From Flavobacterium cyclinae (GTDB lineage Bacteria > Bacteroidota > Bacteroidia > Flavobacteriales > Flavobacteriaceae): DNA of 64,000 nucleotides. Shown piece by piece: positions 1-64,000 of the stretch. The notes beneath the pieces are model-generated. The model was not told the origin of the DNA. It searched no databases and saw only the letters and a program-made list of their open reading frames with translations. Position numbers and translations under genes: made by a program. Location: assembly GCF_021172145.1 (NCBI RefSeq), contig NZ_CP089095.1, forward strand, positions 1 to 64,000. The letters run 5' to 3'. Each line of letters opens with the position of its first letter. The first letter of the stretch is position 1.

Positions 1-318
1 ACTCTCCCCACATCCACATGTTCTTTGTGCATTTGGATTATTAAAAACAAATCCTTTTCCGTTTAAACCACCTGAAAACTCTAATACAGTTCCTGCCAAG
101 TAAAGAAAACTCTTCTTTTCAACAGCAATTCTTACATTATTATCTTCAAATATTTTATCGTTTTCTCCTATTTGGTTGTCAAATTTTAACTCATATGACA
201 AACCCGAGCAACCTCCACTCTTTACGCCCACTCTAACGTAATCTTTGGCTGCATCAAAACCATCATCTTGCATCATTTCGATGATTTTTTTACTTGCTGT
301 ATCTGACACTTTAATCAT
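1..318 (-). CDS. HesB/IscA-family Fe-S cluster assembly protein, 3' end cut by window edge
   Basis: A-type carrier that receives or delivers iron-sulfur clusters in the cytoplasm. The frame is open from the ATG at 318 to the window edge (106 codons). The N-terminal part reads MIKVSDTASKKIIEMM. The first ligand cysteine is in GVKSGGCSGLSYEL and the last visible residues are TCGCGES, which holds the two C-terminal ligand cysteines of the family. Only a few residues should be missing. In Flavobacteriaceae such a gene usually starts the suf operon (sufB next), which would lie beyond position 1; that part is inference. The start is the only in-frame ATG before the family N-terminus. Confidence 0.9.
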   Translation of the reverse strand, partial: MIKVSDTASKKIIEMMQDDGFDAAKDYVRVGVKSGGCSGLSYELKFDNQIGENDKIFEDNNVRIAVEKKSFLYLAGTVLEFSGGLNGKGFVFNNPNAQRTCGCGES

Positions 319-461
319 AGCTATTTTGATTTTGTCTAAATTAACGACAAAGATACATCATAAAAAACTTTTTACAAGAAATGCTAACATTTTTATAACT
401 TATAGGTAGATAGTTTCTGTTTATAGTATTTTTTGTAATTTGGCAAAAAATTGAACCAATT

Positions 462-1322
462 ATGAAACTTTATCCAATAGAAGCGGGAAATTTTAAATTA
501 GATGGCGGGGCTATGTTTGGTGTGGTACCCAAAACCATTTGGAATAAAACCAATCCTGCTGACGAAAACAATTTAATTGATATTGCTGCTAGATGCTTAT
601 TAATTGAAGATGGTAATCGATTAACGTTGATTGATACTGGAATGGGAAACAAACAATCGGATAAATTCTTTGGATATTATTCGTTATGGGGCGACCATTC
701 ATTAGATAAATCATTAAAAAATGCTGGTTTTCATCGCGATGATATAACGGATGTTTTTATGACGCATTTACATTTCGACCATTGTGGTGGAAGTGTAAAT
801 TGGAACAAAGACAAAACCGGTTACGAAGTCGCATTTAAAAATGCAAAATTTTGGACCAATGAAAACCATTGGAAATGGGCAACAGAACCAAATGCGCGTG
901 AAAAAGCCTCTTTCTTACACGAGAATTTATTTCCAATGCAAGAAAGTGGCCAATTGCATTTCATAAATCGTCCTGATAGTGATTTTGGGTTTTCAACTGA
1001 ATTAGGTTTTGACATTTTTTACGCTGATGGTCATACCGAAAAACAAATGTTACCTCATATCAACTACAACGGAAAAACCATCATTTTTTGTGCCGATTTA
1101 TTAGCTACTGCTGGTCATATTCCTATTCCTTACGTAATGGGTTACGACACAAGACCTTTGTTAACATTAGACGAAAAAGCAAAATTCATGAATGCTGCAG
1201 CTGATAATAATTATTATTTATTCTTAGAACACGATGCACACAATGAAATAATAACGGTTGAAAGAACAGAAAAAGGAGTTCGTTTAAAAGAAGTTTTTAA
1301 ATGCGAAGACATTCTAAAATAA
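462..1322 (+). CDS. MBL-fold metallo-hydrolase (lactonase-like)
   Basis: A 286-residue metallo-beta-lactamase-fold hydrolase without a signal peptide. The metal-binding motif MTHLHFDHCGG (HxHxDH) lies near residues 100-110. Further ligands are probably the His in FYADGHT, the Asp in IIFCADLLA and the His in FLEHDAHN. Length and motif order fit the AHL-lactonase/YtnP-like branch, but the substrate cannot be told from sequence. It is read away from the Fe-S gene across a 143-base divergent intergenic region. Hydrolysis of a lactone or ester is possible; the fold call is firm and the reaction is not. Confidence 0.85.
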   Translation: MKLYPIEAGNFKLDGGAMFGVVPKTIWNKTNPADENNLIDIAARCLLIEDGNRLTLIDTGMGNKQSDKFFGYYSLWGDHSLDKSLKNAGFHRDDITDVFMTHLHFDHCGGSVNWNKDKTGYEVAFKNAKFWTNENHWKWATEPNAREKASFLHENLFPMQESGQLHFINRPDSDFGFSTELGFDIFYADGHTEKQMLPHINYNGKTIIFCADLLATAGHIPIPYVMGYDTRPLLTLDEKAKFMNAAADNNYYLFLEHDAHNEIITVERTEKGVRLKEVFKCEDILK

Positions 1323-1396
1323 TGTTAAATAGGTTTCCTTGTTGTAACAAATAATACGTGTTTGAGTCAAATACCTGAAAAATAATAATTTGAAAA

Positions 1397-2992
1397 ATGA
1401 AGAGAATTTTTAGACCACTCTATCTTAGTTTGGCACTAGCTTTTGTATTAGCAAGCTGTGGATCACAAAAAATGGTTTCAACTCCAGTTGAAAATATAGA
1501 TAACCTGCCTTTAAAAACAACTCCCATTGCGGAAAATGATTTAATACGTTGGAGTCATTTAGATTTAGTTAAAGACACTATACCAGGTATGAGTGTTGAT
1601 AAAGCGTATAAGGAATTAATAAAAGGTAAAAAGGGTAAAAAAGTAATTGTTGGAATCGTAGATTCTGGAGTAGATATTAATCACGAAGATTTAAAAGGTG
1701 TTATTTGGACTAATCCAAAAGAAATTGCGGGTAACGGAATTGACGACGACAAAAATGGATATATTGATGATGTTCATGGATGGAACTTTTTAGGAGATGC
1801 CGTTCATGAGCAATTAGAAATGACCCGAATTGTTAAAAAAGGTCCTGGAACTCCAGATTATGATAAAGCAAAAGCACAATTAGAGGAAGAATTAAAAGGG
1901 ATTCAGCCTAAAAAACAACAATTAGACTTTTTCTTAAACGCAGAAAAAACAATAGTAAATCACCTTAAAAAGAATGATTTTACGATAGAAGAAGTAAAAG
2001 CAATTCAATCGGATGATACTTCAGTTAGACAAGCAAAAGCTTTGTTTAGTCAAATTTTAAGCAAATCATCAAAAGCTGAATTTGATAAACAAATTGAAGA
2101 ATTTAAAGATTATATCTACGGACAGGTTAATTACAACTTAAACGTTGAATTTGATGGTAGAAAAATCGTAGGAGATAATCCAGATGATTTAAACGATACC
2201 AAATATGGAAATAACAATGTAATAGGACCTGAACCAAATGAAGCAAAACACGGAACGCATGTAGCAGGAATTGTAGCGCAAGTAAGAGGAAATGGTTTAG
2301 GAGGTGATGGTGTTACTAACAATGCGCAAATCATGACCTTAAGAGCTGTTCCAAATGGAGATGAATACGACAAAGATATTGCATTAGCGATTCGATATGC
2401 AGTAGATAACGGTGCAAAAGTTATCAATGGTTCTTTTGGAAAATACTATTCACAACACAAAGAATGGGTTATGGATGCCATCAAATATGCTGAATCTAAA
2501 GATGTTTTGGTAGTTATTGCGGCAGGAAATGAATCGTATGATTTAGATGTTACCAATAAATATCCAAATGACACATACGATGGAAGTCCAGAATATGCTA
2601 AAAATGTTTTAATCATTGGGGCACTTTCGCCAAGTTATGGATCAAAAGTAATCGCTGATTTTTCAAATTACGGAAAAAACAATGTTGATATTTATGCTCC
2701 TGGTGATGAAATTTATGCAACTACTCCTTTAAATTCTTATGAATATTTACAAGGAACTTCAATGGCATCTCCTAATGTGGCGGGTGTTGCAACCTTGATT
2801 CGTTCTTACTATCCAAAATTAACTGCGGTCCAAGTAAAACAAATTATTATGGAAAGCGGAACACCATTAAAAAACCAAGTGGTAATTGGAGAAGACAAAC
2901 ACAAAGCTAATTTTGCAGACGCATCTAAATCGGGAAGAATTGTTAACGCTTACAATGCTTTACTTTTAGCAGCGAAAATGTCTAAAAAATAA
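1397..2992 (+). CDS. S8 subtilisin-like serine protease, lipoprotein
   Basis: A 531-residue secreted serine protease. The N-terminus has a lipoprotein signal with lipobox LASC (Cys about residue 21), so the protein should be anchored to the cell envelope. The triad is visible: Asp in IVDSGVDINHED (near residue 88), His in HGTHVAGI (near 287) and Ser in GTSMASPNVAG (near 455). The segment of about 190 residues between Asp and His is longer than in classical subtilisin and rich in Lys/Glu. As far as I recall this is common in Bacteroidota S8 lipoproteins. No C-terminal sorting domain is visible. Confidence 0.92.
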   Translation: MKRIFRPLYLSLALAFVLASCGSQKMVSTPVENIDNLPLKTTPIAENDLIRWSHLDLVKDTIPGMSVDKAYKELIKGKKGKKVIVGIVDSGVDINHEDLKGVIWTNPKEIAGNGIDDDKNGYIDDVHGWNFLGDAVHEQLEMTRIVKKGPGTPDYDKAKAQLEEELKGIQPKKQQLDFFLNAEKTIVNHLKKNDFTIEEVKAIQSDDTSVRQAKALFSQILSKSSKAEFDKQIEEFKDYIYGQVNYNLNVEFDGRKIVGDNPDDLNDTKYGNNNVIGPEPNEAKHGTHVAGIVAQVRGNGLGGDGVTNNAQIMTLRAVPNGDEYDKDIALAIRYAVDNGAKVINGSFGKYYSQHKEWVMDAIKYAESKDVLVVIAAGNESYDLDVTNKYPNDTYDGSPEYAKNVLIIGALSPSYGSKVIADFSNYGKNNVDIYAPGDEIYATTPLNSYEYLQGTSMASPNVAGVATLIRSYYPKLTAVQVKQIIMESGTPLKNQVVIGEDKHKANFADASKSGRIVNAYNALLLAAKMSKK

Positions 2993-3020
2993 TTTTAAAC
3001 TCTTATTAATCTAAATAATT

Positions 3021-3056
3021 CCTACAAGGTCGCAAACGCCTTGTAGGTTTTCTTTT
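3021..3056 (+). terminator. hairpin terminator after S8 protease gene
   Basis: CCTACAAGG at 3021-3029 pairs with CCTTGTAGG at 3039-3047, followed by a T-rich run. It sits 29 bases after the protease stop and just before the M1 peptidase start, so it probably separates the two transcripts. Confidence 0.75.
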
Positions 3057-3066
3057 AAAAGCAACT

Positions 3067-4947
3067 ATGAAAAAATTTCTTTTTTTAAATCTATTTCCAA
3101 TCTTAGCATTGGCACAAAACAATCCAAATCCAGGTTATTGGCAACAACATGTTGACTATAAAATGGAGGTAAGTATGGATGTGAAAAAATTCCAATATAC
3201 CGGAAAACAAGAAATTGTGTACACCAATAATTCACCAGATACTTTACATAGGGTATTTTATCATTTGTATAACAATGCTTTTCAACCGGGAAGCGAAATG
3301 GATGCGAGGTTACAAGCTATTTCTGACCCAGATAAAAGAATGGTAAAAACCTTTAAGAAAGAAGGAAAAGACGTAAAAGAAAGCAGAATTAGTACATTAA
3401 AACCAAATGAAATTGGGTATTTAAACATCACAAATTTCAAACAAGATGGAGTATTGGCTACTACTAAAGTGGTTGGAACCATTTTAGAAGTAACATTAGC
3501 AAATCCTATTTTACCAAAACAAAAAACAACACTTTCATTAGATTTTGATGGTCAAGTACCATTGCAGATTCGTCGTTCAGGTCGAATGTCTGAAGAAGGC
3601 GTTGCTTTATCGATGACCCAATGGTATCCAAAATTATGCGAATATGATTTTGAAGGATGGCATGCCAATCCATATATCGCAAGAGAATTTCATGGGGTTT
3701 GGGGAAATTTTGATGTAAAAATAACTATCGATAAAAACTACACTATTGGTGGAACGGGTTATTTACAAAACAAAAACGAAATTGGGCATGGTTACCAAGA
3801 TCCTGGAATACTAGTTAAGCACAAAAGAAAAACGAAGACATTAACTTGGCATTTTTATGCGCCAAATGTACATGATTTTGCTTGGGGTGCCGATAACGAA
3901 TTCATTCATGACATGATTTTAGGTCCAAATAATGTGGAATTGCATTTCTTGTACAAAAACAAGAAAGAAAATTTAGAAAATTGGAAAAAAATGCAACCTA
4001 AAACGGCTGAATTATTGGCTTTCTTCAATGAAAATGTTGGACCTTATCCATACAAACAATATTCTGTTATTCAAGGTGGCGATGGTGGAATGGAATATGG
4101 CATGTGTACGTTGATTACGGGAAATAGAGCTTTTGGAAGTTTAGTTGGTGTAACCGCTCACGAAATGGCGCATTCTTGGTTTCAATTTGTATTAGCCACT
4201 AACGAAACCAAACACGAATGGATGGATGAAGGATTTACTTCTTACATTTCCAACTTGGCAATGAACAAAATATTACCGCCAAAAAAACCCGAAAATCCAT
4301 TTGAAGATGCTTATAAAAATTACATTTATTTAGCAAAATCTGGAAAAGAACAACCGCTTTCTACACACGCTGACCGTTACGATATCAATATGGCGTATGG
4401 AATTTCGGCTTATAGCAAAGGTGAAGTGTTTTTAGTACAATTGGGATATTTAATTGGACAAGAAAACCTCAACAAAACCATCAAACGTTATTACAACGAA
4501 TATAAATTTACGCACCCAACTCCAAACGATATCAAACGTGTGGCGGAAAAAGTTTCGGGTGCTAATTTGGATTGGTATTTGTTAGATTGGACACTTACTA
4601 CAAACACCATTGATTATAGCATAAAAGAAGTTTCGGAAGCTAATGCTGCTAATACAAAAGTGGTTTTTGAAAGAAAAGGAAGAATGCCAATGCCATTAGA
4701 TGTTATGGTAGAATATACCGATGGAACCAAAGAATTTTTCTACATTCCAAATACCTTAATGCGTTGGGAAAAACCAAATCCATATGCCGGAATTAAAGGA
4801 AATGTTTTAAAAGGTTGGGATTGGGCTTACCCTACTTTCACTTTTGAAATTGCAAAACCAAAAGATAAAATCAAATCCATCACCATTGACCCCGATAGTC
4901 TAATGGCGGATATAAATAGAGAGGACAATATCTTTCCAAAAAAATAA
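3067..4947 (+). CDS. M1-family zinc metallopeptidase (aminopeptidase-like), secreted
   Basis: A 626-residue gluzincin with an N-terminal Sec signal (hydrophobic stretch ending in ALAQNN). The zinc motif HEMAHSWFQ (HExxH, about residue 364) is followed by the third ligand Glu in WMDEGFTSY, the usual 18-residue spacing for M1. The exopeptidase motif region upstream (GGDGGMEYGMCTLI) resembles the GxMEN motif but reads GGMEYG, which suggests altered amine recognition. C-terminal FEI strands and an Ig-like region follow. It probably trims peptides in the periplasm or at the surface. The start is the only ATG that gives a complete signal peptide. Confidence 0.9.
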   Translation: MKKFLFLNLFPILALAQNNPNPGYWQQHVDYKMEVSMDVKKFQYTGKQEIVYTNNSPDTLHRVFYHLYNNAFQPGSEMDARLQAISDPDKRMVKTFKKEGKDVKESRISTLKPNEIGYLNITNFKQDGVLATTKVVGTILEVTLANPILPKQKTTLSLDFDGQVPLQIRRSGRMSEEGVALSMTQWYPKLCEYDFEGWHANPYIAREFHGVWGNFDVKITIDKNYTIGGTGYLQNKNEIGHGYQDPGILVKHKRKTKTLTWHFYAPNVHDFAWGADNEFIHDMILGPNNVELHFLYKNKKENLENWKKMQPKTAELLAFFNENVGPYPYKQYSVIQGGDGGMEYGMCTLITGNRAFGSLVGVTAHEMAHSWFQFVLATNETKHEWMDEGFTSYISNLAMNKILPPKKPENPFEDAYKNYIYLAKSGKEQPLSTHADRYDINMAYGISAYSKGEVFLVQLGYLIGQENLNKTIKRYYNEYKFTHPTPNDIKRVAEKVSGANLDWYLLDWTLTTNTIDYSIKEVSEANAANTKVVFERKGRMPMPLDVMVEYTDGTKEFFYIPNTLMRWEKPNPYAGIKGNVLKGWDWAYPTFTFEIAKPKDKIKSITIDPDSLMADINREDNIFPKK

Positions 4948-4976
4948 AAAAAAGCGACTTTAGGGTCGCTTTTTTG
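4947..4976 (+). terminator. intrinsic terminator after M1 peptidase
   Basis: AGCGAC (4953-4958) pairs with GTCGCT (4965-4970), flanked by an A-run before and a T-run after. It starts right at the peptidase stop codon and could act in both directions. Confidence 0.85.
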
Positions 4977-5085
4977 TGTTCATTTTAAGATGACAAATAT
5001 CATGATTTAGCTGTTTTAGCTTTCGTAATTTTAATGTGCTAAAAATGCAAATTAAAATTAGTTATTCATTTAAAAACATAAAGTC

Positions 5086-7206
5086 ATGAGCATTGCAACA
5101 AAAGACATTAGAAACGTGGTATTTCTTGGGCATTCGGGATCAGGAAAGACCACCTTTATCGAGACCATGTTATTTGAAAGTGGCGTTATTCCACGCCGTG
5201 GTTCAGTAGAAAATCACAACACCATTTCGGATTTTACTGATTTAGAACACGAAAGAGAAAATACCTTATACAGCCACTTAATGCACGTTAAATGGCACAA
5301 CAACAAAATCAACATCATTGACACTCCTGGTTTTGACGATTTTATAGGCGAAGTAGTTTCTTCCCTTAAAGTGGCCGATACCGCTGTAATTCTTTTAAAT
5401 GCAGCTTCTGGTGTAGAAGTGGGAACAGAAATCGTTTGGGAATACGTTCAAAATTATCAAACACCTGCTTTTTTTGTCATCAATCAAATGGATCATCCAA
5501 AAGCAGATTTTGAAACAACATTAGAACAAGCTGTAAATCGTTTTGGAAATAAAGTAATTCCGATTCAATATCCATTCAATTCAGGTGAAAAATTCAATAG
5601 TATTATCGATGTACTTCGCATGACGATGTATGTTTTTCCAGAAAATGGTGGAAAACCAGAAAAAATGCCAATTCCAGAATCTGAATTAGAGAAAGCCAAC
5701 GCGCTTCATAATGCCTTAGTAGAAGCAGCTGCTGAAAACGAAGAAGGTTTGATGGAAAAATACTTCGAAAAAGGCAATTTAGATGAAGAAGAATTAGCAA
5801 AAGGATTAACAATAGCCTTAGCACATCAACAAATATTTCCTGTTTTCTGTGCATCAGGATTAAAAGATATGGGAAGCGGAAGAATTATGGGATTCATTGA
5901 TGATATTGCACCATCTCCAGCAGACAGACCAGCAAAAAAACTAGAAAATGGTGCGGAACTAAAATGCGATGCTTCTGACAAAACCACAATTTTCATTTAC
6001 AAAACGCTTTCAGAACCACAAGTGGGAATGGTTTCCTATTTCAAAGTACTTTCGGGCGAATTGAATGCTGGTGATGAATTGGTAAATGCTGATAATGGAG
6101 AAACCGAACGCCTAACTCAATTATTCGTAGCAGAAGGTAAACAAAGAACTGCCGTTGATAAATTAACTGCTGGAGATTTAGGTGTTACCGTTCGATTGAA
6201 ATACGGACATTCTAACAACACATTAAATGCTAAAGGGGTTGAAAGAAAAGTAAGAAAAATGCAGTTTCCAGAAAATCGCATTAGAAAAGCGGTTGCAACA
6301 GCCAATCTAGCCGATATGGAAAAAATGATTAAAGCTTTACATCAAATTGAAGAAGAAGATTTAACTTTCAAAGTAGAGCAATCTTCGGAGCTTAAACAAA
6401 CCATAGTGTATGGTCAAGGGCAATTGCATTTGGATTTAATCAAACATCGTATCGAAAGTGAAAATAACATCGAAATTATCTTTGAAGAACCAAAAGTTCC
6501 CTATCGCGAAACGATAACAAAAGCAGCAAAAGCAGAATATCGTCATAAAAAACAAAGTGGTGGTGCTGGACAATTTGGTGAAGTTCATTTAACCATAGAG
6601 CCTTATTACGATGATATGCCTGAACCACAAGGCGTAAACGTTCGCAACAAAGAAATTGAAGAATTACCTTGGGGCGGAAAATTTGCCTTTTATTGGTGTA
6701 TTGTGGGTGGTGCTATCGACAATCGTTATGCCACAGCCATTAAAAAAGGAATCATGCAATCCATGACCGAAGGTCCGTTAACGGGTTCTAATTGTCAAAA
6801 CATTCGCGTTTGTATTTACGATGGTAAAATGCATGCGGTAGACAGTAATGATATTTCATTTCAATTGGCGGCTTCACACGCATTCAAAGATGCCTTTAAT
6901 GAAGCTAGACCTCAACTTTTAGAACCGTATTACCAACTTGAGGTGCTTTGCGAAGATGCTTACACCGGCGACGTTATGGGCGATTTACAAACCCGAAGAG
7001 CCATCATTCAAGGCATGGATACGGATGATCATTATCAAAAAATTATTTCCGAAGTGCCTCTTGCCGAACTCAAAGATTACGGTTCTACTCTTCGTTCATT
7101 AACACAAGGAAAAGCAAAATTCAAATTGGAATTTAGCAATTATCAACTAGTTCCTCCTCATGTTCAGGAAAGTTTAGTTATAAGCAATGCGGTTTTATCT
7201 GAATAA
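5086..7206 (+). CDS. elongation factor G paralogue (EF-G-like GTPase)
   Basis: A 706-residue translational GTPase with EF-G domain order. G1 is GHSGSGKTTF (about residues 15-24) and G3 is DTPGFDDF. The G4 position reads NQMD instead of the usual NKxD, which points to a paralogue rather than the main fusA; the gene is also not next to rpsL/rpsG. Switch I (NTISDFTDLEHERENT) lacks the canonical RGITI pattern. Domain II, domain IV (KQSGGAGQFGEVHL) and domain V (QTRRAIIQGMD) are present. It resembles the second EF-G found in many bacteria and may act in ribosome recycling or under stress. The function is inferred from the family only. Confidence 0.88.
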   Translation: MSIATKDIRNVVFLGHSGSGKTTFIETMLFESGVIPRRGSVENHNTISDFTDLEHERENTLYSHLMHVKWHNNKINIIDTPGFDDFIGEVVSSLKVADTAVILLNAASGVEVGTEIVWEYVQNYQTPAFFVINQMDHPKADFETTLEQAVNRFGNKVIPIQYPFNSGEKFNSIIDVLRMTMYVFPENGGKPEKMPIPESELEKANALHNALVEAAAENEEGLMEKYFEKGNLDEEELAKGLTIALAHQQIFPVFCASGLKDMGSGRIMGFIDDIAPSPADRPAKKLENGAELKCDASDKTTIFIYKTLSEPQVGMVSYFKVLSGELNAGDELVNADNGETERLTQLFVAEGKQRTAVDKLTAGDLGVTVRLKYGHSNNTLNAKGVERKVRKMQFPENRIRKAVATANLADMEKMIKALHQIEEEDLTFKVEQSSELKQTIVYGQGQLHLDLIKHRIESENNIEIIFEEPKVPYRETITKAAKAEYRHKKQSGGAGQFGEVHLTIEPYYDDMPEPQGVNVRNKEIEELPWGGKFAFYWCIVGGAIDNRYATAIKKGIMQSMTEGPLTGSNCQNIRVCIYDGKMHAVDSNDISFQLAASHAFKDAFNEARPQLLEPYYQLEVLCEDAYTGDVMGDLQTRRAIIQGMDTDDHYQKIISEVPLAELKDYGSTLRSLTQGKAKFKLEFSNYQLVPPHVQESLVISNAVLSE

Positions 7207-7228
7207 GGATTGAATTTTGATTTTAGAA

Positions 7229-7258
7229 AAGCTTCTTCAAATTGAGGAAGCTTTTTTT
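7229..7258 (+). terminator. intrinsic terminator after EF-G-like gene
   Basis: GCTTCTTC (7231-7238) pairs with GAGGAAGC (7244-7251, one G-T wobble), followed by seven Ts. It ends shortly before rnpA and overlaps a possible upstream TTG start of that gene, which argues against that longer start. Confidence 0.85.
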
Positions 7259-7271
7259 ATACCTTTGCTTT

Positions 7272-7643
7272 ATGAAATTTAATTATCCCAAATACGAAAA
7301 ATTAAAAAGCAAAACCACCATAGACCTTTTGTTTACTGAAGGAAAATCGGTTTCAAAATATCCGTTGCGCTTGGTGTATGTTGAAAATTCTGAACCTAAT
7401 GCAGAATTAATAAAAATGGGAGTTTCTGTTTCTAAAAAATATTTTAAAAAAGCAGTTGACCGCAATTATTTTAAACGTGTTTTGCGCGAAACCTATCGTT
7501 TAAACAAACATCTTTTAATCGATAAGTTAGATAAACCGCATGCTTTTATGTTTTTTTATCAATCAAAAGAGCGACTTTCTTATCAAGAAATTGAAGAGAA
7601 AACCATTCAACTTTTTCAAAAATTCAACGACAGACAGAAGTAA
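7272..7643 (+). CDS. rnpA: ribonuclease P protein component
   Basis: A small basic protein (123 residues) that helps the RNase P RNA mature tRNA 5' ends. The signature is visible: FTEGKSVSKYPLRLVYV, then KMGVSVSKKYFKKAVDRN and FKRVLRETYRL, matching the RNR motif region of RnpA. I start it at the ATG at 7272 (MKFNYPKYEKL). The frame opens earlier with a TTG at 7242, but those codons lie in the EF-G terminator and do not fit the family N-terminus. A TAccTTTG element at 7260-7267 would give an almost leaderless transcript. Confidence 0.9.
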   Translation: MKFNYPKYEKLKSKTTIDLLFTEGKSVSKYPLRLVYVENSEPNAELIKMGVSVSKKYFKKAVDRNYFKRVLRETYRLNKHLLIDKLDKPHAFMFFYQSKERLSYQEIEEKTIQLFQKFNDRQK

Positions 7644-7714
7644 ATCGCACTTTTGGTTTAATTTTTGCTCGATATTCTTTACTTTCGTAAACTAGTATAA
7701 TTCAAGACTTCAAC

Positions 7715-9349
7715 ATGAAAAAATATATCAGTGGAAAAATAATCCTTCCTGTTCTTGCAGCAGGTTTCTTATTTGTAGGTGTTAGTTTCAAGAACGACTT
7801 TTTTGAAATTGCGAAACAAATTGAAATCTTCACTGGACTTTTCAAAACGGTTAACCAAAATTACGTGGACGAAACCAATCCGGGTGAAATGATGGATAAT
7901 GCTATAAAAAGTATGTTGAAAGAATTGGACCCTTATACAGTTTTCTTTAACGAACAAGACGTTTTAAAGTTCAAAATCAACAATACGGGTGAGTACACAG
8001 GAATTGGTGCTATGGTAAGTCGCAAAGAAGGAAAAGTTTTTTTAAAAGAGATTTACAAAGGGTTTCCAGCTGATAAAGCCGGATTGAAAGCTGGTGATGA
8101 AATCATTCAAATTGGCGACATAAACTTAAAAGAATATAAGGAAGATGCTTCGCAATTGTTTCGTGGCGCTAAAAATACGAAAGTTGAAATTCAGTATATT
8201 AGACAAGGGAAAACGCAAAATGCAACTATTATTTTAGATGATGTTGAAATAAAAGCCGTTCCTTTTTTCTCCCTCTTAAAAGACAACACAGGTTATATCG
8301 TTTTAACAAAATTTACTGAAAAAGCGAGTTCTGAAACCAAAGCGGCATTATTAGAATTGAAAAAACAAGGTGCTACCAAAATCATTTTAGATTTGAGAGG
8401 AAATCCTGGTGGTTTATTGCATGAAGCAGTAAACATTTGCAATCTTTTTGTTCCTAAAAACGAATTGATTGTAACCACAAAATCGAAAAATCCAAAACAT
8501 AATTTAGAATATCGCACTAAAAACGAACCTATTGATTCTGAAATTCCACTTGTTGTAATAGTAGATGGGAAAAGTGCTTCTGCTTCGGAAATTGTATCTG
8601 GAGCTATTCAAGATTTGGATAGAGGTGTAGTTTTAGGAACTAGAAGTTTTGGGAAAGGATTGGTACAACGTCCACTTGATTTATCTTATGGAACACAAGT
8701 AAAAGTTACGATTTCAAGATATTATACCCCTTCTGGAAGATGTATTCAAGCCTTAGATTATTCAAAAAAAGATGAAAACGGAAAAGCAATAAAAAAATCA
8801 CAAAATGAGTTCACCGCTTTTAAAACTAAAGCCGGAAGAACTGTTTATGATGGTGGCGGAGTTTTACCAGATGTTGAAATTGAAGAAACCAAAATTTCAA
8901 GTATTACAGATGCTGTTTTAAAAAATGATGCTATTTTCAACTTTGCCACACAATGGTATTACAAAAACCCAACCGTTTCAGGAATTCCAACAATTTCCGA
9001 TGCTGATTATATGGCTTTTAAAGCGTATTTAAAACAAGAGAAAATAACTTTAGACACCGAAACTAACAAAGCACTAAAAAACGTTCTAGAAACCGCTAAA
9101 AAAGAAAAAATGGATACTCAAATAGCTGCGGAATACAAACAATTAGAATTGGCCATAGAACGAAATCAAGAATTAGAATTGGATAAAAACAAAAATCAAA
9201 TCAAAAAACAAATTCTCGAAGAGTTAATTACGCGTTATCAATATCGTGAAGGTTTATATCAATTTTACACACAAGATAATGTAGAAATTGAAAGAGCCAT
9301 TGCATTATTAAACAACCTAAATCAATACAAATCGATATTAAAAAAATAA
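7715..9349 (+). CDS. S41-family C-terminal processing peptidase (CtpA-like)
   Basis: A 544-residue periplasmic protease with an N-terminal membrane or signal segment (IILPVLAAGFLFVGVSF). It has a PDZ domain at about residues 85-165 (YTGIGAMV, GLKAGDEIIQIGD) and the S41 core with FTEKASSET, LRGNPGG, the catalytic Ser in GKSASASEI (near 287) and Lys in FGKGLVQRP. The C-terminal part is charged and helical. Such proteases trim C-termini of envelope proteins. The OmpA-family gene starts one base after its stop, so the two form an operon. Confidence 0.93.
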   Translation: MKKYISGKIILPVLAAGFLFVGVSFKNDFFEIAKQIEIFTGLFKTVNQNYVDETNPGEMMDNAIKSMLKELDPYTVFFNEQDVLKFKINNTGEYTGIGAMVSRKEGKVFLKEIYKGFPADKAGLKAGDEIIQIGDINLKEYKEDASQLFRGAKNTKVEIQYIRQGKTQNATIILDDVEIKAVPFFSLLKDNTGYIVLTKFTEKASSETKAALLELKKQGATKIILDLRGNPGGLLHEAVNICNLFVPKNELIVTTKSKNPKHNLEYRTKNEPIDSEIPLVVIVDGKSASASEIVSGAIQDLDRGVVLGTRSFGKGLVQRPLDLSYGTQVKVTISRYYTPSGRCIQALDYSKKDENGKAIKKSQNEFTAFKTKAGRTVYDGGGVLPDVEIEETKISSITDAVLKNDAIFNFATQWYYKNPTVSGIPTISDADYMAFKAYLKQEKITLDTETNKALKNVLETAKKEKMDTQIAAEYKQLELAIERNQELELDKNKNQIKKQILEELITRYQYREGLYQFYTQDNVEIERAIALLNNLNQYKSILKK

Positions 9350-9350
9350 G

Positions 9351-10205
9351 ATGAACCGTTTATTTTTCCTATTATTTTCACTTTTTTCATTTGTTACTTT
9401 TGCTCAAGAAGATGAAGAAGTACACTCTATTTTCTTTGAGTTTGACAAATATGATTTAAAAGAAGAACAAGCTAATGCAGTTGTTGCGTTTGTTAGTAAA
9501 ATAGATACTGCACGAATTGAATCGGTTCAAATTTTTGGTTATTGTGATGATCGTGGAAAAGATGCTTATAATTACACCTTATCAACAAATAGAGCCAATA
9601 CGGTTAAAGATAAATTAATTGAAAAAGGAATTAAAAGTAAAATTATTATCACGCTAGAAGGAAAAGGTCGTATTATGCTTGACGAAGACATGCAAACCAA
9701 TATTCCAGAAGCGCGTTCCAAAAACCGAAGAGTTGACGTAGTGGTCAATTTTAAACCAGTGGTTATTGAAGATTTGAAAATTCCTGGAGTTTACAGCTCC
9801 ATAAAAAAAGACCGAATTGTAGGCGATAGAATTTACCTTGACCATGTTTTATTTGAAAGAGGAAGCAGTCAATTAACCTACAAAGCCAAAAAAGAATTGG
9901 ACCGAATAGCAGCTGAATTACACAAATACAAAAACATTCATTTTGAAATTCAAGGTCATGTTTGTTGTACTCCTACATTCCAAAAAGAAGCGGTAGATCG
10001 CGACACAAAAAAACGAGAATTATCAATCAATCGTGCAAAACGAGTGTACAACTACTTTTTAATGAAACGCATTAGTAAAACAAGAATGACTTTTAAAGGA
10101 TATGGTAATACGCAATCTTTGAAAAAAGGAAGCGCCTTAGACAGAAGAGTAGAACTTTTGATTACTAAAAATGATGTGGTTCCTGTAGAACAACCGAAGA
10201 AGTAA
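9351..10205 (+). CDS. OmpA-family protein with two OmpA-like domains
   Basis: A 284-residue secreted protein with a Sec signal ending in VTFAQEDEE. Two OmpA C-terminal (peptidoglycan-binding) modules can be seen. The first is at about residues 25-135 (IFFEFDKYDLKEEQ, NRANTVKDKLIEKG, RSKNRRVDVVV). The second is at about 160-280 (ILDHVLFERGSSQL-like start, INRAKRVYNYFL, LDRRVELLI). It lacks an outer-membrane barrel and probably ties envelope parts to the cell wall. It begins one base after the S41 protease and is followed 20 bases on by the first GLPGLI gene, which may share its transcript. Confidence 0.88.
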   Translation: MNRLFFLLFSLFSFVTFAQEDEEVHSIFFEFDKYDLKEEQANAVVAFVSKIDTARIESVQIFGYCDDRGKDAYNYTLSTNRANTVKDKLIEKGIKSKIIITLEGKGRIMLDEDMQTNIPEARSKNRRVDVVVNFKPVVIEDLKIPGVYSSIKKDRIVGDRIYLDHVLFERGSSQLTYKAKKELDRIAAELHKYKNIHFEIQGHVCCTPTFQKEAVDRDTKKRELSINRAKRVYNYFLMKRISKTRMTFKGYGNTQSLKKGSALDRRVELLITKNDVVPVEQPKK

Positions 10206-10225
10206 ATATAAACTTAACCATTCTT

Positions 10226-10939
10226 ATGAAATACACCTATATATTCATATTATCTTTTATTACATTAATTGCATTTTCTCAGAAAAGCGGAACCATAACC
10301 TATAATTTTAAAATATTAGAAGATGAAAAATTCATTAAAAATGAAGTTCTTGGAAAATTCTTCTTACAAGCAATTGAAGGGGCAAAACATCTAAAGTTTG
10401 AACTAACTTTTAATGATTCTATTTCGGAATTTAAACTCTTAAATAACATGTCTTTAGATGGCCAAGACTTAGAAATGGCGATAATAAACAGCAGAACAAA
10501 AAAAGAAATTTATATTTTTAAGAATAAAATTTATCATAATAATTCTAATGGCCTTTTTAAAGAAAATGAGTTTTTAATAATAGAACCTTTAAATCAAAAA
10601 TGGAAACTAACAAATGAATCTAAAACCATAGACGGTTACACCTGTTATAAAGCTACTAACGAATACATTGTAGTTAATTCTAAAGGTACTTTCAAACACC
10701 CAGTTATAGCCTGGTTTTGTCCTCAAATTCCTATTCCAATTGGACCCAGAGGATATGGAGGTCTTCCAGGTTTAATATTAGAACTACAAGAATGGAATAG
10801 TGTATTTGGTGTTGAAAAAATAGCATTTTCAAATGATATTAAAGAAATTGTATTGCCAAAAGAAGGAAAGATAATTTCTAATCAAGAATATCAAAATAAA
10901 GTTGGTGCTGCAGCAAAGGGTGAATTTAATAACAATTAA
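10226..10939 (+). CDS. GLPGLI-family protein, copy 1 of 9
   Basis: A 237-residue secreted protein of the GLPGLI family (function unknown; named for its motif). It has an N-terminal Sec signal ending LIAFSQKSG, the motif YTCYKAT, then IAWFCPQIP and GYGGLPGLILEL. The two cysteines (CYKAT and FCPQ) are shared with most copies in the array and could form a disulfide. This first copy has no peptide gene and no hairpin in front; it follows the OmpA gene by 20 bases. It may be the founder or an outlying copy. The broken receptor fragment found after several other copies is not recognisable here. Confidence 0.9.
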   Translation: MKYTYIFILSFITLIAFSQKSGTITYNFKILEDEKFIKNEVLGKFFLQAIEGAKHLKFELTFNDSISEFKLLNNMSLDGQDLEMAIINSRTKKEIYIFKNKIYHNNSNGLFKENEFLIIEPLNQKWKLTNESKTIDGYTCYKATNEYIVVNSKGTFKHPVIAWFCPQIPIPIGPRGYGGLPGLILELQEWNSVFGVEKIAFSNDIKEIVLPKEGKIISNQEYQNKVGAAAKGEFNNN

Positions 10940-10998
10940 TATTATAACAGTTTTTTAGTTTATAATTTCATTTATACTTTAAAAACTAACCTTAAAAC

Positions 10999-11071
10999 AC
11001 CGTAACAAATTAGCACAAAACACCGTAAAATCATTGTTTTGAATAGTATTAATTTGCGCTTGGTTAACCAA
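10999..11071 (+). promoter_or_regulatory. array control block for peptide p1
   Basis: Direct repeats ACCGTAA at 10999-11005 and 11022-11028 (23 bases start to start), an AT-rich stretch with TTAATTTG at 11049-11056 as a weak match to TAnnTTTG, and the palindrome TTGGTTAACCAA at 11060-11071. The same order recurs ahead of p4, p5, p6 and p7. Repeats two helical turns apart, upstream of a weak promoter, suit an activator dimer. The A/C-C-G-T core resembles LytTR-type sites; that assignment is inference. Confidence 0.65.
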
Positions 11072-11103
11072 AAACAAATTATTAATTTTAAAATTCAAAA
11101 AAA

Positions 11104-11352
11104 ATGAAAAAAGTATTTTTTAGTGCAGTTGCACTAGTAACGTTTTCTTTTGCTGGTATGGCAAATGAAATTGAAGAGAAAAAAGATGTGTTAATTGTAA
11201 GAAACAATTGTGATGTTTTTGCAGATGGTGTATATAATAATCAAATAAATGATGGTTGTTCTGTTGAAGAGGCACATGAAGCATCAGTTGGTGCTTATAA
11301 TGACTGTATAGATTTACATAACAAATATAATATTTCTCTAACTGAAGCATAA
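11104..11352 (+). CDS. small secreted Cys-pair peptide p1
   Basis: 82 residues. The signal peptide (MKKVFFSAVALVTFSFAGMA) and pro-segment NEIEEKK are shared almost unchanged with the other array peptides. The mature part is unlike the others except for its cysteines: C in NNCDVF and C in AYNDC are exactly 31 residues apart, with a third Cys in between (NDGCSVEE). A helix-turn-helix hairpin closed by a disulfide is likely. Cleavage is expected after GMA. It is followed by a hairpin and GLPGLI copy 2. No known family is recognised, and a toxin, pheromone or structural role cannot be decided. Confidence 0.85.
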   Translation: MKKVFFSAVALVTFSFAGMANEIEEKKDVLIVRNNCDVFADGVYNNQINDGCSVEEAHEASVGAYNDCIDLHNKYNISLTEA

Positions 11353-11360
11353 TAAACAAA

Positions 11361-11382
11361 CCCCTTACAAAAATGTAAGGGG
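11361..11382 (+). promoter_or_regulatory. hairpin between p1 and GLPGLI copy 2
   Basis: CCCCTTACA (11361-11369) pairs perfectly with TGTAAGGGG (11374-11382), loop AAAA. Only a weak T-run follows (TACTTTTA). It ends 16 bases before the next ATG, a spacing kept in most units, so attenuation, RNA processing or translation control are all possible. Confidence 0.75.
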
Positions 11383-11398
11383 TACTTTTAAAAAAATT

Positions 11399-12085
11399 AT
11401 GAAAAATATAATTATTTATTTGCTATTTTTTTTAGTGAATCTTTCATTTTCACAAAATTACAGTATTACATATGAATTAAAAATCTTTGAAAATAAAAAA
11501 TCTCTCGAAAATGAATATTTAAAAGATTATTACTTAAAAGCCATGGAAGGGGCAAAAAATTTAACCTTTGTACTTAGATGTGAAAAAGATAAATCATTTT
11601 TTGATTATAGAAACATTTTAAGTATTAATTCAAGCGAAACAAAAGCTGCTATTATAAAATCTGAAACAAAAAGACCATATTATATAGAAAAAAACTGGGT
11701 ATATAAAATCGATAAAAAAAAATATATCGAAAAGAAATATATAATAAAAGATTCTCTATTAACCAATTGGGAAATAACAAACGAAACAAAAAAGATAAAT
11801 AACTACACTTGTTATAAAGCAACAGCAAAATATAAAATTATTAATCCTAAAGGAGTCTTTTATCATCCAGTAATAGCTTGGTTTTGTCCTGAAATTCCTT
11901 TACAACATGGTCCAAGAGGATTTGGTGGTTTACCTGGTTTAATCTTAGAATTGCAATATCGAGAAATTGTTTTTGGTGCAACTTTAATTGAAAAGACTAA
12001 CGAACCTGTTATTTTTAATTTTGAAGAAGAAATTATTGATCAATCCGAGTACGATAAAAAACTACTTGAATTAAGAAAAAATTAA
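11399..12085 (+). CDS. GLPGLI-family protein, copy 2 of 9
   Basis: 228 residues, with a Sec signal ending NLSFSQNYS. It shares with copy 1 the segments KAMEGAKNLTF, YTCYKAT, IAWFCPEIP and GFGGLPGLILEL, and both Cys are kept. It lies 46 bases after the p1 stop, behind the hairpin. A remnant of the receptor gene start (TTG in place of ATG) follows its stop at once. Copies 1 and 2 look closest to each other within the array (GPRGYGG and GPRGFGG, VNSKGTFKHPV and INPKGVFYHPV). Confidence 0.9.
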   Translation: MKNIIIYLLFFLVNLSFSQNYSITYELKIFENKKSLENEYLKDYYLKAMEGAKNLTFVLRCEKDKSFFDYRNILSINSSETKAAIIKSETKRPYYIEKNWVYKIDKKKYIEKKYIIKDSLLTNWEITNETKKINNYTCYKATAKYKIINPKGVFYHPVIAWFCPEIPLQHGPRGFGGLPGLILELQYREIVFGATLIEKTNEPVIFNFEEEIIDQSEYDKKLLELRKN

Positions 12086-12148
12086 TTGCCAAAATACCTA
12101 ATCCTAATCTTATTTTTCAACACACAAAAATTTCTAAAAATAAAATAG
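12086..12148 (+). pseudogene. relic of the receptor gene 5' end (after copy 2)
   Basis: The first eleven codons match the start of the receptor gene at 21023 (xPKYLILxLFF), but the start is TTG and the match ends in an unrelated NTQKFLKIK tail and a stop. It adjoins the GLPGLI stop directly, the same place the intact receptor gene takes after copy 9. It marks a duplication boundary. Confidence 0.7.
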
Positions 12149-12318
12149 TAAAAAACATTTGATTATCAATATTATAACATTTTACGTGTTAAATTATTGT
12201 TAAAACACAATATTTCATGCGAAAAATCGTTTTTTTTTTTTTCAACTTTGTTTTCGGTTAACCAAAAACAAAATACTAATTTTAAAAATTTAAAGAATGA
12301 AAAAAATGATTTTTAGTG
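12086..12318 (+). repeat. long direct repeat, first copy (partner 13517-13746)
   Basis: From the receptor-gene relic through the 5' leader and the first seven codons of p2a the sequence is nearly identical to 13517-13746. The main difference is a T-run before the leader: 13 Ts (12230-12242) here against about 9 in the other copy. This unit type differs upstream from the ACCGTAA type but has the same leader with core palindrome GGTTAACC at 12256-12263. Confidence 0.85.
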
Positions 12319-12530
12319 CCGTAGCACTAGTAGCGTTTTCTTTTGCTAGTATGGCAAATGAAATTGAGGAAAAGAAGGTTGAACTTAAATCAGAAAAAAA
12401 CATTACTAAAGATTGCTGTGAAATTTCAGATGCAACTTTTGATGGTGCTGTAAAAGCTGGTATTCACTGGTCACAAGCACAATATATTGCTTTGGCTGCC
12501 TATAATGAATGTAATAAATTAAATAAATAG
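12297..12530 (+). CDS. small secreted Cys-pair peptide p2a
   Basis: 77 residues. The constant signal peptide (MKKMIFSAVALVAFSFASMA) and NEIEEKKVE are present, then a short mature part with KDCCEISD and AAYNEC. The first Cys of the CC pair and the last Cys are 31 residues apart, as in p1. The mature part is rich in Ala/Gly and likely helical. It stands first in a two-peptide unit: p2b starts three bases after its stop. No homologue outside the array is recognised. Confidence 0.85.
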   Translation: MKKMIFSAVALVAFSFASMANEIEEKKVELKSEKNITKDCCEISDATFDGAVKAGIHWSQAQYIALAAYNECNKLNK

Positions 12531-12533
12531 TTT

Positions 12534-12749
12534 ATGAAAAGTAAAATAATAATTTATAGTTTAATTCTATTACCAATAATGGGATTTAGTGGTGAAAAAA
12601 AGAGTACAATTAAAAATGCCGATGCTTGTACAGACGTTTATCGCGCAACAAGAGATGCCGCACTTGCAGAGGGTTTTAATTATACTAAAGCACAACAAAT
12701 AGGGGCGGCTGCATATTATTCATGTAGAGCACAACTTACAAAAAATTAA
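12534..12749 (+). CDS. small secreted Cys-pair peptide p2b
   Basis: 71 residues. Its signal peptide (MKSKIIIYSLILLPIMGFSG) is not the constant array leader, yet the mature part has the same plan: C in DACTDV and C in AAYYSC, 31 residues apart, with a matching Tyr-x-x-Cys end. It lies three bases after p2a, so the two are surely co-transcribed and perhaps act as a pair. A 9-base-pair hairpin and GLPGLI copy 3 follow. Confidence 0.8.
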   Translation: MKSKIIIYSLILLPIMGFSGEKKSTIKNADACTDVYRATRDAALAEGFNYTKAQQIGAAAYYSCRAQLTKN

Positions 12750-12753
12750 CAAT

Positions 12754-12783
12754 AAATGCCCATAAATATTTTTTTGGGCATTT
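12754..12783 (+). promoter_or_regulatory. hairpin between p2b and GLPGLI copy 3
   Basis: AAATGCCCA (12754-12762) pairs with TGGGCATTT (12775-12783), loop of 12 AT-rich bases. It is followed by an A-run, not a T-run, so it is a poor terminator for the + strand. It ends 13 bases before the GLPGLI ATG. Confidence 0.7.
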
Positions 12784-12796
12784 AAAAAAAAATATC

Positions 12797-13507
12797 ATGA
12801 AAAAACTTATTTACATCATACCATTTTTAATTATTTGTTGTAATATCATTGGACAAAATACATTGATAAAATATTCATATGAATCAAAATTTACAAAAGA
12901 ACAACTTGAAAATAATGAAATTGCTGCTGTTTTAAAAGATGTCGTTGCAAACGACAAAAATATTAATCTCGAACTAGTATTTAATGACACCATTTCCATA
13001 TTTAGATATATTGATGGTTTAAATGTAGATGATTTTAGCAATATTGCTAAAAGTATTTGCGGATGTGGGCAACCTTATATACAACACAAAAATTTCTACT
13101 ACACAAATAATGATGAATTAATGATGGAAAAAAATAGTTATGTAATTAAAGATACCATTAAAAAAAATTGGCAAATTACTAACGAAACAAAAAATATAGA
13201 TGGTTTAATATGTTATAAAGCAACTCTTAATGAAATTGAGATTCAACCTAACGGTATGCCTTATGAACATAATATAATTGCTTGGTTTTGTCCATCTATT
13301 CCAAGTAGTTTTGGCCCAATTGGTTTTGGTGGTCTTCCAGGAACAATTTTGATTTTAGAAACTAATTCTTCTATCTTTAAAGTTAAAGAAATAATAAAAA
13401 ACAATAGTGAAAGAATAGTAAATAACCTGAAAGGTAAAATAGTAACAAAAAAAGAATTTGATGCCATTTCTTACAAGTCTTTTGAAGAAGGTATGTTTAA
13501 AGAATAA
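12797..13507 (+). CDS. GLPGLI-family protein, copy 3 of 9 (variant motif)
   Basis: 236 residues, with a signal peptide containing a Cys pair (LIICCNIIGQN); this could be a lipobox-like feature, but the spacing makes a normal signal peptide as likely. The family motifs are LICYKAT, IAWFCPSIP and GFGGLPGTILIL, where the name motif reads GLPGTI. It has extra cysteines in SICGCGQPY not seen in other copies. It is followed nine bases on by a receptor-gene relic. Confidence 0.88.
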   Translation: MKKLIYIIPFLIICCNIIGQNTLIKYSYESKFTKEQLENNEIAAVLKDVVANDKNINLELVFNDTISIFRYIDGLNVDDFSNIAKSICGCGQPYIQHKNFYYTNNDELMMEKNSYVIKDTIKKNWQITNETKNIDGLICYKATLNEIEIQPNGMPYEHNIIAWFCPSIPSSFGPIGFGGLPGTILILETNSSIFKVKEIIKNNSERIVNNLKGKIVTKKEFDAISYKSFEEGMFKE

Positions 13508-13516
13508 ATAATCTAA

Positions 13517-13579
13517 ATGCTAAAACACCTAATCCTATTCTTATTTTTCAACACACAAAAGTTTCTAAAAATAAAATAG
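13517..13579 (+). pseudogene. relic of the receptor gene 5' end (after copy 3)
   Basis: It opens with ATG and reads MLKHLILFLFF, matching the receptor start for eleven codons, then the same unrelated NTQKFLKIK tail and stop as the relic at 12086. Twenty codons, too short and too clearly a remnant to count as a gene. Confidence 0.7.
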
Positions 13580-13746
13580 TAAAAAAATATTTGATTATCA
13601 ATATTATAAGATTTTACGTGTTAAATTATTGTTAAAACATAATATTTCATGCGAAAAATCGTTTTTTTTTCAACTTTGTTTTCGGTTAACCAAAAACAAA
13701 ATACTAATTTTAAAAATTTAAAGAATGAAAAAAATGATTTTTAGTG
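13517..13746 (+). repeat. long direct repeat, second copy (partner 12086-12318)
   Basis: Nearly identical to the stretch before p2a, covering the relic, the upstream region, the leader with core palindrome GGTTAACC (13684-13691) and the start of p3a. The T-run before the leader is about nine bases against thirteen in the partner. A recent duplication explains this best. Confidence 0.85.
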
Positions 13747-13958
13747 CAGTTGCACTTCTGGCAATATCTGTTTCAGGATTTGCAAATAACAAATTAGAAG
13801 ATTTATTATTAGATCCTAGTTGCGATGATGCTGCTTTTGATGCTATGGAATGGGCTTTTGAAGAGGGATTTGACGATCAAACAGTTGCTAACATAGGTAA
13901 TTGGGCATATGCTAACTGTTGGTTAAGACAAAAATCTGTAAATAATCCTTCATTTTAA
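13725..13958 (+). CDS. small secreted Cys-pair peptide p3a
   Basis: 77 residues. The leader is a drifted form of the constant one (MKKMIFSAVALLAISVSGFA) and the pro-segment NEIEEKK is lost. The mature part is acidic with C in PSCDDAAF and C in AYANC, 31 residues apart. Its mature core is very like that of p3b (CDDAAF, AMEWA, GxxDQ, NxAYAxC), which shows a local gene duplication. It is the first of two peptides in the unit. Confidence 0.83.
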   Translation: MKKMIFSAVALLAISVSGFANNKLEDLLLDPSCDDAAFDAMEWAFEEGFDDQTVANIGNWAYANCWLRQKSVNNPSF

Positions 13959-13963
13959 TAATT

Positions 13964-14176
13964 ATGAAAAAAACAATTTATACAATAGCTCTATCACTAT
14001 TTATTTTGAACGTTAATGCCGATAATTTTTGCGATGATGCTGCTTTTAATGCAATGGAATGGGCGGCAGAAGCAGGCCTAGATGACCAAGAAATAGCAAA
14101 TGCTGGAAATTATGCCTATGCTGTTTGTTGGTTAATGAATAGGAACTTGATCAGAGATTCTGGTTCTGGTTTATAG
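13964..14176 (+). CDS. small secreted Cys-pair peptide p3b
   Basis: 70 residues, starting five bases after p3a stops. Its own signal peptide (MKKTIYTIALSLFILNVNA) is unlike the constant leader, but the mature part matches p3a closely: CDDAAFNAMEWA and NYAYAVC, with 31 residues between the cysteines. The pair p3a/p3b recalls two-peptide systems. A 10-base-pair hairpin and GLPGLI copy 4 follow. Confidence 0.82.
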   Translation: MKKTIYTIALSLFILNVNADNFCDDAAFNAMEWAAEAGLDDQEIANAGNYAYAVCWLMNRNLIRDSGSGL

Positions 14177-14183
14177 TATAACC

Positions 14184-14208
14184 TGAAAGCTGATTCAATC
14201 AGCTTTCA
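14184..14208 (+). promoter_or_regulatory. hairpin between p3b and GLPGLI copy 4
   Basis: TGAAAGCTGA (14184-14193) pairs perfectly with TCAGCTTTCA (14199-14208), loop TTCAA, weak T-run after. It ends 14 bases before the GLPGLI ATG. Confidence 0.75.
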
Positions 14209-14222
14209 TTATTTAAATAAGT

Positions 14223-14894
14223 ATGAAAAATATAATTATATTAAGTTTTGTTTTAATCCCATTTTATGTACTGTCGCAAAAAAACATTGCTACATATGAG
14301 GTATTGTTTAAAGTTGAAAATCAAAAAAGAAGTTCAGAATTTTTTGACCAAATAACAGAAGCATCTAAAAATCTAGAATATCAATTGCTTTTTAATTCAA
14401 ATATTTCGCAATTTTCAATTTCAAGAAAACTTCAGCTAGAAGGTATGTACTTAGCCGCATCAAAAATTATTTCAAAAGGTATATATTATTACAATAAAAG
14501 TGAAAATAAAAATTACATAATAAATGATGGTGTTTATTACAAACAAAAAACAACAAGTAATTGGAAATTACACGATGAACAAAAAATTATAAACAATTAT
14601 AAATGTTTTAAAGCTACAACAGTAAAAACAATTGTTAATTCTAAAGGAACTTTTAATCATACAATAACAGCGTGGTACTGTCCTGAAATACCATATAGCT
14701 ATGGTCCAAATGGTTATCAAGGATTACCAGGATTAATTTTTGAATTAATAGAATTACCAGCAAATCACTTTGTGCTAAAAAAACTAATTCTTAATCATTC
14801 CACTGAAAATTTTATAGACTTAAGTAATTTTAAAGAAATATCAGAAGAAAGTTATATAGAAAGTATAAAATCAAATTTACCCTTTAAAAAATAA
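14223..14894 (+). CDS. GLPGLI-family protein, copy 4 of 9
   Basis: 223 residues with signal peptide ending FYVLSQKN. The family motifs are YKCFKAT, ITAWYCPEIPYSYGP and GYQGLPGLIFEL; both Cys are kept. It has the conserved ASKNLEYQLLFN segment, which aligns with AKNLTFVL in copy 2. It is the second gene class of the p3a/p3b unit and probably the envelope partner of those peptides (inference from order alone). Confidence 0.9.
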   Translation: MKNIIILSFVLIPFYVLSQKNIATYEVLFKVENQKRSSEFFDQITEASKNLEYQLLFNSNISQFSISRKLQLEGMYLAASKIISKGIYYYNKSENKNYIINDGVYYKQKTTSNWKLHDEQKIINNYKCFKATTVKTIVNSKGTFNHTITAWYCPEIPYSYGPNGYQGLPGLIFELIELPANHFVLKKLILNHSTENFIDLSNFKEISEESYIESIKSNLPFKK

Positions 14895-14917
14895 ATTAAA
14901 AATTAGTAAAAGACACT

Positions 14918-14965
14918 CTGAAAACTCTCTATAAAACGATAATGTAATTGCAAAACCTTAAGATA
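14918..14965 (+). pseudogene. weak relic of receptor gene codons about 30-42 (after copy 4)
   Basis: AATGTAATTGCAAAACCTTA (14941-14960) matches the receptor segment near 21126-21146 (AATGTAATTGCTAAACC) with few changes, and the bases before it also align loosely. The start-codon part seen in other relics is gone. Call is tentative. Confidence 0.4.
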
Positions 14966-15010
14966 ATAACATAAAACCGATAATAAATTAAATTAATTAA
15001 CGTTTTAAAA

Positions 15011-15082
15011 ACCGTAAAAATTTGCCCAAAAAACCGTAAAATCATTGTTTTCAATAGTATTAATTTGCACTTGGTTAACCAA
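15011..15082 (+). promoter_or_regulatory. array control block for peptide p4
   Basis: Direct repeats ACCGTAA at 15011-15017 and 15033-15039 (22 bases apart), weak -7-like TTAATTTG at 15060-15067 and palindrome TTGGTTAACCAA at 15071-15082. Same arrangement as before p1. Confidence 0.65.
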
Positions 15083-15113
15083 AAACAAAATACTAATTTT
15101 AAAAATTTAAAGA

Positions 15114-15356
15114 ATGAAAAAAATGATTTTTAGTGCTGTAGCACTAATAGCTTTTTCTTTTGCTGGTATGGCAAATGAAATTGAAGAGAAAAAAGTTGAA
15201 AATGCAGTAGTTATAACTGATTGTTTCTCTGATGCAATTGATTATTTAAACAGAATTGATCCTAATTATGAATTATCTAACATAGAAGGAGCAAGAATTA
15301 TGAATGCTTATATTGCCGGATGTGAAAAAGCAAAAAAAATAACATCTGCTAATTAA
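15114..15356 (+). CDS. small secreted Cys-pair peptide p4
   Basis: 80 residues with the constant leader (MKKMIFSAVALIAFSFAGMA) and NEIEEKKVE. The mature part has C in TDCFSDAI and C in YIAGCEKA, 32 residues apart, one more than most. The part between is helical with a turn around IDPNYELSN. The pattern NAYIAxC is shared in outline with p5 (NIYIAIC). It is followed by a long-loop hairpin and GLPGLI copy 5. Confidence 0.85.
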   Translation: MKKMIFSAVALIAFSFAGMANEIEEKKVENAVVITDCFSDAIDYLNRIDPNYELSNIEGARIMNAYIAGCEKAKKITSAN

Positions 15357-15365
15357 GATTATTAA

Positions 15366-15417
15366 GGCTGGTTGATAAAATTTGGTTTTATAAAAATATT
15401 TAATTTTTCAATCAGCC
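15366..15417 (+). promoter_or_regulatory. long-loop hairpin between p4 and GLPGLI copy 5
   Basis: GGCTGGTTGA (15366-15375) pairs with TCAATCAGCC (15408-15417) with one wobble; the 32-base loop is AT-rich and may fold further. No T-run follows. It ends 15 bases before the GLPGLI ATG. Confidence 0.65.
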
Positions 15418-15432
15418 ATAAAAAAGTATGAT

Positions 15433-16107
15433 ATGAGACAAATATTTATTATTAGTTTTATGTTCGGATTTAATTTTTTGTTTTCACAAAGTGGACAAGT
15501 TTTTTACGAAGCTATTTCGAAAAAATATCCTGAAACTAAGGAAAAAAAAGTAGATTCATATATTGATGATCTTGAAAAAACAAGAATTACATTTGAATTA
15601 AAATTTAATAACCAAAATAGTTTTTTTTATAAATTAAGTTTAAACAAAGAAGATGGGTATAGTTTAGCTGAGGAAACTTTGTTGATTATGCTTGGATTTA
15701 AAGAAGTTTATTTTGAATTAAAAGAAAAGGTATTACGCGAAGATTATGGTGAATTTCTGATTAAAACTCCATCAAATCATAATTGGAATATTTCCAGCGA
15801 ATCTAAAAAAATAGACAACTACTTATGCTACAAAGCTACATGTTCAGAAAGTTATACAGCAAGGGATGGTAAAACCAAAAAAAGAGTAATTACAGCATGG
15901 TTTTGTCCTGAATTACCTTATTCATTTGGCCCTTTAGATTTCAATGGTTTACCGGGATTAATTTTAGAACTAGAAAAAAGCGGTAATAAAATTGTAGCAA
16001 AATCTATTGTGCTGTCAGATAAGACAATTGAAATAAAAATCCCTAATAAAAAAACAATTACAAAAGAACAATACGACAAAAAAATTAAGGAAAATTCTGA
16101 ATTTTAA
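15433..16107 (+). CDS. GLPGLI-family protein, copy 5 of 9
   Basis: 224 residues with signal peptide ending NFLFSQSGQ. Motifs are YLCYKAT, ITAWFCPELPYSFGP and DFNGLPGLILEL; both Cys are kept. It has the basic stretch RDGKTKKRV just before the ITAW motif, similar to copy 6 (RGKEKKK). The receptor-gene relic starts with its ATG on the base right after this stop codon, the clearest such junction in the array. Confidence 0.9.
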   Translation: MRQIFIISFMFGFNFLFSQSGQVFYEAISKKYPETKEKKVDSYIDDLEKTRITFELKFNNQNSFFYKLSLNKEDGYSLAEETLLIMLGFKEVYFELKEKVLREDYGEFLIKTPSNHNWNISSESKKIDNYLCYKATCSESYTARDGKTKKRVITAWFCPELPYSFGPLDFNGLPGLILELEKSGNKIVAKSIVLSDKTIEIKIPNKKTITKEQYDKKIKENSEF

Positions 16108-16233
16108 ATGCCAAAATACCTAATCCTATTCTTATTTTTCCCAATATTCTCTGTTTCCCAAACCTTAACCGGCACGGTAAAAGATTCGCTTGGAAACCCA
16201 TTACAAAATGCTAATGTAATTGCTAAATGTTAA
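16108..16233 (+). pseudogene. relic of the receptor gene 5' end (after copy 5), 41 codons
   Basis: It reads MPKYLILFLFFPIFSVSQ, then TLTGTVKDSLGNPLQNANVI and AKC before a stop. The first 40 codons match the intact receptor at 21023 nearly base for base, and the match breaks at the same codon as in the relic at 19700. It still encodes a complete signal peptide, so a 41-residue product could be made, but a truncated copy is by far the simpler reading. Confidence 0.85.
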
Positions 16234-16251
16234 TTAGATAATAAAAAAAAC

Positions 16252-16324
16252 ACCGTAACAAAATAGCACAAAACACCGTAAAATCATTGTTTTGAATAGT
16301 ATTAATTTGCGCTTGGTTAACCAA
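16252..16324 (+). promoter_or_regulatory. array control block for peptide p5
   Basis: Direct repeats ACCGTAA at 16252-16258 and 16275-16281 (23 apart), weak -7-like TTAATTTG at 16302-16309 and palindrome TTGGTTAACCAA at 16313-16324. This block and the one before p1 are almost identical in sequence. Confidence 0.65.
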
Positions 16325-16356
16325 AAACAAATTATTAATTTTAAAATTCAAAAAAA

Positions 16357-16608
16357 ATGAAAAAAGTATTTTTTAGTGCAGTAGCACTTGTAGCATTTTC
16401 TTTTGCTGGTATGGCAAATGAGATTGAAGAGAAAAAGGTTGAAGAAGCATCAACCGAAAGAGATTGTTTCTTGGAAGCTGATATGACATTAAGAGTGTGG
16501 GATGCACTTTATGGCGGTAGTGGTTTGACGGAACAAGAAGAAATTAGATTTATGAACATTTATATTGCAATATGTGAAGGTTATCCTGCGTCAAGTATAA
16601 TTAACTAA
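16357..16608 (+). CDS. small secreted Cys-pair peptide p5
   Basis: 83 residues with the constant leader (MKKVFFSAVALVAFSFAGMA), NEIEEKKVEEASTERDC and a mature part ending YIAIC before a short tail. The two cysteines are 35 residues apart because of an inserted turn (LYGGSGLTEQ). The segment up to ASTERDC is identical to that of p6 except for one residue, while the rest differs, showing where the constant part ends. Confidence 0.85.
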   Translation: MKKVFFSAVALVAFSFAGMANEIEEKKVEEASTERDCFLEADMTLRVWDALYGGSGLTEQEEIRFMNIYIAICEGYPASSIIN

Positions 16609-16613
16609 AATTA

Positions 16614-16634
16614 AATGGGCTCTAAGAGCCCATT
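16614..16634 (+). promoter_or_regulatory. hairpin between p5 and GLPGLI copy 6
   Basis: AATGGGCTC (16614-16622) pairs perfectly with GAGCCCATT (16626-16634), three-base loop. No T-run. It ends only six bases before the GLPGLI ATG, closer than in the other units. Confidence 0.7.
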
Positions 16635-16640
16635 AAAAAC

Positions 16641-17330
16641 ATGAAAAATATAATATTTTTTTTAATTTTTAACTTTGTGAACAATAGTTTTAACTCTGGT
16701 GAAGTTATTTATAAAATAGTTTTACCAGAAGCTAAAGAAATTGATGAATCAAAATATCCAAAACATATTATTGATCAGGTAAAAAAAATTAATGAAGAAA
16801 GAAGTCGGTTTGAATTTATATTAACATTTAATAAAAATATTTCAAAATATAAAAAGAAAGAATCTTTAAATCAAAGTGAAAATAATGAATATAAAATAGC
16901 ATTAAACACCTTTGGAAGTGAAGAAATATATTACAATTCATCAGAAAAGATTTTTATAAAAAAAACTAATTCATCAGAATTAGTAAAATCATATAACAAC
17001 TCACATTGGATTACACATTCTGAAAATAAAAAAATTCAAAACTTTCTAGTCTACAAGGCAACAAAAGAAGTTAAATATAATTCAAGAGGCAAAGAAAAAA
17101 AGAAAACAATAATCGCTTGGTACTGCCCAGAAATTCCGTTTAATTTTGGTCCATTAGATAATGCTGGTTTACCAGGTTTAATTTTAGAAATCAACGATGG
17201 AGAAATGTCATATGTTGCAAACAAAATAAAATTAAACAAAACAAAAACAAACATTGTAATTCCTAAAGGCAAAACAATATCTGAAGAAGAGTATTTAACT
17301 AAAATAAGAAAAAGATTTGGTGGATATTAA
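16641..17330 (+). CDS. GLPGLI-family protein, copy 6 of 9 (one Cys lost)
   Basis: 229 residues. Its motifs are FLVYKAT, IIAWYCPEIPFNFGP and DNAGLPGLILEI. The first family Cys (CYKAT) is replaced by Val, leaving the Cys in WYCPEIP without its usual partner. The signal peptide is also weak: the hydrophobic part is short and ends NNSFNSGE without the usual S-Q site. This copy may be decaying. It is followed within 15 bases by the broken peptide gene, and no control block or relic separates them. Confidence 0.85.
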   Translation: MKNIIFFLIFNFVNNSFNSGEVIYKIVLPEAKEIDESKYPKHIIDQVKKINEERSRFEFILTFNKNISKYKKKESLNQSENNEYKIALNTFGSEEIYYNSSEKIFIKKTNSSELVKSYNNSHWITHSENKKIQNFLVYKATKEVKYNSRGKEKKKTIIAWYCPEIPFNFGPLDNAGLPGLILEINDGEMSYVANKIKLNKTKTNIVIPKGKTISEEEYLTKIRKRFGGY

Positions 17331-17342
17331 GTATTAAAAAAA

Positions 17343-17627
17343 ATGATTTTTAGTGCAATCGCACTTATAGGGCTTTCTTTTGCTGGGATGGCAAATGAAA
17401 TTGAAGAGAAAAAAGTTTAAGTAGAAACTATTCAAATTGAAAAATTTGAAAATACGTTTGAAGAATCATCAAACTCAAATGAAACTGGATCGCTTAAGTG
17501 TTGGGCTTTTGGAAAATGGTTAAGAGCAAAATTAAATGCAATTTCAGATAATGATGCCTTAATTGATCAAACCGTTGATGCAGCAGTAGATTTATGTAAC
17601 ATTCTAGATGATGCAGGTTTAATCTAA
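17343..17627 (+). pseudogene. broken Cys-pair peptide gene (nonsense codon, start lost)
   Basis: The array leader is recognisable from its fourth codon (MIFSAIALIGLSFAGMA, NEIEEKKV), but the usual first ATG is TTA. A TAA at 17418-17420 stops the frame right after EKKV. Beyond it the same frame stays open for 68 codons and still shows the mature plan: C in SLKCWAF and C in AAVDLC, 31 residues apart. The upstream control block is missing. A longer pro-segment (about 25 residues, Glu/Asn/Ser-rich) precedes the first Cys. The downstream hairpin is kept. Confidence 0.8.
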
Positions 17628-17638
17628 TATAAATTTTT

Positions 17639-17667
17639 ACTGCTCTGATTACAAAAATTAGGGCAGT
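17639..17667 (+). promoter_or_regulatory. hairpin between broken peptide gene and GLPGLI copy 7
   Basis: ACTGCTCTGATT (17639-17650) pairs with AATTAGGGCAGT (17656-17667), with wobble pairs, loop ACAAA. It ends 15 bases before the GLPGLI ATG, as in intact units. Confidence 0.7.
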
Positions 17668-17682
17668 ATTTAAAAAAAGAAT

Positions 17683-18429
17683 ATGAGAAAAATAATTTTT
17701 CTAGTTTTTATTCTATTAAAAATCCCAGTATTTTCTCAAAGTGGGCAAATAGAGTATGTTTCTTTCTTTAAAAGTGATGCTAATAACTACATAATTAAAG
17801 AATTAGAAAATATCGTGGAAGAAAATGACTCAAAATTATCATACTCATTAATTGTAAATGGTAATAAAAGTATATTTTTTTCATCAAAAACACTTTCTAG
17901 TAAAACAGATAAAATTAATTTGCAAGAAATTAATTCTAAACTAATTGGCACTATTTTTTTAGATCTTAATCAAAGAATATTGGTACAAAAGAAAATTGTT
18001 TATGGTGAGGAATTAACTATTAAAGATTCTATTAAAAAATTCAACTGGGAACTAATTAATAATGAAACTAAAATTATAGATAATATGCTTTGTTATAAAG
18101 CAATTCATAAAGAAATTATTGAAAAAAAAATTGAAAACGAGAAAAACGAAATTCAGGTTGTTAAAAAAGAAAAAATCATAACGGCTTGGTATTGTCCAAC
18201 AATCAATATAAATGTTGGACCATTGGGTTTTTATGGACTACCAGGATTAATAATACTTCTTGAGGATGATATTTTTGTTTATCAAGCAAAAAAAATAATA
18301 CTTAATCTAAATTTTAATCAAAAATCACTTATTGAACCTCCTAAAGCAACAAAATATTTAAATTATGATGAGTATTTAAAAGAATATAATAGATTAAAAT
18401 CGATTAGAGAAAATATGATGAAATACTAA
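17683..18429 (+). CDS. GLPGLI-family protein, copy 7 of 9
   Basis: 248 residues, the longest copy, with signal peptide ending IPVFSQSGQ. Motifs are MLCYKAI, ITAWYCPTININVGP and GFYGLPGLIILL; both Cys are kept. It has an extra charged insert before the ITAW motif (KKIENEKNEIQVVKKEK). Its peptide gene is broken, so this GLPGLI gene may be transcribed only by read-through from upstream. The open reading frame is nonetheless intact. Confidence 0.9.
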   Translation: MRKIIFLVFILLKIPVFSQSGQIEYVSFFKSDANNYIIKELENIVEENDSKLSYSLIVNGNKSIFFSSKTLSSKTDKINLQEINSKLIGTIFLDLNQRILVQKKIVYGEELTIKDSIKKFNWELINNETKIIDNMLCYKAIHKEIIEKKIENEKNEIQVVKKEKIITAWYCPTININVGPLGFYGLPGLIILLEDDIFVYQAKKIILNLNFNQKSLIEPPKATKYLNYDEYLKEYNRLKSIRENMMKY

Positions 18430-18447
18430 ATTAAATATATCTATTTA

Positions 18448-18575
18448 ATGCCAAAATACCTAATCCTATTCTTATTTTTCCCAATATTCTCTCTTTCCCA
18501 AACCTTAACCGGCACGGTAAAATATTCTTTAGAAAAACCAATTTAAAATGCCATTGAAATTACAAAATCTTTAGT
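18448..18575 (+). pseudogene. relic of the receptor gene 5' end (after copy 7), decayed
   Basis: It reads MPKYLILFLFFPIFSLSQ and TLTGTVKYSLEKPI before a stop at 18544-18546. The bases after the stop still align with receptor codons up to about 44 (AAATGCC, ATTACAAAATCTTTAGTTT). It is more decayed than the relics at 16108 and 19700. Confidence 0.8.
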
Positions 18576-18619
18576 TTAAATGTTAATTCGAAAATAAATT
18601 TAAAAAATTAACGTTTAAA

Positions 18620-18691
18620 ACCGTAATAATTAGTCTAAAAAACCGTAAAATCAATATTTCTAATAGTATTAATTTGCATTTGGTTAACCAA
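18620..18691 (+). promoter_or_regulatory. array control block for peptide p6
   Basis: Direct repeats ACCGTAA at 18620-18626 and 18642-18648 (22 apart), weak -7-like TTAATTTG at 18669-18676 and palindrome TTGGTTAACCAA at 18680-18691. Confidence 0.65.
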
Positions 18692-18721
18692 AACATAATA
18701 CTAATTTTAAAAATTTAAAGA

Positions 18722-18943
18722 ATGAAAAAAGTATTTTTTAGTGCAGTTGCGCTAGTAGCTTTTTCGTTTGCTGGTATGGCAAATGAGATTGTAGAGAAAA
18801 AGGTTGAAGAAGCATCAACCGAAAGAGATTGTATTGCTGAAGCAAAAGCAGCTATCAAATATATGCAGTTTTTAGGTGCTGATGAAGCGGATGTCTTATA
18901 TGTTGCACAAATAGTAAGAGCAAGTTGTGAGGCTTCAAAATAA
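18722..18943 (+). CDS. small secreted Cys-pair peptide p6
   Basis: 73 residues with the constant leader, NEIVEKKVEEASTERDC and a compact mature part ending RASCEASK. The cysteines are 31 residues apart (DCIAEAK and RASC). The mature part is Ala-rich and very likely two helices around FLGADEAD. It shares the pro-segment through ASTERDC with p5. A strong hairpin and GLPGLI copy 8 follow. Confidence 0.85.
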   Translation: MKKVFFSAVALVAFSFAGMANEIVEKKVEEASTERDCIAEAKAAIKYMQFLGADEADVLYVAQIVRASCEASK

Positions 18944-18951
18944 CAAAAACT

Positions 18952-18976
18952 AACCAAGCCAAAATTTGGCTTGGTT
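18952..18976 (+). promoter_or_regulatory. hairpin between p6 and GLPGLI copy 8
   Basis: AACCAAGCCA (18952-18961) pairs with TGGCTTGGTT (18967-18976), loop AAATT. It is followed by TATTAAAAG, no real T-run, and ends 15 bases before the GLPGLI ATG. Confidence 0.75.
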
Positions 18977-18991
18977 TATTAAAAGTTTAAA

Positions 18992-19693
18992 ATGAATAAA
19001 ATATTCCTTTTTTTCGTACTGATTTTCTTTATGTTTTTTCTGTGTCCTCTTTATTCACAAATAAATAAAGCTATATATTCCGTTTCAATAAACAATAAAG
19101 AAGATATCGACAAGACATCGCCTTTCAATTCCTATTATAAAATTGCACAAGAAAACAGTAACCAATTTACATTTCATTTGATTTTTTCTAAAGACAGCAG
19201 TGATTTTTTTATTAATGATAATCTAGAAATTGAATATCATTCATTTAGAATGGTTAAAGCATTTTCTAGGTATCAAGGTTTTGTTAGAAAAACTAAAAAT
19301 AAAACTTTTATTGAAAAAGAGATTGATAATAAAACCTATATTTTAGAAGAAAAAACAGTATATAATTGGACTTTAACCACCGAAACTAAAAAAATAGGTA
19401 GTTATAATTGTTACAAAGCAACAGCCGAAAAAACAATTAAAAACAAAATAATAGTTCCTATAACGGCTTGGTATTGTCCTGAAATAGCTTATCAATTTGG
19501 GCCTAATGGTTACGGGAATTTACCTGGATTAATTGTAGAACTTCAAATTGATAATGTAATTTATGGATTGAAATCCATTAATTTTGATGATAATACTATT
19601 AAATTTAAAGAAATTGATTTTGAAAAAATTATTTCTCAAGATAAATACGACGAAATAATCAAAGAAAAAATGAAGTTTATTTTAGATGAATAA
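18992..19693 (+). CDS. GLPGLI-family protein, copy 8 of 9
   Basis: 233 residues with a strong signal peptide containing CPLYSQ near its end. Motifs are YNCYKAT, ITAWYCPEIAYQFGP and GYGNLPGLIVEL, where the name motif reads NLPGLI. Both Cys are kept. The receptor-gene relic starts six bases after its stop. It is an otherwise normal family member. Confidence 0.9.
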   Translation: MNKIFLFFVLIFFMFFLCPLYSQINKAIYSVSINNKEDIDKTSPFNSYYKIAQENSNQFTFHLIFSKDSSDFFINDNLEIEYHSFRMVKAFSRYQGFVRKTKNKTFIEKEIDNKTYILEEKTVYNWTLTTETKKIGSYNCYKATAEKTIKNKIIVPITAWYCPEIAYQFGPNGYGNLPGLIVELQIDNVIYGLKSINFDDNTIKFKEIDFEKIISQDKYDEIIKEKMKFILDE

Positions 19694-19699
19694 TTACAA

Positions 19700-19825
19700 A
19701 TGCCAAAATACCTAATCCTATTTTTATTTTTCCCAATATTCTCTCTTTGCCAAACCCTAACCGGCACGGTAAAAGATTCGCTTGGAAACCCATTACAAAA
19801 TGCTAATGTAATTGCTAAACCATAG
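19700..19825 (+). pseudogene. relic of the receptor gene 5' end (after copy 8), 41 codons
   Basis: It reads MPKYLILFLFFPIFSLCQ, TLTGTVKDSLGNPLQNANVI and AKP before TAG. It matches the intact receptor start nearly base for base up to codon 41 and breaks there, like the relic at 16108. This shared end point defines the duplication junction. Confidence 0.85.
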
Positions 19826-19871
19826 TTTATGTTATAAATTAGATAATAAATAAAAAAACTAACGTTAAAAC

Positions 19872-19944
19872 ACCGTAATAAAATAGCACAAAAAACCGTA
19901 AAATCATTGTTTTAAATAGTATTAATTTGCGCTTGGTTAACCAA
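19872..19944 (+). promoter_or_regulatory. array control block for peptide p7
   Basis: Direct repeats ACCGTAA at 19872-19878 and 19895-19901 (23 apart), weak -7-like TTAATTTG at 19922-19929 and palindrome TTGGTTAACCAA at 19933-19944. It feeds the last unit, the only one leading into the intact receptor gene. Confidence 0.65.
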
Positions 19945-19977
19945 AAACAAAATACTAATTTTAAAAATTTAAACAAA

Positions 19978-20235
19978 ATGAAAAAAATGATTTTTAGTGC
20001 CGTAGCACTTGTAGCATTTTCTTTTGCTGGTATGGCAAATGAGATTGAGGAAAAGAAGGTTGAAGAAATCAATAAAAATGCTGAAACAACTATTGGTTGT
20101 GACCATTGTTATGATTATGCTGATTCATTAGATGATGGGACAGATAGAACAAATAAAAAATGGATGAGAAATGTTGACAATTGTAAAGTTGCAAATGGCT
20201 GTGAAGCTGTATTTACTGAATTATTAAATCCATAA
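19978..20235 (+). CDS. small secreted Cys-rich peptide p7 (four Cys)
   Basis: 85 residues from the ATG at 19978. The frame is open further upstream, but that stretch is the shared 5' leader, so the constant start MKKMIFSAVALVAF is right. After NEIEEKKVEE the mature part differs most from the others: four cysteines as CDHC and CKVANGC, with no 31-residue spacing, and acidic/basic rather than Ala-rich. It belongs to the unit joined to the intact receptor gene, so it may be the ancestral or the most specialised peptide. Confidence 0.85.
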   Translation: MKKMIFSAVALVAFSFAGMANEIEEKKVEEINKNAETTIGCDHCYDYADSLDDGTDRTNKKWMRNVDNCKVANGCEAVFTELLNP

Positions 20236-20244
20236 AAGCAGAAT

Positions 20245-20271
20245 ATTCCGCCGAATTTGATTCGGCGGAAT
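20245..20271 (+). promoter_or_regulatory. hairpin between p7 and GLPGLI copy 9
   Basis: ATTCCGCCGAA (20245-20255) pairs perfectly with TTCGGCGGAAT (20261-20271), loop TTTGA; the most stable hairpin of the series. No T-run follows. It ends 13 bases before the GLPGLI ATG. Confidence 0.78.
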
Positions 20272-20284
20272 TAATTAAAAGAAT

Positions 20285-21016
20285 ATGAAACACAGAATAA
20301 TTGCACTACTTTTTTTTTACATTAATACATTTAGCCAAGAAAGTGGAATAATCACTTACAAATCCTTTTTTAGTGTAAAGCAAGCAACAGAAGAACTTAA
20401 ACAACAAAACAGAATGTGGTATCAAGAAGAATTAGACCATGAAATGATGGCAAAACAGCTTCGATTCACACTCCAATTCAACACTGAAGCTTCTATTTTT
20501 ACAATGTCTGAAAACATGATTTCTGATATAGAAAATCAATTAAGTAAGAAATATACTATTGGTCGGTTTTATGGTAGTGATACTTTTTTTATTAACAGAA
20601 AAAAAGACACCTTAATTGAGCAACTTACCTATTCATTTGCTACATTATTAAGGAAAAAAAAAGCAAGTTTTATTAATTGGAATTTAACGACTGAAACAAA
20701 AGAAATTCAAGGTTATAAATGTTACAAAGCTACTTATACCTATGTACAAAAATGGAAGGGACGAGAATTTTTATGGCCTGTGGTGGCTTGGTATTGTCCC
20801 GAAATTCCTATCTCACTAGGACCTACAAGATACTCAGGATTACCCGGTTTGATATTAGAATTACATGAAAACGAAATTGGATATATTGTTGACAAAATTG
20901 ATTTTGTAAGCCTTCCAAAAAAAATAGTCGAACCCAAGATAGGTGAAATTTTGGACGATGAAGAAATTAATTTGAGGGATCAAAATGTAAAAAATGAAAT
21001 GTTAAATAGTAAATAA
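20285..21016 (+). CDS. GLPGLI-family protein, copy 9 of 9
   Basis: 243 residues with signal peptide ending INTFSQESG. Motifs are YKCYKAT, VVAWYCPEIPISLGP and RYSGLPGLILEL; both Cys are kept. It has a longer N-terminal region than most copies (ATEELKQQNRMWYQEELDHE). The intact receptor gene starts six bases after its stop, so the two should be co-transcribed; this is the complete form of the unit whose relics appear elsewhere in the array. Confidence 0.92.
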   Translation: MKHRIIALLFFYINTFSQESGIITYKSFFSVKQATEELKQQNRMWYQEELDHEMMAKQLRFTLQFNTEASIFTMSENMISDIENQLSKKYTIGRFYGSDTFFINRKKDTLIEQLTYSFATLLRKKKASFINWNLTTETKEIQGYKCYKATYTYVQKWKGREFLWPVVAWYCPEIPISLGPTRYSGLPGLILELHENEIGYIVDKIDFVSLPKKIVEPKIGEILDDEEINLRDQNVKNEMLNSK

Positions 21017-21022
21017 TTCTAA

Positions 21023-23683
21023 ATGCCAAAATCCCTAATTCTATTACTACTTTTTCCAATTATTTCTCTTTCCCAAACCTTAACCGGCACGGTAAAAGAT
21101 TCGCTTGGAAACCCATTACAAAATGCTAATGTAATTGCTAAACCTTTAGTTGAAAAACAAGGGTTAAAATTCTCTATTGCTGATCATTTAGGGAGATATA
21201 AATTAGAATTAGAAAAAGATGTTCCTTATGAGGTACGTGTATCGTATTTAGGTTTTACAGAAGAAATCTTAAATCTTCCAGCTAATTTTACTCAAAAAGA
21301 GCATCATTTTAAATTAAAAGAAAATGGGCAAGAATTAAAAGAAATTACCATAACCTATGACTACAAACCTGTTGTAGTAAAAAAAGACACTTTAATTTAC
21401 GATGTCAAAGCTTTTACTAGCGGTAACGAACGTAAACTGAAAGAACAATTAGAAAAGTTACCTGGAGTTGAAGTAGATAAAAACGGCGGTGTTACGGTTC
21501 AAGGCAAAAAAGTAACCAAGTTTTTAGTAGAAAATAATTCATTTTTTGGCGGTGGCACTAAATTAGGTGTAGAAAATATTCCTGCCGATGCAGTGGATAA
21601 AGTAGAAGTAATTGACAACTTCAACGAAGTAGGCTTTCTAAAACAAGTTTCCGATTCTGAAGACTTGGCCATGAACATCAAACTGAAAGAAGATAAAAAG
21701 AAATTCATTTTTGGCGATGTCGATGCAGGTGTTGAAGTTGCAAACGATAACGGATTCTATCTAGGTCATGCTGCTTTATTTTATTATGAACCTAAAACGA
21801 ATGTAAGTTTCATTGGCGACCTCAACAACATAGGTAAACGCACTTTTTCTTTTCAAGACATGATGCGTTTTCAAGGAGGTGCTAGCAGCTTTATTTCGGG
21901 AAGAAAACAATTAACTGATTTGTATTCCTTTGCTAGCGATAACACCGATGTCATTGAAAATAAATCACAATTTAGCGCATTAAACTTTCGTCAAGAAATT
22001 AATTCAAAATTAGATGTAGAAGGTTTTGCTATTTTTTCTAAGTTATTTACCCGCACATTAACCGAAAGTACTATTGAATATCTTCAAAACACAACAGCAA
22101 CTTTAGAAGAACGCATCAATAAAGGTGAAAATAAATCAATTTTAGGCATCGGAAACGTAAAACTTAACTTCACACCTAATACAAAAGAGAAATGGTTTTA
22201 CAATGGTCAATTTCAATCTAGTGCCAATGATATAAATTCGATTCTAAATTCAAGACTCGATGGACAACAAACTTCGTTTGAAACTTTAAACTCGGCTGAT
22301 AATATTCAAATCAAGCAGTTTTTAGAATGGCACAAACAAATAAATTTAAAACATACGACAACATTAGTAATAAACCAAAGTTACGACAATCAAAAACCCA
22401 TTAATACTTGGTTAACCGATACCGAATTCTTAACGGGTTTAATTCCGTTAGAAAATGATTCGTTTTACAACATTCAACAAGTAAAAAAAGTGAAGAACAA
22501 CAGTGTTGATGCTTTGTTTAAACATTATTGGATTGTCAATAACTACAATCATTTATATACTAATGTTGGTAATAATTTAGGAACTACACAGCTCCAAATC
22601 TCAGAAAAACAATACTTAACCGATGGTACAATCAATGATTTTGCAAGCGACGGTTTTGGGAACGACATGGATTATTTACTAAACGATTTGTATTTGGGTT
22701 TAGAATATAAGTTCAAAATAGGAAAATGGGTGAATAAACCTGCCATTTATGCCCATTACTATCATTTGAAAACAAAACAAATTGCAGCTGATTACACCTT
22801 AAACAATACATTTTTACAACCCAGTTGGTTAAGTGAATATGAATTCAATCAATCAGAAAACTTAAAATTCAATTATCGTTTGGTGAATGAATTTCCAGAA
22901 GCGAATCGTTTGTTAGAACGCTATACGTTACAAAGTTATAATTCAGTATTTAAAGGAAATGCGTTATTACGAAACGAACGTTTTCACAACGCAACTTTGA
23001 ATTATACCAAAACCAGTATGTATCGTGGTTTGATGCTTTTTGCCAATGCAAGTTTCACTAAAAAAGTGAGAACGATCCGTAATGAAATTGGTTTAGACGG
23101 CATCAATCAATTTACAACGCCAACCATTACCGATAATCCAGAAACAACTTATCGGGTTTATGGAAATATTGATAAAAAAATTCACAAATTTAGGTTGAGT
23201 TTTAATGCTAATTTGTCGTGGTTCAATTATACACAAACGGTAAATAGTCAAACAGTTATTAACGACAGAAACAATCAAAATTTTGGTCTAAGATTACGAA
23301 CAGCTAATAAAAAATGGCCAAGTGTAAGTGTGAGTTATAATAAAACCTTTAGTCAATTTTCGGGATTAACGAATTCAAAATTAACATCTGACCGATTCGG
23401 TTTTGATTTAGACATCGATTTTTGGAAACATTTTAATTTTAAAACCGATTACGAGGTAACCTTAAACGAAAACAGTAATAACATCGCAACTGATTTTAGA
23501 ATTGCCAATGCGTATTTGAGTTATCAAAAGAAAAACAATCCATTTCGTTTTGAGCTATCGGCTCAGAATTACTTGAATAACGGCACTAAAATCAACAATT
23601 CGTTTTCTGATTTTATGATTTCGAGTTCAACAACATACACATTGCCAAGAGTTGTAATGTTGACGATTAGTTATAAGCTCTAA
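21023..23683 (+). CDS. outer-membrane TonB-receptor-like protein with carboxypeptidase-regulatory domain
   Basis: 886 residues. A Sec signal (PIISLSQ) is followed by a carboxypeptidase-regulatory-like beta-sandwich (about residues 20-105; TGTVKDSLGNPLQNANVIAK, VRVSYLGFTEE). Next is a plug-like region (about 115-225; LKEQLEKLPGVEVDKNGG, IPADAVDKVEVIDNF), then a long stretch of alternating beta strands ending in VVMLTISYKL, typical of outer-membrane barrels. It resembles Bacteroidota proteins often annotated as TonB-dependent receptor, though no clear TonB box is seen. GLPGLI genes are commonly found next to such proteins. It may move or sense the array peptides; that is inference. Five upstream relics derive from its 5' end. 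Confidence 0.88.
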   Translation: MPKSLILLLLFPIISLSQTLTGTVKDSLGNPLQNANVIAKPLVEKQGLKFSIADHLGRYKLELEKDVPYEVRVSYLGFTEEILNLPANFTQKEHHFKLKENGQELKEITITYDYKPVVVKKDTLIYDVKAFTSGNERKLKEQLEKLPGVEVDKNGGVTVQGKKVTKFLVENNSFFGGGTKLGVENIPADAVDKVEVIDNFNEVGFLKQVSDSEDLAMNIKLKEDKKKFIFGDVDAGVEVANDNGFYLGHAALFYYEPKTNVSFIGDLNNIGKRTFSFQDMMRFQGGASSFISGRKQLTDLYSFASDNTDVIENKSQFSALNFRQEINSKLDVEGFAIFSKLFTRTLTESTIEYLQNTTATLEERINKGENKSILGIGNVKLNFTPNTKEKWFYNGQFQSSANDINSILNSRLDGQQTSFETLNSADNIQIKQFLEWHKQINLKHTTTLVINQSYDNQKPINTWLTDTEFLTGLIPLENDSFYNIQQVKKVKNNSVDALFKHYWIVNNYNHLYTNVGNNLGTTQLQISEKQYLTDGTINDFASDGFGNDMDYLLNDLYLGLEYKFKIGKWVNKPAIYAHYYHLKTKQIAADYTLNNTFLQPSWLSEYEFNQSENLKFNYRLVNEFPEANRLLERYTLQSYNSVFKGNALLRNERFHNATLNYTKTSMYRGLMLFANASFTKKVRTIRNEIGLDGINQFTTPTITDNPETTYRVYGNIDKKIHKFRLSFNANLSWFNYTQTVNSQTVINDRNNQNFGLRLRTANKKWPSVSVSYNKTFSQFSGLTNSKLTSDRFGFDLDIDFWKHFNFKTDYEVTLNENSNNIATDFRIANAYLSYQKKNNPFRFELSAQNYLNNGTKINNSFSDFMISSSTTYTLPRVVMLTISYKL

Positions 23684-23808
23684 GAAAGTTTTTAGTCGAG
23701 GTTTTCAGTCGCACTATAACTACATTTGTGAACTTGGAATTTCCTAGTTCGTATTTGATTATAATTACCTATAATCTGTGTTACTAGCGGTTGAGCTGAG
23801 ACTGAAAA
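23684..23808. repeat. intergenic imperfect inverted repeat, CAGTCGCA/ACTGAAAAC type
   Basis: The left arm has TTTTTAGTCGAGG and TTTTCAGTCGCAC; the right arm has GAGCTGAGACTGAAAACTAA. The arms are roughly inverted copies of each other. The same type lies at 34410-34476 and 49252-49356. It separates convergent genes here and may end transcription from both. Confidence 0.6.
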
Positions 23809-24252
23809 CTAACCCCTTTTCATCTGAATATGCGGAATATCGTCTTCTAAGTACGTTTCGCTAGTTTGAATAAATCCGTGTGATTCATAGAATTTTTTCA
23901 GGTACTCTTGAGCTGAAATAGTAATAGCCGTTTCGTTGAAATTTTCTTTAATTGCCTCAATAGAAACGCGCATTAAATCGTGACCGAATTTTTTATCGCG
24001 GTATTTTGGGCTAACTACAACACGTCCGATAGATGTTTCTTCAAAATAATAGCCTTTGTTGAACAAACGAGAATAAGCCGCTAAATCGCCATTGTAATAC
24101 CCTAAAACGTGAAGCGCTTTCTCGTCTTTGCTATCTATGTCTTGATAAACGCAATTTTGCTCCACCACAAACACTTCTGAACGAAGTTGTAGTAATGAAT
24201 ATAGTTCGGGCGTAGAAAGTTCGTTAAATCGCTTTATTTTGAATGTTATCAT
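23809..24252 (-). CDS. elaA: GNAT N-acetyltransferase, ElaA family
   Basis: 147 residues. The ElaA signature LLQLRSEVFVVEQNCVYQDID is clear near the N-terminus. The acetyl-CoA-binding part is SIGRVVVSPKYRDKKFGHDL (GNAT motif A, Q/RxxGxG/A reads RDKKFGH), and YESHGF follows near the end. It transfers an acetyl group to an unknown amine. It is convergent with the receptor gene and stands alone. Confidence 0.9.
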   Translation of the reverse strand: MITFKIKRFNELSTPELYSLLQLRSEVFVVEQNCVYQDIDSKDEKALHVLGYYNGDLAAYSRLFNKGYYFEETSIGRVVVSPKYRDKKFGHDLMRVSIEAIKENFNETAITISAQEYLKKFYESHGFIQTSETYLEDDIPHIQMKRG

Positions 24253-24340
24253 AATTTAGTGACGGGTGTTGGGTGATGGGTGTTGGAAAAAGATTGTTTT
24301 AAAACCTATTACCAATTACCTTTAACCCATTACCAAAAAA
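24253..24340. repeat. intergenic imperfect inverted repeat, GGGTGTTGG/ACCCATTACC type
   Basis: The left arm repeats GGGTGTTGGGTGATGGGTG; the right arm repeats ATTACCAATTACC and ACCCATTACC. Each arm is a short degenerate tandem repeat and the arms are roughly complementary. Same architecture as, but different sequence from, the elements at 23684, 45047 and 50337. Confidence 0.55.
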
Positions 24341-25324
24341 TTATTTTAAAAAGGTAACGGATTGAATAATTGCTTCTAATTCGAAAACCAAATCACGTTT
24401 TGATTTTGATGGGTTATAAGTAAATCCTTCTAAAATTAAATAACGATTGTTTTTAGTGTCTTTGATAGCGTAATTTACAAAAGGACCTGCCATGAAATCG
24501 TTTTTCAATTCCCAAGTTCCTTTAGTTAAATAGGTTTTTTTATTGGCAATTTTTTCTTCAAATAGGTAAGGGGCATAAGCGGCTTCAGTAATCATCCAAG
24601 TATTGGGTAATGTTCCATGAATGTTAGCTTTTCCTATTTCATCACGCATTTGCGTTATATTAGCAATTATATTGTTGTCTTTTTCAACGGTTTCAATTGG
24701 CACTTCATAAATTAAAACACTATTATATCCAGAAGCAAATTCTTTTCTTAACCAAATAAATTTGTCTCTCACCATGTCATATTTATAACCAAAACCAATT
24801 TTTAAACTTACCCCAAACATTTTTTGAACTTGAGCATCAGAAACCAAAGATTTTTTCATTCGTACCTGATTTTCAATAATTTCAGAAGCCTTAATGGTTT
24901 TTATAATTTCTGAATACTTACTTTCTAAAATGTTTAAAATATCTTCGGTATCAACACCCGAAATAAAGAAAACATTTTGAGGTTTGGCGTATTTATTAGT
25001 GGTAGAAGCATAACCCGCTTCATTTCCTTTTTTAAAGATAATGACGTTTCTACTTTTTCGAACAAAGCCTTCAAAAACTTTTGTAGGATATTGATTTAAA
25101 GTAAACAAGGGTTCTTCTTGTGGTAAACCATCAACAGGAGCGGCAAATTTTTTACGAATACTATCTCCTATTTCTCCGTTCCATAAGTTATCATCAATAA
25201 TAATTGAAACATTATTGATTTTTCCATTAGATTCTGATAAGACAGCTTGTGCCTCTTCTTTAGAAGTTTCTTTACAAGCTAAAATCGAAAGAGCAAAAAA
25301 TGTTAGAATTACTATTTTTTTCAT
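24341..25324 (-). CDS. DUF4837 family lipoprotein
   Basis: 327 residues with a lipoprotein signal (lipobox LACK, Cys near residue 17). The region SNGKINNVSIIIDDNLWNGE and PVDGLPQEEPLFTLNQYP is typical for the DUF4837 family of Bacteroidota; its function is unknown. It lies 13 bases downstream of the MltD-like gene on the same strand, so an operon with that transglycosylase is likely and suggests an envelope role. Confidence 0.85.
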   Translation of the reverse strand: MKKIVILTFFALSILACKETSKEEAQAVLSESNGKINNVSIIIDDNLWNGEIGDSIRKKFAAPVDGLPQEEPLFTLNQYPTKVFEGFVRKSRNVIIFKKGNEAGYASTTNKYAKPQNVFFISGVDTEDILNILESKYSEIIKTIKASEIIENQVRMKKSLVSDAQVQKMFGVSLKIGFGYKYDMVRDKFIWLRKEFASGYNSVLIYEVPIETVEKDNNIIANITQMRDEIGKANIHGTLPNTWMITEAAYAPYLFEEKIANKKTYLTKGTWELKNDFMAGPFVNYAIKDTKNNRYLILEGFTYNPSKSKRDLVFELEAIIQSVTFLK

Positions 25325-25337
25325 GGTGTTGTAAAAT

Positions 25338-26843
25338 TTATCCGTTAATTTTTAATTTCATTCCTGGTTGTATGTTATCACCACTAATATCGTTCCATTT
25401 TTTAATATCTTCTATCGATACCCCTGGAAATTGTCTTGAAATTGAAAATAAAGAATCGCCACTTTTAACCGTGTAAGTTCCGTCATTGTTGGTTTTAGTC
25501 TCCACTTTAGCTAGAGCTTTTTTGTCGGAATAAATTTTTAATTTTTTTCCAGCATGAATTGTATTTCCTTTAATGTTATTCCAAGATCTTAAATGTGAAA
25601 TGGAAACATTATAGCGTTGTGCAATTTTACCCAAACTTTCCCCACTTTTTATGGTGTGATAATGAAGTTTCTTTTGCGATCCTTCATGAAATGATTCATT
25701 TTCAGAGGTGGTTGCCACATAAACTTGCTTTTCTTTTTGAGTATCAAGGTAAGTAAGATAGGCGTACACTTTTTCTTCATTTGAAACAAATAATCCCATT
25801 TTTTCTTTAGGTAAACGCAAATAGTGAGGCTTATCCGTTTCAAAAGGAATTACTTTTAATTTATAAATCGGATTTAAAAACTCTAATTGCTCTTCAGAAA
25901 TATCCAACAATTCCGAAATATGTTTGAAAGACATTTGTTTTTTTATCATAATCGTATCCGTTTCAAAATACGTTAATGGTGCTTTATTAGGAATTATTCC
26001 ATGTTCTTTTTTGAACTCGTAAATGTAAAATGTAGCTAAAAATGCAGGTACATAATTTGCTGTTTCTCTAGGTAAATTTTTACGAATGTTCCAATAATTT
26101 TGGCTTCCACCCGAACGACGAATTGCTTTAGAAACATTACCTGGTCCACAATTGTACGCTGCTAATACCATACTCCAATCTCCAAAAATTCCATATAAAC
26201 TTGATAAATATTGACATGCAGCTTCTGTGGCTTTTAAAGGATCGTATCGTTCATCAACATACGATGTAACTTCTAAGTTATATTGTTTTCCTGTTGGATA
26301 CATAAATTGCCACAAACCAGAAGCTCCAACACGAGATTTTGCTTTTGGATTTAAAGCAGATTCAACAATAGCTAAATACTTTAATTCTAAAGGAATGTTA
26401 TATTTTGCTAAATTCTCTTCAAACATAGGAAAATAATATTCCGAAATTGCCATTAAACGCTCAAATGCTTTAGGACGATTTTTTAAAAAGGCTTTAATCG
26501 TGTTTTCTAATGCTGGATGATATTCAATATTAAATGGCGATTTAGCATCCATTTTTGCTAAACGTTTCTTTAAAATTTCAGTAGAAAGGTTATAGCTTAC
26601 TTCGGCATCAATATCAAATGTTTCAATGTCGTTATACATATCATTTGACAATTCAAAATTAGCCAATTCTGAAAGCCATCTTTCATCTATACAATTACTT
26701 GTAGTATGATTTACAAACGTTGTTTTCAAAGAATCCAAATAGGACATTTTAGGCAACGGAAGTAAATTTTCTTTTTCTGCCGATTCTTGCGCATAGCTAA
26801 AAAAGGTCAATAAAAAAGAGGATATTATAATGGTTTTTTTCAT
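25338..26843 (-). CDS. MltD-like membrane-bound lytic murein transglycosylase with LysM domains
   Basis: 501 residues from the ATG at 26843; an in-frame upstream ATG at 26897 would add 18 residues before a proper signal peptide (MKKTIIISSFLLTFFSYAQ), so I use the shorter form. The SLT goose-lysozyme-like core is at about residues 110-260: catalytic Glu in AIVESALNP, SGLWQFMYPTGKQY, and AAYNCGPGNVSKAI. Two LysM repeats close the protein (HTIKSGESLGKIAQRYN and YTVKSGDSLFSISRQF). It cuts peptidoglycan in the periplasm. The DUF4837 gene follows. Confidence 0.92.
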   Translation of the reverse strand: MKKTIIISSFLLTFFSYAQESAEKENLLPLPKMSYLDSLKTTFVNHTTSNCIDERWLSELANFELSNDMYNDIETFDIDAEVSYNLSTEILKKRLAKMDAKSPFNIEYHPALENTIKAFLKNRPKAFERLMAISEYYFPMFEENLAKYNIPLELKYLAIVESALNPKAKSRVGASGLWQFMYPTGKQYNLEVTSYVDERYDPLKATEAACQYLSSLYGIFGDWSMVLAAYNCGPGNVSKAIRRSGGSQNYWNIRKNLPRETANYVPAFLATFYIYEFKKEHGIIPNKAPLTYFETDTIMIKKQMSFKHISELLDISEEQLEFLNPIYKLKVIPFETDKPHYLRLPKEKMGLFVSNEEKVYAYLTYLDTQKEKQVYVATTSENESFHEGSQKKLHYHTIKSGESLGKIAQRYNVSISHLRSWNNIKGNTIHAGKKLKIYSDKKALAKVETKTNNDGTYTVKSGDSLFSISRQFPGVSIEDIKKWNDISGDNIQPGMKLKING

Positions 26844-26908
26844 TCTGTAATGGTTTATTGGTTTTAGGTTAATTTTTAATAACCTAATAACCAACATTTT
26901 ATTGTGTA

Positions 26909-28096
26909 TTATTCTAAAATTGCAGCTATTCCAGGTAATGTTCTACCTTCTAGCATTTCTAACATCGCTCCACCACCGGTAGAAACGTAACTCATCTTTG
27001 GTTCTAATCCAAATTGTTTTACAGCCGCAACGCTATCTCCACCACCTACAAGTGAAAAAGCTCCATTAGCAGTAGATTCGGCAATAAATTCACCCAATGA
27101 AATGGTACCTTTTGCAAAACTTTCCATTTCAAAAACGCCTAATGGACCGTTCCATAAAATAGTTTTCGAATCTAAAATAATTTGTTTGAAAATAGCTAAT
27201 GATTTTGGACCAGCATCTAAACCTTGCCATCCATCAGGAATATTTTTCACATCTACTTCTTGCGTATTAGCATCATTTGAAAATGCATCGGCAGCAATAA
27301 CATCAACCGGTAAATGAATTTGAACGCCTTTTTCTTTGGCTTGTTTTAAAATTTCGATGGCCAATTCTAATTTGTCGTCTTCACAAATTGAATTTCCGAT
27401 TTTTCCACCTAAAGCTTTGATGAATGTAAACGTCATACCTCCACCAATAATCATGTGGTTTACTTTGTCTAAAATATTTTCAATCACCGTGATTTTTGAA
27501 GAAACTTTACTTCCTCCTAAAATGGCAACCACTGGTTTTTCTGAATTTTTTAATACTTTTTCGATGCTTTCAATTTCTTTAGCTAACAAATATCCGAAGC
27601 ATTTTGCATCTTGATAAAACTGCGCAATAATAGTTGTTGAAGCGTGTGCTCTGTGAGCTGTTCCAAAAGCATCGTTCACATAAATATCACCTAAAGAAGC
27701 TAGTTTTTTAGAGAATTCTACATCTCCTTTTTCTTCTTCAGCATAAAAACGTAAATTTTCTAATAATAGGATTTCGCCTGGTTGAAGATTTTTAGCTGCA
27801 TTTTCAGCAATTTCTCCAATACAATCCAAAGCAAAATGAACTTTTTGACCTAAAATTTCTTCTGTTTTTGCAACGATATGTTGTAAAGAATATTTTGCTT
27901 CAACACCTTTTGGTCTTCCTAAGTGGCTCATCAAAATTACACTTCCGCCATCTTTCAAAATTTTATCAATTGTTGGTTTAGCCGCCTCGATTCTTGTAGC
28001 ATCAGTTACCTTAAAATTTTCATCTAAAGGCACGTTAAAATCTACTCGGATAATTGCTTTTTTGTTATTGAAATTGAAATCGTTAAGTGTTTTCAT
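26909..28096 (-). CDS. pgk: phosphoglycerate kinase
   Basis: 395 residues, full length. The N-terminal signature RVDFNVPLD, substrate-binding SHLGRPKG, the hinge region [17 protein letters not shown] and the C-terminal nucleotide motif [15 protein letters not shown] with STGGGAMLE are all visible. It transfers phosphate from 1,3-bisphosphoglycerate to ADP in glycolysis. It is transcribed toward the MltD-like gene, with 65 bases between. Confidence 0.98.
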
Positions 28097-28253
28097 TTGT
28101 TTAGTGTTTTTATTTGAGCGAATGCAAATATAATTTATTGTATTTTAAAATTTTATATCAATTATCATTATTTGCATTTTTTTAAAATATTTTAAAACCA
28201 ACTTTTTAATTTCTTTTCTACCAATTTTGCTAAAATTTGATTAGGTTTGTTCC

Positions 28254-29405
28254 ATGCTTTTCAAAGATATTTTAGGTCAGGAACATATTAAAAATCACTT
28301 AACTAAGAGTGCTGAAGCCGGAAGAATTCCGCATGCACAGTTATTTGTAGGTCCCGAAGGTTGTGGAACACTTCCTATGGCAATTGCGTATGCACAATAT
28401 ATTTTGTGTGGGAATGTTGGCGGAGAAAATATAGGCGAAAACACCACTTGTAACTTAAAATTCGAACATTTTTCGCATCCTGATTTGCATTTTGTTTTTC
28501 CTGTTGCGGGAACTGATTCCGTTAAAAGTCATGCAGTTAGTGATAATTTTATGGTAGAATGGCGCCAATTTTTAACTGAAAATCCGTACGGAAGTTTGTT
28601 TGATTGGTTGAAAAACCTTGGAATTCAGAATAAACAAGGTTTAATTGGCGTAGATGAAGCTACCGAAATCAACAAAAAATTATCTTTAAAAGCCTATGAA
28701 GGTGGTTATAAAGTCATGATCATTTGGATGGCGGATAAAATGAATGGTCCGGCTGCCAATAAATTATTGAAATTATTAGAAGAACCACCAACGAAAACCG
28801 TTTTCATTTTAATTACTGAAAACACAGGGGATATGTTACAAACCATTTTATCGCGTTGTCAAGTGATTGATTTTATTGGTTTGAGCGAAAGTGTAATTGC
28901 AGACGCTTTGGTTTCACGTGAAAATTGCGAGCCAACAGTTGCGAAAAAAATCGCGCATCAAAGCGAAGGAAATTATAACAAAGCCTTGCATATTTTACGA
29001 AAAGAAGACGATGAATTTCCTTTTGATGAATGGTTTGTGGAATGGGTGAGAAGTGCTTTTCGTGCCAAAGGAAATGCAGCCGCTATTAACGATTTAATTG
29101 CTTGGAGCGAAAACATCGCTTCTACCGGAAGAGAAACGCAAAAACAATTTTTACACTATTGCATTCACTTTTTCAGACAAGCTTTATTGCTTAATTATCA
29201 AGCGAATGAATTGGTTTTCTTAGAAACAAAAGTTCCGAAATTTGAATTGGAAAAATTTGCTCCGTTTGTAAATGGCGCCAATATTTCTGATATTTACAAA
29301 GAATTAGAAGATGCTATTTACCACATTGAAAGAAACGGAAATAGCAAAATCATACTAACCGATTTATCTATAAAACTAACACGATTAATCCATAAAAACG
29401 CATAA
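28254..29405 (+). CDS. holB: DNA polymerase III delta' subunit (clamp loader)
   Basis: 383 residues. The N-terminus matches clamp-loader AAA+ proteins: FKDILGQEHIKNHL and GRIPHAQLFVGPEGCGTLPMA. The P-loop lacks the usual Lys (GxxGCGTLP), which fits delta', a subunit that does not bind ATP. The sensor/SRC-like motif LSRCQVIDF is present, as is NKLLKLLEEPPTKTVFILIT. It loads the sliding clamp in replication. A 13/16 match to parS lies inside the gene at 28910-28925. DoxX follows after two bases. Confidence 0.9.
   Translation: MLFKDILGQEHIKNHLTKSAEAGRIPHAQLFVGPEGCGTLPMAIAYAQYILCGNVGGENIGENTTCNLKFEHFSHPDLHFVFPVAGTDSVKSHAVSDNFMVEWRQFLTENPYGSLFDWLKNLGIQNKQGLIGVDEATEINKKLSLKAYEGGYKVMIIWMADKMNGPAANKLLKLLEEPPTKTVFILITENTGDMLQTILSRCQVIDFIGLSESVIADALVSRENCEPTVAKKIAHQSEGNYNKALHILRKEDDEFPFDEWFVEWVRSAFRAKGNAAAINDLIAWSENIASTGRETQKQFLHYCIHFFRQALLLNYQANELVFLETKVPKFELEKFAPFVNGANISDIYKELEDAIYHIERNGNSKIILTDLSIKLTRLIHKNA
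28910..28925. other. weak parS-like site inside holB
   Basis: GGTTTCACGTGAAAAT differs from the parS consensus TGTTTCACGTGAAACA at three outer bases but keeps the inner GTTTCACGTGAAA. It may be an accessory ParB site or chance. Confidence 0.35.
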
Positions 29406-29407
29406 TT

Positions 29408-29797
29408 ATGATACAAGTTGCTCCTCTTTTAGTCTTAGCTTTTTTAGCCATCACTTTTTTACAATCTGGATATGATAAAATTAAAGATTGGAAAGGCAAT
29501 GTAGAATGGTTAACCGGTCATTTTGCGAATACCATTTTAGCAAAACAAGTTCCAATGGCATTAGGAATTGTTTTAGTATTAGAAGTAGTTTCGGGAATTT
29601 TATGTGTTTCTGGAATTATCCAACATTTAGTTCAAGACGTAGTGATTAGAGGTTTAGGATTTTATGGTGCTATTTTGTCTTGTATTACTTTACTTTTCCT
29701 TTTATTCGGTCAACGTTTAGCAAAAGATTACGATGGCGCTAGAACGATTGTAATTTACTTTATTCCAGCCGTTTTAGTGGTTTTTTGGTTGAATTAG
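29408..29797 (+). CDS. DoxX-family small membrane protein
   Basis: 129 residues with four likely membrane helices, at about residues 3-20, 45-70, 75-95 and 105-127. The start (LLVLAFLAITFLQSGYDKIKD) matches the DoxX/DoxD-like family of inner-membrane proteins with unclear role. It begins two bases after holB, so it is translationally linked. No catalytic motif is seen. Confidence 0.75.
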   Translation: MIQVAPLLVLAFLAITFLQSGYDKIKDWKGNVEWLTGHFANTILAKQVPMALGIVLVLEVVSGILCVSGIIQHLVQDVVIRGLGFYGAILSCITLLFLLFGQRLAKDYDGARTIVIYFIPAVLVVFWLN

Positions 29798-29827
29798 TTT
29801 TTATATCAACGAAATTTCAATTATACA

Positions 29828-29912
29828 AGAGACGCTTAACAGCGTGACAACTTTACGGATAATTAAACGTAATAAATCTACACAACGTTTGTCATGCTGT
29901 CAAGCATCTCTT
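29828..29912. repeat. inverted repeat next to GIY-YIG gene (left side)
   Basis: AGAGACGCTTAACAGCGTGA (29829-29848) is an imperfect inverted copy of TCATGCTGTCAAGCATCTCT (29892-29911). The same word recurs at 30277-30302 on the other side of the GIY-YIG gene. Confidence 0.75.
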
Positions 29913-29919
29913 TTAATTC

Positions 29920-30231
29920 TTATGAAAAATGATTATTCAGGAATTCCATGTTGGGGTTGAATTCTTTTATTAACTCCAATTTCAAATCTCTCCTTAAAAG
30001 TTTAATTTCCTTTTCTCTAGCAATTGCTTGTTGGATCCAACCGTATTTTTCGTAATAAATCAAATAATTAAGATTGTATTTTGCTGTAAAACAGTTTGGA
30101 TTTAGTTTTTCGTTATGTTCTTGTAATCTTCTTTTTAGATTATTTGTAACACCAGTGTAAAGGACGTTTTTGGCTTTGTTTGTTAGGATGTAAACGTAAA
30201 AGTTATAAATTCCTTCTGTGAATTCGATCAT
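29920..30231 (-). CDS. GIY-YIG nuclease-domain protein (UPF0213/URI type)
   Basis: 103 residues from the ATG at 30231. A longer frame to 30297 would start inside a repeat element and lacks family similarity. The GIY-YIG core shows as FYVYILTN (GIY) and LYTGVTNNLKRRLQEH (YIG with the catalytic Arg). EKYGWIQQAIAREKEIK carries the later Glu helix, although the usual metal-binding Glu position is hard to fix. It is a small stand-alone nuclease, repair- or mobile-element-like. It is bracketed by copies of one repeat, which suggests a mobile or repeat-linked unit. Confidence 0.85.
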   Translation of the reverse strand: MIEFTEGIYNFYVYILTNKAKNVLYTGVTNNLKRRLQEHNEKLNPNCFTAKYNLNYLIYYEKYGWIQQAIAREKEIKLLRRDLKLELIKEFNPNMEFLNNHFS

Positions 30232-30276
30232 GATTTTGGCTTTTAAAGTATTAATTGTATTGAAATGTTTTGAGTG

Positions 30277-30302
30277 GGATGCTTGACAGCATGACAACTT
30301 TG
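30277..30302. repeat. repeat copy on the other side of the GIY-YIG gene
   Basis: GGATGCTTGACAGCATGACA (30278-30297) is the inverted counterpart of 29891-29911 and matches 29831-29850 with few changes. GCTTGACAGC itself is nearly palindromic. Confidence 0.75.
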
Positions 30303-30318
30303 AGGTTAAAAATTCTAT

Positions 30319-32604
30319 TTAACCCAAACTCGCTTTATACAATCGAAGCTCATCCCAAGAGAATTGATCGCCGTGAATTTCTTTTAATTCGCCTAAGCTT
30401 TCGCCTTTAAAATCTTTGAAAGCAGTTCTTAAATCGGAAATTTTATCTTCTGGTAAAATGTCGGAAAGTTGCACGATTTCCATTTGGATTAACTTGGCAA
30501 AATGATTGTAAATCGTTTGTGGTGTTAGCTTTCGGTGTTTTGCGATTTCGTAAATGGATAAGTTTTGTTTCCACAGTTCCAAAGTGTCTTCATAAGTAGA
30601 TTTCTTTGGTTCTTTTGTTTTTTTCTTTTTGGTATCGGTGTAATAGGAAACGTCTTCGTCGTCTTCCACTAAAGCAGCGTGTGAAGTTCTAAATCGTTCA
30701 GCAACAATGACTAACTTATTAATTTTGTAAGTACTCATGTCTTCCGAAATTAAATTTTTCTTCGAAATTTCTTTTCCATCGACAATAATATTGGTTAGTA
30801 ATTTTGCTTTTTTAAGTTGTAGAATCGCTTTGATTTGAAGTTCTTCTAAAACTAATAATTCGTCATAAAAAGCTTTTACTTTTTTAATGCGTTTTACTTC
30901 TTCGATTTTCAACAACAATTCTTCTACAACTATATCTAACGTTTTGAAAAAGTACTGATAAGCTGCATCACATCGCTCTTTCACGAAATTCACATCTAGA
31001 TTTTGATCGGAAAAAATTTTATGCAATTGCGACATAAATTTCCCAGATGGTTCGAGAATTTCGGCGATTTTATCGTGTTGGTTTTTTGCCCAATCTTTAT
31101 GCTTGGTTTTTGGTGATTTTGGTCCCGAAGTTTCGGGATTCGAATTATAACTGAACAAATGATTGCGCCATTCTTGACCTAATTCTTTGAAATCAAATGA
31201 ATTAAGTAACGTATTTAACCAGAAAATCAAGGTTTCTTTAGCTAATGAATGTTGTAAGATTTCTTCAGAGGCTTTGTTTTCGGCATAATTCAGTACTTCT
31301 TCATCACTCGAAATGCCATTCATTCGCAACGGAGAAAGCAAAATAAGCCCTTTTAACGAACGTAAACGCGATAAAGCCACATACGCTTGTCCAGGCGCAA
31401 AAACTTGCGATACATCCAGCGCTGCTTTGTCAAAAGTTAAGCCTTGACTTTTATGCACCGTAATTGCCCAAGCTAATTTGATAGGGTAGTGGACAAAAGT
31501 TCCAATGACTTCTTCCTCAATTTCTTTAGTGTTTTCGTTGACTTTGTAGCGAATATTTTGCCATTCGTAGCGTTCTACTTCAATTGTTTTGTTTTCTTCG
31601 GGAAAATGGACAAAGATTTCTTTTTCGGTTAACGAGCTAATAACGCCCATTTTTCCGTTGAAAAATTGTTTTTCGAAATTCAAATCGTTTTTAATAAACA
31701 TTACTTGCGATCCGACTTTTAGCTGCAATTGTTCTTCTAACGGATAAATTTTTTCAGGAAAATCTCCGGTAATTTCTGGTATATAAGTGAATTGTTTTCC
31801 TTCTAAATCTTTTAAAGACTGAGCATTTATGGTATCAGCTTTAGCATTATGAGTCGTTAAAATGATAAAACCTTTGTTTTTCTTTAGATCAAAATTAGGT
31901 TGTACAAATTGATTGAGAAGTTGCACATCTTCTGGAGTGATTTTATTATGCCGTAAATGGTTCAGAACATCGATAAATTCAGCATCGGTTTGACGAAAAA
32001 TCTTATCTAATTCGATATACAAAGGCGGAAATTGTTGTATTACGTGCGAATGAAAAAAGAACATGCCTCGGTAATAATTCTTAAGCATTTCCCATTCTTC
32101 ATTCTTTACAACAGGTGGTAATTGTAATAAATCTCCTATAAAAAGAACTTGAACACCACCGAAAGGACGTTCGTTTTTACGTACTTTTCGCATCATAAAA
32201 TCCATCGCATCCAACACATCGGCACGGAGCATGGAAACTTCATCTATAACCAACAATTCCATATTTCGAATTACGGAACGTTTCATATTATTCATCTTAA
32301 AATGACGACCTAACGAATCCCGATTTTCGAATTTTACAGTGTCAGAAAAATGTGGAAGTTGCTTATTATCAGGTATAAAGGCAGCAAAAGGTAACTGAAA
32401 CATCGAGTGAATCGTAACACCATTTGCATTTAATGCGGCAATTCCAGTAGGCGCAACCACAACCGTATTTTTATGAGTTGTGGCAATAATTTCTTTTAAA
32501 AGGGTGGTTTTTCCGGTTCCTGCTTTTCCGGTAAGGAAGATGGATTTATTGGTTTGATTAATAAATCGAAGGGTGTAATTGGCTGCGGCTGATATTGATT
32601 CCAT
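30319..32604 (-). CDS. PIF1-like DNA helicase with C-terminal helix-turn-helix
   Basis: 761 residues from MESISAAANYTL at 32604 (a further upstream start at 32628 is less likely). Superfamily 1 motifs: Walker A TGKAGTGKTTLL (near residue 30), Walker B LLVIDEVSMLRADVLDAMD, motif III FIGDLLQLPPV, motif V/VI region TVHKSQGLTFDKA and AYVALSRLRSL. A long C-terminal part ends with an HTH of the RQC/HTH_40 kind (LWKQNLSIYEIAKHRKL, TPQTIYNHFAKLIQ). It likely unwinds DNA during repair or replication. The gene carries the TCCCGA-AGTT-TCGGGA palindrome at 31123. Confidence 0.9.
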   Translation of the reverse strand: MESISAAANYTLRFINQTNKSIFLTGKAGTGKTTLLKEIIATTHKNTVVVAPTGIAALNANGVTIHSMFQLPFAAFIPDNKQLPHFSDTVKFENRDSLGRHFKMNNMKRSVIRNMELLVIDEVSMLRADVLDAMDFMMRKVRKNERPFGGVQVLFIGDLLQLPPVVKNEEWEMLKNYYRGMFFFHSHVIQQFPPLYIELDKIFRQTDAEFIDVLNHLRHNKITPEDVQLLNQFVQPNFDLKKNKGFIILTTHNAKADTINAQSLKDLEGKQFTYIPEITGDFPEKIYPLEEQLQLKVGSQVMFIKNDLNFEKQFFNGKMGVISSLTEKEIFVHFPEENKTIEVERYEWQNIRYKVNENTKEIEEEVIGTFVHYPIKLAWAITVHKSQGLTFDKAALDVSQVFAPGQAYVALSRLRSLKGLILLSPLRMNGISSDEEVLNYAENKASEEILQHSLAKETLIFWLNTLLNSFDFKELGQEWRNHLFSYNSNPETSGPKSPKTKHKDWAKNQHDKIAEILEPSGKFMSQLHKIFSDQNLDVNFVKERCDAAYQYFFKTLDIVVEELLLKIEEVKRIKKVKAFYDELLVLEELQIKAILQLKKAKLLTNIIVDGKEISKKNLISEDMSTYKINKLVIVAERFRTSHAALVEDDEDVSYYTDTKKKKTKEPKKSTYEDTLELWKQNLSIYEIAKHRKLTPQTIYNHFAKLIQMEIVQLSDILPEDKISDLRTAFKDFKGESLGELKEIHGDQFSWDELRLYKASLG
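31123..31138. repeat. intragenic palindrome TCCCGA-AGTT-TCGGGA
   Basis: A GC-rich near-palindrome within the helicase gene, encoding NPETSGP in a low-complexity linker. It shares both arms with the sites at 43390 and 55883. Confidence 0.8.
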
Positions 32605-32653
32605 ATGGCGTAAAATTTTATAACACAAATATATAGAAACGAATAGAAATAAA

Positions 32654-32677
32654 AAAGTCCTGATTTCTCAGGACTTT
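32654..32677 (-). terminator. terminator of the OmpH-like lipoprotein gene
   Basis: AAAGTCCTGA (32654-32663) pairs with TCAGGACTTT (32668-32677), loop TTTC; an A-run lies at 32650-32656, which reads as a T-run on the minus strand. It lies right after the stop of the OmpH-like gene. Confidence 0.85.
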
Positions 32678-32680
32678 CAA

Positions 32681-33256
32681 TTATTTTTTCTCTTCTTCTT
32701 TAGTAGCTACTTTATCGTCTTTCTTAGTAGCTTTGTAAGTATCATTAAGCTCTTTCAAAACTTCTTTAGTAATGTCATATTGATCTTTCGCATAAAGAAC
32801 TGTAGCAGCATCACCTGTACCATAGATATAATCATATCCTTTTTTCTTTCCGTAATCTTTTATGAATTTTTTTACTTCGCTAATTAAAGTATCTTTCAAT
32901 ACATTTCCTTCTTGTTGTAATTGTTGAAGTAATGCATTTTGCTCCATGCCTAATTCTTGCTCTCTTTGAGTTAATTCGGCACCTTTTTGTTGTGCCCATT
33001 GTGGTCCTTTAACTTGTGCGTTTTTTTGGAAGTTTTGTGCTTCAGCTTGAAATGCTCTCACTTTAGCTTCTAAAGGTCGACCCAATTCTTGAGATTTAAC
33101 TTTAAATTTATCGTCTTCGTCTTTAAACTTCTCATATTTCTCAATAATTTCAGAAGTGTTGATATATGCTGTTTTAAATTCTTTTGAATTTGTTTCTGTT
33201 TTGTTACATGCTAAAACGCCTAATGCAACTCCTAAAATCAATACTATTTTTTTCAT
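32681..33256 (-). CDS. OmpH/Skp-like periplasmic chaperone, lipoprotein
   Basis: 191 residues from the ATG at 33256 (MKKIVLILGVALGVLACNK; lipobox VLAC). A longer frame to 33316 adds 20 unrelated residues. The body has the OmpH pattern: AYINTSEIIEKYEKFKDED near the start, a long charged coiled coil in the middle (about residues 45-120; Gln/Glu-rich, QREQELGMEQNALLQQLQQE), then KKKGYDYIYG and a Lys/Glu tail. Family members hold outer-membrane proteins in transit; a lipid anchor is less usual, but I recall it in Bacteroidota. Confidence 0.88.
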   Translation of the reverse strand: MKKIVLILGVALGVLACNKTETNSKEFKTAYINTSEIIEKYEKFKDEDDKFKVKSQELGRPLEAKVRAFQAEAQNFQKNAQVKGPQWAQQKGAELTQREQELGMEQNALLQQLQQEGNVLKDTLISEVKKFIKDYGKKKGYDYIYGTGDAATVLYAKDQYDITKEVLKELNDTYKATKKDDKVATKEEEKK

Positions 33257-33497
33257 TGTTGAATGTTGGTAATTAATAATTTTTCGTAAAAGTAATAATA
33301 AGTTATAAAGTAACAAATTTGTTGCTTTTTAATTTAATTTCGTCACATAAGAAATTCTTATTGTAATTTTAATATTCGATAAGATTTAACTATAAAAAAT
33401 AGCTTTCATAATTGAATTTAAAACAATTTTCTGTTTTTTTGGAACAAATCATATCAAATATGATGAAAAGTTGTCTAAAATCGTTTTAAAATAAATT

Positions 33498-34346
33498 TTA
33501 TTTGTTTTTTAAGACATAAATATGCGATGAAAACTCTTTTTTAAAGAAACCCGATACATTTGATATAAAACCAATAAAAAATCCTGAAATGAAATTCATT
33601 TTTCCAGTTTTGTATTTTTCTGATAAAAGTGACACATAAAAACTATCAAACCACATGGGTTTAATATCTTCAAGATTCATATTTTGTTTGTCGAATAATT
33701 TTTCAATTGCTGTTTTTGAGAAATGCCATAAATGTCTTGGCACATCATAAGCTGCCCAAAACTCTTTATAATATTTTGCGTCGTACGATTTGAAATTGGG
33801 AACTGCAATAATAATGGTTCCAGAAGGTTTTAACAATCGCTTTAATTCTGCTATCTGATATTCTACATCTGGAACGTGTTCTAAAACATGCCACATAGTA
33901 ATCACATCAAAAGAATTACTTTCTAACTTTTCTATTGATTCAGCAAATTTGATTCCTTTACCTACAGCAATTCCTTTTGCTTTATCATTTGGTTCTACAC
34001 CTAAAATTTCCCAATTTTGATTTTTACATTCCAAAAGAAAATCTCCTGTTCCAGCTCCGATGTCTAAAATTCTTCCTTTCAAAGGTTGGTAAGAAGTAAT
34101 TAAACTTACTTTATCGCGAATGGCTTTTCTTTTGATGAAATGATACATTTTTTCAAACATAGTTCGTTTTCCATCCGTATGAGAAATATAATCTTCAAAT
34201 TCGTAATACGAACCTAATTTATCTAAAGTAGGTTGGGGATGCGTTTTTAAAATTTGGTATTCCTCGTTTAACAACAAAGAAAAAGATTCTCCAGAAACTG
34301 AAAAATCATTAACAGTAATAAAACTTTTATCTTCTAAAAAATTCAT
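33498..34346 (-). CDS. class I SAM-dependent methyltransferase
   Basis: 282 residues. The SAM-binding motif I is RILDIGAGTGDFLLEC (near residues 100-115), with acidic EPND after strand 2, then DVITMWHVLEHVPD and LKPSGTIIIAVPN. This is the methyltransferase-type 11/23 pattern seen in ubiquinone/polyketide or sugar methyltransferases. The N-terminal 90 residues have no clear motif. The substrate is unknown. It is followed (upstream side) by a parS site and a repeat element, then mnmG. Confidence 0.85.
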   Translation of the reverse strand: MNFLEDKSFITVNDFSVSGESFSLLLNEEYQILKTHPQPTLDKLGSYYEFEDYISHTDGKRTMFEKMYHFIKRKAIRDKVSLITSYQPLKGRILDIGAGTGDFLLECKNQNWEILGVEPNDKAKGIAVGKGIKFAESIEKLESNSFDVITMWHVLEHVPDVEYQIAELKRLLKPSGTIIIAVPNFKSYDAKYYKEFWAAYDVPRHLWHFSKTAIEKLFDKQNMNLEDIKPMWFDSFYVSLLSEKYKTGKMNFISGFFIGFISNVSGFFKKEFSSHIYVLKNK

Positions 34347-34393
34347 TTTTTTATTTTTATGCGAAAGCTATATTTTGTAGGGGTTTACAAAGT

Positions 34394-34409
34394 TGTTTCA
34401 CGTGAAACA
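34394..34409. other. parS centromere site (perfect)
   Basis: TGTTTCACGTGAAACA, an exact 16-base match to the bacterial parS consensus bound by ParB. It lies between the methyltransferase and mnmG genes. Confidence 0.88.
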
Positions 34410-34476
34410 TACTCAGTTGGCAGTCGCAGTGTTCAGTCGCGGTTAAAAAAATGGAAACTAAGACTGAAAACTGAGA
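34410..34476. repeat. intergenic imperfect inverted repeat, CAGTCGCA/ACTGAAAAC type
   Basis: The left arm GGCAGTCGCAGTGTTCAGTC and right arm ACTAAGACTGAAAACTGAGA face each other. It is related to 23684-23808 and 49252-49356. It starts right after the parS site and ends at the mnmG stop. Confidence 0.6.
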
Positions 34477-36348
34477 CTATCTACCCATATATATTAACAA
34501 GACCGAAATATCACTTGGCGAAACTCCACTAATACGAGAAGCTTGTGCGATAGTTCTTGGTCGAATTTTATTTAATTTTTGTTTGGCTTCAATTGAAATG
34601 GATTTGATTTTATCAAAATCGAAATTCTCTGGAATGATTACATCTTCTAAACGTGTTAATTTATCAGCATGATTTTTTTCCTTTTCAATATAACCCGAAT
34701 ATTTAACTTGGATTTCGGCTTGCTCTACAATTTCTTCATCTAAATCATGTTCGGCAATATAATCAGCTACTTTTTTGAACTTTTTAAAATCTTCTAGATC
34801 CAATTGAGGACGAGAAAACACTTTAAACATTTTGTCTGGCTGACTCATAGGAGATGATCCTTTTTCTTCTAAAATAGGATTGGCCTCATTTGGTTTCAAA
34901 CTTGTTTCTTTGAAGAAATTCACCATGGCATCCGATTTAGAGAATTTCTCTTCCATGCGACGAAGACGTTCTTCTTTCGCAAGTCCAATTTCATAACCTT
35001 TTGGTGTTAATCTAAAATCAGCATTATCCTGACGCAATAATGTTCTGTATTCAGCACGAGAAGTAAACATACGATATGGTTCTTCTGTACCTTTAGTAAT
35101 TAAGTCATCAATTAAAACGCCAATATACGCCTCATCACGTTTTAAAATAAAAGGTTCTTTTTCTTGAACTTTTAATGCTGCATTAATTCCCGCCATTAAA
35201 CCTTGAGAAGCCGCTTCTTCATAACCAGTAGTTCCATTTATTTGTCCTGCAAAATACAAACCTTCAACTAACTTTGTTTCTAAAGTATGTTGCAATTGTG
35301 TAGGAGGGAAGTAATCGTATTCAATAGCATAACCTGGTCTAAAAAACTTTACATTCTCAAAACCTGCTACTGAACGCAATGCTTTGAACTGAACATCCTC
35401 TGGAAGCGAAGTTGAGAACCCGTTAATATAATATTCACATGTTGTCCAACCTTCTGGTTCTACAAACAACTGATGTCTTTCTTTATCTGCAAAACGATTA
35501 ATCTTATCTTCAATAGAAGGACAATATCTTGGGCCAATACTTTTAATTCGACCGTTGAACATTGGACTTCTATCAAAACCTTCACGTAAAATATCGTGCA
35601 CTTCTAAAGAAGTATACGACATCCAACAAGAACGTTGTGTTTTTAAAGGAGCAGTTAAATTTGAATAGGAGAATTTTTCCGGACGTTCATCACCAGGTTG
35701 TTCCACCATTTTAGAAAAATCCAAAGAACGACCATCTACACGAGGAGGCGTTCCTGTTTTCATTCTTCCAGATTCAAATCCTAATTTCACTAAATCTTCC
35801 GTGATACCGAAAGAAGCGCTTTCGCCAGCACGACCACCACCGAATTGTTTATCACCAATATGAATCAAACCGTTCAAGAAAGTTCCGTTTGTCAACACAA
35901 CAGTCTTTGCTTTAATTTCAATTCCAAGAGAGGTTTTCACTCCAACAATTTTTCCATTTTCAGCTAAAATCCCAGCAACCATTTCTTGATAAAAATCCAA
36001 ATTTGGAGTATTCTCCAACATCGATCTCCATTCATCAGAAAAACGCATTCTGTCCGACTGTACTCTTGGCGACCACATTGCTGGTCCTTTTGATTTATTC
36101 AACATCTTGAATTGAATTGCGGTTTTGTCTGAAACAATTCCAGAGTATCCACCCAACGCATCAATCTCGCGCACAATTTGCCCTTTTGCAATTCCACCCA
36201 TGGCAGGATTACACGACATCTGTGCAATATTTTGAAGGTTCATTGTCACCAACAAAGTAGAGCAACCCATGTTGGCAGCAGCAGCAGCAGCTTCACAACC
36301 GGCATGACCAGCACCAACAACAATTACATCATATTGATTTAAAAACAT
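34477..36348 (-). CDS. mnmG: tRNA uridine-5-carboxymethylaminomethyl modification enzyme MnmG
   Basis: 623 residues, full length. The FAD-binding motif VVGAGHAGCEAAAAAANMG is at residues 10-28. CNPAMGGIAKGQIVREIDALGG, GTFLNGLIHIG, MKTGTPPRVDGRS and AGQINGTTGYEEAASQGL are family signatures. With MnmE it modifies the wobble uridine of some tRNAs. It is flanked by perfect parS sites on both sides, which fits the common finding that mnmG (gidA) lies near the origin. Confidence 0.98.
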   Translation of the reverse strand: MFLNQYDVIVVGAGHAGCEAAAAAANMGCSTLLVTMNLQNIAQMSCNPAMGGIAKGQIVREIDALGGYSGIVSDKTAIQFKMLNKSKGPAMWSPRVQSDRMRFSDEWRSMLENTPNLDFYQEMVAGILAENGKIVGVKTSLGIEIKAKTVVLTNGTFLNGLIHIGDKQFGGGRAGESASFGITEDLVKLGFESGRMKTGTPPRVDGRSLDFSKMVEQPGDERPEKFSYSNLTAPLKTQRSCWMSYTSLEVHDILREGFDRSPMFNGRIKSIGPRYCPSIEDKINRFADKERHQLFVEPEGWTTCEYYINGFSTSLPEDVQFKALRSVAGFENVKFFRPGYAIEYDYFPPTQLQHTLETKLVEGLYFAGQINGTTGYEEAASQGLMAGINAALKVQEKEPFILKRDEAYIGVLIDDLITKGTEEPYRMFTSRAEYRTLLRQDNADFRLTPKGYEIGLAKEERLRRMEEKFSKSDAMVNFFKETSLKPNEANPILEEKGSSPMSQPDKMFKVFSRPQLDLEDFKKFKKVADYIAEHDLDEEIVEQAEIQVKYSGYIEKEKNHADKLTRLEDVIIPENFDFDKIKSISIEAKQKLNKIRPRTIAQASRISGVSPSDISVLLIYMGR

Positions 36349-36362
36349 CTTTATAAAAATTA

Positions 36363-36378
36363 TGTTTCACGTGAAACA
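36363..36378. other. parS centromere site (perfect)
   Basis: TGTTTCACGTGAAACA between mnmG and ybeY; exact 16-base match. 31 bases separate it from the next site at 36409. Confidence 0.88.
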
Positions 36379-36404
36379 TTTAAAAAATTTTCTAGTTTAT
36401 AAGC

Positions 36405-36824
36405 TTAATGTTCCACGTGAAACATTTGCATTTTTTCTTCTTCTTTAGCGCGCATTAAAGCTTCGTCTTCTATTGATTTATCTTTGTAACCACAATAGTG
36501 TAAAACACCGTGTGACAAAACGCGTTTCAATTCCTCCTCAAAAGAGACGTTAAAATCATTAGCATTATCTTGAACACGTTCCACAGAAATGAAAATATCA
36601 CCTTGTAATACATTTCCTACTGTGTAATCAAAGCTAATAATATCGGTTAAAGTATCATGATCAAGGTATTCCACATTAATTTTATGAAGGTATTCATCAT
36701 CACAAAAAATGTAATTGATTTCCCCTTCATCGAATCCTTCTGATTCTATAATACGTGAAATCCAATCCTCGTATTGCGCTTCGTTATCTAGTTCGAAATC
36801 TGTTTCGTAATTAAAACTAATCAT
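36405..36824 (-). CDS. ybeY: endoribonuclease YbeY (rRNA maturation)
   Basis: 139 residues. The metal motif reads LSHGVLHYCGYKDKSIEDE: two His of HxxxH are present, but the third position (His in most bacteria) is Lys/Asp here, a variation I recall from Bacteroidota. NVEYLDHDTLTDIISFDY and GDIFISVE are the other family segments. It helps 16S rRNA maturation and 70S quality control. The last six codons (MFHVEH) are a parS site read as protein. The gene starts inside the end of the DUF4175 gene (8-base overlap). Confidence 0.92.
   Translation of the reverse strand: MISFNYETDFELDNEAQYEDWISRIIESEGFDEGEINYIFCDDEYLHKINVEYLDHDTLTDIISFDYTVGNVLQGDIFISVERVQDNANDFNVSFEEELKRVLSHGVLHYCGYKDKSIEDEALMRAKEEEKMQMFHVEH
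36409..36424. other. parS centromere site inside the end of ybeY
   Basis: TGTTCCACGTGAAACA matches the consensus TGTTNCACGTGAAACA. It is read on the minus strand as the YbeY C-terminus MFHVEH. Confidence 0.85.
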
Positions 36825-39800
36825 TGCCTTTAAAATAGTTTTGAACCTTTTGGTTAAAATTGGGTTGCAAAGGTAAGCTTTGTCTGTTTAATATTTCAAC
36901 ACTATTAAGATATTCTTTTAATTCCTTAGAAAGTGGAGTAGTAGAACCATTATAGTTTTTGTCATTCGTTTTAGACTGACGCTTGGTGTCTTCTCCTTGT
37001 TGTTGTATAGCTTTTTCTAATTTTAAAAGTTCGTGTTTCAAATTCAACATCTTTTGCAAGGTTTCATTCTTAAAACCTTTATTGATTAATTGCTTTTCAA
37101 TATCTTTCATTTGATTCAAAGCATTCTGACCTTGACCAGTCATTCCCTCTTTTTCTAATGCTTTCTGTAAAGCATCGCGGAGTTGTTTTTGTTCTTTTAA
37201 AATTTCTAATACTTTACCAGCATCACCTTCAGAACCATTTTCCCCATCTTCACCATTCTCACCAGATTGTCCTTTTTGTTTTCCTTCACCAGGTTTTACA
37301 CCTGGCTTTTGACCAGGTTTCATACCTTCTTTCATTATTTCTCCTAAACCTTCTTGTTGTTTAATAATATCTGGAAGTTGCATTCCACCTTTACCTTTGC
37401 CAGGTTTTGGATTTCCTTTACCTGCAACTTGTCCTTGCATTTCCATATTCATTTCGCTCTGAACATTACTTAAGTAATCCGCCAAACGGTTAGCAGAAGT
37501 TAAAACATACTGTTGATGTGAAGCTCCTTTTGTAATATTATTATCTGCCAAATTTTCTAATGTCTTATCTAAATTATAATGGATTTCGCCAACTTCATTT
37601 AAGATAGTTTCCGTTATTTTAGGATTGCGCAAAGCAACAGCAAACAAACTATCATCAACATGTTTGAACTGAAGTTTTAAGTCTTGCTGCTTTTTTAAAA
37701 CTTTATTTAATTGTAAAGAACGAACTTCAGTTGAATTAGTAGTTTTAATTAATCGTTCTTCATCAAAAGAAAAAGCCAATAAATTATCTAAAATTTGACG
37801 TAACAATTTGGCATCTTCTTGCATTTGTTCCATATCACCCGACATCATAGATTGCGCCATTTTTTGACTCATCTTTTTCATTTTAGAAGCAGCCGACTTT
37901 TGTTTAGGTTTAGCTTTGGATTGCTTTTGTTTTTGTAAATCATCTGAAGCTTTCTCCATGTCTTCTTTTACAGATTCTTGCTCATTCTTATCATTCGGAA
38001 TATCCATAGGAGCTTTTAACTCTTTATTTTCTTTGTCCAAATCTTGAAGCTCTTTTTGAATATCTTCGAATTCTTTATTAATCGCATCTTGATTTTCTTT
38101 ATTGTTCTCTTTAGCGTTGTCTGCTAATTTTTCTTCTTTATCAGCAAGCTTGTCTAATTTATCTGCGATTTGTTCTGCTTTCTTTTCAACATAGAAACGC
38201 TTAGTTAACTCAACTAATTGTTCTAAATTTTGTTGTTGATTTTTTGCATTTTGTTTCAGCTTATCAGCTTTGTCGAACAATTCATCTTTTTGAAGTTTCT
38301 TAGAAAGCTCTTCTAATTCTTTCAATAATTTTTCGTTTTTTTCAGCTTGCTTTTCTGCTTCTTCTAATCTTCGAAGTAATTCTTCTTTGTTTTTATCTTG
38401 TGTTTTTGGATCAAACTCTTCTAAATTTTCTGAAAGCTTTTTAGTAAATTCTTTCATCATTTCGTCTTGTTGTTTTTGACGATTGATAAAGTCTTCTACT
38501 TTCTTTTGATCTTTGAAATCTAAAGTCGATTTCTCCTTATTCATTTTTTGTAACTTGTCTAATTCAGAAATTTGCTTCTCTTGATTTTGAAGCGATTTTT
38601 CTAAACTATTGATGTTTTCATTCTGTTCTTGCAACTGATTGTCCTCTTTTTGAACATCCGTAAGTTCATAATGAAGAAAAACAGATGATTTTGCACTTTT
38701 AAAATTGTTAACTAAATCATTATCAAATACTTCAAAGTAATATTCATAGTTTACACCTTGCTCAATTGATAAACCGTTAGGAAAAGAATAAATGAATTGA
38801 TCAACAGCTTGATTTTTGATTGGTAAATTAGCTTTTCGAACTGCATTTGGATTTCCTTTAGGATAAAAAACAACTTGCAGTTTAGATAAACCATAATCAT
38901 CAGAAACTTGACCAATCATCATTTTAGATTTTAACTTTAATGAATCCGGAGCAATTTGAACTGAAATACTTGGATATTGATCTTTAATAATTGCAATATG
39001 ATAAGCTAACTTTTCAAATTCAGCAATACTTCTGTTTGAAGTAATAACTTCATAATTCAAATTGTCAACAATTCTTCTTGATAATGAAAACGTATTTTCT
39101 TTAGATGAAAAAGGACTAACTTGATTATTCGATTTAAAACTAACTTTATCTGTAGCTAATGCATTAATTTTCCAACTCACAACAGTTCCTTCGGGAACAA
39201 CTGCATTTCCAGTTCCTTGAATCGTTTCCGATTTCTTACCTAAATAAGAAGGATACTGCAACACCATTTCGAAATTAGCAATCGTAGGAACATCAACAAC
39301 ATCAAGTTGGTATTCTTTAGAATTCAATCCGTTTGCTTGAAAAGAAAACGAAATGTCTTTTATTACTTTAGAGAATGTATATTCAAAAATTCCAGGTTTT
39401 GTATTTTGAAGAAAGTATTCTTCATCTCCAATTTGAATAGCAACATTTTCAGGAATAACTTTTCCTTCTGTTTTTACTTGAATTGTAAAATCAGAATTCT
39501 GTTGTGCAATTAACGATTTATTCAAAACCACAAATTCAAAAGGAGCAGGAGGAGCAAATTTGGTTTCATAATTCACCACACGAGCGAAACTCTTAGAAAT
39601 GATTTCAGAATTTCCGGTTACGAAAAACAGTATCAACAATACAATTGGTAAAATTGCATAAGGTAAAAACTTCTTATTCTTAGCAAAATTGACTGCATTT
39701 GAAAAAGGAATTGGTTGTAATGAAGACGCTTTTTGTTCGATGGAAGCCGCTAATAATTCCGATGTTTGACTTTGATTTGCCAATTGCAGAAAGTTCAACA

Positions 39801-40122
39801 ACTTGTCTTGCACTTCAGAAAAATGATTTCCGATGATTTCTGATGCTTGTTCATAATTGATTCCTTGTTGTAATTTGAACAATTTAAACAATGGAAAAGC
39901 AATAAAACGAATCAATAAAAAGGATTCAACACCTACAAACAACCAAAACAAAATGGTTCTTCCGGATGTTGATAACCATAAAAAGTATTCAATCAATAAG
40001 GTAAAAATGAAATACAACAAGCCCAATCCGATGAAAAGAATAACTCCTTTTATCAGTTCGTTGGTGTAAAACTTCTTGATAAACGCTTCTAGTTTATCGA
40101 AAATAATGCTTTTTGCTTCCAA
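36817..40122 (-). CDS. DUF4175 family large membrane protein
   Basis: 1101 residues. Three membrane helices lie near the start (GVILFIGLGLLYFIFTLLI, TILFWLFVGVESFLLIRFIA, FLPYAILPIVLLILFFVTG). Ig-like beta domains follow (about residues 180-480), then a very long Lys/Glu/Gln coiled coil (about 490-790). Next are a helical domain and a Gly/Pro/Lys-rich low-complexity part (GKGNPKPGKGKGG, KPGQKPGVKPGEGKQKG), ending NRQSLPLQPNFNQKVQNYF. This domain order is that of DUF4175 proteins of Bacteroidota, function unknown. It probably spans the periplasm. ybeY overlaps its end and should be co-translated. Confidence 0.85.
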   Translation of the reverse strand: MEAKSIIFDKLEAFIKKFYTNELIKGVILFIGLGLLYFIFTLLIEYFLWLSTSGRTILFWLFVGVESFLLIRFIAFPLFKLFKLQQGINYEQASEIIGNHFSEVQDKLLNFLQLANQSQTSELLAASIEQKASSLQPIPFSNAVNFAKNKKFLPYAILPIVLLILFFVTGNSEIISKSFARVVNYETKFAPPAPFEFVVLNKSLIAQQNSDFTIQVKTEGKVIPENVAIQIGDEEYFLQNTKPGIFEYTFSKVIKDISFSFQANGLNSKEYQLDVVDVPTIANFEMVLQYPSYLGKKSETIQGTGNAVVPEGTVVSWKINALATDKVSFKSNNQVSPFSSKENTFSLSRRIVDNLNYEVITSNRSIAEFEKLAYHIAIIKDQYPSISVQIAPDSLKLKSKMMIGQVSDDYGLSKLQVVFYPKGNPNAVRKANLPIKNQAVDQFIYSFPNGLSIEQGVNYEYYFEVFDNDLVNNFKSAKSSVFLHYELTDVQKEDNQLQEQNENINSLEKSLQNQEKQISELDKLQKMNKEKSTLDFKDQKKVEDFINRQKQQDEMMKEFTKKLSENLEEFDPKTQDKNKEELLRRLEEAEKQAEKNEKLLKELEELSKKLQKDELFDKADKLKQNAKNQQQNLEQLVELTKRFYVEKKAEQIADKLDKLADKEEKLADNAKENNKENQDAINKEFEDIQKELQDLDKENKELKAPMDIPNDKNEQESVKEDMEKASDDLQKQKQSKAKPKQKSAASKMKKMSQKMAQSMMSGDMEQMQEDAKLLRQILDNLLAFSFDEERLIKTTNSTEVRSLQLNKVLKKQQDLKLQFKHVDDSLFAVALRNPKITETILNEVGEIHYNLDKTLENLADNNITKGASHQQYVLTSANRLADYLSNVQSEMNMEMQGQVAGKGNPKPGKGKGGMQLPDIIKQQEGLGEIMKEGMKPGQKPGVKPGEGKQKGQSGENGEDGENGSEGDAGKVLEILKEQKQLRDALQKALEKEGMTGQGQNALNQMKDIEKQLINKGFKNETLQKMLNLKHELLKLEKAIQQQGEDTKRQSKTNDKNYNGSTTPLSKELKEYLNSVEILNRQSLPLQPNFNQKVQNYFKGND

Positions 40123-40274
40123 GATTGTTGATATACTGTTTATAACCGATAAAAATACAACATCTTACTAGATTAGTCAATAGGTTTTGGTGAATAGTTA
40201 ATATTTTGAGAGTCGAAGTGTTGATAACCACAATATTTTCTAAATTCTGAATTCTTACTTCTAAATTGTAATTG

Positions 40275-40282
40275 TATCTTTG
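40275..40282 (+). promoter_or_regulatory. -7 promoter element of gltX
   Basis: TATCTTTG fits the Bacteroidota -7 consensus TAnnTTTG; the gltX ATG is 18 bases downstream. No convincing -33 TTG is seen at the right distance. Confidence 0.6.
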
Positions 40283-40299
40283 CCACAAAATTTAATGAA

Positions 40300-41796
40300 A
40301 TGTCAGTAAGAGTAAGATTTGCACCAAGTCCAACAGGACCTTTGCATATTGGTGGTGTTCGAACCGCTTTATTCAATTATTTATTTGCCAAAAAACATGG
40401 TGGTACTTTCTATTTACGTATTGAAGATACCGATCAAACTCGTTTTGTTCCTGGAGCCGAAGCGTATATTTTTGAAGCTTTAGAATGGTTAGGAATTGCT
40501 CCTGATGAAACGGTAGAAAAGAATGAAAAGTTTGGACCTTATCGTCAAAGCGAACGTAAAGCGATGTACCAACAATATGCAGACCAACTGATTAATTCGG
40601 GTTGGGCATATTATGCTTTTGATACGGCTGAGAGTTTAGATGCGATGCGTAAAGAAGCTGAAGCGAATGGAAAAACATTCATTTACAATCATTCGGTAAG
40701 AGAGCAATTGGATAACTCGTTGACGGTTTCACGTGAAAAAGTGGAAGAAAGAATTGCAAATGGTGAGCATTATGTTATCCGTTTTAAAACACCTGTGAAT
40801 GAAATTTTAGAATTAAAAGATATTATTCGTGGCGATATTAAATTTGATACAAATTTATTAGATGATAAAGTATTGTTCAAATCAGATGGTATGCCAACGT
40901 ATCATTTAGCAAATATTGTGGATGACCATTTAATGGAGACTTCACATGTAATTCGTGGTGAAGAATGGTTGCCAAGTTTACCTTTACATCATTTATTATA
41001 CAAAGCTTTTGGTTGGAACGCTCCAGAATTTGCGCATTTACCATTGATTTTAAAACCAATTGGAAACGGAAAATTATCAAAACGTGATGGTGATAAAATG
41101 GGATTCCCAGTATTTCCTTTAGAATGGAAAACAGAAGAAGGCGTTTCTTCAGGCTATAGAGAAAACGGATTTTTCCCTGAAGCTGTTATCAACTTTTTAG
41201 CATTATTAGGTTGGAATGACGGAACGGAGCAAGAGATTTTCTCATTAGAAGAATTGGTAGAAAAATTTGATTTGAACCGAATTCACAAAGCAGGAGCGAA
41301 GTTTGATCCTGAGAAAAACAAATGGTTCAATCATCAGTATTTACAAAAACAAAGCGATGCAAGTTTAGCAGAAAGCTTTAAAACTATCCTAGATAAAAAA
41401 GGAATCACGACTTCGCTTGATTTGACAAAAATAGTATCGATGATTAAAGAAAGAGCTAATTTCGTAACCGAATTTTGGGATTTAGCTGATTATTTCTTTG
41501 AAGCGCCAACATCTTATGATGAAAAAGCAGCTAAAAACTGGAAAGAAGATACACCAGGTTTAATGCAACAAGTGATTTCGGAATTAGAAAAGATAGAAGA
41601 TTTTACATCAGTTAACATCGAAACCTTATTAAAAGAATGGATGGCAGCTAACGAAATAGGAATGGGGAAAGTAATGCAACCGTTACGATTGAGTTTAGTT
41701 GGAGCTTTAAAAGGCCCACATTTATTCGATATTATTGAAATGATAGGAAAAGCCGAAACGGTGAAAAGAATCGAAAAAGCGATTGCTAGTTTATAA
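40300..41796 (+). CDS. gltX: glutamate--tRNA ligase
   Basis: 498 residues, class I synthetase. The HIGH-type motif is APSPTGPLHIGGVRTALFN (residues 7-25) and the KMSKS-type motif is GKLSKRDGDKMGF (near 260). It charges tRNA-Glu, or both Glu and Gln tRNAs if non-discriminating; since glnS is present nearby, a discriminating form is likely. Promoter and terminator lie close on either side. It holds a 14/16 parS-like match at 40725. Confidence 0.98.
   Translation: MSVRVRFAPSPTGPLHIGGVRTALFNYLFAKKHGGTFYLRIEDTDQTRFVPGAEAYIFEALEWLGIAPDETVEKNEKFGPYRQSERKAMYQQYADQLINSGWAYYAFDTAESLDAMRKEAEANGKTFIYNHSVREQLDNSLTVSREKVEERIANGEHYVIRFKTPVNEILELKDIIRGDIKFDTNLLDDKVLFKSDGMPTYHLANIVDDHLMETSHVIRGEEWLPSLPLHHLLYKAFGWNAPEFAHLPLILKPIGNGKLSKRDGDKMGFPVFPLEWKTEEGVSSGYRENGFFPEAVINFLALLGWNDGTEQEIFSLEELVEKFDLNRIHKAGAKFDPEKNKWFNHQYLQKQSDASLAESFKTILDKKGITTSLDLTKIVSMIKERANFVTEFWDLADYFFEAPTSYDEKAAKNWKEDTPGLMQQVISELEKIEDFTSVNIETLLKEWMAANEIGMGKVMQPLRLSLVGALKGPHLFDIIEMIGKAETVKRIEKAIASL
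40725..40740. other. parS-like site inside gltX
   Basis: GGTTTCACGTGAAAAA keeps the inner GTTTCACGTGAAA and differs from parS at two outer bases. It encodes VSREK in the synthetase. Confidence 0.5.
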
Positions 41797-41815
41797 GCAT
41801 TTCCACTTTCAAAAT

Positions 41816-41857
41816 AAACCGCAGATTAGTGATAAAAACTAATTCTGCGGTTTTTTT
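41816..41857 (+). terminator. intrinsic terminator after gltX
   Basis: AAACCGCAGATTAGT (41816-41830) pairs with ACTAATTCTGCGGTTT (41838-41853) with one bulge, then a T-run. Confidence 0.85.
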
Positions 41858-41918
41858 ATGATTAATGTAACTTTTTACTTATATAAGCGTATAACTACAA
41901 TAACAAAAACTACAAACT

Positions 41919-42896
41919 ATGGACTTTATTTTATTCCCATTTATTTTTATTGGATTAATCATTTTTTTATCATCATTTTTTACTGTGAAACAACAAACGG
42001 TTGTTGTTGTAGAACGATTTGGAAAATTTCAAAGCTTAAGAAATTCTGGTTTACAACTTAAAATTCCGGTTGTTGATAGAATTGCAGGACGTGTTAATTT
42101 AAGAATTCAACAATTAGATGTAATCATTGAAACTAAAACTAAAGATAACGTATTCGTTAAAATGAAAGTTTCGGTTCAGTTTAAAGTATTACAAGAAAAA
42201 GCATACGAAGCTTTTTATAAATTAGAGTATCCACACGATCAAATTACGTCTTATGTATTTGACGTAGTACGTGCTGAAGTTCCAAAATTAAAATTAGACG
42301 ACGTTTTTGAAAGAAAAGATGATATTGCAATTGCGGTAAAACGTGAGTTAAACGAAGCGATGACAACTTATGGTTACGATATTATCAATACTTTAATTAC
42401 TGATATTGACCCAGATATTCAAGTTAAAAATGCGATGAACCGAATTAACGCGGCTGACCGTGAAAAAACAGCTGCAGAATATGAAGCAGAAGCTGGAAGA
42501 ATCAGAATTGTAGCTAAAGCTAAAGCTGAAGCAGAAAGTAAAAGACTTCAAGGTCAAGGTATTGCAGACCAAAGAAGAGAAATTGCTCGTGGATTAGTTG
42601 AATCTGTTGATGTTTTAAATAGAGTAGGTATTAACTCTCAAGAAGCATCTGCTCTTATCGTAGTTACACAACATTATGATACATTACAAGCAATTGGTGC
42701 TGATACAAACAGTAATTTAATATTATTACCAAATTCACCACAAGCAGGTAGTGACATGTTGAACAACATGGTAGCAAGTTTTACAGCAAGTAACCAAGTG
42801 GGTGAAGCCATGAAAAATGCATCTAAAAATAAAAAAGCGAATAAGAAAAATTCAACCGATGAAAATTTCGGAATCGAAGATTCGGAAGAAGTATAA
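41919..42896 (+). CDS. SPFH-domain (stomatin/QmcA-like) membrane protein
   Basis: 325 residues. One N-terminal membrane helix (FILFPFIFIGLIIFLSSFF) is followed by the SPFH/band-7 domain (about residues 25-190; QQTVVVVERFGKFQ, GLQLKIPVVDRI, EKAYEAFYKLEYPHDQITSYV). A coiled-coil region (AADREKTAAEYEAEAGRIRI) and a tail with KNKKANKKNSTDE follow. Such proteins make membrane scaffolds and often work with FtsH or NfeD partners; no NfeD gene is next to it here. Confidence 0.92.
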   Translation: MDFILFPFIFIGLIIFLSSFFTVKQQTVVVVERFGKFQSLRNSGLQLKIPVVDRIAGRVNLRIQQLDVIIETKTKDNVFVKMKVSVQFKVLQEKAYEAFYKLEYPHDQITSYVFDVVRAEVPKLKLDDVFERKDDIAIAVKRELNEAMTTYGYDIINTLITDIDPDIQVKNAMNRINAADREKTAAEYEAEAGRIRIVAKAKAEAESKRLQGQGIADQRREIARGLVESVDVLNRVGINSQEASALIVVTQHYDTLQAIGADTNSNLILLPNSPQAGSDMLNNMVASFTASNQVGEAMKNASKNKKANKKNSTDENFGIEDSEEV

Positions 42897-42918
42897 TTAA
42901 ATTATCAGAATAAATTTT

Positions 42919-42950
42919 AAAACCATCAATTTTTAATTGGTGGTTTTTTT
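42919..42950 (+). terminator. intrinsic terminator after SPFH gene
   Basis: AAACCATCAATT (42920-42931) pairs with AATTGGTGGTTT (one wobble), then seven Ts. Confidence 0.8.
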
Positions 42951-43236
42951 ATGCTTACTTGTTAAAAAAGAATCCTGACAGGTTTTTGAAACCTGTTAGG
43001 ATTAAAAACAAGCGATTTTTTAGCCAAAATCGAAATAAAGCGATTTCTGACACTTTCAATAGTAAAGATGTGAAAACAGTTTACCTAAAAAAGTTTTTTT
43101 CTTACAATTAATTTATGAAAGTCACTTTTTTAAGCTTTTATTTATTAAAAAATAAATTTTAATAGTTTTTATTAATGATAATAAAAATAGATTAAAAATA
43201 TAAATATAATTGGTTTTAATAATATAAATAAAATGA
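42951..43236. other. gene-free AT-rich spacer with one inverted repeat
   Basis: Apart from AATCCTGACAGG (42970-42981), which faces CCTGTTAGGATT (42990-43001) as an inverted repeat, I see only AT-rich sequence with no open frame of note, no tRNA and no clear promoter. It separates the convergent SPFH and glnS genes. Confidence 0.6.
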
Positions 43237-43275
43237 AAATAAAAAAACCTGCAAAGAAAATTTTGCAGGTTTAAA
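43237..43275 (-). terminator. intrinsic terminator of glnS
   Basis: AAACCTGCAAA (43245-43255) pairs perfectly with TTTGCAGGTTT (43262-43272). The A-run at 43241-43247 serves as the T-run on the minus strand. Confidence 0.85.
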
Positions 43276-43323
43276 TTATTAAAAAAATCGACTTAGATCG
43301 ATTTGACAAAAATTCTGAAATTT

Positions 43324-45018
43324 TTATTGTTCTGAAATTTTTGCCCAAGTATCTCTTAGACCAACAGTTTTGTTGAAAACTAATTTTCCTCCCGAAGCTT
43401 CGGGATTTGAATCTCTATCTACACAAAAATATCCTAAACGTTGGAATTGGAAATGATCTAATTCTTTTGATGTTACCAAACTTGGTTCTACATAGCCAGT
43501 AATTACTTTTAATGAATTTGGATTGATGTATTCTTTAAAATCAACTTCTTTGTCTTTATCTGGACTTTCGTTGGTGAATAATCTATCATAAATTCGAACT
43601 TCCGCTTCTTTTGCATGAGCAATTGAAACCCAGTGAATGGTGCCTTTTACTTTTCTTTGACTCGCTTCTGTTCCGCTGCCAGATTTTGAATCCACGTCAT
43701 AAGTAGCGTGAATTTCGGTAATATTTCCATTTTCGTCTTTTACAACTGATTCTCCTTTAATGATATACGCATTTTTCAAACGCACTTCAGTTCCTAAAGT
43801 TAAACGGAAAAATTTCTTGTGGGCTTCTTCTTGAAAATCTTCTCTTTCAATATATAATTCTTTAGAAAACGGCACTTTTCTGTAAGTCATTACTTCTTCT
43901 TCCGGATTGTTTTCAGCATCTAACCACTCTTCTTGACCATCAGGATAATTCGTAATTACTAATTTCACAGGATCTAAAACTGCCATTACACGAGGTGCAA
44001 TTTTGTTCAAATCTTCACGAACGCAGAACTCTAAAAGTGATACATCAATCAAATTATCACGTTTTGCAATTCCGATAGTTTTAGCAAAATTTCGGATAGA
44101 TGCCGGAGTAAAACCACGTCTTCTCATTCCAGAAATGGTTGACATTCTTGGGTCATCCCAACCCGTAACATGCTTTTCTTCAACTAATTGCAATAATTTA
44201 CGTTTCGAAACAACCGTATGCGATAAATTTCTACGAGCAAACTCTCTTTGTTTTGGTCGTACTTTTGAAGTATCGTATAAATTATCTAAAAACCAATCAT
44301 ACAATTCACGATGAGGCAAAAATTCTAACGTACACAACGAATGTGAAATTTGTTCTAAATAATCACTTTCTCCATGTGCCCAATCATACATTGGATAAAT
44401 ACACCAATCGTTTCCAGTTCTATGGTGATGAGCATGCATAATTCGGTACATAATTGGATCACGCATCAACATATTTGGAGAAGCCATATCTATTTTTGCA
44501 CGTAAAACATAGCTTCCATTAGGAAATTCTCCTTTTCTCATTCTTTCGAATAAATCTAAATTTTCTTCTACAGAACGATCTCTATTTGGACTATTCGTTC
44601 CAGGTTGCGTTGGCGTTCCTTTTTGTTTTGCCATCTCTTCAGACGACTGATTATCCACGTAAGCTTTTCCTTTTTGGATTAAAACTACCGCCCAATCATA
44701 CAATTGTTGGAAATAATCAGAAGCATAACATTCTTTGTCCCATTTAAAACCTAACCATTCTACATCGCGCTTGATAGCATCTACATATTCTTGCTCTTCT
44801 TTAGATGGATTGGTATCGTCGAAACGAAGGTTAACTGGAGCATTGTAATCAATTCCTAAACCAAAATTTAAACAAATAGCACTTGCATGACCTACATGCA
44901 AATATCCATTTGGTTCTGGTGGAAAACGAAAACGTAATTTATCTGCTGACAAACCATTTTTTAAATCTTCTTCAATGATTTGTTCTATAAAATTCAATGA
45001 TTTTTCTTCTGTTGACAT
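43324..45018 (-). CDS. glnS: glutamine--tRNA ligase
   Basis: 564 residues from the ATG at 45018 ([15 protein letters not shown]). An upstream in-frame TTG at 45039 falls inside the -7 promoter element, so it is not the start. The HIGH-type motif is [18 protein letters not shown] and the KMSKS-type motif is [12 protein letters not shown]. It has the Gln-specific C-terminal beta-barrel. Near the C-terminus NPEASGGK is encoded by the palindrome at 43390 and seems to be a short insertion relative to other GlnRS as I remember them. Confidence 0.97.
43390..43405. repeat. intragenic palindrome TCCCGA-AGCT-TCGGGA
   Basis: A perfect 16-base palindrome inside glnS, read as PEASG near the C-terminus. 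Its arms are the same as at 31123 and 55883. Confidence 0.85.
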
Positions 45019-45036
45019 TGTTTTTTTTACTTTTGA

Positions 45037-45044
45037 CAAAGATA
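45037..45044 (-). promoter_or_regulatory. -7 promoter element of glnS
   Basis: On the minus strand this reads TATCTTTG, a full match to TAnnTTTG, 19 bases ahead of the glnS ATG. Confidence 0.6.
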
Positions 45045-45046
45045 AA

Positions 45047-45125
45047 AAAAGTTTATGGTTTATGGTTTATGGTTGAACCAAGTTTTCAAAACAATAAACA
45101 ATAATCTACAAACAATAAACAAGCT
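45047..45125. repeat. intergenic imperfect inverted repeat, TTTATGG/CAATAAAC type
   Basis: The left arm has three copies of TTTATGG; the right arm has AACAATAAACAATAATC and AAACAATAAAC. The arms are roughly inverted copies. It fills the space between divergent glnS and folB. Confidence 0.6.
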
Positions 45126-45129
45126 TGTT

Positions 45130-45489
45130 ATGGGAACAATAAAATTAAATAATATAAGAACCTTTTCGTACCACGGATGCTTAGCAGAAGAAGCAAAAAT
45201 TGGTTCAGATTACCGCGTAGATTTAGAAATAAAAACCGATTTACGAAAATCAGCTCAAACAGATGATTTAGCAGATACTGTTGATTATGTTCATTTAAAT
45301 AAAATTGTGGTTGAAGAAATGGCAATTCGATCAAAATTATTAGAACATGTTGCACAACGTATTATTGTTCGCACTTTTTCAGAAATTCCATCTGTTTCTC
45401 GAATAAAATTAGCGGTTTCTAAATTAAATCCGCCAATAGGTGGCGATGTAGAAGCGGTTACGATTGAAATGGAAGAGTTTAGAAATTAA
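45130..45489 (+). CDS. folB: dihydroneopterin aldolase
   Basis: 119 residues from the ATG at 45130 (MGTIKLNNIRTFSYHGCL); an earlier frame start lies in the repeat element and is not used. Family segments: FSYHGCLAEEAKIGSDYRVD, DDLADTVDYVHLNKIV and LLEHVAQRI, with KLNPPIGGDVEAV at the end. It converts dihydroneopterin to 6-hydroxymethyl-dihydropterin in folate synthesis. It is a single-gene transcript with its own terminator. Confidence 0.95.
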   Translation: MGTIKLNNIRTFSYHGCLAEEAKIGSDYRVDLEIKTDLRKSAQTDDLADTVDYVHLNKIVVEEMAIRSKLLEHVAQRIIVRTFSEIPSVSRIKLAVSKLNPPIGGDVEAVTIEMEEFRN

Positions 45490-45527
45490 AAAAAAAGAAT
45501 CGGAATTAACATCCGATTCTTTTTTTT
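45488..45527. terminator. bidirectional terminator between folB and the sulfatase gene
   Basis: AGAATCGGA (45496-45504) pairs with TCCGATTCT (45512-45520). An A-run before and a T-run after let it stop both the folB transcript and the convergent one. Confidence 0.9.
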
Positions 45528-45561
45528 AGGTAATGAAACGAGCTCCATTTAACTTAAAATT

Positions 45562-47481
45562 TTAGTCGATATTATAAACTCTTTTCTTGTATAAATTACT
45601 TGATGCTACAATATGAGCAAGTGCATCTTTAGCTAATTCTTCATCTAAAGCAACTGGAATTAACTCGGTATCACTTTTAACTTTAAACTGTAATGGTTTT
45701 GCATTCGGATTTAAGATAACAATATCATCATCCACTCTAAATGCATAGGTTTCATGGAATAACATAATAGTTCTTCCTTTCGTTCCTTTAGGTAATTTTA
45801 ATAAATTTCTTCCCACCATAGGTGTTTTTGTAGTAATTCCTGATAAGGCTAAAACTGTTGAAGGAATATCCATTTGACTTGCTAAATTATCATAAGTCTT
45901 TCCTTTTTCAACATTTGGAGCAATGATTAAAGCTGGAATATGGAATTTATTTACCGGAACTAAATTTTTACCATACGTTCTGGTGTTGTGATCGGCAATA
46001 ACTACAAAAATAGTATTCTTAAAATAGGACTCTTTCTTGGCTAATTCGAAAAATTTACCAATTGAAAAATCAGCATATTTCATAGCGTTGTGAACAGAAT
46101 TTTTTTGTTGTTCATAAAGTTGAATTCGTCCATCAGGAAATTCAAATGGCTCGTGATTTGAAGTAGAAAACATCAAAGAAAAGAAAGGTTTATTCCCTAA
46201 ACTTTTGAAATATTCATTGGCTTTAACCACTAAATCTTCATCAGAATAACCCCAAGTTCCTTTCAAGGCATATTTTTTTCCATCTTTATCAAAATCCGTT
46301 TCATCGATAATGTTTTTAAATCCGTTTCCATTGAAAAAAGACGCCATATTATCAAAATTTGCCATTCCGCCATAAATAAAACTGGTGTCGTAATTTTGAC
46401 GACCAAAAGCATCTGCAAGAGTAAAAAAACCTTGTTGGGAACCACTTAATTTTACAATACTTTCCGATGGATTAGGTAAAAATCCAGCCGTAACTTGCTC
46501 AATTCCTCTTACACTTCGAGTTCCGGTACAATACAAATTAGTAAACAATAATCCTTCTTTTGATAATTTATCTAATTCAGGGGTTAAGGGTAAACCATTT
46601 AAACAACCTACATATTCAGCACCTAAACTTTCTTGTAAAAAGATGACTACATTATATTTTGGTTGTGTAGTATCTGGTTTTTGAAGATGTAAAAACGGAA
46701 CTTCGCTTGGAATAAATTCGGTAACATCCATGTATTTTTTTACACGAGAATACGCTTCTAATTCATCCATTTTACCGTACTTTTTAACATCCCCTTCATG
46801 TTTCATTGCGTAAGCAGCAAAAGCAACAGTATAAAGCGAATTTAATCCTAATGAATTCGTCATTTGATCTGAACAAAATATAGCATTACTTCCGTTAATA
46901 GGACGTTTTGAAGTTAAACTTCCTCGAGCACCCCAAAACAAGAAAAATGCAACAAAAAGAAACAAAAGTAATTTGGTTTTATAGTTACTTTCTTGAGGAT
47001 AAAATAATTTTTTACCGTGCTTAAAAGCTAAGAATAATGCAATTCCAAGTAAGATAGTAGTAATAATTAAGGAAGGTAAATAACTTTTTATAAGTGTTCC
47101 TACTACTTCTTTAGGGTAAATTAGATAATCTAAAAACAAACGATTTGGACGTGTATCGTATTGATTAATGAAATCTAATGTAGATAATTCCATTAAAAGA
47201 AATAAGAAAAGGAAAAATATAAAGTAAAAGTTTAAAAACTTTTTAAAATAATGTAAGACAGAATCGGGTAACAGAGATATTAAAACGGCTGGTAAAAAAG
47301 CTAAATAACAAATAAGAATTAAATCGAAACGAAGTCCGATTAAGAAAATAGATCCATAATCTTCGTTTTCAACAACACGTTCTTTAAAAACCAAAAAAAG
47401 GAAAATTCTACTTAAGGTTGTAATACATAAACCGATTACGAAAAAACTAAATATAGGTTTTAAATAACGTAAATTCTTCAT
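45562..47481 (-). CDS. LTA synthase-like sulfatase-family membrane protein
   Basis: 639 residues. About five membrane helices occupy the first 190 residues (for example FFVIGLCITTLSRIFLFLVF and KLLLFLFVAFFLFWG). The periplasmic sulfatase/phosphoglycerol-transferase domain follows. The metal Glu is in VVIFLQESLGAEYVG, the nucleophile Thr in YCTGTRSVRGIEQ and the late metal site in FVVIADHNTRTYG. It matches the LtaS/OpgB type that moves phosphoglycerol or phosphoethanolamine onto envelope glycans or lipids. In a Gram-negative of this kind the acceptor is unknown. Confidence 0.88.
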   Translation of the reverse strand: MKNLRYLKPIFSFFVIGLCITTLSRIFLFLVFKERVVENEDYGSIFLIGLRFDLILICYLAFLPAVLISLLPDSVLHYFKKFLNFYFIFFLFLFLLMELSTLDFINQYDTRPNRLFLDYLIYPKEVVGTLIKSYLPSLIITTILLGIALFLAFKHGKKLFYPQESNYKTKLLLFLFVAFFLFWGARGSLTSKRPINGSNAIFCSDQMTNSLGLNSLYTVAFAAYAMKHEGDVKKYGKMDELEAYSRVKKYMDVTEFIPSEVPFLHLQKPDTTQPKYNVVIFLQESLGAEYVGCLNGLPLTPELDKLSKEGLLFTNLYCTGTRSVRGIEQVTAGFLPNPSESIVKLSGSQQGFFTLADAFGRQNYDTSFIYGGMANFDNMASFFNGNGFKNIIDETDFDKDGKKYALKGTWGYSDEDLVVKANEYFKSLGNKPFFSLMFSTSNHEPFEFPDGRIQLYEQQKNSVHNAMKYADFSIGKFFELAKKESYFKNTIFVVIADHNTRTYGKNLVPVNKFHIPALIIAPNVEKGKTYDNLASQMDIPSTVLALSGITTKTPMVGRNLLKLPKGTKGRTIMLFHETYAFRVDDDIVILNPNAKPLQFKVKSDTELIPVALDEELAKDALAHIVASSNLYKKRVYNID

Positions 47482-47579
47482 AATTAATTAACTATTTGTT
47501 TTGCACAAAATTAAACTTAAAAACTCAATATTTGTACTTAATAAATGCTTAATATTTTTGGAAAAGAGGAAATAAAATG

Positions 47580-47587
47580 TAAATTTG
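47580..47587 (+). promoter_or_regulatory. -7 promoter element of tRNA-Cys
   Basis: TAAATTTG, full match to TAnnTTTG, 17 bases before the tRNA 5' end. Confidence 0.6.
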
Positions 47588-47604
47588 CAGTCCGTTCAAC
47601 TAAT

Positions 47605-47675
47605 GGCGTCGTGGCCGAGCGGCTAGGCAGCGGTCTGCAAAACCGTCTACCCCGGTTCGAATCCGGGCGATGCCT
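47605..47675 (+). tRNA. tRNA-Cys (anticodon GCA)
   Basis: Acceptor arms GGCGTCG (47605-47611) and CGATGCC (47668-47674) pair with one wobble, discriminator T. D-arm GGCCGAGCGGCTAGGC is typical for tRNA-Cys, the anticodon loop CTGCAAA has GCA at 47637-47639, and the T-arm is CCCGGTTCGAATCCGGG. CCA is not encoded. The 3' end is repeated twice downstream. Confidence 0.97.
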
Positions 47676-47678
47676 CTA

Positions 47679-47708
47679 AACCTTCAAGGAAACTTGGAGG
47701 TTTTTTTT
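47679..47708 (+). terminator. terminator of tRNA-Cys
   Basis: AACCTTCAAG (47679-47688) pairs with CTTGGAGGTT (47693-47702) with one wobble, loop GAAA, then an eight-T run. Confidence 0.9.
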
Positions 47709-47748
47709 ATGAAAAAAAACTTAATAAAGAAATTCCGTTCCGAAGCTT

Positions 47749-47872
47749 AGGAAGATGCCTCTAAAGAGTTACTAGAAATAGTAGCTCTTTTTTTGTTTTA
47801 ATTTTTAGAAAAAATTAATTAAAGATATTCCGGGCGATGCCTCAAAAACCTTCTGAGAAATTAGGAGGTTTT
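47749..47872 (+). repeat. two tRNA-Cys tail relics, each with its own terminator hairpin
   Basis: GATGCCTCTAAA at 47754-47765 copies the tRNA end and is followed by hairpin AGAGTTACT/AGTAGCTCT (47765-47788) and a T-run. CCGGGCGATGCCTC at 47830-47843 copies 47663-47676 exactly and is followed by hairpin AACCTTCTGA/TTAGGAGGTT (47847-47870), which is nearly the first terminator again. The [tail + terminator] module thus appears three times in about 210 bases. Confidence 0.8.
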
Positions 47873-48502
47873 TTATTTAATAATTTTAAAGACAATTGGC
47901 GAAGACTTAAAACATCCACTTATGCCAAAATTTTTGAATTTTATTTCTGAAATTAAAATTACATCTTTTTTTCTAGACTTTTTTAATAATTCATAAACTT
48001 CATTTGTAAAACTATTTCCAATAATTGTTAATGTTTTATAACCTGGGACTTTAATATTGAAACTCGTAACCTCAAAATCTATTGGAAATAAAAAATTTTC
48101 AATTTCAAAACCAATTTTTGCATTTACTAAATCTTCAATATAAAACACTAAATTACCATTATCTCTAAAATCATTTATAGTAAAATAATGCGGTCCAAAT
48201 GGTAAAACTCTGAAAAGATGCTCCTCAACTTCTTTTGAACCATCAAAATTTTCTATTTCGACAAATACTATAGTCTCATTTCCAGAACCTGGACGAAGAA
48301 CATAACTGCCATCCTCATTTTTTGAAACTCCTTTTCCTGAAATAACATACGATTTAGCATTATTTACTGCAATTGAAATAGGGTTTTCAACACCACGATA
48401 CACCACGTTCATTTTATCTAAAGCAACTACACTTTTTGAAGCTGTAATAGTATCTTGAGGATAAATAGATATTGAAAATAAAAGGAATAAAATGTATTTC
48501 AT
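47873..48502 (-). CDS. stand-alone GldM C-terminal-like domain protein, secreted
   Basis: 209 residues with signal peptide ending ISIYPQDT. The body reads like the C-terminal domains of GldM, the periplasmic core of gliding/type IX secretion: DKMNVVYRGVENPISIAV, YVISGKGVS, DGSYVLRPGSG and LFRVLPFGPHYF. Full GldM is over 500 residues with an N-terminal membrane helix, so this is only the domain part, and the second half (FLFPIDFEVTSFNIK) may be the next GldM domain. Its stop lies in the T-run of the last tRNA-tail hairpin. It may be an accessory T9SS part, or a drifted copy. Confidence 0.75.
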   Translation of the reverse strand: MKYILFLLFSISIYPQDTITASKSVVALDKMNVVYRGVENPISIAVNNAKSYVISGKGVSKNEDGSYVLRPGSGNETIVFVEIENFDGSKEVEEHLFRVLPFGPHYFTINDFRDNGNLVFYIEDLVNAKIGFEIENFLFPIDFEVTSFNIKVPGYKTLTIIGNSFTNEVYELLKKSRKKDVILISEIKFKNFGISGCFKSSPIVFKIIK

Positions 48503-48555
48503 AAGTTTAAAAAATAGACCTGAAACTAGTTCAGGATGACAAACAATTGAATATT

Positions 48556-49251
48556 TTACTCTGTAACCGAAGTATCAGGTAATAACTTATTGGTAATCAT
48601 TTCTTTTTCTTTTGGGAAGAAACCTTGAAGAATAAAAAACAATCCGAAAATTAAAATTACTACACTAATTACACGTTTGATTTTGTAGATATTTACAGGT
48701 GTTAATCTGTGTTTTAATTGTTTTGCTAATAGAATTTTTGCTACATCAAAAGCTAAATAAAAGAATAAAATAGCAGCAAAAAAGATGGAAATTCGAGATG
48801 TATTCATTTCCATTTGTGGTCCGTAAGTAATGATAATCATCATCCAAAAACCTAACACTCCAATATTAATGAAATTCAATAAAAAACCCTTGAAGAATAA
48901 AGCGAAATAATTCTTTTTTGGAATAGTGTCTTCTTCTTGTTCGACTTCTTGTTGCTTTTGGAAATTTCGTTTAAGCATAATAAATGAAATTAATCCGTAG
49001 GCCAACATAATAATTCCGCCAATAATAAATAAAGTAGGATTATCTTTTAATTGTTCTAAAAGCTGATTGGTACTTAAATAGGCAATCAAAATAAAAATAA
49101 TGTCACCAAAAACAATTCCTAAATCAAAAACAAAAGCTGCTCTAAAACCTTTTGTAATACTGGTTTCAAGTAAAACAAAAAAACCAGGACCAATTGAAAA
49201 AGCTAACAAAAGTCCCCAAGGAATTGCGGTAAGTATATCGTGTAAATGCAA
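48556..49251 (-). CDS. LysE-family amino-acid exporter
   Basis: 231 residues with about six membrane helices. The start AIPWGLLLAFSIGPGFFVLLETSITKGFRAAFVFDLG has the LysE/RhtB signature (IGPGxxxL and G...A...G). Helices follow at about residues 40-60, 68-90, 115-140, 145-165 and 190-215. Substrates in the family are amino acids such as lysine, threonine or homoserine; it cannot be told here. It stands alone between a repeat element and a small CCTGAA/TTCAGG inverted repeat (48519-48535). Confidence 0.85.
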   Translation of the reverse strand: MHLHDILTAIPWGLLLAFSIGPGFFVLLETSITKGFRAAFVFDLGIVFGDIIFILIAYLSTNQLLEQLKDNPTLFIIGGIIMLAYGLISFIMLKRNFQKQQEVEQEEDTIPKKNYFALFFKGFLLNFINIGVLGFWMMIIITYGPQMEMNTSRISIFFAAILFFYLAFDVAKILLAKQLKHRLTPVNIYKIKRVISVVILIFGLFFILQGFFPKEKEMITNKLLPDTSVTE

Positions 49252-49356
49252 GTTTTAGTCTCAGTCTCGGTTCTCAGTCGCAGTAGTGCAAACTAAAAAT
49301 TGTTAATAGTACGAAATTACAAAAAAAACTGAAAACTGTCACTGAAAACTGTGACT
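49252..49356. repeat. intergenic imperfect inverted repeat, CAGTCGCA/ACTGAAAAC type
   Basis: The left arm AGTCTCAGTCTCGG plus TTCTCAGTCGCAGT and the right arm ACTGAAAACTGTCACTGAAA face each other. Third member of the type seen at 23684 and 34410. Confidence 0.6.
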
Positions 49357-49360
49357 AACT

Positions 49361-50035
49361 TTATTTCGCTTGTTCGATAGTTCCTCCAGCGATTTTCTTT
49401 TCGTTGATTTGTTTTGGTTTACCATAAATTTTAATTTGACCTCCAGCTCTTGTTTTAGCATCCACAAAATCAGTTGCATATACATTTGCCATTCCGCCAG
49501 CATTTACAGTAACTACAGTCTGTTGTGTTACACAATCTTCACCATCGTATTTTCCACCAGAATTGGATACAATATCTTGATTTTTTACCGTTCCTTTTGT
49601 AGTTACAATACTTCCTTGTGAAACACGAACTTGTAATCTATCCGACTGTAAATTAGTAAGTTTAATTTCAGAACCTTCTTTACAAATGATATCAAAATTA
49701 ATGGCTGATATTTCATCTTTTGAAGCAACTCTACTTCCTTCATTTGCTTCAACTGCATCAATTTTTTTAAAATAAACCGTTGCTGAAACATCGTCACCAC
49801 TTAACATTTTTGTTAAAAGCATTCTGATTTTTAATTCGCCATTTTTGTTTACTACTTCAACTTCTTGCGAATTTGCTCCTGTTAAAACTATTTTGTTTTC
49901 AGTTGAAGCCACCAAGTTGACATCAATTTTATCAAAAGCAGTTACTTTAGTAAAATCACCAACGCTTTTTTCGGTTTGGGCTATTCCAAATGAAAAGATG
50001 GAACCGATTATAAAGGTTAAAAATGTGTTTTTCAT
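49361..50035 (-). CDS. head GIN domain (DUF2807) secreted protein
   Basis: 224 residues with signal peptide ending SFGIAQTEK. The body is a putative auto-transporter adhesin head GIN domain (DUF2807): FTKVTAFDKIDVNLVAS near the start, then repeating beta-strand turns with Asn/Gly (VVNKNGELKIRM, VEANEGSRV, VSNSGGKYDGED, VTVNAGGMANVY). This fold is a right-handed beta helix-like stack; function unknown. A small membrane protein gene overlaps its start by four bases, so the two are likely co-translated. Confidence 0.85.
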   Translation of the reverse strand: MKNTFLTFIIGSIFSFGIAQTEKSVGDFTKVTAFDKIDVNLVASTENKIVLTGANSQEVEVVNKNGELKIRMLLTKMLSGDDVSATVYFKKIDAVEANEGSRVASKDEISAINFDIICKEGSEIKLTNLQSDRLQVRVSQGSIVTTKGTVKNQDIVSNSGGKYDGEDCVTQQTVVTVNAGGMANVYATDFVDAKTRAGGQIKIYGKPKQINEKKIAGGTIEQAK

Positions 50036-50316
50036 TGAATAAAAATTTTAAAAAAATATATTAAAATGAATATAAGCAAAACAACTTCAAAAAAATTTAA
50101 ATTAAATTTATCTTTAATTAGTTGTTTTAAAATAAAATCTATAATAAAAAGAAATAAGCCAAGAGTAAAAATTATTATTGTAAAACCTCTAGCATATCCA
50201 TGATAATCAGGCTCATTTATACTTGTTAAAAATATAAAACAAGATAATAAAACAAAGAAAACTCCAAATATTAAAAATATAGAAATATTACTTTTTACAA
50301 ATTCAACTATCTTCAT
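50032..50316 (-). CDS. small membrane protein, unknown
   Basis: 94 residues with three likely membrane helices (about 13-31, 44-62, 73-92) and few charged residues between. I do not recognise a family. Its stop overlaps the DUF2807 start by four bases in the ATGA manner, which supports a real gene in an operon with it. Confidence 0.6.
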   Translation of the reverse strand: MKIVEFVKSNISIFLIFGVFFVLLSCFIFLTSINEPDYHGYARGFTIIIFTLGLFLFIIDFILKQLIKDKFNLNFFEVVLLIFILIYFFKIFIQ

Positions 50317-50336
50317 CTTATTATGAGATTTAGCTT

Positions 50337-50415
50337 CACTAAACTAACGTTTCTCCTAACGTCGAAATAATAATTTCGTACGTAACTAATCACTAATTAC
50401 TTTTCACTAATCACT
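50337..50415. repeat. intergenic repeat element, ACTAATCAC type
   Basis: CGAAAT-AATA-ATTTCG (50365-50380) forms an inverted repeat, and AACTAATCACTAATTAC plus ACTAATCACTTAATTAC form a degenerate tandem repeat beside it. Architecture recalls the other intergenic elements of the window. Confidence 0.5.
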
Positions 50416-50418
50416 TAA

Positions 50419-52596
50419 TTACTCTCTCTTTCTCAAATAATGAAAATCCAATTGTTTTTTCACTAAATCGGCATTTTTTACTTTAACGTATACTTCGTCA
50501 CCTAATTGTATAATATTTTTAGAAACTTCACCTACTAATGCATATTGTTTGTCATCAAAGGTGTAATAATCATCTCTAATTTCTCTGATTCTAACCATTC
50601 CTTCGCATTTATTTTCGATGATTTCTACATAAATTCCCCATTCAGTTACACCAGAAATTACTCCTAAAAACTCTTGATCTTTATGGTCTTGCATGTATTT
50701 TACTTGCATGTATTTTACAGAATCGCGTTCGGCATTAGCCGCTAAACTTTCCATATTAGAAGAGTGCTGACATTTTTCTTCATACAAATCAGCATCAACA
50801 CTTTTTCCACCATCTAAATAATGTTGTAACAAACGATGTGCCATCACATCAGGATAACGACGAATTGGCGATGTAAAATGACTGTAATAATCAAATGCTA
50901 ATCCGTAGTGACCAATATTTTCTGTAGAATACGCTGCTTTACTCATACTTCGAATAGCTAAAGTATCCACTAAATTTTGTTCTTTTTTACCTTGAACTTC
51001 GTTTAATAAATTGTTTAACGAATTAGAAATATCCTTTTTTGATTTAAAATTGATTGAATATCCAAACTTAGAAATAACCGATTGTAGTCCGATTAATTTA
51101 TCTTCATTTGGTTCATCATGAATACGATACACAAAGGTTTTCTTTTGTTTCCCAATGAATTCCGCTACTTTTCTATTCGCTAACAACATGAATTCTTCAA
51201 TCAAATGATTGGCATCTTTACTTTGTTTGAAGTAAACACCAACCGGTTCTGCGTTTTCATTTAAATTAAATTTCACTTCTACTTTATCAAATGAAATTGC
51301 TCCAGCTGCCATTCTTTTTCTTCGAAGAATTTTAGCTAATTCATCCATTTTAAGAGTTGCATCAACAATCGGTTTTGGAACGATATATTCGCTTGCAGTT
51401 AATGAAATTTCAGCTGGAATTTTATCCGATTTTGTTTCTATAATACTTTGTGCTTCTTCATACGCAAAACGTTGGTCAGAATAAATTACTGTTCGTCCAA
51501 ACCATGCATCTACAACTTCCGCTTTATTATTCAATTGAAAAACAGCTGAAAAGGTATATTTTTCTTCGTGAGGACGAAGCGAACAAGCAAAGTTAGATAA
51601 TACTTCTGGAAGCATTGGAACAACTCTATCAACTAAATAAACCGAAGTTGCTCTTTTATACGCTTCATCATCTAAAATAGTTCCTTCTTGTACATAATGC
51701 GAAACATCAGCAATATGAACTCCGATTTCGTAATTTCCATTTTCTAAAACTTGAAATGATAAAGCATCATCAAAATCTTTAGCATCTTTTGGATCAATTG
51801 TAAACGTTAAAACATCACGCATATCGCGACGTTTAGCAATTTCTTCTTCGGTTATTGAAGTGTCCATTTTGTTTGCAAACGCTTCTACTTCAATTGGAAA
51901 ATCATATGGTAAACCATATTCGGCTAATATGGCGTGAATTTCGGTGTTGTGTTCGCCTGGTTTTCCTAACACTTTTATAACAGAACCAAAAGGAGAATCG
52001 GCTTTTTTTGGCCAATCTTCCATTTTTACTAAAACAACATCACCGTGTTCCGCTTCACCTATTTTATTTTTTGGAATAAAAATATCGGTATACATTTTAG
52101 CATTAGCTGTAGTTACAAAAGCAAAGTTTTTTTGAATATCAATTACACCTACAAATTCAATTTTATCGCGTTCTAAAATCTCTAAAATTTCGGCTTCTGG
52201 TCTACGTGAGCTTCTTCTGTTGTAGATATAAGCTTTTACTTTATCTCCATCTAACGCATGATTTAAGTTGATAAACGGAATAAAAACATCGTCTTCTAAT
52301 TCGTCACAAATAAAATAACCTGTTTTACGAGACGTCATATCAACTATACCTTCATAATATTCTGCTTTGGAAATTATTTGATATTTTCCAATTTCCGTTT
52401 CATGAATTTTATCTTGTGCTTTTAGAATTTTTAAATCTCGTATTATTTCATTGCGACTTTTAGTATCGCTTAACTCTAAAACTGCAGCTATTTGTTTGTA
52501 ATTAAAAGATTTAGAAGGTTCTCTTGAAAGTATTTTAAATATTTGTGCGGTAAAATCTTTTGGTTTCTTTCCTAATTTTTTTGGTTTCTTACTCAT
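50419..52596 (-). CDS. rnr: ribonuclease R
   Basis: 725 residues. Order: N-terminal winged-helix (FNYKQIAAVLEL), cold-shock domains (about 75-220), RNB catalytic domain with the acidic cluster TFDPKDAKDFDDALSF (near residue 275), RRYPDVMAHRLLQHYL, and an S1 domain at the end (EFLGVISGVTEWGIYVEI). A 3'-to-5' exoribonuclease that degrades structured RNA. The basic C-terminal tail seen in E. coli is absent, ending at DFHYLRKRE. Confidence 0.96.
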   Translation of the reverse strand: MSKKPKKLGKKPKDFTAQIFKILSREPSKSFNYKQIAAVLELSDTKSRNEIIRDLKILKAQDKIHETEIGKYQIISKAEYYEGIVDMTSRKTGYFICDELEDDVFIPFINLNHALDGDKVKAYIYNRRSSRRPEAEILEILERDKIEFVGVIDIQKNFAFVTTANAKMYTDIFIPKNKIGEAEHGDVVLVKMEDWPKKADSPFGSVIKVLGKPGEHNTEIHAILAEYGLPYDFPIEVEAFANKMDTSITEEEIAKRRDMRDVLTFTIDPKDAKDFDDALSFQVLENGNYEIGVHIADVSHYVQEGTILDDEAYKRATSVYLVDRVVPMLPEVLSNFACSLRPHEEKYTFSAVFQLNNKAEVVDAWFGRTVIYSDQRFAYEEAQSIIETKSDKIPAEISLTASEYIVPKPIVDATLKMDELAKILRRKRMAAGAISFDKVEVKFNLNENAEPVGVYFKQSKDANHLIEEFMLLANRKVAEFIGKQKKTFVYRIHDEPNEDKLIGLQSVISKFGYSINFKSKKDISNSLNNLLNEVQGKKEQNLVDTLAIRSMSKAAYSTENIGHYGLAFDYYSHFTSPIRRYPDVMAHRLLQHYLDGGKSVDADLYEEKCQHSSNMESLAANAERDSVKYMQVKYMQDHKDQEFLGVISGVTEWGIYVEIIENKCEGMVRIREIRDDYYTFDDKQYALVGEVSKNIIQLGDEVYVKVKNADLVKKQLDFHYLRKRE

Positions 52597-52686
52597 TGTA
52601 TCATTTTCAATTATTGCTGAAAGTTACGAAATTGTTATAAGTTATTGATGAAGGAGGCTCAGTTTTAATGAAAAAATAACTTTTCG

Positions 52687-52694
52687 TATATTTG
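52687..52694 (+). promoter_or_regulatory. -7 promoter element of the first DUF2007 gene
   Basis: TATATTTG, full match to TAnnTTTG, 25 bases before the ATG at 52720. Confidence 0.6.
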
Positions 52695-52719
52695 TGAAAT
52701 AACGAAAAATGTAAAAGAT

Positions 52720-52953
52720 ATGAATGATTTTGTAGTAGTTGCTATTTTCAACAACCAAAGAGAAACCATGAAAATTAGAAGTATTTTGGAACGAAAAAAA
52801 ATTCCATATATAATTCAAGATGAAACGGTAGTATCAGTTGATCCATTACAAAGTATAGGTTTTGGAAACATTAGTTTAAAAATAGAAGAACAAAATATTG
52901 ATAAGGTTAAAAATATCCTTATCGAAAATAAAAAAGAAAAATTTATTGTTTAA
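52720..52953 (+). CDS. DUF2007-domain small protein 1
   Basis: 77 residues. It matches the DUF2007 (putative signal-transducing) pattern: FVVVAIFNNQRETMKIRSIL, then YIIQDETVVSVDPL and GNISLKIEEQNIDKVKNIL. Cytoplasmic, alpha/beta, function unknown. A terminator separates it from its paralogue at 52998. Confidence 0.85.
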   Translation: MNDFVVVAIFNNQRETMKIRSILERKKIPYIIQDETVVSVDPLQSIGFGNISLKIEEQNIDKVKNILIENKKEKFIV

Positions 52954-52962
52954 TAAAAAGCT

Positions 52963-52990
52963 AGGGTTCTATAATCAAAAGAACCCTTTT
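52963..52990 (+). terminator. terminator between the two DUF2007 genes
   Basis: AGGGTTCT (52963-52970) pairs perfectly with AGAACCCT (52980-52987), then a T-run that reaches the next gene. Confidence 0.85.
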
Positions 52991-52997
52991 TTATTTT

Positions 52998-53237
52998 ATG
53001 GAAAACTTCATTACCATTGCCGTGTTTACTTACCAACACGAGACTTTAATTATTAAAAATTTATTAGAGCAAGAAGGAATTGCTTATTTTTTTGAAAACG
53101 AAACTATTGTAGGAATCGATCCTTTTGCCACAATTGCTTACGGCGGAATCAAATTAAAAGTGCATCCAAACGACGAAGCAACCGTAAAAGAAATTCTAAA
53201 AAAACTAAATGAAGACGATCATTTAAAAATTGTTTAA
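52998..53237 (+). CDS. DUF2007-domain small protein 2
   Basis: 79 residues, paralogue of the gene at 52720: FITIAVFTYQHETLIIKNLL, YFFENETIVGIDPFATIAYG and IKLKVHPNDEATVKEIL. The shared E-T-V/I-V-x-x-D-P segment is the best conserved part. It starts right after the terminator of the first gene, so it needs read-through or an unseen promoter. Confidence 0.85.
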   Translation: MENFITIAVFTYQHETLIIKNLLEQEGIAYFFENETIVGIDPFATIAYGGIKLKVHPNDEATVKEILKKLNEDDHLKIV

Positions 53238-53827
53238 TTTTTTAAAGTTGAAAGTTTTCAACATATATTAAAAACAACAAAAAATATTTTTAATTAAATT
53301 TAAATTTATGATGGTTATTATAGCGTGTTAATATGTGGAATAAGTTTTTTAAGAAATCCATTTTTATAAAGTTATCCTAAGTTATACAACGTAATTAACA
53401 TTTTTAATTTTAATTAAATATTTGAAAATCTGATGCTTTTTATTTTTTATTTTTGAGTTATTAACTACTGTTGAAATACAGAATTTGAATTAAATTGTAA
53501 ATAAGTTTACTTTTAATTTTATGTTAATAACCTGTGAATTTGTATTGATAATTTTTCAACAAAAAATAATAACTCTGCTTGATTTTTTCATTTCAATTTT
53601 TGATTACAAATTTTTTTAATACAACCTAAAAAAACTTCTAAATTTCTATCCAAAGTTGTTAACAATGAGTGTTAATTTAATATTAACTGATTTTCAACGA
53701 TTTACATTTAGAAGTTAACAAAGTGTATTTTTAAGGTTAGTTTATTGTATAATTCTCTGATTTTAAAAGAAATAATTAAAAAAATATCAAAACCAGAATC
53801 ATATTATTATTACTTCTTTTTCTTTAG
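53238..53827. other. gene-free AT-rich stretch, candidate replication origin
   Basis: About 590 bases without any convincing gene. It holds several near-matches to DnaA boxes (TTATCCTAA, TTATACAAC, TGTGGAATAA, TGTGAATTT), TTTTCAACA at two places plus TTTTCAACG, and repeated GTTAACAA words. Genes on the left for 20 kb are mainly on the minus strand and those on the right mainly on the plus strand, as expected around an origin. parS sites lie 13-19 kb to the left. No perfect DnaA box was found, so this is a hypothesis. Confidence 0.35.
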
Positions 53828-53835
53828 TACTTTTG
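53828..53835 (+). promoter_or_regulatory. -7 promoter element of rpiB
   Basis: TACTTTTG, full match to TAnnTTTG, 24 bases before the rpiB ATG. Confidence 0.6.
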
Positions 53836-53859
53836 CATATACAAAACACACAACAACTT

Positions 53860-54291
53860 ATGAAAATTTCAATTGGAAATGACCACGCTGGTCCAGATTA
53901 TAAAAAAGCGATTGTTCAATATTTAGAAGAAAAAGGACATACGGTTTTTAATCATGGAACCGATACTTTTGATAGCGTAGATTATCCGGATTTTGGTCAC
54001 CCAGTAGCCTACGATGTAGAAAGTAAAAAAGCCGATTTAGGAATAGTAATTTGTGGTTCAGGAAACGGAATTGCTATGACGGTTAACAAGCACCAAGATA
54101 TTCGTGCCGCTTTATGTTGGACAAAAGAAATTGCTGCTTTAGCGCGTCAACATAATGATGCTAATATTATAAGTATTCCAGCTCGTTACACTTCTATTCA
54201 ACAAGCTGTTGAAATGGTAGATACCTTTTTAAATACTCCATTTGAAGGCGGAAGACACGCTAATCGCGTGAAAAAAATCGCTTGTAAATAA
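53860..54291 (+). CDS. rpiB: ribose-5-phosphate isomerase B
   Basis: 143 residues from the ATG at 53860 (MKISIGNDHAGPDYKKAIV); an earlier in-frame start lies in the untranslated leader just after the -7 element. Family signatures are IGNDHAG, YPDFGHPVAYDV and GIVICGSGNGIAM with the catalytic Cys, and ALARQHNDANIISIPAR. It interconverts ribose-5-P and ribulose-5-P. nnrD follows 24 bases on. Confidence 0.95.
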   Translation: MKISIGNDHAGPDYKKAIVQYLEEKGHTVFNHGTDTFDSVDYPDFGHPVAYDVESKKADLGIVICGSGNGIAMTVNKHQDIRAALCWTKEIAALARQHNDANIISIPARYTSIQQAVEMVDTFLNTPFEGGRHANRVKKIACK

Positions 54292-54315
54292 CCAATAATC
54301 TTAAAATCAATTCAA

Positions 54316-55149
54316 ATGAAACTCATAAAATTAGATTTGAATTGTATTAAAAACATTTATAAAAAGCGACCATGTGATTCTCACAAAGGAACACTTGGTC
54401 ATGCTTTGTTAATTGCAGGAAGCTCAGATAAAATGGGCGCAGCAATAATTGCTTCTAAAGCTTGTCTGCGTTCAGGTGTTGGGTTGTTAACTGTTGTATT
54501 TTCTCCAGAAAACAAAAATGTTCTTTTTAATTCGGTTCCCGAAGCTATGTATGCCAATTCTTGTGTGATGAACGATTTATCACCTTATCAAACCATTGGA
54601 ATTGGTCCCGGAATTGGCGTTGATGAAATCAGTCTACAATACATTTACGAATTATACGAAAACAATCTTCCCGTTGTTTTTGATGCCGATGCATTGAATT
54701 TGATTGCAAAATATAAAATAGATTGGAAAAACTTTAATTTTCCATTTGTTTTAACGCCACATCCAAAAGAATTTGACCGATTATTTGGCGAACATGATTC
54801 TGAATCTGAAAGAAGAAATACAGCCATCCAAAAAGCTAAAGAATTAAATTGCGTCATTGTTTTAAAAGGACACAAAACGTTTATCACTAACGGAATTCAC
54901 TCTTTTGAAAATACTACTGGAAATTCAGGTTTAGCAAAAGGTGGTTCAGGTGATGCATTAACCGGAATGATTACTTCATTTTTAGCACAAGGTTATACTA
55001 CTTTAGAAGCTGTTAAATTAGGTGTTTATCTTCACGGATTAGCAGCTGATATTACACTTCAAACACAAAGCGAAGAAAGTATGTTAATAACAGATGTTAT
55101 TGAAAATATAGGTTTAGCTTTTAAACATTTGAATACCGAAATACAATAA
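54316..55149 (+). CDS. nnrD: ADP-dependent NAD(P)H-hydrate dehydratase
   Basis: 277 residues, the C-terminal (YjeF-C, ribokinase-like) half of the two-domain NAD(P)HX repair enzyme, standing alone. Motifs are SHKGTLGHALLIAGS near the start, FDADALNLIA, LTPHPKEFDRLFG and the phosphate-binding GNSGLAKGGSGDALTGMI. No epimerase domain is attached. It probably shares a transcript with rpiB. Its 3' end overlaps the convergent DUF1294 gene by 36 bases. Confidence 0.92.
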   Translation: MKLIKLDLNCIKNIYKKRPCDSHKGTLGHALLIAGSSDKMGAAIIASKACLRSGVGLLTVVFSPENKNVLFNSVPEAMYANSCVMNDLSPYQTIGIGPGIGVDEISLQYIYELYENNLPVVFDADALNLIAKYKIDWKNFNFPFVLTPHPKEFDRLFGEHDSESERRNTAIQKAKELNCVIVLKGHKTFITNGIHSFENTTGNSGLAKGGSGDALTGMITSFLAQGYTTLEAVKLGVYLHGLAADITLQTQSEESMLITDVIENIGLAFKHLNTEIQ

Positions 55150-55389
55150 AACAACCTGAAGTATCACAATAGTGTAGAAACTCAAAATAAAAGAAAACTT
55201 ATTGGTTTTGTGTTTGAAAAAATTCATTCCTAATAAACCTCCAATAGTTCCACCAATTCCAGCCAATAAAAGCAAATGGAATTCTGAAATGCGTTTTTTA
55301 TTGTTTTTAGCTTGCCATTTATCGTAGCCAAATACTAAAAATGTTATAATATTAATAACAATACAAAAGTACATTAAGGCTTCATTCAT
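55114..55389 (-). CDS. DUF1294 membrane protein
   Basis: 91 residues with three membrane helices (about 5-22, 38-58 and 68-88). FGYDKWQAKNNKKRISE, LLLLAGIGGTIGGLLGMNFF and KHKTNKFSF are the DUF1294 signature. Function unknown. It is convergent with nnrD, with a 36-base overlap of the coding ends. Confidence 0.9.
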   Translation of the reverse strand: MNEALMYFCIVINIITFLVFGYDKWQAKNNKKRISEFHLLLLAGIGGTIGGLLGMNFFKHKTNKFSFILSFYTIVILQVVLLYFGIQMFKS

Positions 55390-55492
55390 TTTAATATATT
55401 TTTATAAAATTAAAAAATTGAATTAACGAATCAATTAAATACTTTGTAAACTTTGCGAAAACCTTTGCATCTTTGTGTTAAATAAAAATAAA

Positions 55493-57631
55493 ATGACCCA
55501 CATTCAATTCATTCAAAACCAAATCAACATTGCTCCAAAAAGCATTGAAGCTACTATAAAATTACTTTCTGAAGATTGTACGATTCCGTTTATTTCGCGT
55601 TACCGAAAAGATCAAACTGGAAATTTAGATGAGGTTCAAATCGAAGCTATTTCGAAATTAAACAAGCAATTTGATGAAATCATTAAGCGAAAAGAAAGCA
55701 TTATAAAATCGATTGAAGAGCAAAATGCACTTTCGCCAGAATTGAAAGCTAAAATTGAAAATAGTTTTGATTTACAAGAATTGGAAGATTTCTATTTACC
55801 TTATAAAAAGAAGAAAAAAACCAAAGCTGATGTCGCTCGTGAAAATGGATTAGAACCGTTGGCAAAAATCATTATGAGTCAATCCCGAAGTGTCGGGACT
55901 GATGATATTGAGTTTTTAGCATCGAAATATTTGAATGCAAACGTTAAAAATGAAGACGAAGCCTTACAAGGCGCTCGCGATATCATTGCGGAATGGATTA
56001 ACGAAAACATATTTATTCGTAAAAATTTACGTCGCTTATTCCAACGAAAAGCTGAAATCACAACTAAAGTCGTTAAAACTAAAAAAGATGACGAAGCGGC
56101 TCAAAAATTCTCCCAATATTTCGATTGGTCAGAACCGATTTCCAAAGCACCATCGCATCGTTTATTAGCTATGTTGCGAGCTGAAGCGGAAGGTTTTGTG
56201 AAATTAAATGTCGCAATCGAAAAAGAAGAAGCCTTAAATTTTATCGAAGAAAATATTATCAAAAATAAAAATTCGGATGCAACCGAACATTTAGAATTAG
56301 CGATAAAAGACAGCTACAAACGTTTGTTGGAACCAGCAATTTCAAACGAAACCTTGCAAGAAGCAAAAGCAAAAGCCGACATAAAAGCGATTGATGTGTT
56401 TTCCGAAAATTTACGTCAGTTACTATTAGCACCACCATTAGGCGAAAAACGAATTTTAGCTATCGACCCTGGTTATAGAACTGGTTGTAAAGTAGTGTGT
56501 TTAGATGAAAAAGGAGATTTATTAAATAACGAAACCATTTATCCACATGCACCACAAAACGATACCGCTATGGCGATGAAAAAAATTCGTTCCATGGTGA
56601 ATGCGTACAATATTGAAGCCATTTCTATTGGAAATGGAACAGCTTCTCGTGAAACGGAGTTTTTTATCAAAAAAATTGCTTTTGATAAACCGGTTCAAGT
56701 TTTTGTGGTTTCGGAAGCGGGAGCATCGGTATATTCTGCGAGTAAAATTGCGAGAGAAGAATTTCCAAATTACGATGTAACCGTTCGTGGTTCTGTTTCG
56801 ATTGGAAGAAGACTTTCTGACCCATTGGCAGAATTGGTAAAAATTGATCCAAAATCTATCGGTGTTGGACAATATCAGCACGATGTAGATCAAACTAAGT
56901 TACAATCAGCATTAGATAGCACGGTGATGAGTTGCGTGAATTCTGTTGGGATTAACATCAATACTGCTAGTAAATCATTATTGAGTTATGTTTCAGGAAT
57001 TGGTGAAAAAATGGCGGAAAATATTGTGGCTTATCGTTCAGAGAACGGGCCTTTTGAAGATAGAAAGCAACTGAAAAAAGTGCCACGTTTGGGAGAAAAA
57101 GCTTATCAACAAGCCGCAGCTTTCATTAGAATTCGCGATGGGAAAAATCCATTGGATAATTCAGCTGTTCACCCTGAAGCGTATCCTATTGTGGAAAAAA
57201 TGGCAAAAGATTTAGGCATCAAAACCAATGAATTAATCGCTAATAAAGAAAAAATCGCTCAAATAAAACCTGAAAATTATATCACAACTGAAATAGGGAT
57301 TTTAACTTTAAAAGATATTCTAAAAGAGTTAGAAAAACCAGGTTTAGATCCAAGAAAAGCAGCAAAAATTTTCGAATTCGATCCAAATGTTCGCTCTATT
57401 TCTGATTTAAAAACCGGCATGATTTTACCAGGAATTGTGAATAATATTACGGCTTTTGGATGTTTTGTAGATTTAGGTATCAAAGAAAGTGGTTTGGTGC
57501 ACATTTCGCAATTGAAAGAAGGCTATGTTTCGGATGTAAACGAAGTGGTAAAAATGCACCAACACGTGCAAGTAAAAGTCGTTGAGGTGGACGAAGCAAG
57601 AAAACGCATTCAGTTGACGATGATTTTGTAA
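55493..57631 (+). CDS. tex: Tex-family RNA-binding transcription accessory protein
   Basis: 712 residues from the ATG at 55493 (MTHIQFIQNQINIAPKSIEA); a GTG six codons earlier is less likely. Domain order: N-terminal Tex helices (TIPFISRYRKDQTGNLDEVQ), YqgF-like RNase-H fold (LAIDPGYRTGCKVVCLD), HhH motifs (VGININTASKSLLSYVSGIG) and an S1 domain at the end (GIVNNITAFGCFVDLGIKES). It binds nucleic acid. The palindrome at 55883 encodes SRSVGT in a linker. Confidence 0.95.
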   Translation: MTHIQFIQNQINIAPKSIEATIKLLSEDCTIPFISRYRKDQTGNLDEVQIEAISKLNKQFDEIIKRKESIIKSIEEQNALSPELKAKIENSFDLQELEDFYLPYKKKKKTKADVARENGLEPLAKIIMSQSRSVGTDDIEFLASKYLNANVKNEDEALQGARDIIAEWINENIFIRKNLRRLFQRKAEITTKVVKTKKDDEAAQKFSQYFDWSEPISKAPSHRLLAMLRAEAEGFVKLNVAIEKEEALNFIEENIIKNKNSDATEHLELAIKDSYKRLLEPAISNETLQEAKAKADIKAIDVFSENLRQLLLAPPLGEKRILAIDPGYRTGCKVVCLDEKGDLLNNETIYPHAPQNDTAMAMKKIRSMVNAYNIEAISIGNGTASRETEFFIKKIAFDKPVQVFVVSEAGASVYSASKIAREEFPNYDVTVRGSVSIGRRLSDPLAELVKIDPKSIGVGQYQHDVDQTKLQSALDSTVMSCVNSVGININTASKSLLSYVSGIGEKMAENIVAYRSENGPFEDRKQLKKVPRLGEKAYQQAAAFIRIRDGKNPLDNSAVHPEAYPIVEKMAKDLGIKTNELIANKEKIAQIKPENYITTEIGILTLKDILKELEKPGLDPRKAAKIFEFDPNVRSISDLKTGMILPGIVNNITAFGCFVDLGIKESGLVHISQLKEGYVSDVNEVVKMHQHVQVKVVEVDEARKRIQLTMIL
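55883..55898. repeat. intragenic palindrome TCCCGA-AGTG-TCGGGA
   Basis: A near-palindrome within tex with the same arms as those at 31123 and 43390; it encodes part of SQSRSVGTDD between helices. Confidence 0.8.
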
Positions 57632-57668
57632 ATCATAATACAACGAATTTTTCAAAAATTTATTTATT

Positions 57669-58634
57669 TTAATTTACTAGAATTGAAGTAAACTCACCAT
57701 CTGCACCACTAATTTGAATTGAATTCGTGTTATTAATATCTAAATAAAAATTTACAGTTGATGAATCCTCAATACTAATTATATAACTATTATTATTAAC
57801 AATTTTAAAATCTATTATTCCCATTCCATTATAAAAAAATGAAGCAGGATTATTGTTCGTATAAAAATTTAAACTATCATTAAAATATATATTATTATTA
57901 TATCCATTTAAATTTCTAACATACTCAACATTTGATAAATAGGTAGCAATATCTGTTGTTAAGTTTTTATAGTATCCTTGATAATTTGAGCCTGTCAAGG
58001 AGCTATCTTTTGTTCCATAAAGGTATACATCATTATTTATCTTACTCAATCCATATATTCCACAATAATATGTTTCATCATTAAATATTCCATTTTTGAA
58101 GTAACCTCTTCCTAAGCTGCTTTGAGCAGTAACATATATATCATTGTTAGAAACTACTATTGAATTAGCACTACCATTGTCATTGTGACTTAAAGTAGTT
58201 TTCACTCCATTTTTCCAAAAACAAACTTCTTTAGTAGTATAATTTCCAATACTACCACAGAAATAAACATCATTTCCTTCAACAAACATGTCATTTATTT
58301 GTAAAAAGGGTTCATTATTGGGATTTAATAAAGAATTTAAATCAATTAATATTCCATTTTTCCAATATAAAGTATTAAGATATCCAGTTCCTTGACCTAA
58401 AACATACACATCTAAACCTGAAACCATAATTTTTTGAGCAACCCCATTAGTTAGCCCACCATTATCAAGTAATACTAATTGTGTGTTTTTCCAATAACAC
58501 GGATTGTTGTTATATTTTCCTGTGACATAAACATCAACTACTGAAGAGTTTGCCAAATTAGAATCATAATCATTATTCTTATCACAACTAAATAATGCAG
58601 TAATAGCTAAAATTAAAAAACCAAAATTTTTCAT
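57669..58634 (-). CDS. repeat lipoprotein of unknown function
   Basis: 321 residues with a lipoprotein signal (lipobox LFSC, Cys near 17). About six imperfect repeats of roughly 45 residues follow the pattern DVYVTG, then CYWKNG-like, then LxxNxxxxxN; examples are DVYVTGKYNNNPCYWKN, DVYFCGSIGNYTTKEVCFWK and DIYVTAQSSLGRGYFKNG. This looks like a beta-propeller or similar surface repeat. I do not recognise a named family with certainty, and there is no catalytic motif. It is convergent with tex. Confidence 0.75.
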   Translation of the reverse strand: MKNFGFLILAITALFSCDKNNDYDSNLANSSVVDVYVTGKYNNNPCYWKNTQLVLLDNGGLTNGVAQKIMVSGLDVYVLGQGTGYLNTLYWKNGILIDLNSLLNPNNEPFLQINDMFVEGNDVYFCGSIGNYTTKEVCFWKNGVKTTLSHNDNGSANSIVVSNNDIYVTAQSSLGRGYFKNGIFNDETYYCGIYGLSKINNDVYLYGTKDSSLTGSNYQGYYKNLTTDIATYLSNVEYVRNLNGYNNNIYFNDSLNFYTNNNPASFFYNGMGIIDFKIVNNNSYIISIEDSSTVNFYLDINNTNSIQISGADGEFTSILVN

Positions 58635-58692
58635 GAGAATGTTTTTATATTTTAAAGATGATGAAATGATAATTTGGTTGCGTTCTATAAAA

Positions 58693-58735
58693 AAAATCCC
58701 AAATTCCTTTTGAAATAACTGGAATTTGGGATTTT
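58693..58735. terminator. bidirectional terminator downstream of tatA
   Basis: AAAATCCCAAATTCC (58693-58707) pairs perfectly over 15 bases with GGAATTTGGGATTTT (58721-58735); the A-run before it acts as a T-run for tatA on the minus strand. Confidence 0.88.
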
Positions 58736-58753
58736 AAATATTGAAAAGAAAAA

Positions 58754-58960
58754 TTATTCTTTTTCTTTAGTTTCTTCTTCTTTTTTAGAGTTTTTAGGCT
58801 CATCGTCTTTCATGGCGTTTTTAAATTCTTTAACACCTCCACCAAGACCTTTCATTAATTCTGGAATTTTTTTACCTCCAAATAATAATAAAACAATTGC
58901 TATGATTAAAATTGCTTGTGGAACTCCTACAATTCCTAAAGATATAGTTAATGCATTCAT
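58754..58960 (-). CDS. tatA: twin-arginine translocase subunit TatA/TatE
   Basis: 68 residues. One N-terminal membrane helix ([21 protein letters not shown]), then the amphipathic helix ([20 protein letters not shown]) and a charged tail ([17 protein letters not shown]). This is the standard TatA layout; it forms the pore that moves folded proteins across the inner membrane. tatC is not in the window next to it. Confidence 0.95.
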
Positions 58961-59061
58961 TTTTTCTATGATTTAAAGCACAAAGATATAAAGAAATTAA
59001 CAAATGATTATTTTTTAACGATTAATTATACTATTAGAAATTAGAAACCCGTTGTATTTAG

Positions 59062-59069
59062 TATATTTG
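59062..59069 (+). promoter_or_regulatory. -7 promoter element of the M23 gene
   Basis: TATATTTG, full match to TAnnTTTG, 22 bases before the ATG at 59092; it would serve the downstream run of genes to 64 kb. Confidence 0.6.
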
Positions 59070-59091
59070 TGTAATTAATAGAACTAATAAG

Positions 59092-59964
59092 ATGGCTAAT
59101 AAAAGGCTAAAAAGACAACTTTTATTAAGAAAATTATTCAATAAGAGAAGGTTAGTTATTCTAAACGAGGACACTTTTGAAGAAACTTTTTCATTAAAAT
59201 TAAATTTAATGAACGTCTTTGTTGTGGGGACATTAGGAGCAATAATAATCATTTTTGTTACCACCTATATTATTGCTTTTACGCCACTTCGCGAATATAT
59301 TCCAGGTTATGCTTCTTCTAAATTAAAGCAGGAAGCAATGGATATGGCTATAAAATCAGATTCTTTAGAAAAGTCGGTAAAAATCAATAATGCTTATATT
59401 GCTTCTATCAAAAAAGTACTTACAGGTGATTTAGAATATGCCAAATTAAATAAAGATTCTATTAAAGCCTTAGATGCTGCAGATTTAGATTTATCAGGAC
59501 TTACCGCAACTGAAAAAGAAGAAGAATTAAGAGATCAAGTTATAAAAGAAGATAAGTACAATGTTTTTGAATCTTCTAAACCAAAGGTTAGTTTTGTGTT
59601 ATTTCCTCCAGCACAAGGAGCTATTTTACAAAAATATAATGTTGCTAATAAACATTTAGCAGTGAAAATTGCATTAACCAATAACACTCCAATTAAAGCC
59701 GTTGCAACAGGAACTATTATTTTTTCTGATTGGACTCCTAGTTCGGGTTATGTGGTGATTGTACGCCATAAAGATGATATTTTATCTGTTTATAAAAACG
59801 CGGCTTCAGTAACAAAAACTCAAGGAAATATAGTAAAATCTGGAGAAGTAATCGCTTTAGCTGGAAATACAAATTCCGTTCTTAATTCGGGTGCTACATT
59901 GCATTTTGAATTATGGAAAGATGGTTTCCCAATTGATCCAACGCAATTTATCAATTTCAATTAA
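59092..59964 (+). CDS. M23-family (LytM) protein with degenerate active site
   Basis: 290 residues. A basic N-terminus (KRQLLLRKLFNKRRL) precedes one membrane helix (about residues 40-60), then a helical linker and a LytM fold (about 170-290): VKIALTNNTPIKAVATGTII, YVVIVRHKDDI and LHFELWKDGFPIDPTQF. The first metal motif (HxxxD) is not intact (KHLAVK in its place), while the later H-x-E of LHFEL is near normal (HxH lost). It is thus likely inactive, like EnvC-type activators. GH3 follows after one base. Confidence 0.85.
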   Translation: MANKRLKRQLLLRKLFNKRRLVILNEDTFEETFSLKLNLMNVFVVGTLGAIIIIFVTTYIIAFTPLREYIPGYASSKLKQEAMDMAIKSDSLEKSVKINNAYIASIKKVLTGDLEYAKLNKDSIKALDAADLDLSGLTATEKEEELRDQVIKEDKYNVFESSKPKVSFVLFPPAQGAILQKYNVANKHLAVKIALTNNTPIKAVATGTIIFSDWTPSSGYVVIVRHKDDILSVYKNAASVTKTQGNIVKSGEVIALAGNTNSVLNSGATLHFELWKDGFPIDPTQFINFN

Positions 59965-59965
59965 C

Positions 59966-61456
59966 ATGTCAGTAAAAGCTTTTGCGGCTAAGTTATTTGC
60001 CAAAAGAATTCACGCCAAAACCCAAAAATGGGCTAATAATCCTATTGAAACCCAACAAAAAGTTTTTGAAGAATTAATCAGAGAAGCAACTCAAACTCAA
60101 TTTGGAAAAGACCACGATTTTGATTCTATAAAATCCCATTCCGATTTTGTTCAAAAAGTTCCCGTTCGCGATTACGAAGGTTTGAAACATTATGTTGATA
60201 AAGTCGTAAAAGGCGAAGAAAATGTACTTTGGAAAGGAAAACCGCTTTATTTTGCTAAAACTTCAGGAACTACTTCGGGAGCTAAATACATTCCATTGAC
60301 AAAAGAATCGATGCCCTTTCATATTCAAGCGGCTCGAAATGCTATTTTAAGTTACATTTATGAAACTGGAAAAGCGGATTTTGTATCTGGAAAAATGATT
60401 TTCTTACAAGGAAGTCCCATTTTAGAAGAAAAAAACGGAATTAAATTGGGAAGATTATCCGGAATTGTAGCGCATTTTGTTCCGAAATATTTGCAAAAAA
60501 ACCGCATGCCAAGTTGGGAAACCAATTGTATCGAAGATTGGGAAACTAAAGTCAATGCGATTGTAGAGGAAACCATCAAGGAAAATATGTCTGTGATTTC
60601 TGGAATTCCGTCTTGGGTGCAAATGTATTTTGAGAAGTTAAAGGAAAAAGCAAACAAACCGGTTGGCGAAATCTTCAAAAACTTCAATTTGTTTATTTAT
60701 GGTGGTGTCAATTATGAACCCTATAGAGCAAAATTTGAAAATTTAATCGGAAGAAAAGTTGATTCTATTGAATTGTTTCCCGCTTCAGAAGGATTTTTTG
60801 CCTACCAAGATTCACAAAAAGAAAAAGGCATGTTACTGTTATTGAATTCCGGAATTTTCTATGAATTCATTAAAGCCGACGAATTTTTCACTGAAAATCC
60901 AAAACGCTTTACAATTGGCGAAGTGGAATTAGGCGTTAATTACGTTTTAATAATTTCAACAAATGCCGGACTTTGGGCTTACAATATTGGCGATACGATT
61001 CAGTTTACGAGTTTAAAACCGTATCGAGTAATCGTTTCAGGAAGAATCAAACATTATATTTCCGCTTTTGGCGAACACGTTATCGGAAAAGAAGTGGAAT
61101 CAGCACTAAAAGAAGCAATGGAAGGAACTGATGTTCGCGTAAATGAATTTACAGTTGCGCCACAAATCACACCAAATGAAGGATTGCCATATCACGAATG
61201 GTTCATCGAATTTGAAAATGAACCAACCAATTTAGAAGATTTTGCTTTAAAAATCGACGCTGCTATGCGCAAACAAAACGTGTATTATGACGATTTGATT
61301 GTTGGGAATGTACTGCGAACATTAGTCATCACAAAAGTTCCAAAAAACGGTTTCCAAGACTACATGAAATCAATAGGCAAATTAGGTGGACAAAATAAAT
61401 TACCTAGATTAAGTAACGATAGAAAAATTGCACAGTTTTTTGAGATAAAAGAATAA
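59966..61456 (+). CDS. GH3 auxin-responsive-promoter-family protein (acyl-acid-amido synthetase-like)
   Basis: 496 residues from the ATG at 59966 (MSVKAFAAKLFAKRI); an earlier in-frame start lies inside the M23 gene. The ATP motif FAKTSGTTSGAKYIPLT (near residues 95-110) and the segments NLFIYGGVNYEPYRAKF, FPASEGFFAY and GLWAYNIGDTIQFTS match the GH3 adenylating enzymes. In plants these join amino acids to hormones; in bacteria the substrate is unknown. It lies one base after the M23 gene and two bases before the next one, so an operon is clear. Confidence 0.92.
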   Translation: MSVKAFAAKLFAKRIHAKTQKWANNPIETQQKVFEELIREATQTQFGKDHDFDSIKSHSDFVQKVPVRDYEGLKHYVDKVVKGEENVLWKGKPLYFAKTSGTTSGAKYIPLTKESMPFHIQAARNAILSYIYETGKADFVSGKMIFLQGSPILEEKNGIKLGRLSGIVAHFVPKYLQKNRMPSWETNCIEDWETKVNAIVEETIKENMSVISGIPSWVQMYFEKLKEKANKPVGEIFKNFNLFIYGGVNYEPYRAKFENLIGRKVDSIELFPASEGFFAYQDSQKEKGMLLLLNSGIFYEFIKADEFFTENPKRFTIGEVELGVNYVLIISTNAGLWAYNIGDTIQFTSLKPYRVIVSGRIKHYISAFGEHVIGKEVESALKEAMEGTDVRVNEFTVAPQITPNEGLPYHEWFIEFENEPTNLEDFALKIDAAMRKQNVYYDDLIVGNVLRTLVITKVPKNGFQDYMKSIGKLGGQNKLPRLSNDRKIAQFFEIKE

Positions 61457-61458
61457 AG

Positions 61459-62349
61459 ATGAAAGAGAAAAGACTGATTTGGATTTTTTTGATTGTTGCA
61501 CAGTTTGCGTTTTCACAAATTCGCGGCGTGGTCAAAGACAGTATTTCTGGCGAACCAATTTCGTATGTGAATATTTCGGTGGAGAATGAAACTGTTGGAA
61601 CCACTTCGGAAGCAGATGGAAGTTTTTCATTGGATATAAAAGACGAGAAAGTATTGATTTTTTCTGCTTTGGGTTTTGAAACAAAGAAATTATCTTCTAA
61701 AAGCGAAGTAATTCTACTAAAACCAAAAGTTTTTGAGTTGAAGGAAGTGGTTATTGAACAACCAAAATTTAAAAAAGAAATTGAAATTGGAAATTTTAAT
61801 AAACCTTTAGGCTATCATATTTCGGGAGATTTAGAATGGTCTAACGCAAAATTCTTTAAATATGAAACCACTTATGAACAAACAAAGTTTGTAAAAAAAA
61901 TAAAAATTACAACTCGAAGTAAAGTTAATAATGCCAAATTTAAAATTAGAATTTTTAGTGTAAATAAGGAAGGTTCTCCTGAAGATGATTTACTTTATGA
62001 GGATATTATTGTAACGGTTAAAAAAGGAAAAAGGAAGAATATAATTGATATTTCAAATTTCAAATTAGTTTTCCCAGAAGAAGGTTTATTTATTGCTTAT
62101 GAAGTTTTAAAAATTGAAAGCAATAAATATGAATTTAAATATACTGAAAACAAAAGTAAAAAATTAATCAAAAAAATATATTATGCACCTGATTTTGAAT
62201 GCAATTTAGTTGAAGAACAAAACACATATCATAATAGATTTGGAAAATGGATTAAGTTACAAAGATGGCATAACAATGAAATAGGCTCAAAAGAAAAATA
62301 CAATAATAAAGTTTTTGAACCGGCAATAAATCTTATACTAACAAATTAA
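61459..62349 (+). CDS. carboxypeptidase-regulatory-like domain protein, tandem copy 1
   Basis: 296 residues with signal peptide ending AQFAFSQ. The first 90 residues form the beta-sandwich: IRGVVKDSISGEPISYVNIS, VGTTSEADGSFSLDI, FSALGFETKKL, then FELKEVVIEQPKFKKEI. The rest (about 100-296) is shared with the next two copies in outline (YETTYEQTKFVKKIKI, FKIRIFSVNKEGSP, DLLYEDIIVTVKKGKRKNII). It resembles N-terminal parts of outer-membrane receptors but has no barrel. Function unknown. The next gene starts on its last stop base. Confidence 0.85.
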   Translation: MKEKRLIWIFLIVAQFAFSQIRGVVKDSISGEPISYVNISVENETVGTTSEADGSFSLDIKDEKVLIFSALGFETKKLSSKSEVILLKPKVFELKEVVIEQPKFKKEIEIGNFNKPLGYHISGDLEWSNAKFFKYETTYEQTKFVKKIKITTRSKVNNAKFKIRIFSVNKEGSPEDDLLYEDIIVTVKKGKRKNIIDISNFKLVFPEEGLFIAYEVLKIESNKYEFKYTENKSKKLIKKIYYAPDFECNLVEEQNTYHNRFGKWIKLQRWHNNEIGSKEKYNNKVFEPAINLILTN

Positions 62350-63248
62350 TGAAATCATTACTCTTTTTCTTTTTAACAATATCCCTTTCCGCACAAATTC
62401 GCGGCGTAGTAAAAGACAGTATTTCTAGCGAACCCATTCCGTTTGTGAATATTTGGGTGGAGAATGAAACGATTGGCACTACTTCTGAACCCAACGGTAG
62501 TTTTTCATTAGATATAAAAGAAGAAAAAGTCTTAGTTTTTTCGGCATTGGGGTATGAAGTAAAAAAAGCATCTTCAAGGACAGATATAATTTTATTGAAA
62601 CCAAAAGTTTTTGAGTTGAAGGAAGTGGTTATTGAACAACCAAAATTTAAGAATGAAATTGAAGTAGGTAACTATGAAACAAGCGGTTTTAGAATTGGAT
62701 TAGGAAATATAAATTCTGCGGTTTATTTTAAACCTTATGATGAAATGATAACACATCCATTTTTAAAAGAAATAAAATTTTTAACCAAATCAGATATTGA
62801 TAATGCAAAAATTAGAATAAAAATTTTAAGTGTAAATACTGATAATTCTCCTGGAGAAAGCTTAATAGACGAAGAAATTATTGTCTCTGTAAAAAAAGGC
62901 AAAAGTAAAAATAAAGTTGATTTAACAGAGTACAGACTTAAGATTCCTTTAGTTGGGTTTTTTATTTCTTTTGAAAAATTACTTATCGAAGATAATAAGC
63001 ATTATAGTGAATATACTTATAAAGATAATCAAGGGAATAAAGTAACACGTAAATCAATGTCAATTGAACCTGAATTATGTTTTATTCCTATTGAACATGA
63101 TATTATTTGGCAATCAACAATAAACGGAAATTGGACAAAATCTAAAAAACACATTTTAAAAAATCCAAAGAGTTATGAAAATTTATTAATGAGAAAATAT
63201 CATGATAAATATTTAGCTCCTTCTATGACTATAACTCTAACCAACTAA
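62349..63248 (+). CDS. carboxypeptidase-regulatory-like domain protein, tandem copy 2
   Basis: 299 residues. The signal peptide ends ISLSAQ. IRGVVKDSISSEPIPFVNIW, IGTTSEPNGSFSLDI, FSALGYEVKKA and FELKEVVIEQPKFKNEI are nearly the same as copy 1 at the DNA level, while the C-terminal two thirds have drifted (FLKEIKFLTKSDIDNAKIRI, SPGESLIDEEIIVSVKKGK). The start ATG shares a base with the stop of copy 1. A recent tandem duplication is clear. Confidence 0.85.
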   Translation: MKSLLFFFLTISLSAQIRGVVKDSISSEPIPFVNIWVENETIGTTSEPNGSFSLDIKEEKVLVFSALGYEVKKASSRTDIILLKPKVFELKEVVIEQPKFKNEIEVGNYETSGFRIGLGNINSAVYFKPYDEMITHPFLKEIKFLTKSDIDNAKIRIKILSVNTDNSPGESLIDEEIIVSVKKGKSKNKVDLTEYRLKIPLVGFFISFEKLLIEDNKHYSEYTYKDNQGNKVTRKSMSIEPELCFIPIEHDIIWQSTINGNWTKSKKHILKNPKSYENLLMRKYHDKYLAPSMTITLTN

Positions 63249-64000
63249 TGAAATATCTCTTCTTTTTTTACTTACTATCTATTTCTCTTACAGCCCAAAT
63301 CCGTGGCGTAGTTAAAGACAGTATTTCTGGCGAACCCATTCCGTTTGTGAATATTTGGGTGGAAAATGAAACGATTGGCACTATGTCAGATGCAGATGGA
63401 ACGTTTTATTTAGAAGCTTCAAACCAAAAAAACATTGTAATTTCAGTATTAGGTTATGAAAGAAAAGTGCTTAAAGGAACCGAAGTATCGGAAGTGTTGT
63501 TAAGACCAATGACGTACGATTTAAGAGAAGTGGTTATATTGAATAAAAAACAGTCGAAACAAATTGAAATTGGTGAAATCAAAGATGCTATTTTTCAATC
63601 TTTTGATAACGGACCTAAAATCGAAGCAAAGTTTTTTCCTTATAAAGCTTCTTATAATAAAACAAAATTTTTAAAAGAAGTAACCATTTTTACAGATAGT
63701 AGAATTGAGGATGCCACTATAAAATTACATTTTTATAGCGTAGACGAAAACGGATTTCCTGGTGAAGAATTACTAACAAAAGACTTTGTTGTAACGCTAA
63801 AAAAAGGAGTTCTCAAACACCGTTATTCTATTTCGCAATTTGATTTGGTTTTTCCCGAAAACGGTATGTTTGTTGCATATGAGAAATTGTTGATAGAAAG
63901 CAATAAAACAGGCAACAAATATCAACCATATGTGCTTTATAATTATGTAGATAGAGATTTCTTTTATACGTATGCTTACGGAAAATGGAGCAAGCAATCA
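63248..64000 (+). CDS. carboxypeptidase-regulatory-like domain protein, tandem copy 3, cut by window edge
   Basis: Open from the ATG at 63248, which shares a base with the stop of copy 2, to the end of the window (251 codons). Signal peptide ISLTAQ, then IRGVVKDSISGEPIPFVNIW, IGTMSDADGTFYLEA, ISVLGYERKVL and DLREVVILNKKQSKQIEI. The middle has FLKEVTIFTDSRIEDATIKL and GFPGEELLTKDFVVTLKKG, aligning with copies 1 and 2. About 45 residues should be missing. Confidence 0.88.
   Translation, partial: MKYLFFFYLLSISLTAQIRGVVKDSISGEPIPFVNIWVENETIGTMSDADGTFYLEASNQKNIVISVLGYERKVLKGTEVSEVLLRPMTYDLREVVILNKKQSKQIEIGEIKDAIFQSFDNGPKIEAKFFPYKASYNKTKFLKEVTIFTDSRIEDATIKLHFYSVDENGFPGEELLTKDFVVTLKKGVLKHRYSISQFDLVFPENGMFVAYEKLLIESNKTGNKYQPYVLYNYVDRDFFYTYAYGKWSKQS

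Follow-up and report, generated by a model that had tools for sequence, protein, structure and literature searches.

A tandem array of nine GLPGLI genes in Flavobacterium cyclinae belongs to a set of loci in which a small secreted peptide and the GLPGLI protein encoded beside it appear to be inherited as matched cassettes next to a TonB-type receptor-like gene. The preliminary description had proposed a dedicated system of secreted peptides and matched envelope proteins, with competition, signaling or surface recognition as candidate roles, and sequence comparison supports the dedicated system: the layout recurs in other genera, the similarity of peptides correlates with that of the neighboring GLPGLI proteins (r = 0.512, a value reached in 0 of 2000 within-locus shuffles), and in 38 of 39 comparisons, with 13.4 expected, the best-matching GLPGLI protein and the best-matching peptide coincided. 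As judged from these comparisons, co-inheritance is the mark of a unit and not of binding. The explanation that we tentatively favor, as possible rather than probable, is that these are polymorphic cassettes of an antagonistic peptide and a periplasmic GLPGLI protein that would bind it as immunity, with one receptor acting as the common outer-membrane door.

Layout of the array

The window, by which we mean the whole 64,000-nucleotide stretch analyzed (contig NZ_CP089095.1, positions 1 to 64,000), contains the features listed here. GLPGLI genes are listed on PF09697 and TIGR01200 matches and intact peptide genes as open reading frames (ORFs); hairpins carry z scores and receptor fragments carry scores against the shuffled maximum.

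10226..10939, +, GLPGLI 1, no preceding peptide (dN/dS calculated against L047 and L048 orthologs)
11060..11071, unstranded, palindrome TTGGTTAACCAA, unit 2 (palindrome search)
11104..11352, +, secreted peptide, unit 2
11360..11383, +, hairpin, unit 2 (z −4.8)
11399..12085, +, GLPGLI 2 (structure predicted)
12297..12530, +, secreted peptide a, unit 3
12534..12749, +, secreted peptide b, unit 3
12753..12784, +, hairpin, unit 3 (z −4.0)
12797..13507, +, GLPGLI 3
13725..13958, +, secreted peptide a, unit 4 (structure predicted)
13964..14176, +, secreted peptide b, unit 4
14184..14208, +, hairpin, unit 4 (z −5.5)
14223..14894, +, GLPGLI 4
15114..15356, +, secreted peptide, unit 5 (closely similar cassette present in L047)
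15366..15417, +, hairpin, unit 5 (z −3.7)
15433..16107, +, GLPGLI 5
16108..16248, +, receptor 5'-end fragment after GLPGLI 5 (205 vs 52)
16357..16608, +, secreted peptide, unit 6
16614..16634, +, hairpin, unit 6 (z −5.3)
16641..17330, +, GLPGLI 6
about 17331..17627, +, broken peptide gene, unit 7 (in-frame stop; control block gone)
17638..17668, +, hairpin, unit 7 (z −6.1)
17683..18429, +, GLPGLI 7
18448..18580, +, receptor 5'-end fragment after GLPGLI 7 (166 vs 50)
18722..18943, +, secreted peptide, unit 8
18947..18988, +, hairpin, unit 8 (z −3.9)
18992..19693, +, GLPGLI 8
19700..19827, +, receptor 5'-end fragment after GLPGLI 8 (203 vs 53)
19978..20235, +, secreted peptide, unit 9
20245..20271, +, hairpin, unit 9 (z −4.7)
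20285..21016, +, GLPGLI 9
21023..23683, +, TonB-type receptor-like outer-membrane gene with a CarboxypepD-reg-like N-terminal domain (ORF and domain matches)

The row of nine GLPGLI genes is as first described, and so is the placement of eight of them behind peptide genes: seven follow intact peptides, the seventh in the row follows a broken relic, and the peptide genes amount to nine intact ORFs and that one relic. The array also ends, as had been stated, in an uninterrupted receptor-like gene. The unit of control block, peptide, hairpin and GLPGLI gene is somewhat less fixed than first described. Units 3 and 4 have two peptides each, unit 1 has neither peptide nor control block, and in unit 7 the control block is gone and the peptide gene is interrupted by an in-frame stop. 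Fragments of the receptor 5' end, about 130 nt long, lie behind GLPGLI 5, 7 and 8.

The 3.02 Mb genome contains the exact palindrome TTGGTTAACCAA five times (the copy listed above and those at 15071, 16313, 18680 and 19933), in every case ahead of these peptide genes, and a near-palindrome, TCGGTTAACCAA, occurs at 12254 and 13682. Because the palindrome is confined to these peptide genes, and because of the family matches and the long multi-copy repeats, the array is not a chance arrangement. The hairpin between peptide gene and GLPGLI gene varies in sequence and is present in 8 of 8 cases in the window and in 71 of 80 other intergenics, these 80 being the ones of 94 that were 25–160 nt long and had a start. 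No Rfam family was found in window positions 9000–24000.

Peptides, GLPGLI proteins and receptor

The peptide genes in the window are 70–85 codons long, and their relatives are mostly unnamed or annotated as hypothetical. The peptides are predicted to be secreted and have a pair of core cysteines whose constant spacing would suit a structural disulfide. Structure prediction for peptide a of unit 4 yielded a helical hairpin as the core; this model had no match at E ≤ 0.001 in a structure search because a helical hairpin is too plain a shape. The cores are acidic, with a mean net charge of −3.8 and 87% negative. No consistent Pfam family and no known toxin family was found among 64 peptides, although a novel toxin would look alike. 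Candidate further members at 913–916 kb, suggested by a shared leader, were rejected because they are longer proteins that share a similar leader and look, by eye, like outer-membrane proteins.

All nine GLPGLI proteins passed the cut-offs of both PF09697 (Porph_ging), described in Pfam as a protein of unknown function, and TIGR01200. The family is large: one search that scored 7996 candidates gave 4779 proteins at E ≤ 0.001, and of 118 genomes sampled from the phylum 35 encode a member. The predicted GLPGLI fold is the bowl of the PNGase F-II N-terminal domain (PF22252; PDB 4r4z, 7zgn). Matches to PF22252 (PNGase_F-II_N) occur in five of the nine array proteins, all below the curated cut-off of 27.6 bits, and some GLPGLI relatives carry this domain label. 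PNGase F-II carries the bowl-like domain as a fusion to the glycosidase, with no known function given for it (PMC9522356), whereas GLPGLI, with the same predicted fold, stands alone. LolA and RseB/MucB are weaker fold matches of the model, in a Z range that may reflect only a common arrangement. Searching solved structures by sequence found no relative for either the peptide or GLPGLI, including no relation of GLPGLI to LolA/LolB or RseB/MucB.

A CarboxypepD-reg-like N-terminal domain was found in 14 of 14 receptors, the one in the window lying barely above both cut-offs. The plug was weakly recognized (5/14, best E 0.033), an OMP_b-brl_3 beta-barrel match appeared in one of the 14 (E 1.1e-4), and matches to solved chains at E 0.01 or better were to two N-terminal domains only.

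Recurrence, matched inheritance and loss

The preliminary description had made its proposal depend on GLPGLI genes occurring with such peptides elsewhere, and the pairing does recur in other genera. A GLPGLI gene lies immediately upstream of 72 of 83 receptor relatives (in Flavobacterium, Lutibacter, Polaribacter, Tenacibaculum, Capnocytophaga and others), a secreted two-cysteine peptide precedes GLPGLI at 36 of 68 receptor loci under a strict rule, and a peptide-first search found the receptor in 25 of 27 same-genus genomes bearing the peptide. Several of the 11 receptors without an upstream GLPGLI gene sit at contig ends.

Eleven duplicate loci, and GLPGLI frames of ≤180 residues, were removed before the counts of co-inheritance, hairpins and peptide loss. 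With the receptor partialled out, the peptide–GLPGLI correlation was 0.509. Peptide similarity hardly followed the receptor (r = 0.115, partial −0.093), and GLPGLI followed it moderately (r = 0.370). The near absence of a peptide–receptor correlation beside the peptide–GLPGLI one favors an antidote role for GLPGLI; its moderate correlation with the receptor weakens that reading, as does the fact that linkage alone can yield matched inheritance. When GLPGLI was compared block by block to locate the portion that follows the peptide, r was 0.08–0.30 per block and no region stood out sharply.

Many GLPGLI genes stand without a peptide. Counting those more than 700 nt from a locus start, 99 of 203 lacked an intact peptide (74 had none and 25 a broken one), although some peptides may still be missed; an earlier share of 109/210 was too high because the first peptide rule overlooked genes. 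A candidate peptide was present in only 7 of 20 stretches picked for GLPGLI genes. In chosen controls, a related GLPGLI and receptor pair, GLPGLI lay within 400 bp in 26 of 26 cases and a peptide was found in 0 of 24 testable ones. GLPGLI is therefore not only a peptide partner, and the related pair suggests an older role with the receptor.

Such pairs better fit a carrier or adaptor and so weaken immunity. GLPGLI might instead act like LolA, carrying its own peptide across the periplasm to the receptor for export or display (adhesion, surface architecture or signaling), with no toxicity. We consider this unlikely. It agrees with the peptide-less paralogous pair, the predicted bowl (more weakly LolA- and RseB-like), the correlation of GLPGLI with the receptor and the acidic peptides, but peptide-less GLPGLI proteins under unchanged constraint would then be carriers without cargo. 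Median dN/dS was 0.16 both for ortholog pairs without a peptide (6 pairs) and for those with one (9 pairs). GLPGLI 1 gave 0.10 and 0.12 against its L047 and L048 orthologs, and both of these near relatives are also peptide-less there.

In the other direction, an intact GLPGLI gene comes next after 142 of 150 peptide frames. By our judgement, the eight exceptions comprise two seemingly unrelated frames (L135, L137), a leader-only relic (L095), a peptide–GLPGLI deletion frame (L140), and one frame in L093 and three in L154 that precede broken or short GLPGLI frames. This asymmetric loss, with GLPGLI kept under constraint without a peptide and peptides seldom without GLPGLI, favors the weapon and antidote interpretation; seven further leader-like frames without GLPGLI within 520 nt count against it, as does the weakly recognized receptor plug and barrel. 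Among 114 frames ahead of GLPGLI, the 8 start-less and 9 truncated ones do not require start-codon loss as a special mechanism.

A shared-benefit system that includes non-producers would likewise account for producers being lost while their partners are kept, which weakens the favored reading. Here a released peptide would bind a nutrient or metal, re-enter via the receptor and be accepted in the periplasm by GLPGLI, and genomes that lost the peptide would profit as non-producers. TonB-type receptors usually import, and GLPGLI and receptor are kept where the peptide is lost. Uptake specificity is normally located in the receptor, yet this receptor does not follow the peptide, and the cysteine pair would suit a structural disulfide instead; we regard the idea as quite improbable.

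Mature peptides in seven chosen cassette pairs had dN/dS values of 0.15–0.28, with one of 0.76, so that diversifying selection on orthologous peptides was not found in these pairs (<0.3 in six of seven). Values were 0.08–0.33 for GLPGLI in the same pairs and 0.04–0.11 for the receptor in the six that were measurable. Cassettes change faster than the adjoining receptor. For one Lutibacter and one Gelidibacter assembly, dS was 0.44–0.77 for GLPGLI and 1.35 for the receptor. Across 40 GLPGLI pairs, dS was >1.4 of receptor dS in 4 and <0.6 in 19, of which five have saturated receptor dS, L147/L151 probably has non-orthologous receptors, and the remaining 13 are non-independent. That certain cassettes have diverged much less between genomes than the adjacent receptors favors peptide–immunity pairs. 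A recently duplicated selfish or neutral array, in which recombination multiplies the units and the peptides serve no extracellular function, was already disfavored and is very improbable: the receptor 5' fragments do mark duplication junctions and decayed peptide genes exist, but peptides and GLPGLI are under purifying selection, the hairpin is kept despite its changing sequence, and the layout recurs across genera.

Comparison with known systems and meaning

Under the favored immunity reading, Sec export would carry peptide and GLPGLI into the periplasm, where the GLPGLI cavity would capture the peptide; the peptide would pass the outer membrane through the receptor, and neighbors without a matching GLPGLI would be harmed. 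The hairpin may set unequal output of peptide and GLPGLI. By analogy this is favored by MucB, the weaker fold match, which grips a helix of its partner MucA (PMC7400510), and it is weakened by acidic cores unlike those of typical membrane-lytic peptides and by the lack of a match to a known toxin family.

Cassette exchange is a trait of polymorphic toxin–immunity systems. These systems, including the rAID orphan-immunity arrays of Bacteroidales, likewise have matched pairs and orphan partner genes (PMC12247911). In our loci, too, a cognate pair is inherited as a unit and partner genes are kept without the peptide, at the 99 GLPGLI genes above, immunity itself being predicted. Unlike in those systems, the partner adjoins a TonB-type receptor, and no known toxin domain was found among the 64 peptides. 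We consider it rather unlikely that the cassettes form a kin-recognition weapon unlike described ones, in which a family-wide receptor is the door and an exchangeable disulfide-stapled helical-hairpin peptide with its bowl-shaped GLPGLI antidote decides survival.

In the sections of open-access literature naming GLPGLI, no tie to a peptide was found; there, PhoP targets of Riemerella anatipestifer include GLPGLI genes and, listed separately, a TonB receptor. Open-access searches for Porph_ging, PF09697 and TIGR01200 found no mention, and those on flavobacterial secreted peptides with TonB receptors, bacteriocins and LolA-like chaperones found nothing on such a system, which, judged from this literature, is undescribed.

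The finding offers a first testable function for the GLPGLI family, many members of which would act with matched peptides in a peptide–GLPGLI–receptor system. The matched cassettes predict which peptide binds which GLPGLI and direct attention to a set of small genes. If the pairs are carrier and cargo, they would represent a new way across the outer membrane; if they are weapon and antidote, a new mode of competition among flavobacteria. Should the kin-recognition weapon prove true, the GLPGLI family would provide the antidotes and adaptors for a peptide system spanning the Bacteroidota.

Array content and recurrence in other genomes

The array contains one receptor-like gene, nine GLPGLI genes (Bacteroidota family TIGR01200 / PF09697, Porph_ging) and ten small-peptide genes, nine of them intact and one broken, just as the preliminary description had counted them, and 9/9 of the GLPGLI proteins score above both the Pfam and the NCBIfam cut-off. 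Units are numbered by their GLPGLI gene.

Features of the array and its genome (G000:C1)
9351-10205, flanking gene, OmpA-like by eye
10226-23683, forward strand, the array
19978-20235, forward strand, unit 9 peptide, with four cysteines past the leader in a layout unlike that of the other peptides
21023-23683, forward strand, TonB-type receptor-like gene
23809-24252, opposite strand, flanking gene
2658858-2662510 (L044), paralogous GLPGLI (300 aa) and receptor without a peptide; similar pairs in 25 other genomes examined
913478-915594 (L075), longer proteins judged by eye to be of outer-membrane type, with a leader closely resembling that of the peptides

The genome is one 3.02 Mb contig with four GLPGLI matches outside the array, one of them under the cut-off; one non-array GLPGLI adjoins a paralogous receptor with 33% identity to that of the array.

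Receptors of 39-95% identity were found in at least 30 of 199 same-genus genomes, window genome included, a lower bound because at most four candidates were scored in most genomes. The best 80 of 517 loci contained 83 receptor frames, 72 with a GLPGLI gene ≤400 bp upstream. Under a strict rule, a two-cysteine secreted ORF preceded that GLPGLI gene in 36 of the 68 frames with enough DNA, and the same rule found none on the opposite strand of the 68. A further locus set including the window, its contigs partly shared with the best-80 set, had the peptide in 16/27 and none on the opposite strand. At 26 chosen loci of the paralogous GLPGLI-receptor pair, a two-cysteine peptide was found in 0/24.

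Searching by peptide first yielded 27 of the 199 genomes, 25 of which also carry the receptor (hypergeometric p about 1e-24), including one (G105) whose peptide match is leader-only and on a different contig. The two genomes with a peptide match and no receptor (G047, G177) have a different small secreted protein ahead of a distant GLPGLI. Other genera gave 8 loci in 7 genomes, three of them new and five lying on contigs that, judged by length, the receptor set had already covered, with GLPGLI directly after the peptide at 8/8 and the receptor within the stretch at 7/8; the profile includes some peptides of receptor loci, one among these eight. It is biased to Flavobacterium leaders and found only 8/299 family genomes, window genome included.

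Among 20 stretches chosen by GLPGLI first, candidate peptides, some of other kinds, stood in 7 and none in 13. The layout extends beyond the helical-hairpin peptide kind, since distant GLPGLI genes follow other small secreted cysteine peptides, some Thr/Ser-rich, with the receptor in the same run at 4/5 loci.

Distant GLPGLI genes with other peptide kinds
L252:2713-7528
L248:2856-7399
L261:764-4703
L262:887-4716
L212:572-1629

One genome from another family of the same order (G585) has 22 GLPGLI matches, mostly scattered along one chromosome.

The peptide and its flanking elements

Cysteine spacing is 32 in 55 of the 101 peptides with two suitable cysteines, under a rule that permitted 28 to 37. 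After the first cysteine, these 55 have Gly at position 15 in 45 and Ser, Asp, Thr or Asn at position 17 in 49, and Ala and Tyr recur at helix spacing. Modeling of the 13725 peptide placed helices at 33-46 and 51-72, with block pLDDT values of 86-97 across residues 31-70 (overall 72.8, pTM 0.53; leader and linker low-confidence). A disulfide probably joins the two core cysteines. The peptide cores are acidic (mean -3.8).

All eight window units that have a peptide gene carry a hairpin between peptide and GLPGLI, and its sequence differs from unit to unit (z -3.7 to -6.1). At other loci, z was below -2 in 71/80 peptide-GLPGLI intergenics (median -4.9) and in 17/101 upstream control regions (median -0.43). 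Because the structure persists despite sequence change, there is good evidence that the hairpin has a role; it may set the peptide:GLPGLI ratio via attenuation or mRNA protection.

In seven window units, a 12-base palindrome or near-palindrome precedes the peptide start by about 40 bases, TTGGTTAACCAA at five and TCGGTTAACCAA at two. Exact TTGGTTAACCAA has no copies in the genome beyond the five in the array; the looser pattern TNGGTTAACCAA has ten genome sites, seven of them in the array, and a reversed control also gave ten matches. Of 100 regions upstream of peptides, 26 had a palindrome centred at -36 to -40 vs 1.7 expected, and 16 T[AT]nnTTTG boxes started in the -55 bin vs 0 in one shuffled copy. 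This box resembles the Bacteroidota -7 element, which would place the palindrome near the transcript start, as an operator or 5' RNA element.

Probable cassette exchange, matched inheritance and peptide loss

Fragments of about 130 nt from the receptor 5' end follow GLPGLI 5, 7 and 8 (scores 205, 166 and 203 vs shuffled maxima of 50-53); the match after GLPGLI 4 is weak (72 vs shuffled 61), and after GLPGLI 1, 2, 3 and 6 no score exceeded the shuffled maximum. New units thus took the receptor start along, and such fragments are seen in other genomes too. In seven window units compared, upstream DNA averaged 83% identity and leader codons 85%; the mature peptide, at 68% (shuffled 66%), and GLPGLI, at 67%, are not alike. 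Conserved arms around a variable interior are the pattern that cassette exchange through homologous recombination would leave. Synonymous divergence also differs within loci: dS is 0.44-0.77 for GLPGLI vs 1.35 for the receptor between Lutibacter and Gelidibacter assemblies (both metagenome-derived), and 0.01-0.02 vs 0.23 between two Flavobacterium loci. Some cassettes appear to have moved independently.

Across genomes, similarity between peptides correlates with similarity between their GLPGLI proteins (r 0.512). When peptides were permuted between the units of a locus, 2000 trials gave a mean r of 0.199 and a maximum of 0.403. Excluding the closest pairs left r at 0.375, 0.271 and 0.223 for peptide-similarity ceilings of 0.6, 0.4 and 0.3. 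The peptide hardly tracks the receptor (0.115, partial -0.093), and GLPGLI does so moderately (0.370). Because most orthologous peptides, in seven chosen pairs, are under purifying selection, the diversity of peptides seems to stem from old lineages that have been exchanged and not from rapid in-place change.

Of the 203 GLPGLI genes counted, 104 have an intact peptide gene in front and 25 have a broken one; the remaining 74 have none. For overlapping pairs at ≥60% identity, median GLPGLI dN/dS is 0.16 both with the peptide absent from both members (6 pairs) and with it present in both (9 pairs), and 0.18-0.20 for mixed pairs. An earlier, stricter count put 47/97 peptide-less genes within 150 nt of the preceding gene, which leaves little peptide room. 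Conversely, an intact GLPGLI follows 142/150 peptide frames, found with a profile built from peptides located ahead of GLPGLI. Some peptide frames lack the expected start codon, with the remainder mostly intact and the following GLPGLI intact.

Start-less peptide genes (among others)
L055:12723
L082:10258
L101:7638
L102:5477
L128:1672

Loss of the peptide with retention of its partner is the behaviour expected of an antidote, and also of non-producers of a shared good.

Candidate function and novelty

Given this asymmetric loss and the slowly changing receptor, we tentatively place first a reading of the peptide as weapon and GLPGLI as antidote; it stands no higher because of the acidic peptides, the peptide-free paralogous pair and the lack of toxin homology. 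Every component family or fold has already been named in some form. Our searches of the open-access literature found no described system combining peptide, GLPGLI and receptor. We rate the three-part gene system as categorically new within the literature searched, and the weapon-and-antidote function as a candidate.
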